Of a stretch of DNA of 64,000 nucleotides, positions 1 to 64,000 are shown in pieces. A program made the translations under genes and the position numbers. Each line of letters starts with the position of its first letter. The first letter of the stretch is position 1. The stretch lies in assembly GCF_026810445.1 (NCBI RefSeq), contig NZ_CP113949.1:1-64000 (forward strand), read 5' to 3'. The stretch comes from Pseudomonas sp. BSw22131. Lineage in GTDB: Bacteria; Pseudomonadota; Gammaproteobacteria; Pseudomonadales; Pseudomonadaceae. The notes beneath the pieces are model-generated. The model made no database searches and had not been told where the DNA came from. It saw only the letters and a list, made by a program, of their open reading frames with translations.

Positions 1-1482
1 GTTGCTGCTCCTACTGAAAAGCCAGTAGCCGTAAGCAAAGATCTGATCCAGGTAAAAACAGACGTCCTAAACCTGGAAATTGACCCGGTCGGTGGTGATG
101 TCGTGCAACTCAGGTTGCCACTTTACCCTCGTCGCCAAGACCATCCAGACGTTCCATTCCAGCTATTTGACAATGGCGGCGAGCGCACTTTCCTTGCGCA
201 AAGCGGCCTGACAGGTGCAAACGGTCCAGATGCTCGTTCGGCTGGACGCCCACTTTATGTAAGCTCGCAGAAAAGCTATCAACTGGTTGATGGTCAAAAC
301 GACTTGGTGGTTGATCTCAAATTCAGCGATGCCGGCGTCAACTACATCAAGCGCTTTACATTCAAGCGTGGTCTGTACGACCTGACTGTGACTTACCTGA
401 TTGATAACCAAAGCGCGCAGCCTTGGAGCGGTAACCTTTTCGCTCAGCTAAAACGCGATGACAGCCCTGATCCATCTTCTTCCACTGCCACCGGGACAGC
501 TACTTACCTTGGTGCTGCAATGTGGACAGCGTCCGAGCCGTACAAAAAAGTTTCGATGAAAGACATCGACAAAGGTTCGGTAAAGGAAACGGTGCAGGGT
601 GGTTGGGTGGCCTGGTTGCAGCACTACTTTGTAACGGCCTGGATTCCAAACCACGGCGACAGCAACACCGTTACCACGCGCAAAGATAGCCAGGGCAATT
701 ACATCATCGGTTTCACCGGTCCCTCTTTGACCGTTGCGCCGGGTGCTCAAGCTGAAACCAACGCCACTCTGTATGCGGGTCCAAAAAGTCAGGCCGTGTT
801 GAAAGAGCTGTCGCCTGGTTTGGAATTGACGGTCGATTACGGAATTCTCTGGTTCATTGCTCAGCCGATCTTCTGGCTGCTGCAACATATCCACAGCATT
901 GTGGGTAACTGGGGCTGGTCGATTATTTTCCTGACGATGCTGATCAAGGGTCTCTTCTTCCCACTTTCAGCAGCAAGCTATCGGTCGATGGCACGTATGC
1001 GTGCCGTTGCCCCCAAGCTGGCGATTCTGAAAGAACAGCATGGTGACGATCGTCAGAAACTTTCGCAGTCTATGATGGAGCTGTACAAGAAAGAGAAGAT
1101 CAACCCTCTGGGTGGATGCTTGCCGATTCTGGTGCAGATGCCGGTATTCCTGTCGCTTTACTGGGTTCTGCTAGAAAGCGTGGAGATGCGTCAGGCACCA
1201 TGGTTGCTGTGGATAACTGACTTGTCTATCAAGGATCCATTCTTCATCCTGCCGATCATCATGGGCGCGACCATGTTCATCCAGCAGCGCTTGAACCCAA
1301 CACCTCCGGATCCGATGCAGGCGAAGGTCATGAAGCTGATGCCTATCATCTTCACGTTCTTCTTCCTCTGGTTCCCAGCTGGTCTGGTTCTGTACTGGGT
1401 TGTGAACAACACGCTGTCCATCACTCAGCAGTGGTACATCACACGTGGCATTGAAGCGAAGGCCAAAAAAGCTGAAGCTTGA
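1..1482 (+). CDS. yidC: Membrane protein insertase YidC, 5'-truncated by the window start
   Basis: YidC inserts and folds inner-membrane proteins, alone or with SecYEG. The reading frame is open from base 1, so the 493 codons seen lack the N-terminal membrane anchor and some linker. The visible part starts in the periplasmic beta-sandwich domain and continues to the conserved five-helix insertase core from about residue 280 (hydrophobic segments around codons 282-310, 370-400, 420-440 and 455-480), ending in a short basic tail. The arginine of the hydrophilic groove lies in the first core helix hairpin region. It is followed by a hairpin terminator and then mnmE, the usual Pseudomonas order (rpmH-rnpA-yidD-yidC-mnmE), which puts dnaA and oriC a few kb to the left of the window. 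An internal ATG at 103 is only a start-codon artefact. Confidence 0.97.
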   Translation, partial: VAAPTEKPVAVSKDLIQVKTDVLNLEIDPVGGDVVQLRLPLYPRRQDHPDVPFQLFDNGGERTFLAQSGLTGANGPDARSAGRPLYVSSQKSYQLVDGQNDLVVDLKFSDAGVNYIKRFTFKRGLYDLTVTYLIDNQSAQPWSGNLFAQLKRDDSPDPSSSTATGTATYLGAAMWTASEPYKKVSMKDIDKGSVKETVQGGWVAWLQHYFVTAWIPNHGDSNTVTTRKDSQGNYIIGFTGPSLTVAPGAQAETNATLYAGPKSQAVLKELSPGLELTVDYGILWFIAQPIFWLLQHIHSIVGNWGWSIIFLTMLIKGLFFPLSAASYRSMARMRAVAPKLAILKEQHGDDRQKLSQSMMELYKKEKINPLGGCLPILVQMPVFLSLYWVLLESVEMRQAPWLLWITDLSIKDPFFILPIIMGATMFIQQRLNPTPPDPMQAKVMKLMPIIFTFFFLWFPAGLVLYWVVNNTLSITQQWYITRGIEAKAKKAEA

Positions 1483-1489
1483 TCCAACC

Positions 1490-1498
1490 TGTGGATAA
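1490..1498 (-). promoter_or_regulatory. Perfect DnaA box in yidC-mnmE spacer
   Basis: The nine bases read TGTGGATAA, the reverse complement of the consensus DnaA box TTATCCACA. It starts a few bases after the yidC stop codon. It is one of eleven perfect boxes in the first 19.3 kb. Confidence 0.6.
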
Positions 1499-1508
1499 GT
1501 TATTCAGG

Positions 1509-1530
1509 ACGCCCCCTCGTGGGGCGTTTT
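1509..1530 (+). terminator. Rho-independent terminator after yidC
   Basis: A 7-bp perfect stem (ACGCCCC / GGGGCGT) with a 5-base loop is followed by TTTT. It ends the rpmH-yidC transcription unit. Confidence 0.85.
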
Positions 1531-1560
1531 GCTATCTGTCATTTATTCAGGAGTAGGGCC

Positions 1561-2931
1561 ATGAATGTCTCTCGTGAAACCATTGCCGCTATTGCCACCG
1601 CGCAGGGAAGAGGTGGTGTGGGCATTGTGCGTATTTCCGGACCGCTCGCCAGCGCTGCGGCATTGGCTATCATAGGCAAGACGCCTCAGCCGCGTTATGC
1701 GCACTTCGGCCCTTTCCGCGACAGTGATAAACAGGTCATTGACGAGGGGATCGCGCTGTTTTTCCCAGGGCCAAATTCTTTTACCGGCGAAGATGTGTTT
1801 GAGCTGCACGGGCATGGCGGTCCGGTTGTGCTGGACATGCTCCTTCAGTGCTGCCTGAAGCTTGGATGCAGGCTGGCGCGTCCAGGGGAATTCAGCGAAA
1901 GAGCCTTTCTCAACGACAAACTGGACCTGGCTCAGGCTGAAGCGATCGCTGATCTGATTGAGGCGAGTTCTGCACAGGCTGCTCGCAATGCGCTGCGGTC
2001 ACTGCAGGGAGCATTCTCTGTTCGTGTGGATAACCTGACTGAAAAGCTGATTGGGCTGCGCATTTACGTTGAGGCAGCTATCGACTTCCCGGAGGAGGAA
2101 ATCGATTTTCTCGCTGACGGTCACGTGCTGTCGATGCTCGATGATGTCCGCGAATACTTATCCACAGTGATGCGTGAAGCCAATCAGGGAGCTCTACTTC
2201 GGGATGGAATGACAGTGGTTATTGCCGGCAGGCCCAATGCCGGCAAGTCCAGCTTGTTGAACGCTCTGGCAGGACGTGAGGCAGCGATCGTGACTGAGAT
2301 AGCGGGTACTACCAGAGATATCTTGCGCGAGCATATCCATATTGATGGCATGCCTTTGCACGTCGTCGACACAGCTGGGCTGCGTGACACCTCAGACACG
2401 GTAGAAAAAATCGGCGTTGAACGAGCATTGAAGGCAATCAATGAGGCCGACAGAATCTTGCTGGTAGTGGACGCGACGACCGCCGAGGCAAATGATCCGT
2501 TTTCTCTGTGGCCCGAATTTTTAGAACACCGGCCGGATCCTTCCAAAGTCACGCTTATCAGGAACAAGGCTGACCTGAGCGCCGATCCTGTCGAGCTGGA
2601 GACGAACGCAGATGGCCATGTAACGATCAATCTAAGCGCGAAGGCTGGCGGAGATGGCTTGGAGTTGCTGCGCGAACACCTGAAGGCATGCATGGGTTAT
2701 CAGCAGACGTCCGAGAGCAGCTTCAGCGCGCGGCGTCGGCATCTTGAAGCGCTGGATCGGGCCAGCACGTCGATTGAACACGGCAGGGCACAGCTGACGC
2801 TTGCTGGAGCCGGTGAGCTACTGGCCGAAGATCTTCGACAGGCTCAGCAAGCTCTGGGCGAAATCACCGGCGCATTCAGCTCGGATGATCTCTTGGGCCG
2901 CATCTTCTCCAGCTTCTGTATCGGCAAATAG
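1561..2931 (+). CDS. mnmE: tRNA uridine-5-carboxymethylaminomethyl modification GTPase MnmE
   Basis: With MnmG it forms cmnm5U at wobble position 34 of certain tRNAs. The 456 residues match the family length. The N-terminal tetrahydrofolate-binding domain (about 1-120) starts with the usual conserved block, including [16 protein letters not shown] helical domain encloses a Ras-like G domain (about 216-377) with G1 [10 protein letters not shown]2 TTRD, G3 DTAG and G4 NKAD. The C-terminal CIGK carries the catalytic cysteine. The ATG at 1561 has an AGGAG ribosome site 7-8 bases upstream and matches the family N-terminus; a start at 1519 would add unrelated residues. A perfect DnaA box (2158-2166) and another (2025-2033) lie inside the gene. 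A hairpin terminator follows. Confidence 0.98.
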
Positions 2932-2945
2932 CTTCAACTCCCCCC

Positions 2946-2974
2946 AGCGGGCTTTCCTCAGCCCGCTCGCTTTA
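2946..2974 (+). terminator. Rho-independent terminator after mnmE
   Basis: An 8-bp perfect stem AGCGGGCT / AGCCCGCT with a 6-base loop, followed by a weak T stretch, sits 15 bases after the mnmE stop. Confidence 0.7.
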
Positions 2975-3072
2975 ACTCTCCTATTCCAACTTAAAGCTTC
3001 CCTGCCCTTGTTTTCGACCTGTTCATTTGTCGGCTACAGGACGCTCGCCTGTATTTTCCAGTCGCTAAGCTC

Positions 3073-3347
3073 TGTGCATAAGCATGCCTAAGGTCGGTTG
3101 ATAAGTGGGCGATTTTCATGAGGATAAACCGGTCTGTGCATAAGTAGCCGTTTAATCCACAGGCTTAAGCACGTTATCCAAGGTCCTCATGATGGGATAA
3201 CCACAGAGTTTTGATTCTCTGTACACATTGATTTTAAAGGTCTGTGGACTTCTATCCACAGAATCTGTGTTCAGTAGAAATAAACATAAAAACAAAGATC
3301 TTATAAATTTCTTTCTTTTTAATTTCTATAATCGGTTTCTATCCACA
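3073..3347. promoter_or_regulatory. mnmE-mnmG spacer with clustered DnaA-box-like sites and an AT-rich stretch
   Basis: The 513-bp gene-free interval 2932-3444 contains two TTATGCACA-type boxes on the minus strand (3073-3081, 3135-3143) and three boxes one base off consensus (TAATCCACA 3153-3161; CTATCCACA 3252-3260 and 3339-3347). A conspicuously A/T-rich tract spans about 3278-3332. Box cluster plus AT-rich stretch is the composition of a bacterial replication origin or a DnaA-controlled promoter. In Escherichia coli the origin does lie next to mnmG, but in Pseudomonas the mapped origin lies between rpmH and dnaA, so this is more safely called a DnaA-responsive upstream region. Confidence 0.5.
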
Positions 3348-3371
3348 GCTGGTTAAATTTTGCGCAAAAGG

Positions 3372-3401
3372 TTCCTTTCGATAGGGTGAAGTCCCTATAC
3401 T
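3372..3401 (+). promoter_or_regulatory. Possible mnmG promoter
   Basis: A good -10 hexamer TATACT (3396-3401) lies about 44 bases before the mnmG start; no good -35 hexamer is seen, only a weak match around 3372-3378. The assignment is tentative. Confidence 0.4.
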
Positions 3402-3444
3402 TGCCGACAATTCCTATTTCTCCCCAAAAACAGGCACGAGGTGC

Positions 3445-5340
3445 GTGGTGGATTTCCCTTCCCGTTTTGAAGTGATCGTCATCGGCGGCGGTCATGCCGG
3501 TACCGAGGCAGCACTGGCGTCTGCACGCATGGGTTCAAAAACCCTGCTGTTGACGCATAACGTGGAAACCCTTGGCCAGATGAGCTGCAACCCTGCTATC
3601 GGTGGTATCGGTAAAAGCCATTTGGTCAAAGAAATCGACGCCTTAGGCGGCGCTATGGCAGTTGCCACGGATAAAGGCGGTATTCAGTTTCGCGTATTGA
3701 ACAGTCGTAAAGGCCCGGCTGTGCGGGCCACTCGTGCTCAGGCAGACCGAGTGCTGTACAAAGCCGCTGTTCGCGAAATTATTGAAAACCAGCCCAACCT
3801 TTGGGTATTCCAGCAAGCCTGCGACGATCTGATCGTTGAGCACGGCGAAGTGCGCGGGGTAGTGACTCAAATGGGTCTGCGCTTTTTGGCAGACTCGGTC
3901 GTACTGACGACCGGGACATTCCTCGGCGGACTTATCCACATTGGCATGCAGAATTACTCAGGCGGCAGAGCTGGAGATCCGCCCTCAATCGCGCTCGCCC
4001 ACCGACTGCGCGAACTGCCGCTGCGTGTTGGCCGCCTGAAAACGGGTACACCGCCCAGAATCGATGGCCGCTCAGTGGATTTCTCGGTAATGACCGAGCA
4101 ACCTGGTGACACGCCTATTCCGGTCATGTCGTTCATGGGGTCGAAAGATCAGCACCCGGCCCAGGTCAGTTGCTGGATCACTCACACCAATGCGCGTACA
4201 CACGAGATCATCGCAGCGAATCTAGACCGCTCTCCGATGTACTCCGGCGTGATTGAAGGCGTTGGCCCGCGTTATTGCCCTTCGATCGAAGACAAGATTC
4301 ATCGCTTTGCCGACAAGGAAAGTCATCAGGTATTCATCGAGCCGGAAGGGCTGAATACACACGAGCTATACCCGAACGGGATCTCCACCTCGTTGCCGTT
4401 TGACGTGCAGTTACAGATCGTTCGGTCGATCCGAGGCATGGAAAATGCTCATATCGTGCGTCCTGGCTATGCAATCGAGTACGACTATTTCGACCCTCGT
4501 GATCTTAAGTACAGCCTTGAGACCAAGGTGATCGCCGGCCTCTTCTTCGCTGGCCAGATCAATGGAACGACGGGTTACGAGGAGGCCGGAGCGCAAGGTT
4601 TGCTGGCCGGGGCCAACGCGGCTCTTCGTGCGCAAGGCAAAGACAGTTGGTGCCCGCGGCGCGATGAGGCTTACATCGGTGTCCTGGTTGATGACCTGAT
4701 TACATTGGGTACGCAAGAGCCTTACCGAATGTTTACCTCTCGCGCGGAATACCGCCTGATCCTGCGGGAAGACAACGCTGACCTGCGCCTCACTGAAAAA
4801 GGTCGGGAACTGGGATTGGTCGATGACGCTCGCTGGGCTGCTTTTTGCACCAAGCGCGAAAGTATCGAACGCGAAGAGCAGCGCTTGAAGTCGACCTGGA
4901 TTCGTCCTGGTACGCCACAAGGTGATTCGGTGTCCGCTCATTTCGGTACGCCGTTGACGCATGAATACAATCTGCTCAACCTTCTTACCCGACCTGAAAT
5001 TGACTACGCCAGTCTCATTGCGTTGACAGGAGACGGTTGCACCGATCCACAAGTCGCCGAACAAGTCGAAATCAAGACTAAGTACGCGGGTTACATTGAC
5101 CGCCAGCAGGATGAAATAGGCCGTCTGCGCGCCAGCGAAGACACGAAGCTGCCTGCTGATATCGACTACACCAACATTTCCGGGCTATCCAAAGAAATCC
5201 AAGGCAAGTTGGGGATAACTCGCCCTGAGACTCTCGGGCAAGCGTCGCGCATCCCTGGCGTCACCCCGGCGGCCATTTCACTGTTGATGATTCATTTGAA
5301 AAAACGCGGCGCGGGCCGTCAGTTGGAGCAAAGCGCTTGA
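3445..5340 (+). CDS. mnmG: tRNA uridine-5-carboxymethylaminomethyl modification enzyme MnmG (GidA)
   Basis: This is the FAD- and NADH-dependent partner of MnmE in wobble uridine modification. The 631 residues equal the normal Pseudomonas length. The FAD-binding motif [10 protein letters not shown] is near residue 13, followed by the conserved [11 protein letters not shown] stretch, the second FAD motif ([17 protein letters not shown], about residues 365-380) and the C-terminal helical MnmE-binding domain. The start is one of two consecutive GTG codons (3445 or 3448), with GAGG just upstream. A perfect DnaA box is internal at 3932-3940. The gene overlaps rsmG by four bases, so both are cotranscribed, as in most bacteria. 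Confidence 0.98.
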
Positions 5341-5981
5341 GTTCAATGGTTACTTCGCAACACGCTGAAGAGCTGACGCTCGGCGCCCGCGAATTGGGCT
5401 TGGTGCTCAATGAACGTCAGCACAATCTCCTGCTGGCGTACCTGGCTTTGCTGATCAAGTGGAACAAGGCCTACAACCTGACTGCCGTCCGCGACCCGGA
5501 TGAAATGGTCTCGCGTCATTTACTGGACAGTTTGAGTATCATGTCTTTCATCGTGGGTGAGCGCTGGCTCGATGTGGGGAGCGGGGGTGGAATGCCTGGT
5601 ATCCCGATGGCCATCCTGTTTCCCGATGCAAAAATCACCGTCCTCGACAGCAACGGCAAGAAGACGCGTTTTCTGACCCAGGTCAAACTTGAGCTCAAGC
5701 TCGATAATCTGGAAGTTATCCACAGCCGTGCAGAAGTATTCCAGCCGCAGCAGCCTTTCAGCGGGATCATTTCCCGGGCGTTCAGCAGCCTCGAAGACTT
5801 CACCCACTGGACACGCCATATGGGCGACGAGCAAACGCAATGGCTGGCGATGAAGGGTCTGCATCCTGCCGACGAACTGGTAGCATTGCCGGCAGACTTC
5901 CGCCTCGACAGTACGCAGGCCTTGGCCGTACCGGGTTGCCAAGGGCAACGCCATCTGCTGATACTGCGCCGCACGGCTTGA
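5337..5981 (+). CDS. rsmG: 16S rRNA (guanine527-N7)-methyltransferase RsmG
   Basis: It methylates G527 of 16S rRNA with S-adenosylmethionine. The 214 residues include the Rossmann SAM motif [12 protein letters not shown] (about 81-92) and the conserved WNKAYNLTA segment near residue 43. The TTG at 5337 overlaps the mnmG stop (TTGA); an ATG nine bases downstream (5346) is the alternative start. A perfect DnaA box lies at 5716-5724. parA follows after 18 bases. Confidence 0.96.
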
Positions 5982-5999
5982 CAGGGAACACACGCAAGA

Positions 6000-6791
6000 A
6001 TGGCTAAGGTATTCGCGATAGCGAACCAAAAGGGTGGTGTGGGTAAAACCACCACCTGCATCAACCTCGCAGCTTCACTGGTCGCTACCAAGCGCCGGGT
6101 ACTGCTGATCGATCTCGACCCCCAAGGCAATGCCACGATGGGCAGCGGTGTGGATAAGCACGCGCTCGAGAACTCGGTGTATGACGTTCTCATCGGCGAA
6201 TGTGATCTTGGCCAGGCCATGCACTTTTCCGAACACGGCGGCTACCAGCTTTTGCCTGCCAACCGCGACCTGACTGCTGCAGAAGTTGTACTGCTCGAGA
6301 TGCAGATGAAGGAAAGCCGGCTGCGCACCGCGCTGGCGCCCATCCGGGAAAACTACGACTACATTCTCATCGACTGCCCGCCGTCGCTTTCGATGCTGAC
6401 GCTCAATGCTTTGGTCGCTGCCGACGGCGTGATCATCCCGATGCAATGCGAGTATTTTGCGCTGGAAGGTCTCAGCGACCTTGTGGATAACATCAAACGT
6501 ATCGCTGAATTGCTAAATCCGCAGTTGAAAATCGAAGGGCTGCTGCGAACGATGTATGACCCCCGCCTAAGCTTGATCAATGACGTTTCCGCGCAGCTCA
6601 AAGAGCATTTCGGCGATCAGCTTTACGACACCGTGATACCACGCAACATCCGTCTGGCTGAAGCGCCGAGCTTCGGCATGCCTGCGTTGGCTTATGACAA
6701 AACTTCACGCGGCGCCCTGGCCTATCTAGCCTTGGCTGGCGAGATGGTTCGTCGTCAACGTCGCAACACCCGCACGACCCAGCCCATTTAA
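6000..6791 (+). CDS. parA: Chromosome partition ATPase ParA (Soj)
   Basis: This is the Walker-type ATPase of the chromosomal ParABS system; it forms a nucleoid-bound gradient that moves ParB-parS complexes away from the pole. The 263-residue protein begins with the deviant Walker A box KGGVGKTT (about residues 10-17). It lacks the long N-terminal DNA-binding extension of plasmid ParAs, so it is the chromosomal type. The Walker B region is LIDCPPS (about 122-128). parB follows after nine bases. Two perfect DnaA boxes are inside the gene (6149-6157, 6482-6490). Confidence 0.97.
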   Translation: MAKVFAIANQKGGVGKTTTCINLAASLVATKRRVLLIDLDPQGNATMGSGVDKHALENSVYDVLIGECDLGQAMHFSEHGGYQLLPANRDLTAAEVVLLEMQMKESRLRTALAPIRENYDYILIDCPPSLSMLTLNALVAADGVIIPMQCEYFALEGLSDLVDNIKRIAELLNPQLKIEGLLRTMYDPRLSLINDVSAQLKEHFGDQLYDTVIPRNIRLAEAPSFGMPALAYDKTSRGALAYLALAGEMVRRQRRNTRTTQPI

Positions 6792-6800
6792 GGAAATCCC

Positions 6801-7673
6801 ATGGCCGTCAAGAAACGAGGACTCGGACGTGGGCTGGATGCGCTGCTAAGCAGTCCAACCGTCAGCTCCCTGGAAGAGCAGGCCACAAAGGCCGATCAAC
6901 GAGAGCTTCAGCATATTCCGCTGGACCTTATCCAGCGTGGCAAATACCAGCCACGTCGCGACATGGACCCTCAGGCCCTTGAAGAGCTTGCGTTGTCCAT
7001 CAAGGCGCAGGGCGTCATGCAGCCAATCGTGGTGCGTCCGATAGGTGAGAACCGCTTTGAAATCATTGCTGGCGAGCGCCGCTGGCGTGCAAGCCAACAG
7101 GCAGGTATTGACACCATTCCGGCAATGGTCCGCGACGTGCCTGATGAGACAGCCATCGCGATGGCGCTCATCGAGAACATCCAGCGCGAAGATCTCAATC
7201 CGATTGAGGAGGCTGTCGCGCTTCAACGTTTGCAACAAGAGTTTCAACTGACTCAACAGCAGGTTGCCGATGCTGTGGGCAAGTCCAGAGTCAGTGTGGC
7301 GAACTTGCTACGCTTGATCGCCTTGCCTGAAGTTATCAAGACGATGTTGTCACACGGTGATCTGGAGATGGGTCATGCGCGCGCTTTGTTGGGGTTGGCT
7401 GAAGACCAGCAGGTGGAGGGGGCGCGACACGTTGTCGCACGTGGCCTAACTGTTCGCCAGACTGAAGCGCTCGTGCGCCAGTGGCTGAGTGGCAAACAGG
7501 AACCCACAGCGCCTGCAAAACCTGATCCCGATATAAGTCGACTCGAGCAGCGTCTGGCCGAGCGGCTAGGCTCTGCGGTGCAAATTCGACACGGTCAGAA
7601 GGGAAAGGGGCAATTAGTCATCCGTTATAACTCACTGGACGAGTTGCAAGGGGTACTTGCTCACATCCGCTGA
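6801..7673 (+). CDS. parB: Chromosome partition protein ParB (Spo0J)
   Basis: ParB is the CTP-dependent DNA clamp that loads at parS sites near the origin. The 290 residues begin with the basic ParA-stimulating motif (KKRGLGRGLDALL). Next is the CTPase/ParB-N domain containing GERRWRAS (about residues 91-98) and ENIQREDLNP (about 127-136), then a helix-turn-helix domain (about 140-200, KSRVSVANLLRL) and a C-terminal dimerisation domain. The ribosome site AAGGAA precedes the ATG by six bases. It is the last gene before the atp promoter. Confidence 0.97.
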   Translation: MAVKKRGLGRGLDALLSSPTVSSLEEQATKADQRELQHIPLDLIQRGKYQPRRDMDPQALEELALSIKAQGVMQPIVVRPIGENRFEIIAGERRWRASQQAGIDTIPAMVRDVPDETAIAMALIENIQREDLNPIEEAVALQRLQQEFQLTQQQVADAVGKSRVSVANLLRLIALPEVIKTMLSHGDLEMGHARALLGLAEDQQVEGARHVVARGLTVRQTEALVRQWLSGKQEPTAPAKPDPDISRLEQRLAERLGSAVQIRHGQKGKGQLVIRYNSLDELQGVLAHIR

Positions 7674-7717
7674 AACAATTGCTCTGTAGCGTGTAGTCGG
7701 AAATCACTACCGGGCAG

Positions 7718-7746
7718 TTGAATAGGGACTTAACCACCCCTATACT
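7718..7746 (+). promoter_or_regulatory. Sigma-70 promoter of the atp operon
   Basis: TTGAAT (7718-7723) and TATACT (7741-7746) are separated by 17 bases in the 146-bp parB-atpI spacer. Both hexamers are close to consensus. The leader to the atpI ATG would be about 65-70 bases. Confidence 0.7.
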
Positions 7747-7819
7747 CTGCGCGCATTTTGTCGGCACAAATTATGCCAAGTTATTGATTTTGGCGGCCGA
7801 CGCACGAGGAGCAGTGGTG

Positions 7820-9113
<1,294 letters not shown>

Positions 9114-9235
9114 GGCTCGCCTGGCGCGTCTGATGATCCCTCCGCTCACGTGAGGGGATGCCCGCGAGGGCTTGATGTAAGAAACGATTTTGCTTTACCG
9201 CTTTAATCTAAAAAAACCTAACCAATACGACGTAA

Positions 9236-9508
<273 letters not shown>

Positions 9509-9565
9509 TCACTCGAATTTTCGAGTTGATTGGTGTGATGGACAACGAACGAGCGAGGTGTTGGC

Positions 9566-10036
9566 GTGAACATTAATGCAACCCTGATTGGCCAGTCCGT
9601 TGCGTTCTTCATTTTTGTGCTGTTCTGCATGAAGTTCGTGTGGCCTCCGGTCATCGCGGCTTTGCACGAACGTCAGAAGAAGATTGCGGATGGATTGGAC
9701 GCTGCCAGCCGAGCAGCTCGCGACCTGGAGTTGGCCCAAGATAAAGCGGGTCAACAACTGCGCGAAGCGAAAGCTCAGGCAGCTGAAATCATTGAGCAGG
9801 CCAAGAAACGCGGTACTCAGATTGTCGACGAAGCCCGGGAACAGGCTCGCGTTGAAGCTGACCGCATCAAGGCTCAGGCTCAGGCCGAGATCGAACAGGA
9901 ACTGAACGGCGTCAAAGACGCGCTGCGCGCCCAATTGGGTAGCCTGGCTGTCAACGGCGCAGAGAAGATTCTGGGTGCCACAATCGATCAAAACGCGCAC
10001 GCGGAGCTGGTTAATAAACTGGCTGCAGAAATTTAA
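9566..10036 (+). CDS. atpF: F1Fo ATP synthase subunit b (AtpF)
   Basis: The peripheral-stalk subunit. It is 156 residues long with one N-terminal membrane helix (about 5-25) and a long charged coiled coil (about 35-150) rich in Ala, Glu, Gln and Lys. Length and composition fit the b subunit. A 12-base gap separates it from atpH. Confidence 0.98.
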
Positions 10037-10048
10037 GCGAGGGCGATC

Positions 10049-10585
10049 ATGGCAGAACTGACCACGTTGGCCCGACCTTACGCTAAGGCAGCCTTCGAGC
10101 ATGCACAGGCGCACCAGCAACTGGCCAATTGGTCAGCCATGCTCGGCCTGGCTGCTGCAGTGTCGCAAGACGACACAATGCAGCGCATGCTCAAGGCCCC
10201 GCGACTGACGAGCGCAGACAAGGCCGCCACTTTTATTGAAGTGTGCGGCGACAAGTTCGATGTCAAGGCACAAAATTTCATCCAGGTCGTCGCAGAAAAC
10301 GACCGTCTTCCGCTTTTGCCGGAGATATCCGAGCTGTTCGACCTGTACAAGGCTGAGCAGGAAAAGTCGGTAGATGTGGATGTCACCAGTGCTTTTGCAT
10401 TGAACCAAGAACAGCAAGACAAACTCGCCAAGGTTCTCAGTGCACGGCTCGGCCGGGAAGTGCGCCTGCATGCTGCGGAGGATGCCACCCTGATAGGTGG
10501 TGTCATCATCCGCGCCGGCGACCTGGTTATCGATGGCTCAGTTCGCGGCAAACTCGCGCAACTAGCCGAAGCATTGAAATCTTGA
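10049..10585 (+). CDS. atpH: F1Fo ATP synthase subunit delta (AtpH)
   Basis: Links the peripheral stalk to the top of F1. The 178 residues begin with the family motif [12 protein letters not shown]; the C-terminal signature [20 protein letters not shown] is intact. It lies 21 bases before atpA in the operon. Confidence 0.98.
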
Positions 10586-10606
10586 GTTTGAAGGGGCAGC
10601 AGAGCA

Positions 10607-12151
10607 ATGCAGCAACTCAATCCTTCCGAAATAAGTGAAATCATCAAGGGTCGCATCGACAAGCTCGATGTGACTTCCCAAGCCCGTAACGAAGGTACTG
10701 TCGTCAGCGTGTCTGACGGTATCGTGCGGATTCACGGTCTCGCCGACGTAATGTACGGCGAAATGATCGAGTTTCCGGGCGGCGTCTTCGGTATGGCTCT
10801 CAACCTTGAGCAAGACTCAGTAGGTGCTGTGGTATTGGGCGCCTACCAGTCGTTGGCTGAAGGCATGAGCGCCAAGTGCACCGGCCGCATCCTGGAAGTT
10901 CCGGTTGGTAAGGAACTGCTGGGCCGCGTTGTCGACGCACTGGGTAATCCAGTCGATGGCAAAGGTCCGCTGAACAACACCGAGACCGATGCTGTAGAAA
11001 AAGTCGCTCCGGGCGTTATCTGGCGTAAGTCGGTAGACCAGCCTGTACAGACTGGCTACAAGGCTGTCGATGCCATGATCCCTGTCGGCCGTGGCCAGCG
11101 CGAGCTGATCATCGGTGACCGTCAGATCGGTAAAACCGCTCTGGCGATCGACGCGATCATCAACCAGAAGAACAGCGGCATTTTCTGCGTTTACGTAGCA
11201 ATTGGTCAGAAGCAATCGACCATCGCCAACGTGGTACGCAAGCTGGAAGAAAACGGTGCTCTGGCCAACACGATCGTCGTGGCTGCCAGTGCTTCCGAGT
11301 CTCCAGCGCTGCAGTTCCTGGCACCGTACTCCGGTTGCACCATGGGCGAGTACTTCCGCGATCGCGGTGAAGACGCGCTGATCGTTTATGACGATCTGTC
11401 CAAGCAAGCAGTGGCTTACCGCCAGATTTCTCTGCTGCTGCGCCGTCCACCAGGCCGTGAAGCTTACCCAGGCGACGTGTTCTATCTTCACTCCCGTCTG
11501 CTGGAGCGCGCATCCCGCGTTTCGGAAGAGTATGTAGAGAAGTTCACCAATGGCGCAGTGACTGGCAAGACCGGTTCCCTGACCGCATTGCCGATCATCG
11601 AAACCCAGGCTGGCGACGTTTCCGCGTTCGTTCCGACCAACGTGATTTCGATCACTGACGGTCAGATATTCCTGGAATCGGCCATGTTCAACTCCGGCAT
11701 CCGTCCGGCAGTGAACGCTGGTGTTTCGGTATCCCGTGTGGGTGGTGCCGCTCAGACCAAGATCATCAAAAAGCTTTCCGGTGGTATCCGTACCGCTCTG
11801 GCTCAGTACCGTGAACTGGCAGCATTTGCGCAGTTCGCTTCTGACCTGGACGAAGCGACCCGTAAGCAACTTGAGCATGGTCAGCGCGTTACCGAGCTGA
11901 TGAAGCAGAAGCAATATGCGCCAATGTCGATCGCTGACATGTCGCTGTCGCTGTATGCCGCTGAGCGTGGGTTCCTGACTGACGTCGAAATCGCCAAAAT
12001 TGGCAGCTTTGAACAAGCGCTGATTGCTTACTTCAACCGTGATCACGCCGATTTGATGGCGAAGATCAACGTGAAGGGTGACTTCAACGACGAAATTGAT
12101 TCTGGCCTCAAAGCCGGTATCGTGAAGTTCAAGGCCACCCAAACCTGGTAA
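10607..12151 (+). CDS. atpA: F1Fo ATP synthase subunit alpha (AtpA)
   Basis: Non-catalytic nucleotide-binding subunit of F1. Its 514 residues contain the P-loop GDRQIGKTA (about 170-178) and the ATP synthase alpha/beta signature toward the C-terminus ([14 protein letters not shown], about 366-379). It is complete and typical. A stable hairpin lies in the gap before atpG. Confidence 0.99.
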
Positions 12152-12156
12152 GCCGC

Positions 12157-12180
12157 AGCGGGGGTCGCGAGGCCCCCGCT
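12157..12180 (+). other. Intercistronic hairpin atpA-atpG
   Basis: A perfect 8-bp GC stem (AGCGGGGG / CCCCCGCT) with an 8-base loop and no T tract sits inside the operon. It may stabilise mRNA or tune relative expression rather than terminate transcription. Confidence 0.6.
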
Positions 12181-12201
12181 TGCTAACCTGATAGGTGTTA
12201 C

Positions 12202-13062
12202 ATGGCAGGCGCAAAAGAGATTCGCAGTAAGATTGCGAGCATCAAAAGCACGCAAAAGATCACCAGCGCCATGGAAAAAGTGGCGGTCAGCAAAATGCGC
12301 AAGGCTCAAATGCGCATGGCTGCTAGCCGTCCTTACGCGGAACGTATCCGCCAGGTGATTGGTCATCTCGCCAACGCTAACCCTGAATACCGCCACCCAT
12401 TCATGATCGAGCGCACAGTAAAGCGTGTCGGTTATGTAGTGGTGAGCAGTGACCGGGGTCTGTGTGGTGGCTTGAATACAAACCTGTTCAAGGCTTTGGT
12501 CAAGGACATGGCGAAGAACCGTGAAAACGGCGTAGAGATCGATCTGTGCGTGGTCGGCAGCAAAGGTGCGGCGTTTTTCCGCAACTTCGGCGGTAACGTC
12601 GTCGCTGCGATCAGTCACTTGGGCGAAGAGCCGTCGATCAATGATTTGATCGGCAGCGTCAAGGTGATGCTGGATGCCTACCTGGATGGCCGTATTGATC
12701 GCCTGTCCGTGGTATCCAACAAGTTCATCAACACCATGACCCAGCAACCAACGGTTGAGCAGTTGATTCCGTTGGTTGCAACCCAGGATCAAGAACTCAA
12801 GCACCACTGGGATTACCTGTACGAACCCGACGCCAAAGAGCTGCTGGACGGCTTGATGGTACGTTACGTGGAGTCGCAGGTGTATCAGGCGGTGGTCGAG
12901 AACAACGCAGCTGAACAGGCCGCGCGGATGATCGCAATGAAGAACGCCACAGACAACGCCGGTGATTTGATCAGCGATTTGCAGCTGATCTACAACAAGG
13001 CGCGTCAGGCAGCGATCACTCAAGAGATCTCGGAAATCGTCGGCGGCGCTGCCGCGGTTTAA
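12202..13062 (+). CDS. atpG: F1Fo ATP synthase subunit gamma (AtpG)
   Basis: The central rotor shaft. Its 286 residues include the conserved N-terminal helix ([20 protein letters not shown]) and the C-terminal helix with the family signature ([14 protein letters not shown]). The Rossmann-like middle domain contains [10 protein letters not shown]. It is intact and followed 27 bases later by atpD. Confidence 0.98.
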
Positions 13063-14466
<1,404 letters not shown>

Positions 14467-14471
14467 CCCCC

Positions 14472-14491
14472 AGCGCCCGGTAACGGGCGCT
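14472..14491 (+). other. Intercistronic hairpin atpD-atpC
   Basis: A perfect 8-bp stem AGCGCCCG / CGGGCGCT with a GTAA tetraloop (GNRA type) sits between the two genes and has no T tract. It is likely an mRNA-stability or partial-attenuation element. Confidence 0.6.
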
Positions 14492-14511
14492 AATCAGGTT
14501 GAGGCAGGCAA

Positions 14512-14937
14512 ATGGCTATGACAGTCCATTGCGATATCGTCAGCGCGGAAGGAGAGATTTTCTCCGGTCTGGTCGAGATGGTGATTGCGCACGGTAATCT
14601 GGGTGATATCGGTATCGCTCCAGGTCACGCACCGCTGATCACTGATCTGAAACCGGGTCCTATCCGTCTGATCAAGCAGGGTGGAGAAGCCGAGGTGTTT
14701 TACATCTCCGGTGGCTTCCTTGAGGTTCAACCGAACATGGTCAAAGTGCTTGCCGATACCGTGCAACGCGCTGCTGACCTGGATGAAGCCTCTGCTCAGG
14801 AAGCCGTCAAGGCTGCCGAGAAGGCCCTGAACGAGAAAGGCGCAGATTTCGACTACGGATCTGCAGCTGCACGTCTGGCCGAGGCCGCAGCCCAGCTGCG
14901 TACCGTTCAGCAAATTCGCAAGAAATTCGGCGGCTAA
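14512..14937 (+). CDS. atpC: F1Fo ATP synthase subunit epsilon (AtpC)
   Basis: Regulatory rotor subunit. Its 141 residues comprise the N-terminal beta-sandwich (about 1-88, containing [14 protein letters not shown]) and a C-terminal helical hairpin rich in Ala and Glu. The ATG at 14512 (MAMTVHCD) follows a TGAGGC ribosome site; an ATG six bases later is an alternative. It is the last gene of the operon. Confidence 0.98.
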
Positions 14938-14965
14938 TGTCGCTGATTGCAATGCGCGATTGAGT

Positions 14966-14998
14966 AAAAGGGTAGCCTCGGCTACCCTTTTCTTTTTT
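14966..14998 (+). terminator. Strong terminator of the atp operon
   Basis: A 12-bp perfect stem (AAAAGGGTAGCC / GGCTACCCTTTT) with a TC loop is followed by CTTTTTT. With its A-rich 5' arm it could work in both directions. Confidence 0.95.
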
Positions 14999-15060
14999 CA
15001 GAATCAGCCCGGCCCGGTCCAGCACCGATGCCTGCGGCTCGCTCGGTTGGAACCTCCCTA

Positions 15061-16428
15061 ATGTCTCTGGATATCGTAATTCTCGCCGCAGGCCAAGGCA
15101 CTCGTATGCGTTCAGCATTGCCCAAGGTGCTTCACCCTGTAGCCGGTGACTCAATGCTTGGTCATGTTATCCACAGCGCGCGTCAGCTCAATCCACAGGG
15201 AATTCACGTTGTCATTGGCCATGGGGCAGACGCCGTGCGTGAGCAACTTGCTGCTGACGGTCTGAATTTTGTGCTGCAGGACAAACAGCTCGGGACCGGA
15301 CACGCCGTAGCTCAGGCCTTGCCCGCGCTTACCGGCGATACCGTGCTGATTCTCTACGGAGATGTACCACTGATTGAGGTCCAGACGCTGGAGCGATTGC
15401 TCAAGCGGGTCGAACCTGAACAGCTGGGACTGTTGACCGTTACGCTGGACGATCCAACCGGCTATGGCCGTATCGTTCGCGATGAGCATGGCTGCGTCAG
15501 CGCCATCGTCGAACATAAAGATGCGACTGAGGCTCAGCGTGCGATCAAGGAAGGGAATACCGGGATTCTCGCCGTCCCTGGCAAGCGTTTAGGTGAATGG
15601 TTGGGCCGCCTCTCGAACAACAACGTGCAGGGCGAGTATTACCTGACTGATGTGATCGCCATGGCCGTTGGCGATGGTCTGGTGGTTGCGACGGAGCAGC
15701 CACACGACGCGATGGAAGTGCAGGGCGCCAATGATCGTAAGCAATTGGCGGAACTGGAGCGTCATTACCAATTGCGGGAAGCGCGCCGCCTGATGGCGCT
15801 GGGCGTTACGCTGCGTGATCCTGCGCGATTTGACGTACGTGGGGAAGTCAGCGTAGGGCGCGATGTCGTGATCGACATCAATGTCATTCTCGAAGGCCGC
15901 GTGGTGATCGAAGACGACGTAGTGATCGGTCCCAACTGCGTCATCAAGGACAGCACCTTGCGTAAAGGCGCTGTGATCAAATCCAACAGCCATCTCGAAG
16001 GGGCGATCGTCGGTGAACGCGCCGATGCCGGTCCGTTTGCACGATTGCGACCGGGGAGCGTGCTGGAGGCCGGCGCGCATGTGGGTAACTTCGTGGAGCT
16101 CAAGAACACTCACATGGGCGAAGGAGCCAAGGCGGGCCACCTGACCTACCTGGGGGATGCCGTGATTGGCGCCCGGACCAACATTGGCGCGGGTACCATC
16201 ACGTGCAACTACGATGGGGCCAACAAACACAAAACCGTCATGGGCGAAGACGTATTCATCGGCTCCAATAATTCGTTGGTCGCGCCTGTGGATATCTCTT
16301 CTGGGGCTACCACTGCGGCGGGTTCGACGATCACCCAAAACGTCAGCGATGATCAACTGGCAGTCGCGCGCGCGAGGCAGCGCAATATCGACGGTTGGCA
16401 GCGTCCGGTGAAGCTCAAGAAAGACTGA
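15061..16428 (+). CDS. glmU: Bifunctional UDP-GlcNAc pyrophosphorylase / glucosamine-1-phosphate acetyltransferase GlmU
   Basis: Makes UDP-N-acetylglucosamine for peptidoglycan and LPS. The 455 residues comprise an N-terminal nucleotidyltransferase domain ([15 protein letters not shown], about 7-21) and a C-terminal left-handed beta-helix of hexapeptide repeats (about 250-430) with the acetyltransferase site. The ATG at 15061 gives the family N-terminus [11 protein letters not shown]; an upstream in-frame start at 15028 adds unconserved residues. A perfect DnaA box is internal (15167-15175). Its pathway partner glmS lies two genes downstream. Confidence 0.98.
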
Positions 16429-16429
16429 G

Positions 16430-16438
16430 TTATCCACA
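16430..16438 (+). promoter_or_regulatory. Perfect DnaA box after glmU
   Basis: TTATCCACA begins two bases after the glmU stop codon, in the 183-bp spacer before the DeoR-type gene. Confidence 0.55.
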
Positions 16439-16545
16439 GTCTCCAATCCCTAGGAGCCAGTGTGTTGGAGAGCGTTCAGCCATTAGCTGTCAAGGCTCAC
16501 CAACACGCTGATTCCTGTGCGGTAGTCAGAATTGCAGTTGCAAGC

Positions 16546-16600
16546 TTGACGAATATCTTTCGATAGGTTTCTATTGCCTCTGTTATCTTTCGAATCGAAA
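16546..16600 (+). promoter_or_regulatory. Promoter and likely operator of the DeoR regulator-glmS unit
   Basis: A -35 TTGACG (16546-16551) is followed after 18 bases by TCTATT (16570-16575). Two direct copies of ATCTTTCGA (16555-16563 and 16585-16593) are spaced 30 bp apart; the second is half of an inverted repeat TTTCGA-A-TCGAAA (16588-16600). One copy lies between -35 and -10 and the other just downstream of -10. TTTCG-type repeats suit DeoR-family binding, so autoregulation of this gene, and probably glmS, is inferred. Confidence 0.55.
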
Positions 16601-16611
16601 CTTAGGTCGTC

Positions 16612-17379
16612 ATGTCGAAACGCAATACGCCCCAACGCCGCCATAACATCCTTGCTTTGTTGAGTGAGCAGGGAGAGGTGAGCGTGGATCAATTGGCTCA
16701 GCGTTTCGAGACCTCGGAAGTCACTATTCGCAAGGATCTGGCAGCGCTTGAAACCAACGGGCTACTCCTGCGCAGGTACGGCGGCGCAGTTAGCATGCCG
16801 CAGGAGCTGATCGGGGATGTCAGTCAGCCCATATCGCTTTTCAAGCAAGCCATCGCCCGGGCCGCAGTAGGACTCATCCGTGAACATGCGCGCATCATTA
16901 TCGACAGCGGTAGTACCACGGCGGCGATGATTCCGCAGCTTGGCCTGCAACCTGGTCTGGTGGTGATGACCAATTCGCTGCACGTCGCCAATGCGTTGGG
17001 CGAACTCGAACACGAACCCGTATTGCTTATGACCGGTGGCACGTGGGACCCGCATTCGGAATCCTTCCAGGGTCAGGTCGCCGAGCAGGTGTTGCGCTCC
17101 TACGATTTCGATCAGTTATTCATCGGCGCCGACGGCATTGATCTGACGCGTGGGACCACCACTTTCAACGAACTATTGGGTTTGAGCCGCGTCATGGCGG
17201 ACGTTGCCCGTGAAGTGATTGTGATGGTCGAAGCCGAGAAGGTCGGTCGCAAGATTCCCAATCTGGAACTGCCCTGGAGCAGTGTCCATACCCTCATTAC
17301 AGATGATCGCCTGCCTCAAGCGGCACGCGAACAAATTCAGGCCCGCGGCATCACGCTGATATGCGCCGCTGTTTCCTAG
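16612..17379 (+). CDS. DeoR-family transcriptional regulator upstream of glmS
   Basis: The 255-residue protein has an N-terminal DeoR winged helix-turn-helix (about 6-60, QRRHNILALLSEQGEVSV then SEVTIRKDLAALE) and a C-terminal DeoR sensor domain related to ribose-5-phosphate isomerase-like folds (about 75-235, with DSGSTTAAM and GADGIDLTRGTTT). It is nine bases before glmS, so cotranscription is likely. By position it probably senses an amino-sugar phosphate and controls glmS or GlcNAc metabolism; that is an inference from synteny in Pseudomonas. No frame damage is seen. Confidence 0.9.
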   Translation: MSKRNTPQRRHNILALLSEQGEVSVDQLAQRFETSEVTIRKDLAALETNGLLLRRYGGAVSMPQELIGDVSQPISLFKQAIARAAVGLIREHARIIIDSGSTTAAMIPQLGLQPGLVVMTNSLHVANALGELEHEPVLLMTGGTWDPHSESFQGQVAEQVLRSYDFDQLFIGADGIDLTRGTTTFNELLGLSRVMADVAREVIVMVEAEKVGRKIPNLELPWSSVHTLITDDRLPQAAREQIQARGITLICAAVS

Positions 17380-17388
17380 GAGAAGACC

Positions 17389-19224
17389 ATGTGTGGAATT
17401 GTCGGCGCTGTCGCGGAACGCAACGTAACTGCCATCCTGCTGGAGGGCCTCAAGCGCCTCGAATACCGCGGCTATGACAGCGCCGGCGTGGCCCTTTTTA
17501 CCAGCGCGGGATCGCTTGAGCGCCGCCGTCGAGTGGGCAAGGTCAATGAGCTGGAACAGGCGCTGGCCGGCGAACCGCTGGTGGGGCGCCTCGGTATTGC
17601 GCACACTCGCTGGGCCACACATGGCGCGCCAACTGAAACCAATGCTCACCCGCACTTTTCCCATGGCGAGCTGGCCGTGGTGCATAACGGCATCATCGAG
17701 AACCACGAAGCCCTGCGCGAACGCTTGAAAGGCCTCGGTTACGTTTTCTCTTCTGGTACCGACACCGAAGTCATCGTTCATCTGCTGCATCACAAATTGC
17801 AGGACACTCCAGACCTCACCGTCGCACTTAAGGCGGCCGTCAAAGAGCTGCACGGCGCCTACGGTTTGTCAGTCATCAGCGCCAGGCAACCAGACCGGCT
17901 GTTGGCAGCGCGCAGCGGCAGTCCTTTGGTGATCGGGCTGGGCCTTGGTGAAAACTTTTTGGCATCGGATCAGCTGGCGTTGCGTCAGGTGACCGATCGT
18001 TTTGTGTACCTGGAAGAAGGCGACATCGCCGAGATCCGTCGCGACAGCGTGCAGATATGGAATGCTGATGGCGTCTGCGTCGACCGCGAAACCGTGCAGC
18101 ACCGTGAAGGTGCTGAGGCAGCTGACAAAGGCGAATTCCGCCACTTCATGCTCAAAGAAATCCACGAGCAACCAAAAGTGGTGCAGCGCACGCTTGAAAA
18201 CCGACTTGGCCAGCAACAGGTGCTGGTCCAGGCATTCGGTCCGCAGGCCGCCGAGTTGTTCGCCAAAGTGCGAAACGTGCAGATAGTCGCCTGTGGCACC
18301 AGTTATCACGCCGGCATGGTCGCCCGTTATTGGCTGGAAGGGCTGGCGGGGATTCCGTGTCAGGTCGAAGTCGCCAGTGAGTTTCGCTATCGCAAGGTGG
18401 TGGTGCAGCCCGACACCCTGTTCGTCTCTATTTCACAATCGGGTGAAACCGCTGACACGCTCGCCGCGCTGCGCAACTCCAAAGAGCTGGGCTTTCTGGC
18501 CAGCCTGGCGATTTGCAACGTCAGCATCAGCTCGCTCGTGCGCGAATCCGATCTGACGCTGCTCACCCAGGCCGGACCGGAAATTGGCGTTGCCTCCACC
18601 AAAGCATTCACTACACAACTGGTGGGTTTGCTGCTGCTGACGCTCTCTCTGGGACAGGTCAAAGGCACGCTGGGCGATGGCGTTGAAGCGCAATTAGTCG
18701 AAGAGCTGCGTCGTCTGCCAACTCGCCTGGGCGAAGCGTTGGCGATGGACAGCACCATCGAGAAAGTCGCGGAGCTGTTTGCCGAGAAGAACCACACCTT
18801 GTTCCTCGGACGTGGCGCGCAGTTCCCGGTCGCAATGGAAGGCGCATTGAAGCTGAAGGAAATCTCCTATATCCACGCCGAAGCCTATCCTGCGGGTGAG
18901 TTGAAGCACGGGCCGTTAGCCTTGGTTGATAGCGACATGCCTGTGGTCACCGTTGCACCAAACAACGAACTGCTGGAAAAGCTCAAATCCAACCTGCAAG
19001 AAGTCCGCGCGCGGGGCGGTGAGTTGATCGTCTTCGCCGACGAACAAGCAGGTATGCACAATGGCGAAGGCACACACGTCATCTCCATGCCGCACATCAT
19101 CGACACCTTGGCGCCTATCCTCTACACCATCCCGCTGCAGCTGCTTTCGTATTACGTCGCGGTGTTGAAAGGTACTGATGTTGATCAGCCACGTAACTTG
19201 GCGAAGTCTGTCACCGTGGAGTGA
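17389..19224 (+). CDS. glmS: Glutamine-fructose-6-phosphate aminotransferase (isomerizing) GlmS
   Basis: Makes glucosamine-6-phosphate from fructose-6-phosphate and glutamine. The 611 residues begin with MCGIVGA, whose Cys2 is the glutaminase nucleophile after Met removal. The N-terminal class II glutaminase domain (about 2-220) is followed by two SIS domains (about 285-425 and 457-600), ending AKSVTVE. A GGAG ribosome site precedes the ATG. The 3' end of glmS is the classic TnsD recognition sequence for Tn7-type elements, and a Tn7-like terminus begins exactly 25 bp after the stop codon. The insertion separates glmS from its native downstream DNA, which now lies at 50820 onward. Confidence 0.98.
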
Positions 19225-19225
19225 G

Positions 19226-19234
19226 TTATCCACA
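19226..19234 (+). promoter_or_regulatory. Perfect DnaA box after glmS
   Basis: TTATCCACA begins just after the glmS stop and lies wholly within the 25 bp separating glmS from the transposon end. Confidence 0.5.
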
Positions 19235-19241
19235 GGGGGCA

Positions 19242-19249
19242 GCGACCGG
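19242..19249. repeat. Target-site duplication, glmS side (GCGACCGG)
   Basis: These eight bases abut the TGT terminus at 19250, and an identical copy abuts the ACA terminus at the other end (50820-50827). The canonical Tn7 duplication is 5 bp; here the last five and first five flanking bases do not match each other, but the full eight do. Confidence 0.8.
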
Positions 19250-19256
19250 TGTCGGC

Positions 19257-19296
19257 TTGGAATAAAGTTTGTACATTTGAAATAGAGTTTGTACGT
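19257..19296 (+). repeat. Right-end TnsB-type binding repeats
   Basis: Two 20-bp direct repeats abut without spacing: TTGGAATAAAGTTTGTACAT (19257-19276) and TTGAAATAGAGTTTGTACGT (19277-19296). They share the core TTG-AATA-AGTTTGTAC. Closely packed sites at the tnsA-proximal end are the Tn7 right-end arrangement. Confidence 0.85.
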
Positions 19297-19359
19297 GGTC
19301 TGACGTCCAGGTGTGGACGTCAAACCCCTTCAGGACACGGCATCCTCTGAGGGCGAGTG

Positions 19360-20211
19360 ATGGCGCGTCGCAGATACGAGATCGACGAATCGAAAATCGA
19401 TAGGTTCCTCAAAGAGGGGAGAGGTCGCGGCGAAGGTCCTGACTATTCGCCTTGGTTGACGATTCAAGATGTTCCCAGCTCAGGTCGATCAACACGAGCT
19501 TTTGGCAGTACTACCGGTAGGATTCACCATCTATTATCTGATATTGAGACAGGGTTATTCCTTGTTCTAGATCGATCATCCCTTGTGATCGATATCAGAG
19601 AGCAGTTCCCACTTCCTCGCGTCGAGATCCAGCGAATCGCTGCAGCCATGGGGGTGAAACACCCTCGCGAGCCTAAAGCAGGGAACGACATCGTGATGAC
19701 TACGGATTTTCTCATCACCATGCATAGCGGATCCGAGACATGGCTTACTGCTAGGTCTGTGAAGCCGGCTTCAGAACAGGATCGGAAACGGGTACTTGAG
19801 AAGCAGGAAATTGAACGCCGCTATTGGCTTGAGCAAAATGTCAGCTTCCATATTGTCACTGAGAACGAGCTACCTAGGGAACTGAAGAAAAACCTGATGT
19901 TTCTAAATGAAGTGAGATCTTTCGATGGTCTGATTGTACCGTACGAAGGCTACTGGCAAGATCGTGCTGAGAAGTTTATCAGCCATTTCAAATCGGTCCG
20001 TGACTGCACCTTGAAAGAATTCTTCAATTCTCTGCAGGACAACTACGGTTTCCAAGTAGGCGAAGCATTGACCGTATTTAGATACTTGGCTGCAAAAAAA
20101 TTAATCTCGTTTAATCTATTAGAAGAATGGCATGTTCATCTAGCCATCGAAAGCTTTACACTTTCAGAAAGACTTTCCAGCGAGGAGGGCCATAAACATG
20201 TTTTTGGTTAA
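19360..20211 (+). CDS. tnsA: Tn7-like transposase endonuclease subunit TnsA
   Basis: TnsA cuts the 5' ends of Tn7-type elements, giving cut-and-paste movement with TnsB. The 283 residues include an N-terminal restriction-endonuclease-like domain with the catalytic triad Glu63 (DIETG), Asp116 (MTTDFL) and Lys135 (SVKPA), near the E63/D114/K132 of Tn7 TnsA, and a C-terminal winged-helix part (about 170-270). The ATG at 19360 follows GAGGG at good spacing; a GTG codon just before it is the alternative. It overlaps tnsB by 14 bases. The gene appears intact, but its partners are broken, so it has no active transpososome here. Confidence 0.9.
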   Translation: MARRRYEIDESKIDRFLKEGRGRGEGPDYSPWLTIQDVPSSGRSTRAFGSTTGRIHHLLSDIETGLFLVLDRSSLVIDIREQFPLPRVEIQRIAAAMGVKHPREPKAGNDIVMTTDFLITMHSGSETWLTARSVKPASEQDRKRVLEKQEIERRYWLEQNVSFHIVTENELPRELKKNLMFLNEVRSFDGLIVPYEGYWQDRAEKFISHFKSVRDCTLKEFFNSLQDNYGFQVGEALTVFRYLAAKKLISFNLLEEWHVHLAIESFTLSERLSSEEGHKHVFG

Positions 20212-21321
20212 TGACGTGTTGGAGTATTCAGGACCGAATCAAAACCAAATTCGGATATTATGGATTTCTTCTGCTGGTGAAAATACAGTTACGTTTGAGA
20301 TTAACAATCCTAAGGCGATGCCAGAACTGGTTAAGACCAACATTCTAATTGAGGAACTTAATGAAGGAACTGTTAAACTAGTCACTGATCCAGTACTCAA
20401 GATCACAGATCCTTCGCTAATAAGTGAAAAAGCAAGAAAAAAGCGAGATGAAAATTGGTCTCTCATATGTGATATTGTGAGAAACGTGCCTGCTGTCTTT
20501 TCAAAATCCAAACGCCATAGTCTTATACAAACCGCGGCACAAAAGCATTCGATGTCACACGTAGCATTTTACCGTCTGTTAAGAAGATATTGGGCTCGAG
20601 GTCAAACGGTAAACGCACTTCTGCCTGATTACAAAAACTCCGGTGGTAAAGGAAAGATTCGCGAGGCAAATCCATCTGTTAAGCGCGGGCGCCCAGTTCA
20701 ACTCGGATCACTCGTTGGGGTGAATGTCGACGAGAGCATCAAAAAGCTTTTTCGGATTGCAATTAGCAGAATGTTTGTCGTGAAATTTTGGCGGAAAGTT
20801 GGCTGGACCGCGCCCGGCAAGCGGGCAAGTGGAAAGTGGCTGTGTCCTACGACCCGAGATTTTCCGATAATATCTACCTTCATCACCCTAAAGCGCCTGG
20901 AGGCTTTATAAAGTGTACGTTAAGTGAGCGAAGTAGGGCTTACCGGTCAGGCTCTTTCTGGGAATCAGGCATGTCATTTGAGGAAGCCAAAGTAGCGTCT
21001 GTAAATAATCGAATCAATCGAACAGATGCTACTTCCACGCGAAATAAGCGAATCAAGGATATTGTAAAGTCAGCTAGCGAGGCTGCTGATGCTGCCTCGA
21101 AAAGTAGCGATACCAGCGATAGAGAAATCGTCAAGTCTATAATCGGAAACCGCTCCGATGAGCGCCGACATAATCGTCTCTCAGAGTCGTTTAAGTTAGG
21201 ATCGTCGAAAATACCAGCGGCGGGGAGAGTTTTGAAATTCCCTGATCCTAAAAAGGATAATTACTCGTCACCCGATATCACAGAAATGCTTGCGGGTTTT
21301 GAGGGCGATGAAGATGAGTGA
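20198..21321 (+). pseudogene. tnsB: tnsB remnant with the catalytic core deleted
   Basis: The N-terminal part (frame from ATG 20198) keeps the TnsB DNA-binding region for about 190 residues, including the helix-turn-helix-like segment around SHVAFYRLLRRYW and the conserved KRGRPVQLG-type stretch. Near 20765-20790 it joins, in a different frame, the C-terminal region (WLDRARQAGKWKVAVSYDPR onward), which runs to 21321. TnsB proteins are about 700 residues; here only about 370 codons remain. The whole RNase-H-like DDE domain is missing, as is the reading frame across the join. This is a roughly 1-kb internal deletion that destroys strand-transfer activity. Confidence 0.88.
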
Positions 21322-22103
21322 GGAGCATCCTTACCGGATACCAGAGTACGAAGGTAACCCCTTCATTGCTCTACTACCACCTATCAAAAGCCGTAAAGAA
21401 ATTTTTAAATCTCTGCAATATAAGCCGGATTACGTTGAAGAAGAATGTGGATATCCGGCGCATTATAGAAAGCACTTCGTGCTTCGATTGGGCCTTTTTT
21501 TTTGAGCCAGTGAGTAGGCATGTCGAACTAGCTGAGCGCCTGGATTATATCCTCCGGCAGGGATATGTTGGCCGGAATCCCATGACACACGACTACATCC
21601 GGCATCTACAAAATGATTTCCACAGGACTCGCGAAAAAGACATTTTTGCTGAGAATCTACTCCCTGTTGAGAATACGGCTACGAGCTTTTCTGTGATCGG
21701 TTGTTCTGGGGTAGGCAAGTCGAAAGCGATAGAAAAAATCCTTCATCAGTATCCAAGACGCATCGCTCATACCGAACCTTTCAGTCTCGTTCAGTTACCC
21801 TGGCTGAAGCTGGATTGCCCACACCAAGGGTCGCCAAGACAGCTCTGCAAAAATTTCTTCGCTTCCGTTGATAAGCTACTGTGCACCGAGTATGAAAAGC
21901 TCTATGGAAACGTGAGGGCCGGGTTGGATGAGATGCTCGTACATATGGCTCAAGTGGCAAACCTGCATGCACTGGGGTTACTAGTAATCGATGAAATCCA
22001 ACACCTTCGAAAATCTAAGAGCTCACAAAATTTAGCTGGCTCTGATCAGTTACTAAATTTTCTAGTCACCTTAGTGAACATGTTGCCGCTTATGCAGACT
22101 TGA
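21314..22103 (+). pseudogene. tnsC: tnsC remnant: frameshift at a T9 run and 3' truncation
   Basis: TnsC is the AAA+ regulator that bridges target selection and the TnsAB transposase. The start ATG at 21314 (MSEEHPYRIPEYEGNPF) overlaps the tnsB end. The first 60-odd codons run into a 9-T homopolymer (21495-21503) and stop. Removing one T joins them perfectly to the downstream frame (FEPVSRHVELAERLDYIL). That frame carries Walker A GCSGVGKSK and Walker B LLVIDEIQHL. Similarity ends near 22077 and the frame stops at 22103, so roughly half of the ATPase domain and the C-terminus are gone. Confidence 0.85.
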
Positions 22104-22296
22104 CCCTGCTGCCGAGATTTCGCTGACCAAAGCTTCTACTTCGTAAAGCGGTAGCAGGTCTGACTTTGGGTTAACTCCTTATGGGGCAACGCCAGGTCGG
22201 CAGATGAGTCAATTCTGCATCAGCGATAACACCGCGCTTCAGATTCGGGAATTTCTTACCTGTCGATGCCCGGAATCGTAATTCAGCCTTCGCTAT
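22104..22296. other. Junction between tns relics and biosynthetic cargo
   Basis: No gene is seen in these 193 bases. A long imperfect inverted repeat (CAGAC...CTGCTGCCG near 22094-22116 against CGGTAGCAGGTCTG near 22149-22162) could form a hairpin. The region is probably what is left after deletion of the rest of tnsC and any tnsD-type gene. It also includes the end of the minus-strand operon, but no clear terminator is recognised. Confidence 0.4.
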
Positions 22297-23928
22297 TCAT
22301 TGCCCGCCATCATCCCACGGCTCGTAGCGCCAACCTGTTGGTTGCCAGATGAACTGGTGCGTCAATTCCAAGGCCTGCAGAAAATCAGGATCGTGAGCAC
22401 TCACTATGAGCGCGCCTTTGAATTGTCCGAGCAACTGCTCGACTGCTTCCAAGGCCGCGATGTCGAGATGGTTGTTCACTTCGTCGAGCAGCAACAGTTG
22501 CGTCTGTTCGGGGCCGCCTGCCAGCCAGGCGAGCGTTGCGCGCAGGCGCTCGCCACCACTGAGCCGACCGAATGGCGTAGCCATCTGCCGAGCGTCGAGC
22601 CCGGCGTTGGCGAAGACCTGGCGAAAGCGGCCCTCCTCGACAGTGCCCAGCTCATTGCGTAGCACCTGCTCGATACTGTGCTCGGGGTCGAAGGTTTGAG
22701 CGTGCTGGTCGATCAGGTGAGTGCGTAAGATATGCCGGGCGATGCCGCTGGCGGGCGCCAGTTGCCCGGCTATCACCTCCAGCAGGGTTGATTTTCCGCA
22801 GCCGTTCGGCCCGATCACCGCGACTCGCATCGGGCCGTGCAGGGTGAGATCGATGAAGCGGCTGTCGGGGGGGCCGTAGGGGAGCTCGCAGTGTTCGAGC
22901 GTGACCACTTGGGTCGCGTTGGCGACCAGGCCGGTCGGGGCGAGCAGTTGGCTTGGGCGTACCGGCTCGACGTTCGCATTGGCCTGGTCGACCCGCTCTC
23001 GCGCCATTTGGCTCAGACGCGCCTGCTGGATGCGCTGATGGCCGCTGTGCTGCTCGGCGCGCTCTGCCTGCGCATTGGCGACGATGGCCGGGGTGCCTGT
23101 GGCACGCGCCACCTTACGACCATGACTGGCACTTTGCACTTCGCGCTGGCGGGCCATGGTGATCTGCTGCTCGACGCTGTCGCGTGCCGCGCGTGCCCTG
23201 ACCAGTGCAGCCTGGGCGTTGTCCTGCTCGGCCTGGCGTTGCTCGCGATAGTTGTCGTAGCCGCCGCTGTATTGAACCAGCGCGTCGCTGCGAAGCTCGA
23301 GGATACGATCGGCATGTTCCAGCAGCGCCCGGTCGTGGGAGATGACAATGCGGGTTTCCTTGCCTTGGCGCAGCTCTTTGCTCAACTGCTCGCGGGCCTG
23401 GCGATCCAGATGGTTGGTGGGCTCGTCGAGTATCAATACCCGCGCGCCGCCGAGGCGCAGACCGGCGAGCATCAGGCGTACAGTCTCGCCTCCGCTCAAG
23501 GCCTCGCTTGCGCGATCAAGCGGCAGATGGGCTAGGCCCAAGCGCGTCAGACAGGCGTGGATATCGCCCGGCAGGTTCCAGCGGTCGTCGATCAGGTCGA
23601 ACAGCGCTGGGTCGCAGGCGCCCGCCTCGACCTCTGCCAAGGCCTGCAAAGCGTTATGTACCCCCAGCAGGTCGGCAACGGTCCCGCCGATAGGCCCGAG
23701 CCATTGCGGCAAATAACCGACACTGCCAGCACACTGGACGCTGCCTTCGCTCGCGGTCAGGCGACCCGCCATGATCTGCGCCAACATCGATTTGCCGCTG
23801 CCGTTGGGCCCGACGATGCCGGTGAACTGCCTGGAGAACGTTGCGTTGAGCCCCGAGAACAGCGGCCTGCCGTCTGGCAGGCGCAAGGTCAGGTCTTTGA
23901 TGATCAAGGTGGCGTTGTCGCTACTCAT
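22297..23928 (-). CDS. ABC-F family ATPase, probable ribosomal-protection self-resistance protein
   Basis: The 543-residue soluble protein has two ABC domains and no membrane segments. Domain 1 has Walker A GPNGSGKS (about 39-46), signature LSGGE (about 164) and Walker B VLILDEPTNHLD. Domain 2 has GPNGCGKS (about 374), LSGGE and LLLLDEVNNHLD. The charged helical linker (about 230-330) is the segment that reaches the peptidyl-transferase centre in antibiotic-resistance ABC-F proteins. The signature glutamate of the second Walker B is present (DEV). It is the last gene of the biosynthetic operon, overlapping the MFS gene by 8 bases. Because lankacidins bind the peptidyl-transferase centre, a self-protection role is inferred; a housekeeping translation factor is less likely in this place. 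Confidence 0.85.
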   Translation of the reverse strand: MSSDNATLIIKDLTLRLPDGRPLFSGLNATFSRQFTGIVGPNGSGKSMLAQIMAGRLTASEGSVQCAGSVGYLPQWLGPIGGTVADLLGVHNALQALAEVEAGACDPALFDLIDDRWNLPGDIHACLTRLGLAHLPLDRASEALSGGETVRLMLAGLRLGGARVLILDEPTNHLDRQAREQLSKELRQGKETRIVISHDRALLEHADRILELRSDALVQYSGGYDNYREQRQAEQDNAQAALVRARAARDSVEQQITMARQREVQSASHGRKVARATGTPAIVANAQAERAEQHSGHQRIQQARLSQMARERVDQANANVEPVRPSQLLAPTGLVANATQVVTLEHCELPYGPPDSRFIDLTLHGPMRVAVIGPNGCGKSTLLEVIAGQLAPASGIARHILRTHLIDQHAQTFDPEHSIEQVLRNELGTVEEGRFRQVFANAGLDARQMATPFGRLSGGERLRATLAWLAGGPEQTQLLLLDEVNNHLDIAALEAVEQLLGQFKGALIVSAHDPDFLQALELTHQFIWQPTGWRYEPWDDGGQ

Positions 23929-25150
23929 CTCGATCTCTTCCCAAAACCAGGATGACCCAGCTCAGGGCCAGCGCAGCCACGCTCAACGAGGCCAGCAGCA
24001 GATTGCCCCAGACGCCGATTATCCCGCCCAGCAACGCCGTGACGGCTGCGGCGCCAGCAGCCAGTGAAGCGGCGATACCCAGCACCGTGCCACGCAGGCT
24101 TGACTGCTCGCATGCCAAGGCATGCCCGATCAAGGCAGTGTAGGCCACCCCATAGGCGATCGCGGCAAGCGCACCGAAAACCAGGGCAAGCGAGTTGTCG
24201 AGCGTGGCCGCTAGCAATGCGCAGCTTACCACCAGCACGGGGATGGCAGCGCGCGCGATCTGTGGCGCTGGATACCGGGTTTGCAAGGCTCCGGCCACCC
24301 AGATGAAGGCGATGCACATGCCGATCCCGACCACTGTTAGCAGTAGGCTGATGCTGCCTACGGTCTGGCTCTGGCGTGCGAGCATCCAGGGCAAGTACTG
24401 GTAGAAGAGATTCCAGCCGATTTGCAGCCAGAGCAGTGCAAACAATGGTCTGCGCGTGGCTGGCGAGGTGAAGCCGTTCAAGACCTGTCTGATCAGCGAT
24501 GGGCCCGTTGTTGCAGCCGGAGCTGGGGTAGAGGGCAGCAAGAAGGTCATCAACAGGCACAGCACGCTGAGGGTCAGCGCGACCTGCAAGGGCAGGAGCA
24601 GGCTTGCTCTCGGTGTATGAGCTGCTAGCAGGATGCCCGTGAGCGCAGGACCGGTGAAAAACCCCGCAGTCATGGCAAACATTACCCAGCCAATGCGTTT
24701 CATTGCGCTGTCGGGGGTCTGGACCAGCATGGCCTGTGCTACCGGGACGCTACCGGCGAAGGTGCCTCCCAGCAAGCGCCCGGCGATCAGCAAGCCCACG
24801 CTGCCCACGCTCACGGCCCAAGTGCTCAGGGCATACCCGGCGACCGACCCTGTCACCGCAAGCAGAAGCGTTGGGCGCCGCCCGATGCGGTCTGAAAGCG
24901 CACCCAGCAGAGGCGCGCCCACCATCATCGCAAAGGCGTAGCCTGCCAACAGCACGCCGTAGAGCCAGGCGGTCCGAGCGGCAGTAGGTGCGCTGCCGAA
25001 AACCACCCCCGCAGGGTCGCCCGGGTCGAGCAGCATCGGTAGCATCGGCAGCAGCAATGCCGTGCCCAGGCCGTCGATGAAAATGATCATCAGCAGGATC
25101 AAGGGCGCGGCCTTGGCAGTGGCGGGTGTCTGCGAGAGAACGGCGGTCAT
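23921..25150 (-). CDS. MFS drug/proton antiporter (DHA1-type), probable product exporter
   Basis: The 409 residues form about 12 transmembrane helices. Motif A is present in the loop between helices 2 and 3 (GALSDRIGRRPTLL, about 82-95), with the N-terminal helix IIFIDGLGTALLLPMLPMLL. The gene lies in the biosynthetic operon, 58 bases after the isochorismatase-like gene and overlapping the ABC-F gene. Export of the polyketide product is inferred from context. An efflux gene is also found in the Streptomyces lankacidin cluster, as I recall. Confidence 0.85.
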   Translation of the reverse strand: MTAVLSQTPATAKAAPLILLMIIFIDGLGTALLLPMLPMLLDPGDPAGVVFGSAPTAARTAWLYGVLLAGYAFAMMVGAPLLGALSDRIGRRPTLLLAVTGSVAGYALSTWAVSVGSVGLLIAGRLLGGTFAGSVPVAQAMLVQTPDSAMKRIGWVMFAMTAGFFTGPALTGILLAAHTPRASLLLPLQVALTLSVLCLLMTFLLPSTPAPAATTGPSLIRQVLNGFTSPATRRPLFALLWLQIGWNLFYQYLPWMLARQSQTVGSISLLLTVVGIGMCIAFIWVAGALQTRYPAPQIARAAIPVLVVSCALLAATLDNSLALVFGALAAIAYGVAYTALIGHALACEQSSLRGTVLGIAASLAAGAAAVTALLGGIIGVWGNLLLASLSVAALALSWVILVLGRDRDE

Positions 25151-25208
25151 GGCTGGCTCCTTGCGAAAAAGGTGCGAGTGGGCATGGTGTCAGGTGCGGC
25201 AATCCGAG

Positions 25209-25790
25209 TCATTCGCCGTAGGTCCTCAGGTAGCGGCCATCGAGAAAGCGTTGGCTAAGCGCCAGGTAATCGCATCGCTCCGACTGCGCCATGGTTTCGA
25301 AGAACAACATCTCGCGGGTGATCAGTTCCACACCGTTGCGTGACATGCGCGAGAGCGCGACCTCGTGATCCAGGACGCTGCGGGACGCCACTGCGTCTAC
25401 CACAACCGAAACCTGGTCACCGCGTGCGCGTAGCGCCAGTGCCGATTGCAGGATACACACGTGGGTTTCCACACCCGCGAAAATCCAGTGATTGCCGGGC
25501 GTAGCGGTACGGAAGATGTCGATCCCCCGTTCATCGAGCACATTGAAGTGGCATTTGGAGAATGTTGTGCAAACACCTGCTGCCTTGCGTAGTCGTGCTG
25601 GCAGCGCGCCCAGCTTTTCATGGCAGACTAGAGCAACGGGCAGCTCGATTTCCTGGGCAAGCTCCGCCAGCCAGCAGCAATGCTCCAGCACGCGGCTAGC
25701 GTCCTGGATCATGGGCAGAAGATCGACTTGCATGTTGTTGATGATCAGGGTTTTTTTGCCATGGGCACGGGAAGGGATCGAAGATGTCAT
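25209..25790 (-). CDS. Isochorismatase-like cysteine hydrolase homologue (LkcH-like)
   Basis: The 193-residue protein has the isochorismatase-like alpha/beta fold: a first strand IINNMQ, Lys79 (FSKCHFN) and the nucleophile Cys112 in the motif GVETHVCILQSALALRARG. The first-strand acidic residue of the usual Asp-Lys-Cys triad is Asn19 here, so hydrolase chemistry may be altered or lost. It lies 7 bases after the FAD enzyme gene. An isochorismatase-like gene (lkcH) sits in the Streptomyces rochei lankacidin cluster, which supports the cluster assignment; its chemical role is not known to me. Confidence 0.8.
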   Translation of the reverse strand: MTSSIPSRAHGKKTLIINNMQVDLLPMIQDASRVLEHCCWLAELAQEIELPVALVCHEKLGALPARLRKAAGVCTTFSKCHFNVLDERGIDIFRTATPGNHWIFAGVETHVCILQSALALRARGDQVSVVVDAVASRSVLDHEVALSRMSRNGVELITREMLFFETMAQSERCDYLALSQRFLDGRYLRTYGE

Positions 25791-25797
25791 GCAAGCC

Positions 25798-27201
25798 TCA
25801 TTGCAAGTAATGGCGCATCACGCGCGGTGCGAGACGCTCGACGGCGCCCATTTTTTCGGCGATGCGCAGCAGGCGCTGGTCCAGTTGGCGTATCAGTTTC
25901 CCGGACGCCGATTCAACGCCCATCAGGTCCTTGACCAGCTCGAACTGGATGCGTGCACTGGCATTGCTGCCTTGGTCCACTGACGCGCCGAAACGCTGGG
26001 CCAGCACCAGACCTGAGGTCAGGGCGCCTTCATGGCCGCCATAGGAGAAGTCGGTTCCGCAGTACCAGATTCGTTCACGGCCCTGGATCGCCCTTATCAG
26101 GGAGCGCCGATGCAGGTCGAGTGGTCGCAGCTTGGGCAGCTTCCACTGCTTGCGCAGGATGACCTTGGATGGGTCCAGCACCATCTTCGGGTCGAACGTC
26201 ACGTAAAGCGGCGTGGATGAGGGCTCGAAGTGGGTGACTACTCGGGTCAGGGTCCCCCAGGCATGGTTCGCCTCGGCCGGTGCGTCTGCGGCTTTGACGA
26301 AGACGCAGTAACTGTCGGGCGAGCCGTGGGCGACCGCTGCGCCGTCACTGTGCAGGATGGCTTCGACCGGAACATATTCGTACGCCCCGAGCAGGGTTGT
26401 CTGTTCGGGCGTGGGCGTCTCGATCAGGCGCAGCGCCTGATCGGCGTGGGTCGCCAGTACTACCTGGTCGAAATCCTGTGATCCTGCGAGTGTGCTGACC
26501 TCCACGCCCCGCCCGTGTGGACGGACAGCCGTCACTGGGGTATTCAGGCGCACCCGCGGGCCGAGCACGCGATGCATGATTTTCAGGTATCCATCGATCC
26601 CGCCTGTGGCTTTGCGCCAGTAGGCGGGCGAGAAGAACGACAGCAGGTTCATGCTGAAGGAGACCGCGCAGTACACCAGGCTGTAGTCCAGTGAGGGACC
26701 ATTGCATCCGGAGTACACGGTCAACAGCGGGAGCAAGGCTTGGTGGACAAAGCTGGAGTCGTAGCCCCGCTCCCTGACGAAATCCCCCACCGACCAGCTC
26801 TTGTAGCGTTCCTGGTGGAGGCTGACCTCAACCATGTCCTGATGAAACCGATCGAATGCCTGTCGCAGCGCCGGACTCAATGCTTTGCCGGTGTGCTGGT
26901 TGCTCCATAGCTCGGAGGCGTCGGGGTCCAGGCAACTGAATGACAAGGGCGCGACGAAGGTTCCCACATCGAGCGCCTTGAGATGCGCCATCAAATTGGG
27001 TGCGAGCCGCTCCGTGAAATATTCGACACCCATGTCGGCATGGATTAGCTTGCCCTCATGTATCAGGGTGTGGGTGAAAGCGTGGCCACCCAACTGCTCG
27101 CCCGCCTCGAACAGGGTGACCTGGTGCAGCGCGGCGAGATGCCAGGCAAGCGTCGCGCCTGCGGTCCCGCCACCAACGATAGCGATTCGTTGTGGTTTCA
27201 T
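25798..27201 (-). CDS. FAD-dependent amine-oxidase-like enzyme, candidate LkcE-type amide oxidase/macrocyclase
   Basis: The 467 residues begin with a dinucleotide-binding motif GGGTAGATLAWHL (about 10-22) followed by the FAD-contacting EAGEQLGGHA. They end with the C-terminal FAD motif around YCGTDFSYGGHEGALTSGL (about 385-403). The fold is that of NAD(P)/FAD oxidoreductases of the amine-oxidase/phytoene-desaturase group. It overlaps the acyltransferase gene by four bases (ATGA). In lankacidin biosynthesis the FAD enzyme LkcE oxidises the glycine-derived amide to an acyl imine and closes the ring by a Mannich reaction. A protein of this class inside an otherwise matching cluster is therefore the likely ring-closing enzyme. 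Sequence-level orthology to LkcE could not be tested. Confidence 0.75.
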   Translation of the reverse strand: MKPQRIAIVGGGTAGATLAWHLAALHQVTLFEAGEQLGGHAFTHTLIHEGKLIHADMGVEYFTERLAPNLMAHLKALDVGTFVAPLSFSCLDPDASELWSNQHTGKALSPALRQAFDRFHQDMVEVSLHQERYKSWSVGDFVRERGYDSSFVHQALLPLLTVYSGCNGPSLDYSLVYCAVSFSMNLLSFFSPAYWRKATGGIDGYLKIMHRVLGPRVRLNTPVTAVRPHGRGVEVSTLAGSQDFDQVVLATHADQALRLIETPTPEQTTLLGAYEYVPVEAILHSDGAAVAHGSPDSYCVFVKAADAPAEANHAWGTLTRVVTHFEPSSTPLYVTFDPKMVLDPSKVILRKQWKLPKLRPLDLHRRSLIRAIQGRERIWYCGTDFSYGGHEGALTSGLVLAQRFGASVDQGSNASARIQFELVKDLMGVESASGKLIRQLDQRLLRIAEKMGAVERLAPRVMRHYLQ

Positions 27202-28085
27202 CGCGATGCCTCTTTCGATTGGTGATGGGCGTCTATGGCAGCGATAAGGCGCGTAAGTACCTGGCCTGGGCCCGGCTCGATGAAGTCGAGCAGTGAATAA
27301 CGTTGCCTCAGCACTTGGATTGTCTGCAGCCAGCGCACCGGGCTGGTCAGCTGGAAAACGATTTCTTCGAGCAGATGGGTGTCAGGTACCGGTCCGCCAT
27401 GGGTGGTGGAAATCAATGGACAGGTCCCGGGGCTGAAAGTCACCCGCTCCACATAGCGACTCAGGGCTATGCGTGCGGTTTCCATGTACCGGGAATGAAA
27501 CGCCCCGCTGACATTCAGCTGCACCGCGCGCAGGCCGCGTTGTTGAAGGTCGTGTGCTGCGCGCTCGATGGCCTGGCTCGGACCGCTGAGCACGGTTTGC
27601 TCCGGCCCGTTCACGTTGGCAATGTCGAGACTGTCCAGTCCCTGTTCGAGCAGGCAGGCCTCCAGGCCCTGGGCGTCGATGCCCATCACCGCAAGCATCG
27701 CCCCGTCCCCGGCAGCCTTCATCAGCTGGCCACGCTCGATCACCAGTTTCAAGGTGTCTGCGAAACCGAGCCGGCCGCTGGCGTGGATGGCGCCGAACAG
27801 CCCCAGGCTGTGGCCAAGCATCAGGTCGGCTCGATCTATATCGCGGTCCTGGCGCATTGCCTCGAAGCTCATCGCGCTGACGACGAATACGGCAGGCTGC
27901 GTGAAAGCGGTGTCGGCAAGTCTGCCGGCATCTTCGAGCAACTCGGCTAGCCGCAGGCCCAGCAGTGTCTCAGCGATTTCGGTCATCTCGCGGAACCTGG
28001 GCAGAAGCTCCAGCCCCATTCCAGGAAATTGCGAGCCTTGGCCAGGAAAGACGATTGCCAGCGCGCCAGGTCGTTCAAAGTTCAT
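27198..28085 (-). CDS. Free-standing malonyl-CoA acyltransferase (trans-AT)
   Basis: The 295-residue protein has the acyltransferase motif FPGQGSQFPGMG (about residues 13-24) and the active-site GHSLG (about 93-97, catalytic Ser). The four synthase proteins contain no AT domain, so this enzyme must load their ACPs in trans, most likely with malonyl units. The ATG at 28085 (MNFERPGALAIVFPGQG) is chosen over an upstream in-frame ATG at 28136 because it gives the family N-terminus; it overlaps the preceding synthase gene by 11 bases. It corresponds in role to LkcD of the lankacidin pathway. Confidence 0.93.
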   Translation of the reverse strand: MNFERPGALAIVFPGQGSQFPGMGLELLPRFREMTEIAETLLGLRLAELLEDAGRLADTAFTQPAVFVVSAMSFEAMRQDRDIDRADLMLGHSLGLFGAIHASGRLGFADTLKLVIERGQLMKAAGDGAMLAVMGIDAQGLEACLLEQGLDSLDIANVNGPEQTVLSGPSQAIERAAHDLQQRGLRAVQLNVSGAFHSRYMETARIALSRYVERVTFSPGTCPLISTTHGGPVPDTHLLEEIVFQLTSPVRWLQTIQVLRQRYSLLDFIEPGPGQVLTRLIAAIDAHHQSKEASR

Positions 28086-31000
28086 GCAGCACCACCTTCG
28101 GGCGTGCCGCAGGCTTTTGCCCGCGCGCCACATCATGGGTTGGGTTCAGTGAAACCAAGCCTTGGATACGCAGGACCGGACTCATGTCCTGAGCAAGAAA
28201 CTCGAAATCGTGGGTCACGCTCCGGGCGGTTTTTTCGCGTCGCTGGCAGCGCACGTAGGCAATCGCCGCATGAGTGGACAGCCGCTCGACCCTCTCGGCC
28301 ATCCAGGGTACCCAGGCCGGACCTGCCTCCCCGTCGTCGAGCAGTAGCGCGGTCTGCAGACCGGCGTCGATGATTGCGGGCGACAGTGGCAAAGCGAAGC
28401 TGCGCGCGGGCAGCACACTCGCCTGCACCTTGTCGTCTCCAACACAGGCCCAGCGCAGCAGGCGCAGTGAGTCACCGTAGCAATAGCCCATGCGTGCGAA
28501 CTTCTGGTAGATCGCTGTGCGCTGCAGGTAATGGCCCGAGTCCAGCGTCCAAGGCTGCTGCTGGTCGTGGCTGTGCTGCTCCAGAGTGGAGGCGCTGGCG
28601 ACAGTAGTGTTGGCGATGGTCACTGCAAACCTATCCGCTGTCTGCTCCGTGCCGACGCATTCAAACGACTGGGCGCGGGCCTCGAATCGCACATCCATCA
28701 GTCCAGCGGTTGAAGTGTCAGCCAGCAGGCGTGCCAAGTAGTAGCCTGCCGGTACTATCGCCTGTCCGTCGATGTTGTGGTCGGCCAGCAGCGTGTCAAG
28801 GCTTTCGAAACCCGACTCCCGAGCCTGCACCCAGAGTGGCGTGCCGTCGAAGCAATATTCCGGCAGCTCGAGCGGTTCATCGGCTGCGAACAGGGCGTGC
28901 CAATCTGGCAGTGCACCACCCAGATAAGCCAGGCGAACGCTGTCCAAGTCCAGGTCCATGTCTTGCTGCTGGCCCGGCATGCGCATCGAGTTCATCGCGT
29001 TTGCATCACAACCCGCCACTGCAGTGCTTTCACCGTTACCACGCAGGTCTGCCAACGATAGCGCCAACTGGCGGCGCAGATCCTGCGTCGAGTCGCTGCA
29101 CACGGCTAGGCGGTGGCGTAGGTGATCACGCTGGTGGGCAAGGCTGGAGGCCAGGCGTGGCAGAGGCACATCGTTTTGCTCCAACCATTGCAATAGCGCG
29201 ATACGAGAGGCATCCAGTGCCTGAACACTATGGGCCGACAGCATGATCAGCTGTCTCACCGATGTCGGATGTCTCGCCGGCCTCGAGGTCTGGATCGCAG
29301 AGCTCAGCAGCACGTGTGCGTTGGCACCTCCTGCGCCAAAGGACGACAACGCCGCGCGATAGGGTTGGTTATCGCGTACAGGCCATGGCCTGGCATGGCG
29401 ATTGACCATCAGCCCGGTCGCCTGTGGCTCCAGTAATGGATTGGCCGGGTATGCATGCAGCGACGGGAGCAGTGTGCGATGACGCATCTGCAGCAGGATC
29501 TTCACTGCACCCGCCAGTCCGGCTGCCGACTCCAGGTGGCCGATGTGGCCCTTTATCGAGCCGATCGGCAGACGCGAGGTCTCTGTGCGTCCCTCGCCAA
29601 GCACCGCCGCCAGGCTCTTGAACTCGATCGGATCGCCGAGCGCGGTGCCGGTGCCGTGAGCCTCGACGTAGTCCAGTTGCGTCGGAGCCCACTTGGCCTT
29701 GTCCAAGGCCTCGCGAATCAGGCGGGACTGCGCCTGCGGGTTGGGTGCGCTGTAGCCGTTGGATTTGCCTCCGGCATTTAGTGCCGAGGCTTCTATCACC
29801 CCGTACAACGGATCCTCATCCGCCAGAGCCCGGTCGAGCGGTTTGAGCAGCATGGCGCACACCCCTTCGCCGTCGACGAAACCACCGGCGCCCTCGCCGA
29901 ACGGTCGGCATACGCCCTCTAGCGAGAGCATGTGCAAGCGGCACAAGTCGTCGTACTGTCGAGGGTGTGCGATCACGTTCACGCCTCCGACCAGAGCCAT
30001 GTCGCAGTCGCCCAGGCGCAACGCATTCACCGCAGTGTGCAGAGCGGTCAAGGAGGCAGAGCATGCGGTATCGACCGCCATGCTCGGACCGTGCAGATCA
30101 AAGTGGTATGACACCCGATTGGCGATCGACCAATGCAGTGATGTCGGCCTGGGGCTGTCGCTGTCTATAGGTGTCAGGTTGGCATAGCCGGTATTCATCA
30201 CGCCGACGTACACCCCGGTTCGGCTGCCCTTGAGTCGCGATGCCGGATGAGCACCATGCAGAAATGTCTGGTACGCGGTCTCCAGGAACAACCGTTCTTG
30301 GGGATCCATCAGGGTTGCGTCCATTGGTGTGATGTTGAAGAACCCGTGATCGAACCTGTCGACGTCACTGAGAAATGCACCGACACCAGCATAGGTCGAC
30401 GTTTGCATGTGCTCCCGGGGCCAGCGTGCGGGAGGTACCGGACTGCTCAGAGGCACGTCCTGCAGCAGTCGCTCCCAGAGCTGTGCGGTGTCCTCTGCAC
30501 CCGGGAAACGTCCGCGGTAGCCGATGATGGCGATCGCTTGCGCCTGCGCTGGTTGATCGGTGCGCAGGTCAGCAGGCTGTGGTCGTTGCCCGGTCGTGGC
30601 GTGTGCATGACCCGCAGCTGTTGCCTTGGCTTGCGCGATCGTGGCGTGCAGGCCCAGATGACCGGCCAGTTGCGCGATGCTTGGGTATTCGAACAGCAAG
30701 GTCGCGGGCAGATAGCCGTAACGAGCCTGCAACGGCTTGATCAACTCCAGGCTGATCAGCGAGTCGATGCCGTAGCTGGCGAATGCAGCGTCATCGTCGA
30801 GTTCGTCGAGGGACATGTGCATGACCTTGGCGATGCTTTCACGCACGAAGTGCAGAGTGTCGGACTCCCCACCAGGCTGCGCGGCGGGTGCAGCGGGTGC
30901 AGCGGGTGCAGGGGCGCTGCTGTCCACAACCTTGAAGGCTTCTGGGTGGCACTGCTCCAGATAGCCCGCCAGGTCGGCGAGGGTGGGGTATTCGAAGAAC

Positions 31001-33522
31001 AGCGTGGCTGGCACGTATCCGACCTTGTCTTTGAACGGCTTCACTAACTCCAGCGCAATCAGGGAGTCGACCCCATAGTCCTTCAGTGCTCGCGTGGGGT
31101 CGAGGTCAGAAGGGGTCAGGTGCATGACCGAGGCGATCGCGTCCCGAGCGAACGCCATTGCCGAGCTCAAGCACACCTCGTCGATGTTCGCGGCTGCTGC
31201 GCCCGAGGTTTGGCTGGCGCTGGCGGCAGGGACCCTTTCGGCTGGCGCGGCTGCCGTGGCCGATACAGGAACGCGGGCGACGATCAGTCCTTGGGTTTGA
31301 TTGCCGTGGTGCTCGGTGTTTTCGAAGCCGGTTTCGCGCAACAGCCGCTGCCAGGTGGCCGCGTCGAGCAATGGGCTTCCTTCTATTCGCTCGGGGCCGG
31401 TGTTGAGCCACCAGCCCTTGGTCAGGCCGAACGTCAAGGTTGCGTAGTGCTGCAGTGCCGTCACCTCGTTGAGCACGATTACGCCGCCTGGACGCAATGC
31501 GCGACGAATATTGCGCAGTGACTCGCGGATGTCGCGGGTGGCGTGGATCACGTTGGTCGCCAGCACGATGTCGAATGCGCCAAGCCATTGAGGAGGCTGT
31601 TCCACGTTGTAGATGCTGGCCTCGAAGCAGGGCTGGTCGAAGGTTCTTCTGGCCCGGTTGATGAAAGACAGCGAGAGGTCGGTGAAGCGGTACTGGCCTA
31701 GCCTGTGGCCCACGCGCGCCATCACTTGCTCGGTAGTGCTGCCTGTGCCAGCGCCAATCTCGAGCACGCGAAGCGGCTGTTCAGTGCTGTCGGCCAGACG
31801 CTCGACGATGGTCGCCATGGTCTGGTTGTAATAGTCGGCCACGGGGTTGTTACGGTACACCCCCTCTACCCGGTCGAAGCTGCCATGGGGGAACAGCACC
31901 TCTAGCGGATCGGTCTTGCCTTGCAGGATCGAGGCGAAGTCGGCCATGCAGGCGTCCAGCAGATCAAGGTGCGCGCGCAGGTGGGCAAAGCGCTGCAACA
32001 AGTTGTGTCGATCCAGCGCCTGGGGCGCATCCTCTATGGCGCTCAGCGCTTGGGCCAGTGCTTGGTGGTGAGCTGCGATGTTGGTGGGAATGCCTATGCG
32101 ATGAATGGCGCGACGGGCGTATTCATCCAGCGCCACGCTGGCCTGCTCGTTGCGTCTGACCCATTCGGCCTGATCATCAAACGGGGGGATTAGGCTTTGA
32201 AGTTCATCGACTGGCACGACGCCTGGGCTGTCGGCGGTTTCGAAGCCCATGGCCAACAGGGCTTGTGCGTTGGCCTTGAGCGCCATCACCTGGCGTTGGT
32301 CGCTGCCGATCAGGGCTTCGATGGTGGCGATGCCGTCTTCGGCTTCGAGTGAGCCAACCCCGACCTTTTCCATGCGTTCCCGATAGTAAGGCGCGGCCAC
32401 CGCGCCGACACTGCCCCAGTAACCCCAGTTGACGATCTTCGAAGGGATCTGGAAAGTCTCCTCAAGCAAGGCGGCCATGGCGTCCTTGACCGCGCAGGCG
32501 GCCGTGTAGGCGCCTTGGCCAGGATTGGCAAGGTGTGATTGGATCGAGGAAAAGAACAGCACGAAATCTACCGGATGCTGGCGCAGTGCTTGAATCAACC
32601 CATAGCTGCCCAGCAGCTTGGGCCGCAGATTGCGTTCAAGCTGGGCAGGCTGCAAGGTGTCCAGGGTCTGGTCGTGCAGATCCATCGCAGAATGAATCAC
32701 CGCGTCGAACGGGCCGTGCGCTTCGAAGATCGCCTCGAGCGCTTGAGGCACGCTGATGTCGCAGGAGCTGTGACGCATGAGTTCATGCAGTTCGAAGTCG
32801 GGCGCAGACCTCGAGACCAGGTGCACCCGCGCCTGATGGCGCTCAACCAGATAGCTGGCAAGCATCCGTCCCAGACCGCCCGTGCCACCCAGCACCAGAT
32901 AGTGCCCGCCTTTGCGCAGGGCCAAGCCCGATACGCCGCTGTTCAGCGATGCCCGTTTGAAGTGGCGGACGGCATGGCCGTCCTGGGTGATGTGCACCGG
33001 TGTCGCGGGGGCATGCGTGGGGCGGTGGCTGAACGCGCGGTGCAAGGTGGCTACAGCGAAATCGCACAGGCTGAAGGCATTGATGCTCAGGTGGGGATAC
33101 TCGCGACTGGCAGTCTGGGCCAGCCCCAGGCAGGTCGCATCCAACGGATAGCGGACATCCTGGCCGGGAGGTCCTGCAAGGGCTCGGCAGGCAACCACAT
33201 CGATCCGTGCGCGCTGTAGCCGGCTCAGAGTCTTGAGCAGATTCAGCACCGCCACTGTCACCGACGTTTGTGCCCCTTGTGCCCAAGGGCTGCGTACGAT
33301 GATTGCGTAGTGATCACCGGGTGGCAGGTCAAGCGGCGCTTCGGTAAAGGTTCGCACCCTCTGCTCGCCCAGTAGTCCTGCCATTTCCTCTGCCAGCGAC
33401 GGCTGTGTTGCTGGCACCAGAATCCAGTCTGGCACCGATTCTTGGGGCGAATGCGCGGTCATGGTGAATTGCCAGTCAGGCTCGAAGAGGCCAAGGCTTG
33501 GTGTGTCAGCGTTGCTGTTCAT
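28075..33522 (-). CDS. trans-AT PKS: KR-cMT-ACP-ACP-KS-DH (LkcC-like)
   Basis: The 1815 residues read: ketoreductase (about 200-390, NADPH motif GGTGGLG, Ser325/326, Tyr339); C-methyltransferase (about 570-745, SAM motif LEIGAGTG); tandem ACPs (phosphopantetheine Ser820 and Ser920, both G(V/I)DS); ketosynthase (about 995-1405, Cys1154 in DTACSAS, His1289 and His1329); dehydratase (about 1560-1790, His1582 in the intact HxxxGxxxxP motif, Asp1719 in DxxxQ). There is no AT. The N-terminal KR-cMT-ACP-ACP completes the KS-DH ending the preceding synthase protein, and the C-terminal KS-DH awaits a KR-ACP found at the start of the 41980-48684 protein. It overlaps the preceding gene by 17 bases. Confidence 0.93.
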   Translation of the reverse strand: MNSNADTPSLGLFEPDWQFTMTAHSPQESVPDWILVPATQPSLAEEMAGLLGEQRVRTFTEAPLDLPPGDHYAIIVRSPWAQGAQTSVTVAVLNLLKTLSRLQRARIDVVACRALAGPPGQDVRYPLDATCLGLAQTASREYPHLSINAFSLCDFAVATLHRAFSHRPTHAPATPVHITQDGHAVRHFKRASLNSGVSGLALRKGGHYLVLGGTGGLGRMLASYLVERHQARVHLVSRSAPDFELHELMRHSSCDISVPQALEAIFEAHGPFDAVIHSAMDLHDQTLDTLQPAQLERNLRPKLLGSYGLIQALRQHPVDFVLFFSSIQSHLANPGQGAYTAACAVKDAMAALLEETFQIPSKIVNWGYWGSVGAVAAPYYRERMEKVGVGSLEAEDGIATIEALIGSDQRQVMALKANAQALLAMGFETADSPGVVPVDELQSLIPPFDDQAEWVRRNEQASVALDEYARRAIHRIGIPTNIAAHHQALAQALSAIEDAPQALDRHNLLQRFAHLRAHLDLLDACMADFASILQGKTDPLEVLFPHGSFDRVEGVYRNNPVADYYNQTMATIVERLADSTEQPLRVLEIGAGTGSTTEQVMARVGHRLGQYRFTDLSLSFINRARRTFDQPCFEASIYNVEQPPQWLGAFDIVLATNVIHATRDIRESLRNIRRALRPGGVIVLNEVTALQHYATLTFGLTKGWWLNTGPERIEGSPLLDAATWQRLLRETGFENTEHHGNQTQGLIVARVPVSATAAAPAERVPAASASQTSGAAAANIDEVCLSSAMAFARDAIASVMHLTPSDLDPTRALKDYGVDSLIALELVKPFKDKVGYVPATLFFEYPTLADLAGYLEQCHPEAFKVVDSSAPAPAAPAAPAAQPGGESDTLHFVRESIAKVMHMSLDELDDDAAFASYGIDSLISLELIKPLQARYGYLPATLLFEYPSIAQLAGHLGLHATIAQAKATAAGHAHATTGQRPQPADLRTDQPAQAQAIAIIGYRGRFPGAEDTAQLWERLLQDVPLSSPVPPARWPREHMQTSTYAGVGAFLSDVDRFDHGFFNITPMDATLMDPQERLFLETAYQTFLHGAHPASRLKGSRTGVYVGVMNTGYANLTPIDSDSPRPTSLHWSIANRVSYHFDLHGPSMAVDTACSASLTALHTAVNALRLGDCDMALVGGVNVIAHPRQYDDLCRLHMLSLEGVCRPFGEGAGGFVDGEGVCAMLLKPLDRALADEDPLYGVIEASALNAGGKSNGYSAPNPQAQSRLIREALDKAKWAPTQLDYVEAHGTGTALGDPIEFKSLAAVLGEGRTETSRLPIGSIKGHIGHLESAAGLAGAVKILLQMRHRTLLPSLHAYPANPLLEPQATGLMVNRHARPWPVRDNQPYRAALSSFGAGGANAHVLLSSAIQTSRPARHPTSVRQLIMLSAHSVQALDASRIALLQWLEQNDVPLPRLASSLAHQRDHLRHRLAVCSDSTQDLRRQLALSLADLRGNGESTAVAGCDANAMNSMRMPGQQQDMDLDLDSVRLAYLGGALPDWHALFAADEPLELPEYCFDGTPLWVQARESGFESLDTLLADHNIDGQAIVPAGYYLARLLADTSTAGLMDVRFEARAQSFECVGTEQTADRFAVTIANTTVASASTLEQHSHDQQQPWTLDSGHYLQRTAIYQKFARMGYCYGDSLRLLRWACVGDDKVQASVLPARSFALPLSPAIIDAGLQTALLLDDGEAGPAWVPWMAERVERLSTHAAIAYVRCQRREKTARSVTHDFEFLAQDMSPVLRIQGLVSLNPTHDVARGQKPAARPKVVLHEL

Positions 33523-36500
33523 GCGCGTCTCCCAAAATGTTCCCGGAATAAGGCTTGATACCCAGGTCTATGAATTGCGCGATCACTCGGAAACGGTCAT
33601 CGCAGAGCAGGATCTGGGTCCTGAAGTCGCTGGTCTTCTCAGTCAAGGCGTAGTAGGTGCCGGCCGGGCAGTCCACAGGTGCGCTCCAGACCAGTGCGCC
33701 CAGGGTGAATGGCAATACGGGTGTACTGCGGCTCTCCAGGGTCAAGGCCAATCCCGATTGCAATGCCCCGTCGAGCAACCCCCACTGCTGGATCGCTTCA
33801 GTGCCGTGGCAAATCAGGCGTGCGCATGCTAGCGGCCCTTGCCGATCAACCCAGATGACGCTGCGAAAATCCCTGCTGTACTCGATACCCAAGGCATCGA
33901 ATGCCTCGTAAAGACGGGCAGCATCTATACGCCGCGCATCCGGCAGGCGTCCTTGGACCTCACGCAGGCGCTGCAATGCCTGGCTGGTCGGAGCCGGGTA
34001 ATGCAGGTCGAACGAGAGCGTCCCGTTGACCAACGGTGTGTCGCCTGACAGCAACCTGAACGTGCCATCGTCTGTAAGGGTCAGATCCAGCGCGCTATCG
34101 GCGGCGAACTGACTGAGCGGTACGCGCCAGGTGATGTCCACCAGGCTCCTGTGCAAGGTATCGTGGCGGGCGAGACGTAACCCCCAATACAATGCGCATA
34201 CGCCGGGTAGAACGCCTTGGTGGTTCACCTGATGGTCTTGGAAGACAGGGTGACGTGCGGTCACCTCCGAGGGGCGATCGTGGCAGGGCTTCAAGTTCAG
34301 CTGCAAGGTCGATGGCAGTGGGTAGCGATAGCTGCCATCGAAGCGATAAGTTGGCAGGCGTACTGGGAGTATCGAGGGGTCGAACAGTGACGGCTCAAGC
34401 GTGCCCCCCTGCAGGTAGTTGCTTGCTGCCTGTTGCAGTGCAAGGTCTTCGATTGCAGGCAGGGGATGGTCTTCGATGATGCATTCCAGGGCCTGAAGCA
34501 GGCTCTGGTGATCGTGCACCGCCACGGCAACGCGCGAGGCCATTGCGGTGCGATGCAATCCCAGGGTCTTGGTAATGGCAGCAAGACTCGCATCCGGATG
34601 TTCCGTCAGCCAGGTTTTCAGAGCCTTGGCCTGACGCTTGAGTGCTGGCGCATCGAATCCCGAGAGCACCCCAAGGCAGGGGGCTTGGTTTTGCATTCGT
34701 TCGCGGCTGGCGGGCCGTGAGGGAACGTTTTGCACCACCGCGTGTGCCCCGGAACCTCCAAAGCCATAACTGCAGACCCCGGCCCGGCGAATATCGCCGG
34801 CCTTGGGCCAGTTCTGGTTGCCGGCCTTGGCTAGTGCCGCACCCTCCAGTTTCACCCGCGGGTTCTCAGGGCCTCGCTCCGGGTTTGCCGGCACCATGGC
34901 TTCGGCGACGACCTTGACCGCCTTGATCAGGCCGAACAGTCCGGCAGCAGCCTCCAAATGGCCGAAGGCGGCCTTGGACGTGCCAAGGCAGATCGGTGCG
35001 TCGCCCCGAACGTGCATGCTGCTCAGTGCGCGACTGATGCCTTCGGCCTCGATGGGGTCGCCCAGGCGCGTGCCTGTTCCGTGGGTCTCGATGAATCCGA
35101 CGTCTGAGGTGCCGCCAAGGGAGCGATAAATACTTGCGATCATGTCAGCCTGGGCGCTGGCGCTTGGCGCGGTCAAGGATGCGGAGCGTCCGCAATGGCC
35201 GTCCTCGACCGCTGCCAGCAGCGCACACGGCCCCAGGCCGGGCACTGTCTCTCCGGCCCTACACAACAGCATGGCAAACACGCCTTCGCCCCTGACATAC
35301 CCGTTCGCAGCTTCGGCAAATGGGGAGCAGACACCGTTCGGTGAGAGGAACTGTCCTGCACGCAATGCATCATCTGTGCGTGAATCGATCAGAAGATTCA
35401 CCGCACCTACGAACGCCATGTCGCAGCGGCCCTGATGCAGATCGGCCGCAGCTCGGGCGAGTACGGTCAGACCGCTGGAGCAGGCCGTGTCGATCGTCAC
35501 CGATGGCCCCCGCCAGTCGAATTGGTACGACAGCCGGTTGGCCAGGATGCTCGCCGAGGTGCCTGTCATGTCGTAGGCATGGGCCGTTTTTTGCCGCGCC
35601 GATACGACCGTGGCGTATTCGCAGCCTGTGGCCGCGATATAACAACCAACGCGCGCGCCGCGGTAGTCGTCGGGGACTAGGCCGGCATCTTCGAAGGTCC
35701 GCCAGCACTCTTGCAGTAGCAGACGCTGGCGTGGGTCCATGTGCGCAGCCTCAACGGCCGAAATGCCGAAAAAAGAGGCATCGAAGCTGTCGATGTCATT
35801 CAGGTAGCCGCCCGGCAAGATGCTCGGCGAATCGGATCTGACGCATGGGGCTATGCAATTGCGCTGCTCCAGCATCGCTTGCCAAAGTTCATCGATGTCC
35901 AGCCCTGCCGGGCCGACGCCTGCCATCCCGAGGATGGCCAGCGGCGCAGCCTCAAACTGGGCTGCTGGTTTGGGACTGGAAAGTTCGCTGGGCGTTTCGG
36001 TATGCAATGCGTTGGCGATGGCGGTGAGACTGCTGAGTTCGTAAAAGCGATGCGGCGCAATATCCACTGCGAGTTCGTGGCGCAAGCGCTCTGCCAACAA
36101 GTTGAAGCCGATTGAATCCACACCCGCAGCGACCAGTGACTGATTGGGGTCTTGGACCTGTACACCCAATGTTTCGGCAATTAATCTGCGCAGCTCGGTG
36201 ATGCCCTGCGACTCGCTGTCGCGGCTTGGACCGCTCTCTTGCTCATGCGCCGAGCGAGCCAGCGTCTGCAACTCGGCTTGCATCAGCCTGCGCAAATCGA
36301 GCTTGCCGTTGGGGGTGTGCGGCCACTGGTCCACCAATACATAGCGTGATGGGCAACGCTGCTCGGGTAGCCGAGAGGCCACTTGTGCGCGCAGCGTTTC
36401 CACGTCGAATGGACGGCCTTGAGCCGGTCGAATGAATGCGCACAGGTAGGCGACAGGCTCCTCGCGCACCACACAGCAAGGCTCCACACCGGGTGCAAGG

Positions 36501-38962
36501 CGCCTGATCAGCGCCTCAGCCTCGGACAGCTCCACGCGATGGCCGCGTATCTTGACCTGAGAGTCCAGCCGACCGAGGTAGTCGATACGTTGCTCGCCCC
36601 AGGCTACAGCTCGATCGCCGGTGCGGTAGGCGCGATTGCTCTGCGCGCTGAATGGCTCGATGAAGTTGTGCTGCGGGGCCGGCGGCAGGTAACCCGCTCC
36701 GACCAACGATCCGCTGATGAGCAGTTCGCCGGGAACACCCAAGGCGAGCGGCTGCAATTGATCGTCCACGACCTGCAGGGCGGTGTTGTCCAGCGGATGC
36801 CCGATGCTGAGCGGCATGCCGCGGGTGACGCGCTGGCAACTGGCCCAGATGGTGGCCTCGGTAGGGCCGTAGACATGAAACAGCGTATGGCCTGCAGCCA
36901 GGACCCAGTCTGCCATTTCCTGACTCAGACGCTCGCCACCGCACAGTAGGGTGATGGGGCGTCGTGCCTGCCAGTCGGAGTCTTTCAACAGACGCAGGCT
37001 GGATGGGGTGAGCTGCAGGATTTCGATCCGATCTCGCTCGATACGATCGATCAGTTGTCGGCCACTGCGTCGTACAGGGTCGTCGGCCATCACGATGCAG
37101 CCGTTGCTGCACAGCGGTAGCAGTGCTTCGAGCAAGGAAATGTCAAAGCTGAGTGGAGTCAGCGCAATCCAGCGCGCACCCGGATAGCAGAACGGCATCG
37201 CGGCCATGGCCGTCAGGAAGGCTGCCAGATTGTCACGGCCTATCTGGATACCCTTGGGGACGCCAGTACTGCCTGAGGAAAACATCTGGTAGGCAATGGG
37301 GTCGATTTCTTGCGAAGACGATGTAGACGTTCCTGCCCCGGACATCACCTGTGTTTCGATGTTCAGGAGCACCGCCTGGGGAGCCGCATGGGCAAGACGG
37401 GCATGGGTAGAGCGATCGCACAGTACGTAGCTGATCTGGGTTCGGTGGATCAGATCGCTCAATGCTTCGTCGGGCAGGCTGGCCTCAAGTGGGGTGAAGC
37501 GAACGCCGTGCTTGAGCGCTGCCAGCAGTGCGATCGGCAGCCAACGGTTGCGGCCGATGCAGACCCCGACTTGGCTGACCCCTTGTTGCGCCAGGCTTAC
37601 AACGGTGGCATCGATACTGCTGCGCAGGGCGCTGTAGGTCAGCTCACCATCGTCGTCAATTACCGCAATCCGTTCTGCCTCGGCCTGTTCCAGTGCGCAC
37701 AGCATCTGCTCCAGCGAAACGGGAGGGATTCGTTGGCCTCGTTCGCCAGGCTCTGGTCGCTTCAGTGTTGCCAGCGCTGCGAAGGGCTGCTGCGTGTCCT
37801 CGAGCAAGTCGTGCAGGCTGTGTTGAAACTGTTCTGCGAACTGCGCGAACCAGCGCGGCGTGCTGCGTTCGTGACTGGCTTCCAGGCGCACTTGCAGACA
37901 TCCTCCGGCCATCGAGCACACGGCGGCCAGATCGTACGGTCCACCTGCGCATGGCAAGGCAAGAACTTCGCAGACCTCGCCTATCGTTGGGGCGGTCGGT
38001 GTTAGCAGCCCAGGCGACTCATTGATGACGACATTGCCTGCGCTCCCCGCCGGGAACTGAGCCAGCAGCTCGTTCCATGGTGTGTGCTGGAAGGGACGGA
38101 TGCGTCGACGTGTTTCGCCAATGTGTTGCAACAGTGTGTGAGCGTCTGAACAGGCATCCACGTCGACAGGCAGAGGAACAAGGTTGCTGCAGGTCCCTGC
38201 GTCGGGGCCGCCAGGCACTTGTACTGTATGGCACAGCATTATTTTGGCGTTCTGCTCCCAAGCCCGCAGGTAGCGGGCAAGGGTCAGTGCCATGGCCGCG
38301 CAGGTCAGGCGAAATCCGCTGGTTTGCAGGGTATTGCACTGATCGGGGGTGACCTGGCTCAAGGTCATTGTGGCTGTCCTGACCTGACCTGACCGGGGGC
38401 CTGAGGCAGGCGGCATCATCGGCAGGGATTGCTCAAGGGTGTAACCGGCGAGCAGCTCGCTCCAGAAACCTGCAGGCGCCGGTGTGCGTGGGCCGGCTGC
38501 GGGGCAGGGCACCGGCGTGCGGCCGGCGTAGCATTCGCTAAGGGCTGCCAGAAAGCGCTGTAAACTCACGCCGTCCATCACCAGGTGGCTGAAGAGGCAG
38601 TCCAGGTAGCACTGCCCGTCCTCAAGTGTCTGCAGGACGAAGCGATAGTGCCTTGAGCGGCCCTGCGTCAGGGATTGCAATGGTTGCGGGCAACTATCGT
38701 ATTCCAGCACCTCAGGGCTCAGGGCCAGGCGCTTGCTGAGCAGCGTGCCGTTGTTGAGCAAAAACGTATTGCGCAGGCTGGCGAAGGGCCCGGCCAGCAA
38801 CCTATACAGTGCATGGTCCAGAAGCTGGACATCCACCGATGATGCCAGCGCGAAGCGGTAGCTCAATATCAGTCCCGGATCGCCGGCATGCGTCTGGCTG
38901 CGGCGCCAGATCAGCGTTTCTTCTGGTGTGGCAGGACGGCAATCGGCAATGAGGGTGTCCAT
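33506..38962 (-). CDS. Hybrid NRPS/trans-AT PKS: C-A(Gly)-PCP-KS-DH (LkcA-like), chain-initiating protein
   Basis: The 1818 residues read: condensation domain (about 1-395) with SHLVMDG at 125-131, which keeps catalytic His126 and Asp130-Gly131 but replaces the first His; adenylation domain (about 415-900) with SSGSTGVPKG, YGPTE, YRTGD and NGKL; PCP (Ser950); ketosynthase (about 1005-1410, Cys1161, His1294, His1335); dehydratase (about 1570-1800, His1577, Asp1731). The ten specificity residues, aligned by eye to GrsA, read D-I-L-Q-L-G-V-I-W-K, close to the classic glycine code. N-acyl-glycine as starter fits lankacidin chemistry. The DH motif has His in place of the usual Gly (HxxxHxxxxP). 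The gene starts directly after the TE-bearing gene. Confidence 0.93.
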   Translation of the reverse strand: MDTLIADCRPATPEETLIWRRSQTHAGDPGLILSYRFALASSVDVQLLDHALYRLLAGPFASLRNTFLLNNGTLLSKRLALSPEVLEYDSCPQPLQSLTQGRSRHYRFVLQTLEDGQCYLDCLFSHLVMDGVSLQRFLAALSECYAGRTPVPCPAAGPRTPAPAGFWSELLAGYTLEQSLPMMPPASGPRSGQVRTATMTLSQVTPDQCNTLQTSGFRLTCAAMALTLARYLRAWEQNAKIMLCHTVQVPGGPDAGTCSNLVPLPVDVDACSDAHTLLQHIGETRRRIRPFQHTPWNELLAQFPAGSAGNVVINESPGLLTPTAPTIGEVCEVLALPCAGGPYDLAAVCSMAGGCLQVRLEASHERSTPRWFAQFAEQFQHSLHDLLEDTQQPFAALATLKRPEPGERGQRIPPVSLEQMLCALEQAEAERIAVIDDDGELTYSALRSSIDATVVSLAQQGVSQVGVCIGRNRWLPIALLAALKHGVRFTPLEASLPDEALSDLIHRTQISYVLCDRSTHARLAHAAPQAVLLNIETQVMSGAGTSTSSSQEIDPIAYQMFSSGSTGVPKGIQIGRDNLAAFLTAMAAMPFCYPGARWIALTPLSFDISLLEALLPLCSNGCIVMADDPVRRSGRQLIDRIERDRIEILQLTPSSLRLLKDSDWQARRPITLLCGGERLSQEMADWVLAAGHTLFHVYGPTEATIWASCQRVTRGMPLSIGHPLDNTALQVVDDQLQPLALGVPGELLISGSLVGAGYLPPAPQHNFIEPFSAQSNRAYRTGDRAVAWGEQRIDYLGRLDSQVKIRGHRVELSEAEALIRRLAPGVEPCCVVREEPVAYLCAFIRPAQGRPFDVETLRAQVASRLPEQRCPSRYVLVDQWPHTPNGKLDLRRLMQAELQTLARSAHEQESGPSRDSESQGITELRRLIAETLGVQVQDPNQSLVAAGVDSIGFNLLAERLRHELAVDIAPHRFYELSSLTAIANALHTETPSELSSPKPAAQFEAAPLAILGMAGVGPAGLDIDELWQAMLEQRNCIAPCVRSDSPSILPGGYLNDIDSFDASFFGISAVEAAHMDPRQRLLLQECWRTFEDAGLVPDDYRGARVGCYIAATGCEYATVVSARQKTAHAYDMTGTSASILANRLSYQFDWRGPSVTIDTACSSGLTVLARAAADLHQGRCDMAFVGAVNLLIDSRTDDALRAGQFLSPNGVCSPFAEAANGYVRGEGVFAMLLCRAGETVPGLGPCALLAAVEDGHCGRSASLTAPSASAQADMIASIYRSLGGTSDVGFIETHGTGTRLGDPIEAEGISRALSSMHVRGDAPICLGTSKAAFGHLEAAAGLFGLIKAVKVVAEAMVPANPERGPENPRVKLEGAALAKAGNQNWPKAGDIRRAGVCSYGFGGSGAHAVVQNVPSRPASRERMQNQAPCLGVLSGFDAPALKRQAKALKTWLTEHPDASLAAITKTLGLHRTAMASRVAVAVHDHQSLLQALECIIEDHPLPAIEDLALQQAASNYLQGGTLEPSLFDPSILPVRLPTYRFDGSYRYPLPSTLQLNLKPCHDRPSEVTARHPVFQDHQVNHQGVLPGVCALYWGLRLARHDTLHRSLVDITWRVPLSQFAADSALDLTLTDDGTFRLLSGDTPLVNGTLSFDLHYPAPTSQALQRLREVQGRLPDARRIDAARLYEAFDALGIEYSRDFRSVIWVDRQGPLACARLICHGTEAIQQWGLLDGALQSGLALTLESRSTPVLPFTLGALVWSAPVDCPAGTYYALTEKTSDFRTQILLCDDRFRVIAQFIDLGIKPYSGNILGDAHEQQR

Positions 38963-41900
38963 TCAAGCTACCTGAGTGACGTTGGCGGAGGGCTTGCTGA
39001 CGTGTAGCCAGTCGAGCAACGTTCGGTTGACGAGCGTGGCGTGTGTCAGAGGCGAGAAGTGACCGGCATCGGCAATCTCCAAGAACAGTGCCTTTTCGAG
39101 CTGTCGCAGCGGCATGACGCACTGGGCCTGGATCACATTGTCCTGAGCGCCGTGGATGACCAGCAGCGGCACGTTCAGATCTCCCAATGCCTCGCGGATG
39201 TCGAATGTACTCAGCGCATTAATGTAGGCACCCAGGCTCCTGAGGTTCAGGCCCGCGCCGATCCGTGAGGCGACGCTGCCGTTACCCGGTAGAATTTGGT
39301 CGAACATCTCGCCGCGCCCCTCCAGTTCACTTTGCGCTTGCAGAGTGTCTTCCAGGATCGTCTCGCCGAACCACGGCGCGGCGCTGATCACCGTGATGGG
39401 CCCTACGCAGGGCGAGTGTTGGAGCGCAGCATGCAGTGCCACGCAGCCTCCAAGCGACCAGCCGATGCACGGGACTGGCTGACCCGCCACGGACAGTTCC
39501 TCGCACAATTGCGCCAATTGCGCAGCGACCCTACCCAGATCGATCTCTGGGGTATCGGGCTGTACTGCGTCATGCAGCGGCAATTCGACGATGCAAGGAT
39601 TCCAGCCATCACGACGCAGCATGGGCAACTGCTGCACCCAGATTCTGGGTGAGGCATTGAGCGGGCTGACCAGTATCACAGGCGGCAAGTTGCCTGCCTG
39701 GTCCAGCACCGTCAGGCCGCTGCGGGTCTGACGCCGGCGCAGGCCCAGTGGCAGGTCGGCCGCCGCTTGGTCAGCTACCCGGCCCGACTGCGCCGCACGT
39801 TCGATCAGCGTGGCCAGTTCGGCAAGAGTGCTTGCGGCAAAGGCCTGTTCGACAGCCATCTTCCCGCTCCGTTTCTGGAAGGGTGCCAGCAGTTGCAGTA
39901 CCGTCAGGGAGTCGAGCCCAAGGCTGGACAGCGGAGCTTGGCTATCGACCTCTTCGAGTCGGTAGCCGCACAGCTGGGCCAGGCGTTGGCGCAGTTCCTC
40001 CAGCACGTTGGCGGATCCGCCAGCGTTGTCCTGGTCTGTGGCTGTGCTTGGCAGGCCAGGCCAGAACGCGCGGCGGGCGAAGGGGTAGGGGGGCACATGG
40101 ATGGCCTGGGATACTCCGATGCGGGTAGCCATGCCTTGCAGCCAGCGAGCAGCGACGCCGTCGGGTCGACGAGTGCTGGCGGGCAGCTCTTGGTAGTCGC
40201 GAGCGACAACCACCCCTGTCGGAGTCGAGCGCCCCCATCGCGCCAGGGCATCGACCACTTGGTCGACCTGCTCTGCGCAGACCACCGCCCGCACGGCCTG
40301 AGGCGTTCTGGCGGCACAACTGGCACACACTTGTGCATAGGACAGTGTGCCTTGGGCGAGAAATCGGGCCAGCAATAGTGCCGTTCTTTGTAGTCCGGCT
40401 TCACTGGCGGCGCTGATGCACAGGCCTTCGATATCGACCTGTACAGCGCTTGCGCTGCCTGGCTTGTGCAACAACACATGGGCGTTCACACCGGTGAAGC
40501 CGAACGCGCTGATGGCGATGCCGGCGCCGGGCGGCAGCGCATGTGCGGTGTGCGGGGATGATACCGGCATGATGTCGTGCCAGTGCGAAGAAGAGGATGG
40601 CCTCAGCAGCGGCCCGGGTATCTGCTGCCGGTCCAGGGCCAATAGAGCCTTGAGCACGCTGAGTAGCCCAGAACTGACCAGGGTATGACCGAAGATCGTT
40701 TTGTTCGCCCCAAGGTATCGCAGCCCTTGTCCCTCGAGCTGCCCGTAGGTCTGCGCCAACGCCTTGGCTTCGAGCGGATCGCCCACTGGGGTTCCTGTAC
40801 CGTGGGTCTCGATCAGGGCAATGTGCTCAGGTCCTTGCCCACCTTGTCGTCGCGCATCCTCCCAGGCTGCACGGATGACCTCGGTTTGCCCGCTCACACT
40901 CGGCGACATCAGGCCATTGCTGCGACCATCGTGGCCAACCGCACTGCCATCGAGCTGCGCGAGCATTGCCAGCCCCAGGTTCTGGGCCACCTCTTGGGTG
41001 GTCAACAACAGCGCTCCGGCCCCCTCGGCGGGTGCGAAGCCGTCAGCGCGTTCGTCGAATGCAAGACAGTGCCCGGAGGCAGAGAGCACCTGGCTTGCCT
41101 GTGCTAGGCGAAAAACTTCATCGGTGCAGAACAGCGTCGCTGCGCAGACGATAGCGGCATCGCACTCGCCACTGCGTAACGCCATGGCGGCTTGGTGTAG
41201 TGCCACCAGGAAGGATGAGCAGGCGGTGTCGATCGAAAGCACAGGTCCCGGCAGGTCGAAACAGTAGGCGATACGACCGGCCAGGGCGGAGAACGCATTG
41301 CCGGTGAAAGCCGCAGCACTGATTGCTTGCTCGCTGTGTGCGCTGAGTACGTGGCGGTAGTCGCCCGGCAGCCCGGTGGCGAATACGCCGCAACGCAGTG
41401 TCTTGAGCTCGGGCAGGGTCAGTCCGCTGCACTCAATGGCGTGCCAGGCCTGCTCCAGGGAAAGCCGTTGCTGCGGATCGACGCAGACCGACTCGTTGGG
41501 CGAGACATGGAAGAAGCCATTGTCGAAGGCGTCGATGTCCCGCAGAAACCCACCCTTGAAGCTCCCGGTTCGTTTGTGCTCACCCATGACGCCGGTTTGC
41601 GGTTTGCCGCTCTCGAGCACTGCCCACAGTTCGTCGAGCGATGCCGCACCTGGGAAACGACCGGCGGCGCCCACGATCACCGGTGTGCGTCCAGTCTTGG
41701 CGCGAGGGTTTTCGTTTGGAGTTGTCCGTGTTGTGGTCGAAGGTTCGATGCGTACTTGAAGCAGTTTCAATAGCTCGCGCAGCGAGGCGGCCTCGAACAG
41801 GTCCGCCGTGCGGCAGGGCACTGCGAAGCGTTGGGCAATGGCCTTCGCCAGCTGCGCCGCGAGGATCGAATCGACGCCACGTTCGATGTAGGGTTCGTCT

Positions 41901-41983
41901 GCGTCGAGCGGCTCGACTTCGAGCAGCGCATCGGCGAACAGTTTCTGCAGGGCCGATAACGATAATGCGTCAGGGTGAGTCAT
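38963..41983 (-). CDS. trans-AT PKS: ACP-KS-ACP-TE (LkcG-like), chain-releasing protein
   Basis: The 1006 residues read: ACP (Ser39 in GVDS), ketosynthase (about 100-505, Cys255 in DTACSS, His394, His433), ACP (Ser692 in GLDS), and an alpha/beta-hydrolase thioesterase (about 765-995) with nucleophile Ser843 in GWSLG, Asp948 and His975. The segment around the second KS histidine (FGHTLVSSGLL) departs from the usual NIGHLEPAAG, although the histidine is kept. The N-terminal ACP completes the KS that ends the 41980-48684 protein. It overlaps that gene by four bases (ATGA). The terminal TE makes this the last protein of the line although it is encoded second. Confidence 0.93.
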   Translation of the reverse strand: MTHPDALSLSALQKLFADALLEVEPLDADEPYIERGVDSILAAQLAKAIAQRFAVPCRTADLFEAASLRELLKLLQVRIEPSTTTRTTPNENPRAKTGRTPVIVGAAGRFPGAASLDELWAVLESGKPQTGVMGEHKRTGSFKGGFLRDIDAFDNGFFHVSPNESVCVDPQQRLSLEQAWHAIECSGLTLPELKTLRCGVFATGLPGDYRHVLSAHSEQAISAAAFTGNAFSALAGRIAYCFDLPGPVLSIDTACSSFLVALHQAAMALRSGECDAAIVCAATLFCTDEVFRLAQASQVLSASGHCLAFDERADGFAPAEGAGALLLTTQEVAQNLGLAMLAQLDGSAVGHDGRSNGLMSPSVSGQTEVIRAAWEDARRQGGQGPEHIALIETHGTGTPVGDPLEAKALAQTYGQLEGQGLRYLGANKTIFGHTLVSSGLLSVLKALLALDRQQIPGPLLRPSSSSHWHDIMPVSSPHTAHALPPGAGIAISAFGFTGVNAHVLLHKPGSASAVQVDIEGLCISAASEAGLQRTALLLARFLAQGTLSYAQVCASCAARTPQAVRAVVCAEQVDQVVDALARWGRSTPTGVVVARDYQELPASTRRPDGVAARWLQGMATRIGVSQAIHVPPYPFARRAFWPGLPSTATDQDNAGGSANVLEELRQRLAQLCGYRLEEVDSQAPLSSLGLDSLTVLQLLAPFQKRSGKMAVEQAFAASTLAELATLIERAAQSGRVADQAAADLPLGLRRRQTRSGLTVLDQAGNLPPVILVSPLNASPRIWVQQLPMLRRDGWNPCIVELPLHDAVQPDTPEIDLGRVAAQLAQLCEELSVAGQPVPCIGWSLGGCVALHAALQHSPCVGPITVISAAPWFGETILEDTLQAQSELEGRGEMFDQILPGNGSVASRIGAGLNLRSLGAYINALSTFDIREALGDLNVPLLVIHGAQDNVIQAQCVMPLRQLEKALFLEIADAGHFSPLTHATLVNRTLLDWLHVSKPSANVTQVA

Positions 41984-44900
41984 GAGGCCTCCAGGTCTGC
42001 GGCGGTTTCGAACCAGTAAGGTTTGCTGTCGAAGGCATAGCCAGGTAGCGAAATGCGTCTGCCGGGGCCCTTCAGGTAAATGCGTCTGAGCGTGTCGCGG
42101 CCCTGCAGATAAGCGGACGCAAGCTCTGTGACGACGCTGTTGTCGAGCTCCAGCAGCGGCCCTTCGTTGACGTGGCTCCTGAGGGCGTGGGGCTCGACGT
42201 AGTGCAAGGCCGCGCTGCTCAACTGCTCGATCAATGAGGGCAGATCCATGGCGCTTACCACCAGTCGGTGCTCGAAGCTTTCACGCCCTATTGCCAAGGT
42301 CCGGGCCACGTCTGCCAGGGGCAGGCGCGGGTTGCTGCGCAGATGCTCGATCAGCTCATCGCGCATGCGTTCAAGCGATGCCTTGGTTCTGGCGCACAGG
42401 CCTACCAAGTGCAGTTGCCCAGGTTGTGCCGTGACTTGTGGTGTCGGTGCATCGGCCTGCGTTAGCACCACATGCGCATTGGTGCCGCCAAAGCCGAAGG
42501 AACTGATGCCTGCGACACGGTCGTTCGACCGCCAGGGCTGCTTTTCGGTGAGCAGTGAAAAAGGCGTGTCCTGTAGGTCGATTTCCCGATTTTGCTGACG
42601 GAAGTTCAAGTTGGCAGGCAGCCAGCCGGTCTCTATCGCCTTGATGACCTTGACCAAGGCCGGTACGGCTGCTGCAGGTTCCAGGTGGCCCGTGTTGGTC
42701 TTGACCGCTCCGACCAGCACGCTTGCCGGTAGCTTTGCGGGGGCTTGCTGGGCGATGAAGGCACTCAGGGCTTGCAGCTCTATCGGGTCACCAAGGCGCG
42801 TCCCGGTGCCATGCGCCTCGATGTAGCCCAGGCGCTCTGCCAACTCGGGCGTGTACGCCGCCAGCAACAGGTCACACTGGGCGTTCGGGTTGGGGGAAGT
42901 CAGCGAATTGGCACGCCCCCCGTGATTGACCTGGCTGGCGACGATCCGCGCTCTGATGTTGTCGCCATCGCGCACCGCATCGGCGTAGCGCTTGATGAGG
43001 AAGGCGCCACACCCTTCACCGCGCACATAGCCATCAGCCGATTCATCGAACGTGGCGCAGCGAGCGCTCGCCGACAACACACCCATGCTGGCGGCCGCGT
43101 GGGTTACGACCGGGTCGATCATCAGGCTGACTCCGCCACACAGTACCGTATCGCACTCTTGTTCCTGCAGGGCCTTGATGCCGCGATGCAAGGCGACCAG
43201 TGTTGACGAGCAAGCGGTGTCGACCGTTTCGCTGGGGCCACTGAAACCGAATTGGTAGGACACCCGGTTGGAGAGCATCGCATGAGCGTTGCCCGTGGCG
43301 GCGAAGGGATGTTTTGAGCGACCCCACAGCTGCAGCAGCACCTGGTAGTCGTTGAACTGCACGCCCGCGAAGACACCGGTGCGGGTGATGTCGCCTGGTC
43401 GATAGCCCGCGTCGAGGCAGGCGTTGTATGCCGTTTGCAGGAACAGTCGATGCTGGGGATCCATCAGCATCGCCTCACGTGCCGAGAGACCAAAGAAGCG
43501 TGCATCGAAATGCTCGATATTCCGCACCGCACCGCCGTAGAGGTCCTCCTCGGGCCAGCGCGTCATCGGCACGATGGCGCTGCGCCCATGCAGGAGCGAG
43601 TCCCAGAATGTCTCGACAGTGTCCCCACCTGGCAACGTGGCGGCCATACCGATGATGGCATAGCCTGTGAGCGATTCATCGGGATGGCCGGCGTCGGGTG
43701 CTCTGCTCGTGCTCAGGTCTTGTGTGTCGAATGCCCGTTGGCTGTCGAGATAGCGGACCAACTGACTCGGCGTGTTGTAGCGGAACAGTGCGCTGGCAGC
43801 CATCGGCACCGAGAACCGAGCCTGTACGTTTTTCGCCAGTTCTTGTAGGCCGACCGAGTCGAGGCCCATCTCGCCCCAACGCGCCTCAGGATCAATCCTC
43901 TGCGCAGGAATGGCGGTGAGCGTCTCGAGCAGTTCGTTCACTGCCTCACGCAATGCATCAGGTGAGTTCGACTCGCAAGCCCGATTGCCTGCGGGATCCT
44001 GGCGAGGTGGTGCGAGCAACCGTTCGGTGATGCGTCCGGTATCGCCGCCAAGTACCGCCACCGCCCACACATCTGCGGCCAGTGCTGAGGGCAGTCGCAG
44101 TGCCAGATCTACCCCAGTGTTCGCTTCAAGGGGCTCGAGCCCGGTTTCATGTGCCATGAACTGAAGCGTCTGGGTATCGACTTGCATGCCAGTGTCTTTC
44201 CAGAGCGGCCATGCGACGCTGAGGGTGCGGCCATGGCGCTGCCCGAGCGCCACCGAACGGCTGCGCGCCTGGGCGAAACCATCGAGCCAGGCGTTGGCGT
44301 AGGCGTAGTCGGTCTGCCCTGCGTTGCCGAATGCCGCAGCGATTGAAGAGAACAGCATGAACAGGTCCAACGGGGCCGAGCCGATCGCTTCGTCCAGCGC
44401 CAGGGTGGTCTCGATCTTGCTGCGTGCGACTTGTTCAAAGTCTTCGAACGCCTTGTCGGTCAGTACCCCATCGCGCAGCACGCCGCTCGCGATCAGCACA
44501 CCGTTCAGTGGGCTCATTTGGGCGAGCAATGCCCTGGCTGCCCCGACGTCTGCCAGGTCAGCGCTGAAGTAGCGAACCGTCCCGCCCTGCGCGCTCATCT
44601 GTTGGCACTCATGCCTGATGTGCGCGCTGTCAGGTCGCCGTCCTACCAGGCTGATATGGGCACCGAAGTCACTCGCCAGTCGGCGAGCGACGGCTTGGCC
44701 GATTCCGCCGAAGCCTCCGGCGATCAGGTAATGTCCGCCCTGACGCCATAGCGTCGGGGGTGCGACTGGCAACTCTATCGGGCGCCATTGCAGGCGTTGG
44801 CTTTGCGTGCCCTGCAGACGTTCGTGCACGTGGCCGCTGACTGGTATGAACGCTAGGCGTGCCAAGGCCTGCTGGAGAACATCGGGCTGCGCCAGCGAAC

Positions 44901-47900
44901 CGCCGACCTGCAGTGACAAGATCCTCAGCTGCGGTTGTTCCTTGCAAAGACTGCGCAGCAAGCCGACGAGACCTGCTTGGGCATCGGGTTCGTTTGGCAG
45001 ACAGACCATCAGTGATCTTGGGCCTTGCAGATGAGCAATGGCTTGGAACAGTGCCCAGTGCAGCGCGCGTTGGGTAGGCTCCTGCGCGATAGGGGTACTC
45101 GATGTGTTGCCCAGGGCAATGACGATGGGATGCTCTTGCGGGATGTCGTCGAGTGCGCGCTTGCAGGCTTGTACGAGGTTGGTGGTACGGGGGGCGCCGC
45201 AGGACGATGTTGGCGCCGGGTCGACCGGGTCCAGCACGACGATCCGATGCCCATGGCCTCGGAGTTGTCGATCCAGCTCCGGATCGACAATTAAGGTGAA
45301 GGGGCTGGTGAACGTGCGCGTTGTCTCGGACGCATTGGACGTGAAGTCCGCAACTGCGAGCAGAAGCCGATCATCGGTCTCTGGTGGTGGATTCGAGCTT
45401 TGTGGTTCGTGTGATACACGTAGTTCATTGGCCCACAGTGGTATTTTCTCGAAAGGATAACTCGGCAGGTCGAGCATCTTGCCCGGTGGGTTGTGGTGCC
45501 GCCAGTCGATGCTTTCCCCTGCCTGAAAGCGGCTGGCTGCCTGCTCGAGCTGAGCGCTGAAGGTCGCTTGGTGCGCAGTCGACGATGCCAGTGCGTTGGC
45601 CAGGTCATCCAGGTCGGTGACCAAGGCGCAGAACCTGTAGCGCATTGCCGGACGGGTCACGTTTAACGTGTAGGCGACGTCCTCCAGGCACAGCCCCTCC
45701 TGCTTAAGCAGGTAGTCGAGGATGGCGGCCTTGAGCGCATTCAACGACGCTTCGCTTTGCGCGCTGATAGCCACTGCCATGGGTACGGCGTCATGTCGTG
45801 CCGGTGCATCCACCTGCGGCGGCATGTATTCGCCCACGATGACATGGGCGTTGGCACCACCAGCGCCGAAGCTGCTCAGACCGGCGTAGCGACGCTGGCC
45901 GTCAGGTGTGTTCCAAGGCACAAGTTCGGTCTGCGGACGAACTGTTCCCTCACCGACGGGTATCAATGGATTGGCGATGTCGCAACCGATCGTAGGGGCG
46001 AGCGAGCGGTGACGAAGTTGCAACACGATCTTGGCCAACCCCGCCAGACCGGCGGCAGGCTCCAGATGGCCGATATTGCTTTTGATCGATCCTACGGCGC
46101 AGTGCCCGTAATCGCGTGCCCCATATATGCCGTTCAGCGCTTCGATCTCGATCGGATCTCCTAAGCGAATACCGGTGCCATGCGCCTCGATGTAGGTGAT
46201 GTCGTGTGCCTGGCGGTCGGCATCGCGCAGTGCGGCTTCGATGACCTTGGTTTGCGCTGCTGCCGAGGGTACCGTGAAGCCGCTGCTGCGCCCGCCTGCG
46301 TTAACCGCGCTACCATGGATGACCGCATGGATGCGTGCGTCGGCATCGATTGCCTCCTGCAAGGGCTGAAGGACGAAGACCACGTGCCCTTCACCTGGGA
46401 CATACCCGTCTGCCTGTGCACCGAAGGTATGACAGCGGCCCGTCGGGCTGAGGAATTTGCCCTGGCTGAGCACCCGATATTTATGTGGGCTGACCATGAT
46501 ATTGGCTGCGCCTACGATTGCCTGTCGGCACTCGCCGCGGCGCAGTGCTGCGATGGCCAGATGGAGGGCCGTCAGCGATCCTGAGCACATGGTATCCAAG
46601 GTCAGCGATGGCCCACGGAAGTCGAAATGATAAGAAAGCCGGTTGGCCTGGGCAGAGAACGAGGTGTCGATGGGCTGGGACGCTTCCAATTGCTGGTAGT
46701 GTCCGTACATCGCTGCGATGAAAACCCCTACGTCTGGAGTCGGCGCGGCGAAGAATCCTGAGTTTTCCAGCGCATGGTGAGTCGTCTGCAGCAGTTTGCG
46801 CTCGGCTGGGTCCATGCGCTCGGCAGCTTTGAACGTGGTTTGGAAGAACAGCGGGTCGAACATCTCGACATTGTCGATGAAGCCGCCATGGCGGGCATAG
46901 CTACGGCCCGCGGCGCTGGCATCGCTGTCATAGAACGCGCGCCAGTCCCAGCGTTGCGATGGGACGGGGCGCACTGCCAATCGCGCTTCTGCCAGCAGCG
47001 ACCACAATTCTTCCATGCTGGTAGCACCTGGAAAAGAGCCCGCCATACCGACGATGGCAATATCCTGCGCCCGCCAGTGCGGCTCGTCCTGGGTGTGAGC
47101 GCGCACATGTGGGGAGGGGGCTCGCCAAGTGAGCTCGGGAGGGGACTGGGGGGCCACCGCGGGCTCGGGCTGCAGTCCAATGATCGCCGCGCGAGCCTCT
47201 ATGTAGGCCGACAGGCTCGAGATACTCGGGTGCTCGAACAGGATGGAGCGGGGGACTCTAGTGACCATGCCTGCCTCGGCCAGGCGGCGTTCGATCTCTG
47301 CGGCAATGCTGATCGCCGCGACTGAGTCAGCGCCGTGATCCAGCACGTTTTCAGCCTCTGCGAGATTTTCCAGGCCAGTAAACTTGGCAATGGCTTGGCG
47401 CACCAGCAGCTTAGTATCCAGCGTTGGCGCGCGACTGGCTTTCGCCGCTTGTCGACCGGAGGGTGCCTCAGTCAGCAGCCTGCCAGCGTAAATCAGGGCG
47501 TCGGCGCAGCGGGCGGCAAGCAGCTCATCCATCGCCGCCAGGGCTTTGTCAGGGGCCATAGGCAACAGCAGTCCGCGGTCCTGGCCCATCGCCATACCGC
47601 TCACATCCCAGATACCCCAGCCGATGGTTGACCAGCCCGTATGGCCTTGCAGGCATTGCCGCTCAGCCAGAGCATGCAGGTAGGCGTTGGCTGATGCGTA
47701 GGCCGTCTGTCCGGCCAGACCGACGGTTGCCGATAGCGAGCCGAACATGACCACGCGGCGTATTGCCATCTCGTTCTGCAGCTGCGCAAGGGCAAGGGCC
47801 GGCGCGATCTTGGTCTTCAGGACCTTTTCCAAAGAGGAAGTCGTCTGCGATTGGAAAAGGCCATCTTCCAGATGACCGGCGAGGTGAAAGACGGTGTCCA

Positions 47901-48684
47901 CCCGACCGTAGCGTTCATGGAGCGTCGAAAGCGTCTGTCGCAGGCTCTCGGTGTCCGTCGCATCGCCTTGGAAGTAGCCTGAGCAACCCAGCGCTTTCAA
48001 GCGCGAGCGTCGTTCATCGCTCAAGGGCGAGCGGCCCATGACGAAAACCGGTTGCTGGCCGACGATATGTTCCAGCAGGTGCTGGCCGATGCCACCCAAG
48101 CCGCCGATGATCAGCGCCGGCCCGTCCTGGCTTCTGGGTTCGTTCGCGAGCGGCGTTACTTGTTGGTGCAGATGAGCCACTAGGCGCTTGCCACCCTCGA
48201 CTCGCAGGCGCCGAAGCCCTTCCTGCTGCATTAGCCCGCAGATGGTGAGTGACTTTGCCAGGCTCGCATCGCTTTCCAGCCAGGTGTGAGCCAGTTGTTC
48301 GGTTTCGCAGCGCAGGGATTGCAACAAGCCGTGCGCAGCAGCTGCGTCGGCGTTGGCGATACCGCTGAAAAGCAAAAGCTTCAGAGGCGTGCCCGTCGCC
48401 AACAGCGCGGCGATGATGCGATGAATCGACTCGAACTGGCTTTGCGCCAGCTGCCATGGGCCAGAGGTTTCGGTTTCGGCTACAGGCACCAGCACAGTGT
48501 CGCCCGCCGCGAGGGCGCTGCCTGCGATCCGGTCGGCATCGATCGGAATGCAGCCGTCGGGGGTATCGCAGTGTTGGCCATCTGCTATTGCAAGCCACGT
48601 TCTACCGGTCGAGGCAGGGCTGCAAGATTCGGCAGACCATACGATTTTCGCGGTGTGGCAAGTCGAACGCTCATCGGATTGCAT
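41980..48684 (-). CDS. trans-AT PKS: KR-ACP-KS-KR-ACP-KS (LkcF-like)
   Basis: The 2234 residues read: a KR with N-terminal structural half (about 30-405; GGLGGIG, Ser316, Tyr329), ACP (Ser454 in GADS), KS (about 540-950, Cys700 in DTMCSGS, His835, His873), KR (about 1130-1500; GGFGGIG, Tyr1460), ACP (Ser1610 in GLDS) and KS (about 1675-2075; Cys1825 in DTACSS, His1958, His2000), with a post-KS linker at the end. There is no AT. It is the first gene of the operon but starts mid-module and ends on a bare KS, so it must take its chain from the KS-DH protein (28075-33522) and pass it to the ACP-KS-ACP-TE protein. The ATG at 48684 has an AGAAGG ribosome site. A candidate lux box lies about 60 bp upstream. 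Confidence 0.93.
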   Translation of the reverse strand: MQSDERSTCHTAKIVWSAESCSPASTGRTWLAIADGQHCDTPDGCIPIDADRIAGSALAAGDTVLVPVAETETSGPWQLAQSQFESIHRIIAALLATGTPLKLLLFSGIANADAAAAHGLLQSLRCETEQLAHTWLESDASLAKSLTICGLMQQEGLRRLRVEGGKRLVAHLHQQVTPLANEPRSQDGPALIIGGLGGIGQHLLEHIVGQQPVFVMGRSPLSDERRSRLKALGCSGYFQGDATDTESLRQTLSTLHERYGRVDTVFHLAGHLEDGLFQSQTTSSLEKVLKTKIAPALALAQLQNEMAIRRVVMFGSLSATVGLAGQTAYASANAYLHALAERQCLQGHTGWSTIGWGIWDVSGMAMGQDRGLLLPMAPDKALAAMDELLAARCADALIYAGRLLTEAPSGRQAAKASRAPTLDTKLLVRQAIAKFTGLENLAEAENVLDHGADSVAAISIAAEIERRLAEAGMVTRVPRSILFEHPSISSLSAYIEARAAIIGLQPEPAVAPQSPPELTWRAPSPHVRAHTQDEPHWRAQDIAIVGMAGSFPGATSMEELWSLLAEARLAVRPVPSQRWDWRAFYDSDASAAGRSYARHGGFIDNVEMFDPLFFQTTFKAAERMDPAERKLLQTTHHALENSGFFAAPTPDVGVFIAAMYGHYQQLEASQPIDTSFSAQANRLSYHFDFRGPSLTLDTMCSGSLTALHLAIAALRRGECRQAIVGAANIMVSPHKYRVLSQGKFLSPTGRCHTFGAQADGYVPGEGHVVFVLQPLQEAIDADARIHAVIHGSAVNAGGRSSGFTVPSAAAQTKVIEAALRDADRQAHDITYIEAHGTGIRLGDPIEIEALNGIYGARDYGHCAVGSIKSNIGHLEPAAGLAGLAKIVLQLRHRSLAPTIGCDIANPLIPVGEGTVRPQTELVPWNTPDGQRRYAGLSSFGAGGANAHVIVGEYMPPQVDAPARHDAVPMAVAISAQSEASLNALKAAILDYLLKQEGLCLEDVAYTLNVTRPAMRYRFCALVTDLDDLANALASSTAHQATFSAQLEQAASRFQAGESIDWRHHNPPGKMLDLPSYPFEKIPLWANELRVSHEPQSSNPPPETDDRLLLAVADFTSNASETTRTFTSPFTLIVDPELDRQLRGHGHRIVVLDPVDPAPTSSCGAPRTTNLVQACKRALDDIPQEHPIVIALGNTSSTPIAQEPTQRALHWALFQAIAHLQGPRSLMVCLPNEPDAQAGLVGLLRSLCKEQPQLRILSLQVGGSLAQPDVLQQALARLAFIPVSGHVHERLQGTQSQRLQWRPIELPVAPPTLWRQGGHYLIAGGFGGIGQAVARRLASDFGAHISLVGRRPDSAHIRHECQQMSAQGGTVRYFSADLADVGAARALLAQMSPLNGVLIASGVLRDGVLTDKAFEDFEQVARSKIETTLALDEAIGSAPLDLFMLFSSIAAAFGNAGQTDYAYANAWLDGFAQARSRSVALGQRHGRTLSVAWPLWKDTGMQVDTQTLQFMAHETGLEPLEANTGVDLALRLPSALAADVWAVAVLGGDTGRITERLLAPPRQDPAGNRACESNSPDALREAVNELLETLTAIPAQRIDPEARWGEMGLDSVGLQELAKNVQARFSVPMAASALFRYNTPSQLVRYLDSQRAFDTQDLSTSRAPDAGHPDESLTGYAIIGMAATLPGGDTVETFWDSLLHGRSAIVPMTRWPEEDLYGGAVRNIEHFDARFFGLSAREAMLMDPQHRLFLQTAYNACLDAGYRPGDITRTGVFAGVQFNDYQVLLQLWGRSKHPFAATGNAHAMLSNRVSYQFGFSGPSETVDTACSSTLVALHRGIKALQEQECDTVLCGGVSLMIDPVVTHAAASMGVLSASARCATFDESADGYVRGEGCGAFLIKRYADAVRDGDNIRARIVASQVNHGGRANSLTSPNPNAQCDLLLAAYTPELAERLGYIEAHGTGTRLGDPIELQALSAFIAQQAPAKLPASVLVGAVKTNTGHLEPAAAVPALVKVIKAIETGWLPANLNFRQQNREIDLQDTPFSLLTEKQPWRSNDRVAGISSFGFGGTNAHVVLTQADAPTPQVTAQPGQLHLVGLCARTKASLERMRDELIEHLRSNPRLPLADVARTLAIGRESFEHRLVVSAMDLPSLIEQLSSAALHYVEPHALRSHVNEGPLLELDNSVVTELASAYLQGRDTLRRIYLKGPGRRISLPGYAFDSKPYWFETAADLEAS

Positions 48685-48744
48685 GGCATTGCCTTCTGGC
48701 TGCGGGCGGGAACAGGGATGCTAGGGCAGTGGCCAGATGCAAGA

Positions 48745-48764
48745 AATTACAAGAATTGGTAGGT
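48745..48764. promoter_or_regulatory. Candidate lux box upstream of the PKS operon
   Basis: Read toward the PKS operon it is ACCTACCAATTCTTGTAATT. It shares CTACCA with the better box before luxI and has CT-N12-AA instead of CT-N12-AG. It lies about 60 bases before the first synthase gene, nearly the same distance as the luxI box to luxI. Confidence 0.45.
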
Positions 48765-48875
48765 GATTAATCGTGGCGTTTATTCGTGTACGCGATGCGT
48801 GGTCTGACCGGGGCTGCGAGACGGGCAAAAGCGCTCTACACTGTTAAGCCGGTGGATGACCAGGAGGGCTCGTCG

Positions 48876-49589
48876 ATGGGATTGGGAATGTTGGAGTGGT
48901 ATAGCGACGTCATGAGAGAAATTTCGGCGGCTCATGAAATCGAAAATCTGGTGTCGATCCTGCACCGTGAGGCCATAGAGTGTGGCTTCGAACATGTTGG
49001 TCTGGCCTTGCAAGCGCCCACGCCTTTCACTCGGCGTAAGACGCTCATCATGGGCACCTATCCGCTTGAGTGGCAGGAGCGCTATGACGAGCAAAGTTAT
49101 GGTGCGATTGATCCTGTGATTGAGCACAGCATGGCCAAAGCGGATGTCTTGAACTGGAGTGATGTTCAAGCCAGCTGCCACCGACGTTTCTTCGCCGAGG
49201 CCGCTCAGTTTGGCCTGGTTCATGGAATGACCTACAGTGCCTTGGCGACCAGCCGTGATACGCACGTCATCTCTTTTGCTCGAGGCCGTGGCCGGGTCAG
49301 TCAGATCGAGCAACTGGAGCTGGGGGTGAAGCTGCGTTGCCTGAGCGATGCCAGCCGCCAGGCGTTGGCGCGGTGGAACCTGTCGGCAGTCGAACGCTGC
49401 GTCCTTTCCGACAGGGAAGTGGAAATCCTCAGATGGACTGCAGACGGCAAATGCGTCAGTGATATCGCCCAGATCCTGTGCATCTCCGATAACACGGTGA
49501 ATTTTCATATCAAGAAGATCGTCGGTAAGTTTGGATCGCCCAACAAGGCACACGCGGCCGCACACGCCGTGGCATTGAATCTGATCTGA
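48876..49589 (+). CDS. LuxR-family acyl-homoserine-lactone receptor/regulator
   Basis: The ATG at 48876 is preceded by AGGAGG at ideal spacing and gives a 237-residue protein; an upstream in-frame start at 48786 would add 30 unconserved residues. The autoinducer-binding domain (about 5-150) keeps the signature residues Trp66, Tyr70, Asp79-Pro80 and Trp94. The LuxR helix-turn-helix (about 176-235) contains LSDREVEILRWTADGK and SDNTVNFHIKKIVGKF. It is divergent from the PKS operon with a 191-bp shared promoter region, and luxI follows in the same direction. It is the probable quorum-sensing activator of both. Confidence 0.93.
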   Translation: MGLGMLEWYSDVMREISAAHEIENLVSILHREAIECGFEHVGLALQAPTPFTRRKTLIMGTYPLEWQERYDEQSYGAIDPVIEHSMAKADVLNWSDVQASCHRRFFAEAAQFGLVHGMTYSALATSRDTHVISFARGRGRVSQIEQLELGVKLRCLSDASRQALARWNLSAVERCVLSDREVEILRWTADGKCVSDIAQILCISDNTVNFHIKKIVGKFGSPNKAHAAAHAVALNLI

Positions 49590-49596
49590 ACGCTCG

Positions 49597-49616
49597 CGCT
49601 ACCAGAAGAGGTAGTT
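49597..49616. promoter_or_regulatory. lux box upstream of luxI
   Basis: CGCTACCAGAAGAGGTAGTT has a perfect dyad CTACC-N6-GGTAG and fits CT-N12-AG, the LasR/LuxR-type operator pattern. It starts 8 bases after the luxR stop codon and lies 57 bases before the chosen luxI ATG. It suggests positive autoinduction. Confidence 0.75.
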
Positions 49617-49673
49617 GTCGTTGATCGCTCGGTCATGGGGTAATTGCGTGCTTTCAAACTTCGGGTGATGCAG

Positions 49674-50243
49674 ATGGATATTCTGGCGGGCAGCGCGAGT
49701 GAACTGGGCTACAGTGTCTACCAAGCACTTATACGTTTTCGCTACGAGGTTTTCATCCGCAAGCTGCGCTGGCGCCTACCATTAGATCGACAGGCGGCCC
49801 AAGTAGAGACCGATCAGTTCGATACGCCTCATGCGCGCTACATCGTTGGCCTGGAGGATGGACAGGTCGTGAGTTGCGCTCGATTATTGCCCACGCTCAA
49901 ACCTTATCTACTGGGAGAGGTTTTTGCGTGGATCAGCGATGCTCCGTTGCCGGTCGATCCACATGTGTGGGAAGTATCGCGCTTCGCTGCTGCCAAACAG
50001 GCCGGTCCTGATGTTGGGGCTGCGCTCTTTCGCCATGCGCTGTTAGAAGCGGGTGCATCGGGGGCCGATACTGTCGTGGCGGTCACGACGGTGCAGTTGG
50101 AAAGATACTTTCGCAGGCACGGCATTTGGCATGAGCGTATGGGCCCGACGCACCGACACGAGAACGACACACTGGTGGCGCTGCGTTTTCAGGCGGGGCA
50201 GCAAGGTGCCTTGCCGTGCCCACGACATAAGATGTCGGCTTGA
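49674..50243 (+). CDS. Acyl-homoserine-lactone synthase, LuxI family
   Basis: From the ATG at 49674 the 189-residue protein keeps every invariant LuxI residue: Arg23, Phe27, Trp33, Glu45, Asp47, Asp50, Arg70, Phe84, Glu100 and Arg103. Starting here puts the first conserved arginine at residue 23, as in RhlI. In-frame alternatives are ATG 49668 and TTG 49644; no strong ribosome site decides between them. It makes an N-acyl homoserine lactone from S-adenosylmethionine and an acyl carrier; the residue at the acyl-chain pocket cannot be read reliably for chain length. With the luxR gene it forms a cargo-borne quorum-sensing pair. Confidence 0.94.
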   Translation: MDILAGSASELGYSVYQALIRFRYEVFIRKLRWRLPLDRQAAQVETDQFDTPHARYIVGLEDGQVVSCARLLPTLKPYLLGEVFAWISDAPLPVDPHVWEVSRFAAAKQAGPDVGAALFRHALLEAGASGADTVVAVTTVQLERYFRRHGIWHERMGPTHRHENDTLVALRFQAGQQGALPCPRHKMSA

Positions 50244-50792
50244 ACCAAGCCTCTCGCGCGTTCACCACGACCCCGTCCCAGGCACCAGTGACACAGCGAA
50301 CTGACTGGGTAGCTGCGCTTGACGGTTGGGGTAACGGATCTCGGGCAAAGATTTCTCGTCGATTTCTCGCAGATTTTCTTTGTACCATTTTTCTACTTTT
50401 AGCTCCCGATGCAGTTTCCAGAAAGATCCCGGCATCCTAGCTGATCCTCTGCCATCTGGCAGGTGTCACCGCCTTGAAGGATGACCCTCAGCACCCTGCT
50501 AGCAGAGCAAGAAGCGGTTAGAGCAGCCAAGGCAAATATCGATACGTGGAAGTGGTGTCGGTCAAATCAATGTAAAAGGGCAGCCAACGCCAGGTAATCG
50601 TTCCATTGATTTTCGAAAAGCCGTATCTATTTCCAATCCTCCACCTCACACCAAGAGCCGGATGCGAAACGCTAGGGAGCTTACAGAAAGGCTGGTGGCG
50701 ATAGTCAGTTGCAGGATTTAGCCGCATGTCCAAACTTTATTCCAAAGATCGCTTTCGGTAGGTACGAAAAATCAATGACTTAAGCCGATTTT
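50244..50792. other. Gene-free left-end region of the Tn7-like element
   Basis: No convincing gene is found between luxI and the element end. Short open frames (50240-50440 plus, 50518-50733 minus) lack ribosome sites and recognisable content. The last part contains a second TnsB-type box (50726-50746, minus strand TTTGGAATAAAGTTTGGACA) and possibly a degenerate third (about 50620-50638). Confidence 0.6.
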
Positions 50793-50812
50793 ACGTACAA
50801 ATTTTATTCAAA
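50726..50812 (-). repeat. Left-end TnsB-type binding sites
   Basis: Box L1 (50793-50812) reads TTTGAATAAAATTTGTACGT on the minus strand, 7 bases inside the ACA terminus. Box L2 (50726-50746) reads TTTGGAATAAAGTTTGGACA and lies about 46 bp further in. Spaced sites here against abutting sites at the other end are the known Tn7 left/right asymmetry. Confidence 0.8.
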
Positions 50813-50819
50813 AGAGACA

Positions 50820-50827
50820 GCGACCGG
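50820..50827. repeat. Target-site duplication, distal side (GCGACCGG)
   Basis: Identical to 19242-19249 and directly abutting the ACA terminus. The DNA that follows is the original sequence downstream of glmS and includes a 12-bp perfect palindrome AAGCGGCCGCTT (about 50854-50865). Confidence 0.8.
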
Positions 50828-51269
50828 TGATTTTAAAGAATTAAAGCTGTCGCAAGCGGCCGCTTTCCCCCTTTGCGTTCTCATGACGCCGCGAACGCCG
50901 CAAGCTGAGTGCTATCGCTTCCTGTCCTCTAGCATTTCCAGCGTTCAACCATCAAGTCAATGAAGCCCCGAACCTTCGGTGGTAAATGCTGCTTGCTTGG
51001 ATAGATCGCGTGAACTGGCACCTCTTCGGTGCCATATGCCTGAAGCAATTGCTGCAGGCGGCCATCGTTAAGGTAGTTAGCCGCCAAGAACGTAGGCAGG
51101 TAAGCGAGACCTAAACCTAGGAGAGCTGCATCTCGAATTGCCTCTGCGCTGTCCAGCCTTAGCCGACTGTTCGGACTGAGCTTTAGCCACTCGCCGCTTG
51201 CGTCTTGTAATCGCCAAGGTTGGCGCTTCATGCGGCTGCTAAACACCAGACATTCGTGGTGGAGAAGAT

Positions 51270-51273
51270 CATC
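51270..51273. repeat. IS3-family target duplication (CATC), left copy
   Basis: CATC at 51270-51273 and at 52509-52512 flank the insertion sequence. Removing one copy restores the LysR codons ...Gln-Thr-Ala-Asp-Asp-Leu-Leu. Confidence 0.85.
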
Positions 51274-51337
51274 TGTAGTAGTCTAATGAAACCGGACACC
51301 CATTTAGGCGAGAATGCTCGCCAGAACGAGGTGTCAG

Positions 51338-52500
<1,163 letters not shown>

Positions 52501-53181
52501 CCACTACACATCCGCAGTTTGAGGCATTCCATGAGCTTGCAAGTAGGCGGGGGCAGCACAAATGACTGCGCGATGATGAGCCACCGTGCGAGATACAAGG
52601 CTGGTATCTGTTGTATGGCTGCCAATGCGTACAGCGAGATCGAAGCCTTCGTCAACGATATCTACCACCCTGTCCGAGAAGCTTGCATCGACCTGAATAT
52701 CGGGCCAAAGCCGCTGATACTCGGCCAGCAATGGAAGTACCAACAATCGGCCGAGCGCATCAGGCAGACTAATGCGCAGGTTTCCTCTTGGTGCACCTGC
52801 CTTCTGACCCACACTCTCTTGTGCTTCTTCTAAATTGCTGAAGATCTGAATGCAGTGCTGGTAGAACAGTTGACCGTCATCCGTGATGCTCATGTTTCTA
52901 GTCGTGCGATTGAGGAGCCGCACGCCAAGATGGGTCTCTAGGCGAGTAATTGCCTTACCCGCTGCCGAGCGGGTCAGCCCGAGCGAACGGCCGCCAGCAA
53001 CGAAGCTTCCGGTCTCTACCACGGCCATGAATGTGCTCATTTCATCTAGATTCAAACGACTCATAAGCAACTCCAACCGGCACCACAGAGGGGAAATTTG
53101 TTCGTCAATGAGAAGAATATACTAGAACCACAATCGCTAATCCTGATGCATTGCATCGGAATCTCCTTTGAGGAACTACGC

Positions 53182-54117
53182 ATGGCCTTCTCCACGCTTG
53201 TTCAGGCCCGTCTCGACGCCTGGGTTGCATCCGCTGCTGAATTTGGGCCCTTTCTTCTAGGGCAGGAAACGAACACTACCCTTGATGAGCAACGCAAAGC
53301 TTACGAACAGGTATTGTCCACGCACCCGATTCCCGCAGGCATAACCTCTCATGACGTCGATATGGGCGGTGTGCCTGGCAAGGTTGTGGTGCCGGAGGCA
53401 CTTGAGGGCAATCGAATTCTTCTCTTCATCCATGGCGGGGGCTATGTGGGCGGTAGCTCGACTGGGTATCTGGGGCTAGCTGGGCACTTCGCGAAACTAC
53501 TCGGAGCAAAGGTCTATCTGCCGGACTATCGCCTAGCGCCAGAACATCCATTCCCGGCACCCATCGACGACACACTGGCGTCCTATCGATGGTTGCTCGA
53601 CCAAGGTCACGATCCCAAATCCATCGTGTTCTCCGGCGACTCGGCTGGCGGTGCAATGGTCGTATCGGTGATGGTCAAGGCCCGCAACGCAGGCTTACCG
53701 TTACCAGCGGGCGGAGCAGCTTTGTCTCCGTGGGCAAACCTGGAGCACACTGGCGCATCCATCGACAATCGTAACGGCCTGGATCCGCAGGCATCACGTC
53801 TGGGCCTGACGTTGCTGGCCAAAGCGTTTCTCAACGGCACCCTACCAACTGATCCCGATGCATCGCCTGTCTTTGCTGACGTCAGAGGCTTGCCACCCAT
53901 CCTTGTGCAAATAGGTGAAAACGAAGTCATGCTCAGTGACGCAATGCGGCTCGCTACGCACCTGGGTGAAAATCGTGTACGGGTGTCCCTCGAAGTCTGG
54001 CCGGGTATGTTTCACGTCTGGCATATGTTCGCAGCAGTCTTGCCGGAAGGGATGCAGGCTGTAAAAAATGCTGCCTTGTTCTTGGATCAAGCCATACGTG
54101 ATAGTCAACCCAGCTAA
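53182..54117 (+). CDS. Alpha/beta hydrolase, hormone-sensitive-lipase (HSL/GDSAG) family esterase
   Basis: The ATG at 53182 with GAGGA seven bases upstream gives 311 residues; a longer frame to 53098 has no ribosome site. The oxyanion motif HGGG is at 84-87 and the nucleophile Ser154 is in GDSAGG; the acid (around ENEVMLSD) and the histidine (MFHVWH, near 280) follow in order. Such enzymes hydrolyse short-chain esters; the natural substrate cannot be told. It is divergent from the interrupted LysR gene, so its regulation has probably changed since the IS insertion. Confidence 0.9.
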   Translation: MAFSTLVQARLDAWVASAAEFGPFLLGQETNTTLDEQRKAYEQVLSTHPIPAGITSHDVDMGGVPGKVVVPEALEGNRILLFIHGGGYVGGSSTGYLGLAGHFAKLLGAKVYLPDYRLAPEHPFPAPIDDTLASYRWLLDQGHDPKSIVFSGDSAGGAMVVSVMVKARNAGLPLPAGGAALSPWANLEHTGASIDNRNGLDPQASRLGLTLLAKAFLNGTLPTDPDASPVFADVRGLPPILVQIGENEVMLSDAMRLATHLGENRVRVSLEVWPGMFHVWHMFAAVLPEGMQAVKNAALFLDQAIRDSQPS

Positions 54118-54153
54118 GCTTTCAAGGTATGAGTCTAGGTAAGTCAGTAGTGC

Positions 54154-55601
54154 TTATTGGCGTATGGATAAGCTCGAACACTCAGAAACCCACCTATGTG
54201 GAAGTAGTTGATCGATTTCACTCGCCCGTTGCGTTGGCAGCCGCGGCAGCACATCCTTCAGAGATGTATACGGATCATGACCATTCAGGCGCAGAGACTG
54301 GATCAAACTCATGATCGCTGCCGCCCGTTTGCCGCTACGTAACGACCCTGCAAAGAGCCAATTCTTGCGTCCAAGAGCCCATGGTCGGATCTGGTTCTCT
54401 GCCCAGTTATTGTCTATGGGTACAGCTCCGTCATCGAGATAGCGCGACAGCGCTGCCCAGCGTTTCAGGCTGTAATCGAGTGCTCTGCTGATGGCAGAGC
54501 CTTCGGGCACCAGATCGCGCTGGGCGCTCATCCAGACATCCAGCATGTCCATGACCGGGACGGCTTTTTCTTGCCGTATTCGACGCCGTAAATCCGGTTC
54601 AAGGTCGCGGCCTTCGCTCTCGATTTTGTACAGCAACTGGATATTACGCAGGGCCTGCTCGGCGAGCAGGCTCTTGTTGGTGGCGCGCAGTTCGAAGAAC
54701 TTGCGCCGTGCATGGGCCATGCACCCAATCTCGGTCACGCCGAGTTCAAAGCTGGCCTTGTAGCCGCCAAAATCGTCGCAGACCAGCTTGCCCCTCCAGT
54801 CTTGCAGGAAGTTGCGAGCATGCTCACCGGCAAGGCTGGGACTGGTGTCATAAACCACCGCTGCCACGTCCGAGAACTGGCTGTTGGCGTAGGCCCAAAC
54901 ATAAGAACGGTGGGTTTTCTTGGTTCCCGGCATGAGCATTTGCACCGGTGTTTCATCGGCGTGGATGACTTGTTGCCCGAGCACCACGTCGCGCAGCGCA
55001 TCAACCAGCGGCTGCAACTGAACCCCAGTCACACCAACCCATTGAGCCAATGTTGAACGTGGAATCGCCAAGCCTGCTCGACCGAAGATCAATTCCTGAC
55101 GGTAAAGCGGCAGATGGTCAGCAAACTTGGCAATCATAACGTGTGCAAGTAGGCCCGCAGTCGGGATGCCCTTATCAATAACCTGCGCCGGAACCGGTGC
55201 CTGGATCAGCGTTTCGCAGTCATCGCAGACCCACTTGCCACGGACATGGCGTTCGACGGTGAACACGCCGGGCGTGTAGTCAGCTTCTCGCTGACGTCCT
55301 CGCCGATGCGCTTGAGGGCACAGCCGCATGGGCAGTGAGTGTTGTCCGGTTCGTGATAGATCAGTGTGCGTGGAAACTCAGCCGGTAATGCAGTGCGCTT
55401 GGGCGTCTGCTTTTTCTCGGTCGCCGCTGGCACTGTTTGCAAGGCCTGAAGCTCTGGTTCAATCGCTGTGATATCGGTATCGATCAGCGTTTGATCACGG
55501 TTGATCTTCTTGCCCATCGTGTCGACTTGCGACAGCAACTGCGCTGCCAAAGCACGCAGTTGGTCGGGGGACATTTGGTCGAGATTGGGAGAAGAAGTCA
55601 T
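54154..55601 (-). pseudogene. tnpC: IS66-family transposase TnpC, frameshifted and internally deleted
   Basis: The N-terminal part (from ATG 55601) keeps the coiled-coil start but seems to lack about 35 residues usually found after the RDQTLI stretch. At about 55280 the frame breaks: EDVSEKL must continue into DYTPGVFTVERHVRGKW, which needs one extra base. The long downstream frame (to 54154) holds the zinc-binding and DDE transposase regions, including ADETPVQML, CDDFGGYK, GCMAHARRKF and the NNWAENQIRPWALGRKNWLF block. The usual C-terminus after LLPHRW is replaced by a short unrelated tail. It should be inactive unless frameshifting rescues it. Confidence 0.88.
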
Positions 55602-55662
55602 GCGCCGGATTTTGCCAGAGCAGGCGCTTCGCGGCGATAGACCGATAGGCTAATGGCAGCCG

Positions 55663-55998
55663 TTAAAGCAGTGTGATCGAGCCTCCAGAACCTGCGCTTT
55701 GCCATGGCAGACCCAGCACCAATGCTTGAAGTTGCTCGGTATCCAGTTCCATTTCAGAACCATGGCGAATGCCGGGCCAGTGAAACTTGCCTTGGTTTAA
55801 CCGGCGCGCCGCCAGCCATATTCCGAAGCCGTCATGCACCAGCACTTTCATGCGATTGGCGCGGCGGTTGGCGAACAGATAAGCGCAGTGCGGCTGCGCC
55901 GCACCGAACACGGCGATCACCTTGGCTAACGCCGTTTCGGTGCCTGCGCGCATGTCCATCGGTTCGGTGGCGAGCCAGATGGAGTCGATGCGAATCAT
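55663..55998 (-). CDS. tnpB: IS66-family accessory protein TnpB
   Basis: The 111-residue protein matches the IS66 Orf2 family, with WLATEPMDMRAGTETAL, the CAYLFANRRANRMKVLVHDG core and FGIWLAARRLNQGKFHW. Length and motifs are normal. Its ATG overlaps the tnpA stop (ATGA). It probably has no function because tnpC is broken. Confidence 0.9.
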   Translation of the reverse strand: MIRIDSIWLATEPMDMRAGTETALAKVIAVFGAAQPHCAYLFANRRANRMKVLVHDGFGIWLAARRLNQGKFHWPGIRHGSEMELDTEQLQALVLGLPWQSAGSGGSITLL

Positions 55999-56327
55999 CG
56001 CAAAAGGTCTCGAAGAAAAGTCGCACAGGCGGCAGCACTTTCAGTCGGCCAGTTCACTTTGACGGTGCCGCGCGGGTGCTGTATTTCAAGACAGATATTC
56101 GATGATGCTGAGTGCAAGCTTGCCCCAGCCAGCGGCACGGGTAACGGAAAAAATGCAGGTTGCAGCGCTGTTCTTTTCTGCGATTGCAGCCGAATCCATT
56201 TGTGGACGAGGTTTTTGTTGAGTTTATGGCTGAGTGCGATGCTGGCAATCGAAGCGCCGGGCTGTGAACACTCTTGAATGACCTGGGCCTTGAAGGACTT
56301 GGAATAGGAACGGCGTGTTGGCTGCAT
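55995..56327 (-). CDS. tnpA: IS66-family protein TnpA
   Basis: The 110-residue protein contains the Tnp_1-type helix-turn-helix (YSKSFKAQVIQECSQPGAS, NKNLVHKWIRLQ) and a variable C-terminal half. The ATG at 56327 (MQPTRRSYSKSFK) is preferred; the in-frame start at 56363 lies in the terminal non-coding region, which is also seen as a scar at 58501-58615. Confidence 0.85.
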   Translation of the reverse strand: MQPTRRSYSKSFKAQVIQECSQPGASIASIALSHKLNKNLVHKWIRLQSQKRTALQPAFFPLPVPLAGASLHSASSNICLEIQHPRGTVKVNWPTESAAACATFLRDLLR

Positions 56328-56439
56328 GAAATACCCACTTAAAAGGCTAGAACTGGTGCCCACTTAAATTTAAGTGCACACCATGTCTTGGCTTTGCGGG
56401 GCTGGGTAGATGACTTGGCCGGATGCATACATTTCAGCG

Positions 56440-56755
56440 GTGTCACCGCTTGGTAGACGACCTGCGTGCGCTGATACCGAAACGGCGTTAGCCAAGGTGG
56501 TCGCGGTGTTCGGTGCGGCGCAGCCGCACTGTACTTATCTATATGCCAATCGCCGCGCGACTCGGATGAAAGTGCTGGTACACGATGGGATTGGCGTTTG
56601 GCTGGCTGCACGTCGTTTGAACCAAGGCATAGATTTCACTGGCCAAGTATTCAACAAGGCAGCGAAATGCAGTTGGATACCGAAAAACTTCGGGCCTTGG
56701 CGCTCAGCCTACCTTGGCAGGCGTCGGTGCTGGTGGTGCGGTCAAATAGCTAAAA
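56440..56755 (+). pseudogene. IS66 tnpB remnant in opposite orientation
   Basis: The plus-strand frame contains ETALAKVVAVFGAAQPHCTYLYANRRATRMKV-type sequence and GVWLAARRLNQG, a clear TnpB core similar to the minus-strand tnpB 0.5 kb away. The normal N-terminus (the MIRID...MDMRA stretch) is gone. After GIDFTGQVFNKAA the frame shifts; the rest (LDTEKLRALALSLPWQA) is readable in another frame. It belongs to a second, mostly deleted IS66 copy facing the first. The remainder of 56364-56877 holds no gene. Confidence 0.8.
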
Positions 56756-56877
56756 ACTCTGTGAGTTTCTCCTCGACTCTCAATCCGTCCACTAAGCTCA
56801 CTCTGCCTAAAGTTTTCCACTTCAGGTCGATAGCCCCTTAAGCACCGCTATCATCCCCTTGGTAACAGGAAGTTCCT

Positions 56878-58497
56878 ATGCGCCTTAGAAATCTAAACCT
56901 AGCCCCGAGAGCCTCTCTGTTTTTCGCGCTCATTGTCGCATTAGTTTTTGTACTCGGCGCAGTCGCTGCGGTGCAGATGGGAAAGCTGCGGGACGCCGAA
57001 AAAGACGTCGAAACCAATTGGCTACCCAGTATCAGGCAAACAGCCTTGATTAATGCTGGGATACTTCGTCTAAGGCTTGAAACTCTACGAGCCATCTCTG
57101 ACGCCCAAACCCTTCAGTCGACCTTGGCGGCCTTCCCCAGCTACCGGAAGGTTTTTACGGATGCAATTATCAATTATGAGCCTTTGATAGCGAGCGACCG
57201 GGAGCGCGCGCTGTATTTAACGGTAAAGGCGTCCGCCGAGGAATACTCCAAGCAACTGGATGCTCTCATCTCGGCGTTAACAAGGGGTGATACTGCTGCT
57301 GCGGCCAACATGGTGAGTACAGGCATCCGTCCCCTGACGAACAGGATGGAAGGAGAGATCAAGGCCTTGGCTGACTTCAACAACGACGGAGCAGCACTGG
57401 CTGGGCAATATGCAACCGACACCTACTCATCTGGTTTGTGGATGATTGTTGGGCTTATTGCGGGCGTCGTAGTCCTGACGGTCGCTTTGGCAACCCTTTT
57501 GACGAAAAGCATAACGACTCCTATCAGCGATGCCCTGTCTATTGCCGAGCGAATCGCAGGTAGCGACCTTTCGAAGGAGGTGAAGATCAGCGGGACTGAT
57601 GAGGCCGGACGATTGTTGAAAGCGCTTGCACTGATGCAGGAAAACCTTCGTAACACCATTATGCAAATTGGTGATTCATCGACCCAACTGGCCTCCGCTG
57701 CAGAGGAGATGACGGCGGTTACTGAGGAATCTAGTCGAGGTCTTGTTTCGCAGAATGATGAAGTCAACCAAGCCGCCACAGCTGTCACCCAAATGAGCGC
57801 TGCCGTTGATGAGGTGGCCCGCAATGCTGAGTCAGCTTCGGAAGAGTCGCGTCGCACCCAGGGTTTTACAGAGGCAGGATTGGAGAGAGTCGCTCAAACG
57901 TTGAAGTCTATTCAAAAGCTGAGCGGTAATGTTGAAAGCACGAGTGACAAGATTCAGGTGCTGTCTCAGCGCGCTCAAAGCATCAATAAAGTAGTGGAAG
58001 TGATTCGAGCTATTGCTGAGCAGACCAATCTTCTGGCCTTGAACGCCGCAATTGAGGCGGCGCGAGCCGGTGAGCAGGGACGTGGATTTGCAGTAGTCGC
58101 CGACGAGGTCAGGGCGCTGGCCCACCGAACCCAGTCCTCGACTCAAGAAATCGAGCAGATGATCTCTAGCATGCAGAGCGATTCAGCAGAAGCGGTAGAG
58201 GCCATGAGCAAGAGCAAGGAACTGGCAAATCAAACCCTTGATGTTGCACAAGAGGCCAGCAGTTCACTGGATCAAATCTCCAAGGGCATTACGCAGATCA
58301 ACGAACGCAACCTGTTGATCGCCACCGCTTCTGAGGAGCAGGCACACGTTGCCCGCGAAGTTGATCGTAATCTTGTCAGCATTCGAGAGCTTGCTGTTCA
58401 GAGCTCTGCAGGCGCTAGTCAAACCGCTACCGCGTGCGGCGAAATGTCAAAGTTGGCGGTGAACCTTAACAAGCTGGTGAGTCGCTTCGTGGTGTAG
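56878..58497 (+). CDS. Methyl-accepting chemotaxis protein
   Basis: The 539-residue receptor has a first membrane helix (about 12-33), a periplasmic four-helix-bundle-type sensor (about 34-184), a second membrane helix (about 186-207), a HAMP domain (about 208-260) and a cytoplasmic signalling coiled coil (about 270-539). Its tip is the highly conserved [27 protein letters not shown] hairpin around residue 380-400. The ATG at 56878 has AGGAAG upstream. There is no C-terminal CheR-tether pentapeptide. It feeds CheA/CheW; the ligand is not predictable. The gene is bounded on both sides by IS66 scars, so it may have arrived with them. Confidence 0.94.
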
Positions 58498-58500
58498 CAG

Positions 58501-58615
58501 GACTTTGAAGGATGTGGAATAGGTACGGCGTTCTAGTTGCATGGGCGTCCCCGTAAAAAAGCTAAAAATGGTGTCCAACTTTTCGGGGTCGGATCAAATT
58601 TAGGTGGGCACCATC
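58501..58615 (-). mobile_element. IS66 terminal scar
   Basis: This stretch resembles 56286-56385, the start of IS66 tnpA and its upstream end (shared TTGAAGGA-(T)TGGAATAGG-ACGGCGT ... TGCAT and a final AAATTTA-GTG-(C)ACACCAT-like segment), but with many differences. It is the end fragment of another IS66 relative, directly after the chemotaxis receptor gene. Confidence 0.65.
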
Positions 58616-58985
58616 GCCTTAAGCGATGGCATCAGGAAGGTGTGTTGCCCGGACGGTTACCGTGGAAGCGCAAGGATGTCTAACCAGAGCATCGGTCGCT
58701 AACCGGCCGAGGTCGTATAAAACGTTTTCGAGCGCGACAGTTACTCAAAACCGGACTGGAAATCGCGCATCTGCGCGAAATCCAAATCTTCTGACGTGCC
58801 GATAAATGTCAGATTTAACGTAGATGCGCGCACTTCAATTTTGACGAAGCGTTTTTTACACACTCTGGACCCATAGCTGACGAATGAATGGTCCGTGGTT
58901 GCTTCAACGCTTTCAATGAGCATCATCAGGCTTCGACAAGGGGACGTCCCCATGCCCAAGCCAGTCGACGACTAGGTGGGGCGGG
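58616..58985. other. Gene-free stretch before the TonB-receptor gene end
   Basis: No recognised gene. A 72-codon open frame on the minus strand (58959-58741) has no convincing ribosome site and no recognisable family. The region is probably scar DNA from past insertions. Confidence 0.4.
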
Positions 58986-61022
58986 TTAGAAGGTCGTGCG
59001 CAAACCGACTTCTACGCTTCTTCCTTGAGCCGGAGCAATATCGCGCAGGATTGAGCTGGCATATCGCACGGTCTGATTCGTCAGGTTTTCACCGTTGATG
59101 AAGGCCAGCCACTGGCTATCGCCCAGATCAAATTTATACCCGGCACTGGCGCCCAAAGTTGTATAGCCGTCAGTACTGGATTCATTATCCGGAACCTTGT
59201 GCTGCGAGCTCGCATGTTCGACATTGATCCGCGCCTGCCACCTGTCCAGTTCCCATAACAGACCACTATTCAAACGCAGAGGCGCGATTCGTGGCAAAGC
59301 TTCTCCGGTATCCAGGTTTTTGGCCCGGGTATAGTCACCAGAAAGCTCCAGGGCAAGGCTGCCATATCGGTTTTCTCCCAGTTTCCAATGGTCTTGGGCT
59401 TCAAAACCGCTAAAGCGCGCGCGTACGCCTGAGTAGTTGTATTCGGGGATACCTTCTGCGTCCTGTTCGCCGTCGTCATTGAGGGTGCGACCGCTTCCCA
59501 GTAATCCGATGTAGTTGGAGAAATGACTGTAGAACACGCCTACGCTGCCTTTGTGAGTGCCGTTATCGAAACGCAGCGCCAGGTCGCTAGACACGGCTTT
59601 CTCTTTGGACAGTCCAGCATCGCCGCGCTCATAGGTGCCTGTCGCGACGTGCGCGCCATTGGCATAAAGCTCGTAGAACGTCGGTGCACGTTCTGTATAG
59701 CCCAAGGTGGCTGCCAAGGACCAGATGGGGTTCAACGTGTAAACGGCACCCGACGACAAGCTGCCGGCAGTGAAACTGCTGGAATTCTCCGCGTTGGCGA
59801 AACGCTCGTTGCCTTTGCTATCCGGATCTACTGTGGTGTGCTCAAGCCTTCCGCCGAGACTGAGCTTAAGACGGTCGGTCGCCTGCAACTCTTCCAGGAT
59901 GAACACCGCTCCTGCATTGGTATCCGTCTGAGGCACGAATGCCTCTTCTCCCAACGCAGAGAATTCACCGCGGGTAACCTGTGCGCCTATAACGCCTTCC
60001 ACAGGACCGATCGGTTGATGGCGGGCCTCAATCCGAGCTTCGTAACCCTTGTTTTTGAAGGTGGTACCCACTTCTCCGCCTTCGATTTCACGATGTTCGT
60101 AATCGGTGTAACCGGCGTCTAGCTTCACAGAACTGAAGGGGCCACTAAGGTTGCGGATCTCCGACGCGAAAGCGTAATGCTCCTGTTGCATGCGAATTCG
60201 CACATCTTGCTCCGCCGGCGAGCCATAGTTGGAGTCGTAGTTGCTGTATGAGAGTCCCGCGTAGCCATCATCCCAAGTGTAAGAGCCGCCCACCGCCCCG
60301 CCGTCCTGCCGACCGTCGCTGTTGCCAAGGCGATGTTTTTTGTCGTTGCCTTCCTCTCTGGCGCGTTGATCGGAGGTGCGAGCGTAGCCTGGAATCCGCA
60401 AATCATTGAACTCACGTGCGTTGGCATCAATATGCAGCGCAAACTGGCCGTTGCCGGCTTCAAGCTTCCCCGCGCTGCTGCGCGTAGTGTCAGCGCCGCC
60501 GTAACGTAGTTCGCCGGCACCGTGAATACCTGCGATTGCCTCTGTAGGAATGCGGTTATCAAAGGTATTGACCGCCCCGCCGATTGCGCTACCACCGTAT
60601 AACAGAGCTGCCGGACCTCGGACGATTTCGATGCGGTCGACAGTCGCTGGATCAAGAGGAACGGCGTGGTCATAAGACAGTGACGACGCATCGAGCGCTC
60701 CGATACCGTTGCGAAGGATACGGATGCGATCACCATCCTGGCCGCGAATGATAGGGCGGCTGGCCCCAGGCCCGAAATAAGACGAGGAGACGCCCGGCTG
60801 CTTGTTGAGTGTCTCGCCGAGGCTACCGGCTTGCTGAAAGGTCAGATCATCACCCTCAAGCACAGATGCAGGCGATGCAAACTGATTGCTGCCCAACGGA
60901 TTGGCGGTAATTACCTGAGGCTGTAAGTCGACAATGTTCGCAGCGTGGGAAGGCGTGCATAGCAGCATGGCAGCGGCCAATGGCGACAACCGCCAGAACA
61001 GATCTTTGGACAGGGCGAGCAT
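58986..61022 (-). CDS. TonB-dependent outer-membrane receptor, probably zinc-responsive
   Basis: The 678-residue protein has a signal peptide (about 1-27, ending SHA), a TonB box region (LQPQVITAN, about 33-41), a plug domain (about 50-160, with RPIIRGQDGDRIRILRNG and VDRIEIVRGPAALLYGGSAIGG) and a 22-strand barrel ending in a C-terminal Phe (VGLRTTF). Three ABC-importer genes lie upstream on the same strand, 222 bp away, and a Zur-box-like palindrome lies about 63 bp before its ATG. Organisation and sequence class resemble the P. aeruginosa PA2911-PA2914 locus, which is induced by zinc limitation as I recall. The substrate (zinc chelate, other metallophore or cobalamin-like compound) is not shown by sequence. 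Confidence 0.9.
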   Translation of the reverse strand: MLALSKDLFWRLSPLAAAMLLCTPSHAANIVDLQPQVITANPLGSNQFASPASVLEGDDLTFQQAGSLGETLNKQPGVSSSYFGPGASRPIIRGQDGDRIRILRNGIGALDASSLSYDHAVPLDPATVDRIEIVRGPAALLYGGSAIGGAVNTFDNRIPTEAIAGIHGAGELRYGGADTTRSSAGKLEAGNGQFALHIDANAREFNDLRIPGYARTSDQRAREEGNDKKHRLGNSDGRQDGGAVGGSYTWDDGYAGLSYSNYDSNYGSPAEQDVRIRMQQEHYAFASEIRNLSGPFSSVKLDAGYTDYEHREIEGGEVGTTFKNKGYEARIEARHQPIGPVEGVIGAQVTRGEFSALGEEAFVPQTDTNAGAVFILEELQATDRLKLSLGGRLEHTTVDPDSKGNERFANAENSSSFTAGSLSSGAVYTLNPIWSLAATLGYTERAPTFYELYANGAHVATGTYERGDAGLSKEKAVSSDLALRFDNGTHKGSVGVFYSHFSNYIGLLGSGRTLNDDGEQDAEGIPEYNYSGVRARFSGFEAQDHWKLGENRYGSLALELSGDYTRAKNLDTGEALPRIAPLRLNSGLLWELDRWQARINVEHASSQHKVPDNESSTDGYTTLGASAGYKFDLGDSQWLAFINGENLTNQTVRYASSILRDIAPAQGRSVEVGLRTTF

Positions 61023-61084
61023 GATGGTTCCTTGGCAAGGCAGATCATAGAAACGTAGAAAGATCAGGATGATAGCAATATATA

Positions 61085-61097
61085 GTTACAATATAAC
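61085..61097. promoter_or_regulatory. Zur-box-like operator before the TonB-receptor gene
   Basis: GTTACAATATAAC matches the palindrome GTTATAnTATAAC at 12 of 13 positions and lies in an AT-rich stretch 63 bp before the receptor ATG. It would give zinc-dependent repression and a promoter for the receptor separate from the ABC genes. Confidence 0.65.
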
Positions 61098-61244
61098 ATA
61101 TCTTTTATTTGCGAATCGTTCCCGCTCTAGCTCTGCCTCTACCCGCGTGACTACGTCGCTTCGTTTTTACCAGACACGTACACGTCTCATGCTTCGGGCC
61201 AGCCATATTCGATTGAGTGGATCGAGTAAGGGCCGTACTAGGCA

Positions 61245-62285
61245 TCAACCACGCTTCATCATGACTGCGAAAAACATCCCTCCCAATAGCGCGGTTGCAA
61301 TGCCGATTGGCAAATCTTCGGGGGCAATGATTGTGCGTGAAACGACGTCCACCCACATCACCAGCAACCCCCCTATGAGAGCGGCTACAGGCAGTAGCCG
61401 ACGATGCTCTGCTCCGACCAGACGCCTTGCCATATGAGGGACCATCAATCCTACGAACCCAATGGCCCCGCAGAGCGCCACCAGAACTCCGGTTATCAAT
61501 GATGCAATCAGGAACACTGCAAAACGTACTTTATGCACCTGCAGACCAAGGCTGACCGCAGTCTGATCACCTGCCATTAGCCCATTCAACGAACGCGCGA
61601 AGCCTTGCAGTAGCAGCCCTCCTGTCACCACCACTACTAACGGCACGCCCAATAACTCCCAGCGAGCCAGACCAAGACCACCCAGCATCCAGAAAAGCAC
61701 GGATGAGCTGGCACGATGGTCACCCATGAAGAGCATCAGGTTGGCTATGGCCATCATTACGAACGAAACAGCCACCCCGCCCAGTAGCAGCCGCTGACTG
61801 TCCAACCTACCACCGCCACTGGCCAGCCAAAGCACCAGGCACAAGCTGGCCAGTGAGCCGACAAAGGCCGCGAGCGGCAACGTCAATGTGCCGAGGACTT
61901 CACCCAGGTGCATGACCACGACGACTGCCCCTAACGTGGCGCCTGATGTAGCGCCCAGCAAATGTGGATCTGCCAGTGGATTGCGTGTTGCGGCTTGCAA
62001 GACCGTACCAACGAGGGCAAGTCCCGCCCCGACGAGCGCCCCGAGCAGCACTCGCGGTGCACGAATCAGCCAGACAATCGTTTCCTGGCCAGGCGTCCAG
62101 GATGAGGTGACTGGGATTTGTCCAGTCAACCTTACCGCTAGAATATCGATAACTTTCACCAGCGGCACCGGCGTCGAACCAAAAGTAGTACACAGCAGAC
62201 AAGACCCTAACAAAAGGGTCGTCAGCACGATCACCAGACCCGTGTAACGTCGTGGTCGCTCGGAAAACCACTGAGACGTGATCAC
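61245..62285 (-). CDS. FecCD-family ABC-importer permease
   Basis: The 346-residue protein is very hydrophobic, with about ten predicted helices in the BtuC/FecCD arrangement. Family motifs seen are RAPRVLLGALVGAGLALVG (about 74-92), NPLADPHLLGATSGA and the coupling region GAIGFVGLMVPHMARRLVG (about 276-294). It overlaps the binding-protein gene by four bases (ATGA). It forms the membrane channel of the importer with the ATPase encoded two genes upstream. Confidence 0.94.
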   Translation of the reverse strand: MITSQWFSERPRRYTGLVIVLTTLLLGSCLLCTTFGSTPVPLVKVIDILAVRLTGQIPVTSSWTPGQETIVWLIRAPRVLLGALVGAGLALVGTVLQAATRNPLADPHLLGATSGATLGAVVVVMHLGEVLGTLTLPLAAFVGSLASLCLVLWLASGGGRLDSQRLLLGGVAVSFVMMAIANLMLFMGDHRASSSVLFWMLGGLGLARWELLGVPLVVVVTGGLLLQGFARSLNGLMAGDQTAVSLGLQVHKVRFAVFLIASLITGVLVALCGAIGFVGLMVPHMARRLVGAEHRRLLPVAALIGGLLVMWVDVVSRTIIAPEDLPIGIATALLGGMFFAVMMKRG

Positions 62286-63241
62286 GGTGTCACGCCATGT
62301 AGACCGGCCGCCAACGCCTGAACCGCTGCGATGTTATCGATACCTGGCGTCACCGCGACATAAGGAAGGACGATGTAGCGGTGGTGCCGAATAGCGCTTA
62401 TGGATTGCAACGCCGGATTGGTTTCAAGGAAATGCTTCTTTTGGGCAGCGCTGACTTCGCCATAATCAACGATGACGATAACTTCAGGATCACTCGCGAC
62501 GACTGACTCCCAGTTTACGTGCGTCCAGCTAGCGTTGACGGAGTCCATGACGTTACGGCCGCCCGCAGCGCTGATCAGTGCTTGTGGCACCGCCAGCCGT
62601 CCTGCGGTCATCGGCCTGTCCTCACCGCTGTCATAAAGAAAAACACGAGGGGTAGGCTTCCCGGCCACCCGAGTTCGAACATCGTTCAACGACCGCTGCA
62701 TGTCGGCGACCAGAGTTTCGGCTTTGTCCTCGACATCAAATATTTTACCCAGATTGATCAGATCCCGATAAACGTCTTCCAACGCTGCGCTTTTCCGGGC
62801 CATGATCTGCGCACACGACTCAGTCAATTCGTAGGCCTGAATGCCCATTGATGCCAAGGTTTGCGGGGTTACATCGCCGCCGACGCGCATGCCGTAGTTC
62901 CAGCCGGCGAAGTAAAAGTCCGCATCAGCGTTAAGCAGCGTTTCTATTGAAGGATATTTGCTGGCCAGCTCGCGTAGACCAGCAAGTCGACTCAACAGCT
63001 CCGGGGTGGGCTTGTTCCAGCCGCTGATACCTGTGTACCCCACCATGTTTTTTTGTAGACCTAATGCCACCATCATCGAGGTCAGGTTGACGTCGTTACT
63101 GACCGCGCGTTGCGGAGGCGCCTCAAAGGTTACGGTGCGGTTGCAACTTTCGATCGTTACTGGATAACGAGTGGCAGCAGCCTGCGCTACGTGAGAGCTC
63201 AGCACGGTCAGCATAGGGAGCAGGAGAAGATAACCTTTCAT
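62282..63241 (-). CDS. Periplasmic binding protein of a metal-chelate ABC importer (BtuF/FhuD type)
   Basis: The ATG at 63241 lies one base after the ATPase stop codon and gives a clean signal peptide (MKGYLLLLPMLTVLSSHVAQA); an in-frame ATG at 63274 would put 11 polar residues in front. The mature part (about 22-319) has the class III two-lobe fold with the long connecting helix, including RAVSNDVNLTSMMVALGL and DPEVIVIVDYGE. The 319 residues are typical. It captures the substrate in the periplasm for the FecCD-type permease; ligand unknown. Confidence 0.9.
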   Translation of the reverse strand: MKGYLLLLPMLTVLSSHVAQAAATRYPVTIESCNRTVTFEAPPQRAVSNDVNLTSMMVALGLQKNMVGYTGISGWNKPTPELLSRLAGLRELASKYPSIETLLNADADFYFAGWNYGMRVGGDVTPQTLASMGIQAYELTESCAQIMARKSAALEDVYRDLINLGKIFDVEDKAETLVADMQRSLNDVRTRVAGKPTPRVFLYDSGEDRPMTAGRLAVPQALISAAGGRNVMDSVNASWTHVNWESVVASDPEVIVIVDYGEVSAAQKKHFLETNPALQSISAIRHHRYIVLPYVAVTPGIDNIAAVQALAAGLHGVTP

Positions 63242-63242
63242 G

Positions 63243-64000
63243 TCATGTGATCCAGGTAATTCGCGGGTATTCATGCAGCGGATGTTTGTCGACCAATGCC
63301 TGAGCCCCGAACACTTCGTATAGCAGATGCGGCGTCAGTACCTCCCAAGGAGTGCCACTCGCCACGAGCTGGCCGTGATGGATGACGTAGAGGCGGTCGC
63401 AAAAAGCAGCAGCAAGATTAAGGTCATGAACAGTGGCCAATGTCGCTACGCCGAGCCGCTTGATCAAACCCAATAGCTCAATCTGGTGCCGGGGATCGAG
63501 GTGGTTCGTCGGCTCGTCCAACAGCATCAGTCGCGGCTGCTGGACCAGGGCACGAGCCAGCAGGCAACGCTGCTTCTCTCCGCCGGACAGAGTGTCGAAG
63601 CGATGTTGCCCGTAGCCATCCAGATCAACGGCGGCCAGCGCCTCTATTACAAGCAAACGATCCTGCGCACTATCACCTGCAAAAAAACGTTGGTGAGGTG
63701 CGCGTCCCATCGCAATCACATCCACAAGCTTGAGTCCGAACGCATCTGGAAACTCTTGCCCTACGACTGCTACGTGCCTAGCACACCAGCGCGCACTACG
63801 TGCCCAGACATCATGGTCGCTGACGCAGACCTTACCTTGATGAGGTCGGCTATAACGGAACGCGCAGCGCAGCAGGCTTGTTTTGCCGCTGCCATTAGGA
63901 CCAATCAGGCCAACGAACTCACCAGGCGCGATGCGCAGGTTGATGTCCCTGAGGGCAAAGTGTGCATGCGCGCATACAGGAGCGTGCTCCGGTTCCCATG
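63243..64000 (-). CDS. ABC-importer ATPase (FecE/BtuD type), 5' end beyond the window
   Basis: The minus-strand frame is open to the window edge (readable from 63998), so only a short N-terminal piece is missing. It carries Walker A GPNGSGKT, the Q-loop (VGQEFPD), the signature LSGGEKQR, Walker B LMLLDEPTNHLD and the switch histidine TVHDLN. About 252 codons are present. The apparent start at 63725 is only an internal Met. It is the first recognised gene of the importer operon in this window (ATPase, binding protein, permease). Confidence 0.93.
   Translation of the reverse strand, partial: WEPEHAPVCAHAHFALRDINLRIAPGEFVGLIGPNGSGKTSLLRCAFRYSRPHQGKVCVSDHDVWARSARWCARHVAVVGQEFPDAFGLKLVDVIAMGRAPHQRFFAGDSAQDRLLVIEALAAVDLDGYGQHRFDTLSGGEKQRCLLARALVQQPRLMLLDEPTNHLDPRHQIELLGLIKRLGVATLATVHDLNLAAAFCDRLYVIHHGQLVASGTPWEVLTPHLLYEVFGAQALVDKHPLHEYPRITWIT

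Follow-up and report, generated by a model that had tools for sequence, protein, structure and literature searches.

Lankacidins are ribosome inhibitors with an unusual all-carbon ring, which is closed by an oxidative Mannich enzyme. Their genes (lkc) are carried by pSLA2-L in Streptomyces rochei and by pSGRIFU1 in S. griseofuscus; the S. griseofuscus copy was used for the lkc comparisons below. By Pfam this cluster has five KS domains; a legend in PMC6162330 gives the lankacidin synthase four. The che cluster of Hahella chejuensis, which makes the chejuenolides, is described as six genes and its products as having no antibiotic activity (PMC9030710). Macrocyclisation by an amine oxidase is reported for cheE (PMC9881209). 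Hahella was compared here by its LkcG-type protein alone, and the rest of che is known from description.

A putative lankacidin-type cluster had already been reported from the genus in 2013, in Pseudomonas strain F113 (P. fluorescens/kilonensis), with the same core enzyme set by description (PMC3570484); one F113 protein is given as KS-T-TE (PMC8719888). F113 is known here by description alone. Where PMC8704066 and PMC12171316 mention lankacidin for Pseudomonas, the passages deal with redox-cofactor regions of 13% similarity rather than with this cluster. A further Pseudomonas locus, G029, has the same core enzymes at 35–49% identity. In G029, LkcA and LkcB are separate, LkcG begins with KS, the gene order is A-B-C-D-E-H-F-G-ABCF, and no MFS match was found at E ≤ 1e-20.

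Gene content and relation to lkc

The window, a stretch of 64,000 nucleotides from Pseudomonas sp. BSw22131, harbors nine genes between positions 22297 and 48684. All are on the minus strand, with ends that overlap or almost abut. They encode four synthases, an AT, a flavoenzyme, an isochorismatase-like protein, an MFS exporter and an ABC-F protein. Each of the nine proteins has a counterpart in the S. griseofuscus cluster, with 34–47% identity.

The LkcF-type PKS (41980–48684, 2234 residues) reads KR-ACP-KS-KR-ACP-KS by Pfam and is 39% identical to LkcF over 2161 aligned columns. The LkcG-type PKS (38963–41983, 1006 residues) reads ACP-KS-ACP-TE by Pfam, with the TE motif GWSLGG. It exhibits 35% identity to LkcG and 36% to a protein of H. 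chejuensis KCTC 2396. The gene at 33506–38962 encodes a fusion of LkcA and LkcB, 1818 residues reading C-A-PCP-KS-DH by Pfam, with 34% identity to LkcA, to which it aligns across 1632 columns, and 32% to LkcB. Comparison with LkcB places the LkcB-type DH at its C-terminus (33527–34276). The C domain scores slightly below the Pfam cut-off, but carries the SHxxxDG motif that is common to lkc. The LkcC-type PKS (28075–33522, 1815 residues) reads KR-cMT-ACP-ACP-KS-DH by Pfam and is 41% identical to LkcC over 1778 aligned columns. Pfam found no AT domain inside any of the four synthases; a discrete trans-acting AT of the LkcD type, with motifs GHSLG and GAFH, lies at 27198–28136 (Pfam; 42% to LkcD).

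The remaining four genes encode an LkcE-type FAD amide oxidase/macrocyclase resembling flavin amine oxidases (25798–27201, 47% to LkcE), an LkcH-type isochorismatase-like protein (25209–25790; Pfam; 42% to LkcH), an MFS exporter (23921–25150; Pfam; 34% to the lkc MFS protein) and an ABC-F protein that may protect the ribosomes of the producer (22297–23928; Pfam and NCBIfam; 35% to the second lkc ABC-F). Divergent from the operon, on the plus strand, are a luxR-type autoinducer-binding regulator (48786–49589, PF03472 and PF00196) and a luxI-type autoinducer synthase (49644–50243, PF00765). A minus-strand ORF at 48780–49565, antisense to luxR, has no Pfam match.

A tree of 58 KS domains resolves one clade for each of the five lkc positions (A, C, F1, F2 and G), and the KS domains of the window fall inside them; KS1 of the LkcF-type protein clusters with lkcF1 and KS2 with lkcF2. 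The LkcA KS is unusually divergent, with a stem of 1.5 versus 0.52–0.61 for C, F1 and F2, about 2.5–3 times longer. By its sequence the locus is a carbocycle synthase of the lankacidin/chejuenolide family. The best joint explanation, which we regard as probable, is a trans-AT NRPS/PKS of this family whose predicted product is an N-acylglycine-primed, 17-membered carbocycle closed by the LkcE-type enzyme. The identity to lkc of only 34–47%, the divergent LkcA KS and the changed lactone contacts of the cyclase (see below) weigh against it.

A first-pass annotation had described the same four domain strings, which Pfam and motif alignment bear out, together with a discrete AT and amine-oxidase-like and isochorismatase-like proteins in one overlapping gene set, all of which are present. 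Its stated range extends over the luxR/luxI pair as well. Its proposal of a lankacidin-type carbocycle or close analogue stands as a prediction, given counterparts in lkc for nine of nine proteins and the expected KS clade at five of five positions. Its statement that the match is domain for domain does not hold. LkcA and LkcB, separate in lkc, are fused here, the LkcG-type protein has an extra ACP, and the gene order, F-G-AB-C-D-E-H-MFS-ABCF, differs from that of lkc. Two details of the reference it gave differ in S. griseofuscus, where LkcG is KS-ACP-TE with no N-terminal ACP and LkcC, given as ending in KS, itself has a terminal DH. All nine gene types, including ABC-F and MFS genes, are common to both clusters. 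However, lkc has two ABC-F genes and the Pseudomonas locus one, and the Pseudomonas cluster contains neither an FkbH-like gene nor a discrete ACP, a PQQ dehydrogenase or pqq genes. The adjoining luxR/luxI pair is a further difference from lkc.

Starter unit, extra ACP and cyclase

By analogy with the lkc pathway, the A domain would load glycine and the C domain would acylate it. The single AT would feed malonyl units to the LkcA-, C-, F- and G-type proteins, and the chain would be extended by KS modules used iteratively. The TE would free a delta-lactone-type chain. The LkcE-type enzyme would then oxidize the amide N-CH2 to an N-acyl imine, followed by Mannich C-C closure.

The A-domain signature is D-I-L-Q-L-G-V-I-W, of the glycine type, as read by eye from an alignment at the positions of the specificity code. 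The family's C-A(Gly)-PCP-KS start and single discrete AT are present, with the glycine code read in this way. The lactoyl- or pyruvoyl-ACP starter of lankacidin is said in PMC6162330 to derive from 1,3-bisphosphoglycerate. The genome of the window has no match to the FkbH-like lactoyl/pyruvoyl starter protein and no homolog of the PQQ-dependent dehydrogenase (both at E ≤ 1e-5), which further undercuts a domain-for-domain match; a pqqE homolog lies elsewhere in it. Among four genomes searched, one (G072) has an FkbH-like protein, distant from its cluster. The N-acyl group would not be lactoyl or pyruvoyl; it may be acetyl, as in chejuenolides, or another.

The cyclase matches crystallised LkcE (PDB 6f32) with E = 2e-123, well beyond what chance would give. 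Its residues E60, Y177 and R320 correspond to the LkcE catalytic residues E64, Y182 and R326, which are called strictly conserved in putative LkcE-type cyclases (PMC6162330). The lactone-binding positions N179 and T397 of LkcE are S and G in the Pseudomonas protein, and its substrate may therefore differ from that of LkcE. An E. coli plasmid match, 40% LkcE-like, has phenazine-type and NRPS neighbours with no PKS annotated, and therefore belongs to another pathway.

The N-terminal ACP of the LkcG-type protein (41714–41983, motif GVDSILAA, by alignment) is missing from the two Streptomyces, Amycolatopsis and G029 proteins compared; for the NBC_01224 LkcG this is seen by alignment. The Hahella protein reads ACP-KS-ACP-TE, as here. 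In the LkcG-KS tree the Pseudomonas lineage falls outside both lankacidin and chejuenolide. A clade with Streptomyces LkcG alone was rejected (AU p = 0.0006), as was one with Hahella alone (AU p = 0.0003), in a tree with long branches and with groups named after the larger tree had been seen. A search of 390 genomes sampled from the order found only the window's own.

These results bear on two known products. Lankacidin C or lankacidinol themselves, as made by Streptomyces, would accord with the shared core enzymes and KS order, the ABC-F and MFS counterparts and the pqqE homolog. The missing FkbH-like and PQQ-dehydrogenase homologs, the divergent LkcA KS, the changed lactone contacts and the position outside Streptomyces LkcG make them highly improbable products. 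Chejuenolides (N-acetyl, with no beta-oxo-delta-lactone) would agree with the LkcG form common to Hahella, and the missing lactoyl-starter protein would fit their acetyl group. We consider them unlikely, given the rejected Hahella clade and the ABC-F, MFS, LkcH and LuxRI genes of a locus with nine genes plus regulators, against the six genes described for che. A new ring-closed antibiotic of the lankacidin family is the predicted product of the nine genes.

Tn7-like element at glmS

The cluster and the luxR/luxI pair sit within a 31.6-kb Tn7-like element that starts exactly 25 bp after glmS. This Tn7 target gene (17389–19224, plus strand) encodes SIS and glutamine amidotransferase domains and lies downstream of the atp operon. 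Its product is 92% identical to the GlmS beside the same cluster in genome G115. The left end (19250–19294) has a TGT terminus 25 bp past the glmS stop and two AATARARTTTGTAC-like repeats. The right end (50728–50819) has two inverted repeats and an ACA terminus, and the identity to G115 ends exactly at 50819. The end repeats gave four matches with at most one mismatch versus none in 60 simulated sequences. IS elements are found to the right.

Behind the left end, on the plus strand, lie tnsA (19357–20211, PF08722 and PF08721, open), tnsB remnants in two frames (20198–21321), in which no catalytic domain was found, and a tnsC of TniB/AAA type (21318–22103), apparently cut short. The first tnsB piece matches the sequence at the tnsB position behind tnsA in other Pseudomonas. 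The insertion downstream of glmS at 25 bp, the TGT/ACA inverted-repeat termini, the repeated end motifs and the order tnsA-tnsB-tnsC are those of Tn7-like transposons at attTn7. The element differs from them in its broken tnsB and tnsC, the lack of room for tnsD and tnsE, the NRPS/PKS cargo and an 8-bp direct repeat flanking its ends (19242–19249 and 50820–50827). Tn7 duplicates 5 bp of its target, which the 8-bp repeat does not fit, and no 5-bp duplication was seen by eye at the element ends. A search of the regions flanking glmS in 24 relatives found no matching empty site; the motif used matched in just two of them, neither with the repeat.

The element looks decayed, with transposition genes that appear broken in this strain. 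Such decay (tnsB in pieces, a short tnsC, IS elements at the right) would suit a silent or decaying relic without product, as would the report that lankacidin could not be detected in F113 in the conditions used there (PMC7415375). However, all nine genes are open, the inspected active-site residues of the synthases, AT and cyclase are intact, and full-length copies exist in two further species with 98–99% and 90–96% protein identity. We hold a relic to be decidedly unlikely.

Probable spread and loss, and putative protection genes

Between the window and G115, a different species, the cluster DNA shares 98.96% identity and the flanking regions share 80.6% and 88.9%. Such near-identity across species points to a recent horizontal transfer of the cluster, probably as the cargo of a transposon. 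The left end of this element was not found in G115. In G072 the cluster is away from glmS and luxI does not adjoin it.

Among the matches listed, an ABC-F at least 76% identical occurs in 9 of 398 Pseudomonas genomes. LkcE was found at E ≤ 1e-60 in three of these nine, and the cyclase is missing from the other six, four of which keep the MFS transporter, one of them with a broken ABC-F. Similarity in the cyclase-less relatives stops at differing places. Several relatives have apparently lost the assembly line and kept predicted protection genes. In P. aeruginosa, the bicyclomycin genes are described at attTn7 beside glmS, as here, with the transporter alone in strains without the cluster (PMC5930311). 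The chemistry is unrelated; in the present case the ABC-F is retained too, and the lkc-like remnants end at varying places.

As decisive evidence of a ribosomal target the ABC-F is weakened. Relatives with 36–42% identity are common in Pseudomonas and account for the rest of a set of at least 162 genomes, out of 398, with a match at E ≤ 1e-80. The best-scoring NCBIfam model, ribo_prot_ABC_F, reaches 277.7 bits against a cut-off of 380; the protein alone is therefore unspecific for such a target. Of the ABC-F pair in S. griseofuscus it is nearer to ABCF2 (35%), and a search for a second ABC-F in its own genome listed only the window gene. The ABC-F and MFS proteins would shield the producer from a ribosome-targeting product, and LuxR/LuxI signalling may govern the operon.

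We tentatively propose, at somewhat less than even chance, that the locus is a third branch of the family, predating the split of lankacidin and chejuenolide, and that its product is a new, non-lactoyl carbocyclic antibiotic acting on the ribosomes of other pseudomonads. The locus would spread between species as Tn7-like cargo at glmS under LuxI/LuxR control, and relatives would have dropped the synthase and kept ABC-F and MFS.

A deep-branching Gram-negative version of the pathway would provide a new cyclase, with substrate-contact residues changed and catalytic ones kept. This cyclase, the natural LkcA-LkcB fusion and the added LkcG ACP would be useful for studying how eight extension cycles are achieved with so few KS domains. 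How antibiotic clusters pass from species to species and are lost with immunity retained could be tested on the Tn7-like setting and the kept protection genes, which also suggest that the predicted product acts on pseudomonads.

The nine-gene cluster and its counterparts in Streptomyces

The window opens a Pseudomonas contig of 5.74 Mb. Its nine cluster genes occupy nt 22297–48684 of the minus strand and are transcribed in the order F, G, A fused to B, C, D (the discrete AT), E, H, MFS and ABC-F. Pfam searches and motif alignment bore out the domain make-up assigned to these genes in the first-pass annotation. The C domain motif SHxxxDG is present in the window, in both Streptomyces lankacidin (lkc) clusters, and in two other Pseudomonas genomes, G072, which harbors a full-length copy of the cluster, and G029, which harbors a divergent lkc-type cluster. 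The G+C content of the cluster is 62.5%, against 57% in the atp–glmS flank and 55% on the right side. Genes luxR (nt 48786–49589) and luxI (nt 49644–50243) lie on the plus strand, divergent from the operon. Both are present at 97–98% identity in G115, another Pseudomonas with a full-length copy. G072 has only a 66-residue luxR-like piece at this place, and a different luxR (33%) on the opposite side.

A tblastn search of plasmids with the LkcE-type cyclase matched 132 records, the best two being Streptomyces clusters in lkc order. Plasmid pSGRIFU1 of S. griseofuscus DSM 40191 is described as very similar to S. rochei pSLA2-L; the lankacidins of this strain were tentatively identified by HR-MS and were gone in plasmid-free strains (PMC8443760). 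A protein search of the nine cluster proteins, which had been likened to lkc from their domains, found S. griseofuscus counterparts for 9/9. Identities are 47% for E, 42% for D and H, 41% for C, 39% for F, 35% for G and ABC-F, and 34% for A and MFS; the fused DH is 32% identical to LkcB.

The window cyclase matches crystallised LkcE in the PDB at E=2e-123, with the next non-LkcE match at 4e-07. It keeps E64, Y182, R326 and Q428 (LkcE numbering, residues as named in PMC6162330), and the lactone-contact residues N179 and T397 are replaced by S and G. Its 47% identity falls outside the 54–100% identity to the S. rochei lkcE gene given for nine homologs from lankacidin or chejuenolide clusters (PMC6162330). 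An LkcE-like oxidase (40%) also lies within a phenazine-type gene cluster on E. coli plasmid NZ_CP076707.1 (locus L011, nt 15686–17098), where the cyclase fold serves another pathway. In LkcH, the Cys of the (T/S)HVC motif is kept in the window (nt 25209–25790), G072 and G029, and is Val in both Streptomyces proteins (nt 31214–31768 in L013, one of the lkc loci). Given this difference, LkcH may not play the same part in all lineages.

Phylogeny, domain differences and proposed biosynthesis

Profile extraction yielded 60 KS domains, of which two short ones were left out of the tree. Among the remaining 58, the lkcA (6), lkcC (5), lkcF1 (5), lkcF2 (5) and lkcG (18) types each formed one clade with the window KS inside, as a lankacidin-type assignment predicts, and the 19 other domains fell outside all five. 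The stem of the window lineage measures 1.5 changes per column for LkcA-KS, versus 0.61, 0.52 and 0.53 for C, F1 and F2, respectively. In a 21-row LkcG-KS tree, the window lineage and a metagenomic protein (P0096) are sister to every other row, including Streptomyces and Hahella chejuensis KCTC 2396 (P0097), although a tool warning marks the joining with P0096 as a possible long-branch artefact. Joining the window clade solely with Streptomyces, solely with Hahella's group or solely with G029 gave AU p values of 0.0006, 0.0003 and 0.025, for groupings chosen after the larger tree was seen and on long branches. In the LkcE tree (95 rows), too, the window lineage branches separately from Streptomyces and G029; the supports of this tree are weaker and it has open forks. 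LkcG-type proteins were also seen in the Solemya velum gill symbiont, Photorhabdus laumondii and Haematospirillum (P0099, P0102 and P0107), and LkcE-type proteins in the first two; the family may reach animal symbionts.

In the window, G072 and G115 (full-length match), the DH protein LkcB forms one polypeptide with LkcA, whereas G029 and both Streptomyces clusters encode the two separately. An extra N-terminal ACP is found on LkcG of the window, Hahella, the Solemya symbiont, Photorhabdus and Haematospirillum; it is absent from the compared proteins of two Streptomyces, the Amycolatopsis and G029. The G029 locus (L023–L025) is a second lkc-type cluster in another Pseudomonas, with separate genes in near-Streptomyces order. 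The KS-T-TE protein described for the Pseudomonas F113 cluster (PMC8719888) has the G029 form, unlike that of the window. A later study reports that no product was detected in F113 (PMC7415375).

A HAD-IIIC gene is found in the Streptomyces clusters, with an ACP nearby; the HAD-IIIC protein, in which Pfam detected no domain, is taken as FkbH-like. The lankacidin starter is described as pyruvoyl- or lactoyl-ACP derived from 1,3-bisphosphoglycerate (PMC6162330). At E<=1e-5 the window's genome contains no homolog of this HAD-IIIC protein and none of the PQQ-type dehydrogenase; pqqE is present. Because of the missing HAD-IIIC homolog and the reported starter origin, we infer that the N-acyl group of the window product is probably non-lactoyl.

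By analogy with lkc, the A domain would load glycine and the C domain would N-acylate it. The A-domain signature, read by eye from the alignment at what we take to be the code positions, is D-I-L-Q-L-G-V-I-W. Five iteratively acting KS domains would then extend the chain, the discrete AT supplying malonyl units, and the KR, DH and cMT domains would set a methyl-branched polyene. The TE would release the chain, and the LkcE-type enzyme would oxidise the amide and then close the ring.

A Tn7-like element at glmS

Gene glmS ends at nt 19224, and the left end of a Tn7-like element starts exactly 25 bp on, at nt 19250, with TGTCGG... and two AATARARTTTGTAC-like repeats. The right end (nt 50728–50819) carries two inverted repeat copies and terminates in ...GAGACA. 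Four end-repeat matches with at most one mismatch occur in the window versus 0 in 60 first-order simulations. A looser scan (up to 3 mismatches) gave 9 matches against 4.54 expected, with 6/100 shuffles as high; the evidence for the ends therefore lies in the near-exact copies and their positions. The identity between the window and G115 stops exactly at nt 50819, which fixes the right end there. The flanking direct repeat is 8 bp, not 5. The tnsA frame is open, tnsB is in pieces without the catalytic domain, and tnsC is cut short, adjoining a remnant that in G115 is part of a longer ORF, IS21-type transposase-like by eye. Tn7-like elements in themselves are nothing unusual in Pseudomonas, given that relatives of tnsA occur in 43/298 genomes of the genus at E<=1e-20.

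The G115 cluster also adjoins glmS, and the left end and tnsABC of the window element were not found there. Cluster DNA is 98.96% identical between the two over 28.7 kb (nt 22083–50746) versus 80.6% in the glmS region and 88.9% in the atp–glmU region, which argues that the cluster has moved horizontally, and recently. The G072 cluster is 93.2% identical to that of the window and lies at a different genomic place.

From nt 50828 on, immediately beyond the element, the sequence (TGATTTTAAAGAATTAAAGCTGTCGC) looks by eye like that following glmS in G115; it may represent the end of another Tn7-like element stacked at this site. An IS3-type insertion sequence lies at nt 51274–52509, apparently within a LysR gene; near-identical copies (98%) occur at the end of a relic cluster in P. 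syringae pv. cilantro (L010) and at glmS of Pseudomonas G026. IS66-type transposase genes are found further right (nt 54154–56841).

Putative protection genes without the synthase

LkcE at E<=1e-60 was found in 4/398 Pseudomonas genomes (the window's, G115, G072 and the divergent G029) and in 1/390 genomes drawn from the order, namely that of the window. The cluster ABC-F, at 76–100% identity, occurs in 9/398 Pseudomonas genomes. Three of the nine (the window's, G115 and G072) have the cluster; the other six gave no LkcE match at E<=1e-60. In the stretches around their ABC-F, tblastn matches above 55% identity define what is present. In G347, H, MFS and ABC-F lie next to glmS; of E, the final 28 codons are present, adjoining a copy of the IS3-type element found at 51.3–52.5 kb in the window. 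G026 carries a partial H together with MFS and ABC-F, and has a left end plus 44 codons of tnsA at glmS. In G405, a partial H, MFS and a broken ABC-F adjoin glmS. G366 carries MFS and ABC-F, and G167 and G101 ABC-F alone; in these three the absence of biosynthetic genes is seen, not their loss.

The similarity ends at different points, near residue 440 of E and at residues 85 and 112 of H. These differing end points suggest that biosynthesis dropped out on more than one occasion, with the exporter, and in most cases the ABC-F, being retained. This supports, though it does not prove, a protective role of MFS and ABC-F against the product. Similarly, P. aeruginosa strains without the bicyclomycin cluster carry its transporter at glmS, a state that its authors consider could result from either loss or later gain (PMC5930311).

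The first-pass annotation had inferred a lankacidin-like carbocycle or close analogue. Family membership stands on the KS clades and the 9/9 counterparts; the fused LkcA–LkcB, the extra LkcG ACP and the lack of FkbH-like and PQQ dehydrogenase homologs at E<=1e-5 speak against a domain-for-domain match with lankacidin. An lkc-type cluster in Pseudomonas is already known, lkcABCDEFGJ having been reported in F113 in 2013 (PMC3570484); a non-exhaustive literature search found no published description of the fused, Tn7-associated lineage. The observation itself is confirmed and its interpretation partly supported: this Pseudomonas cluster belongs to the lankacidin/chejuenolide family as a third, horizontally moved lineage, with signs that relatives retained immunity after losing biosynthesis.
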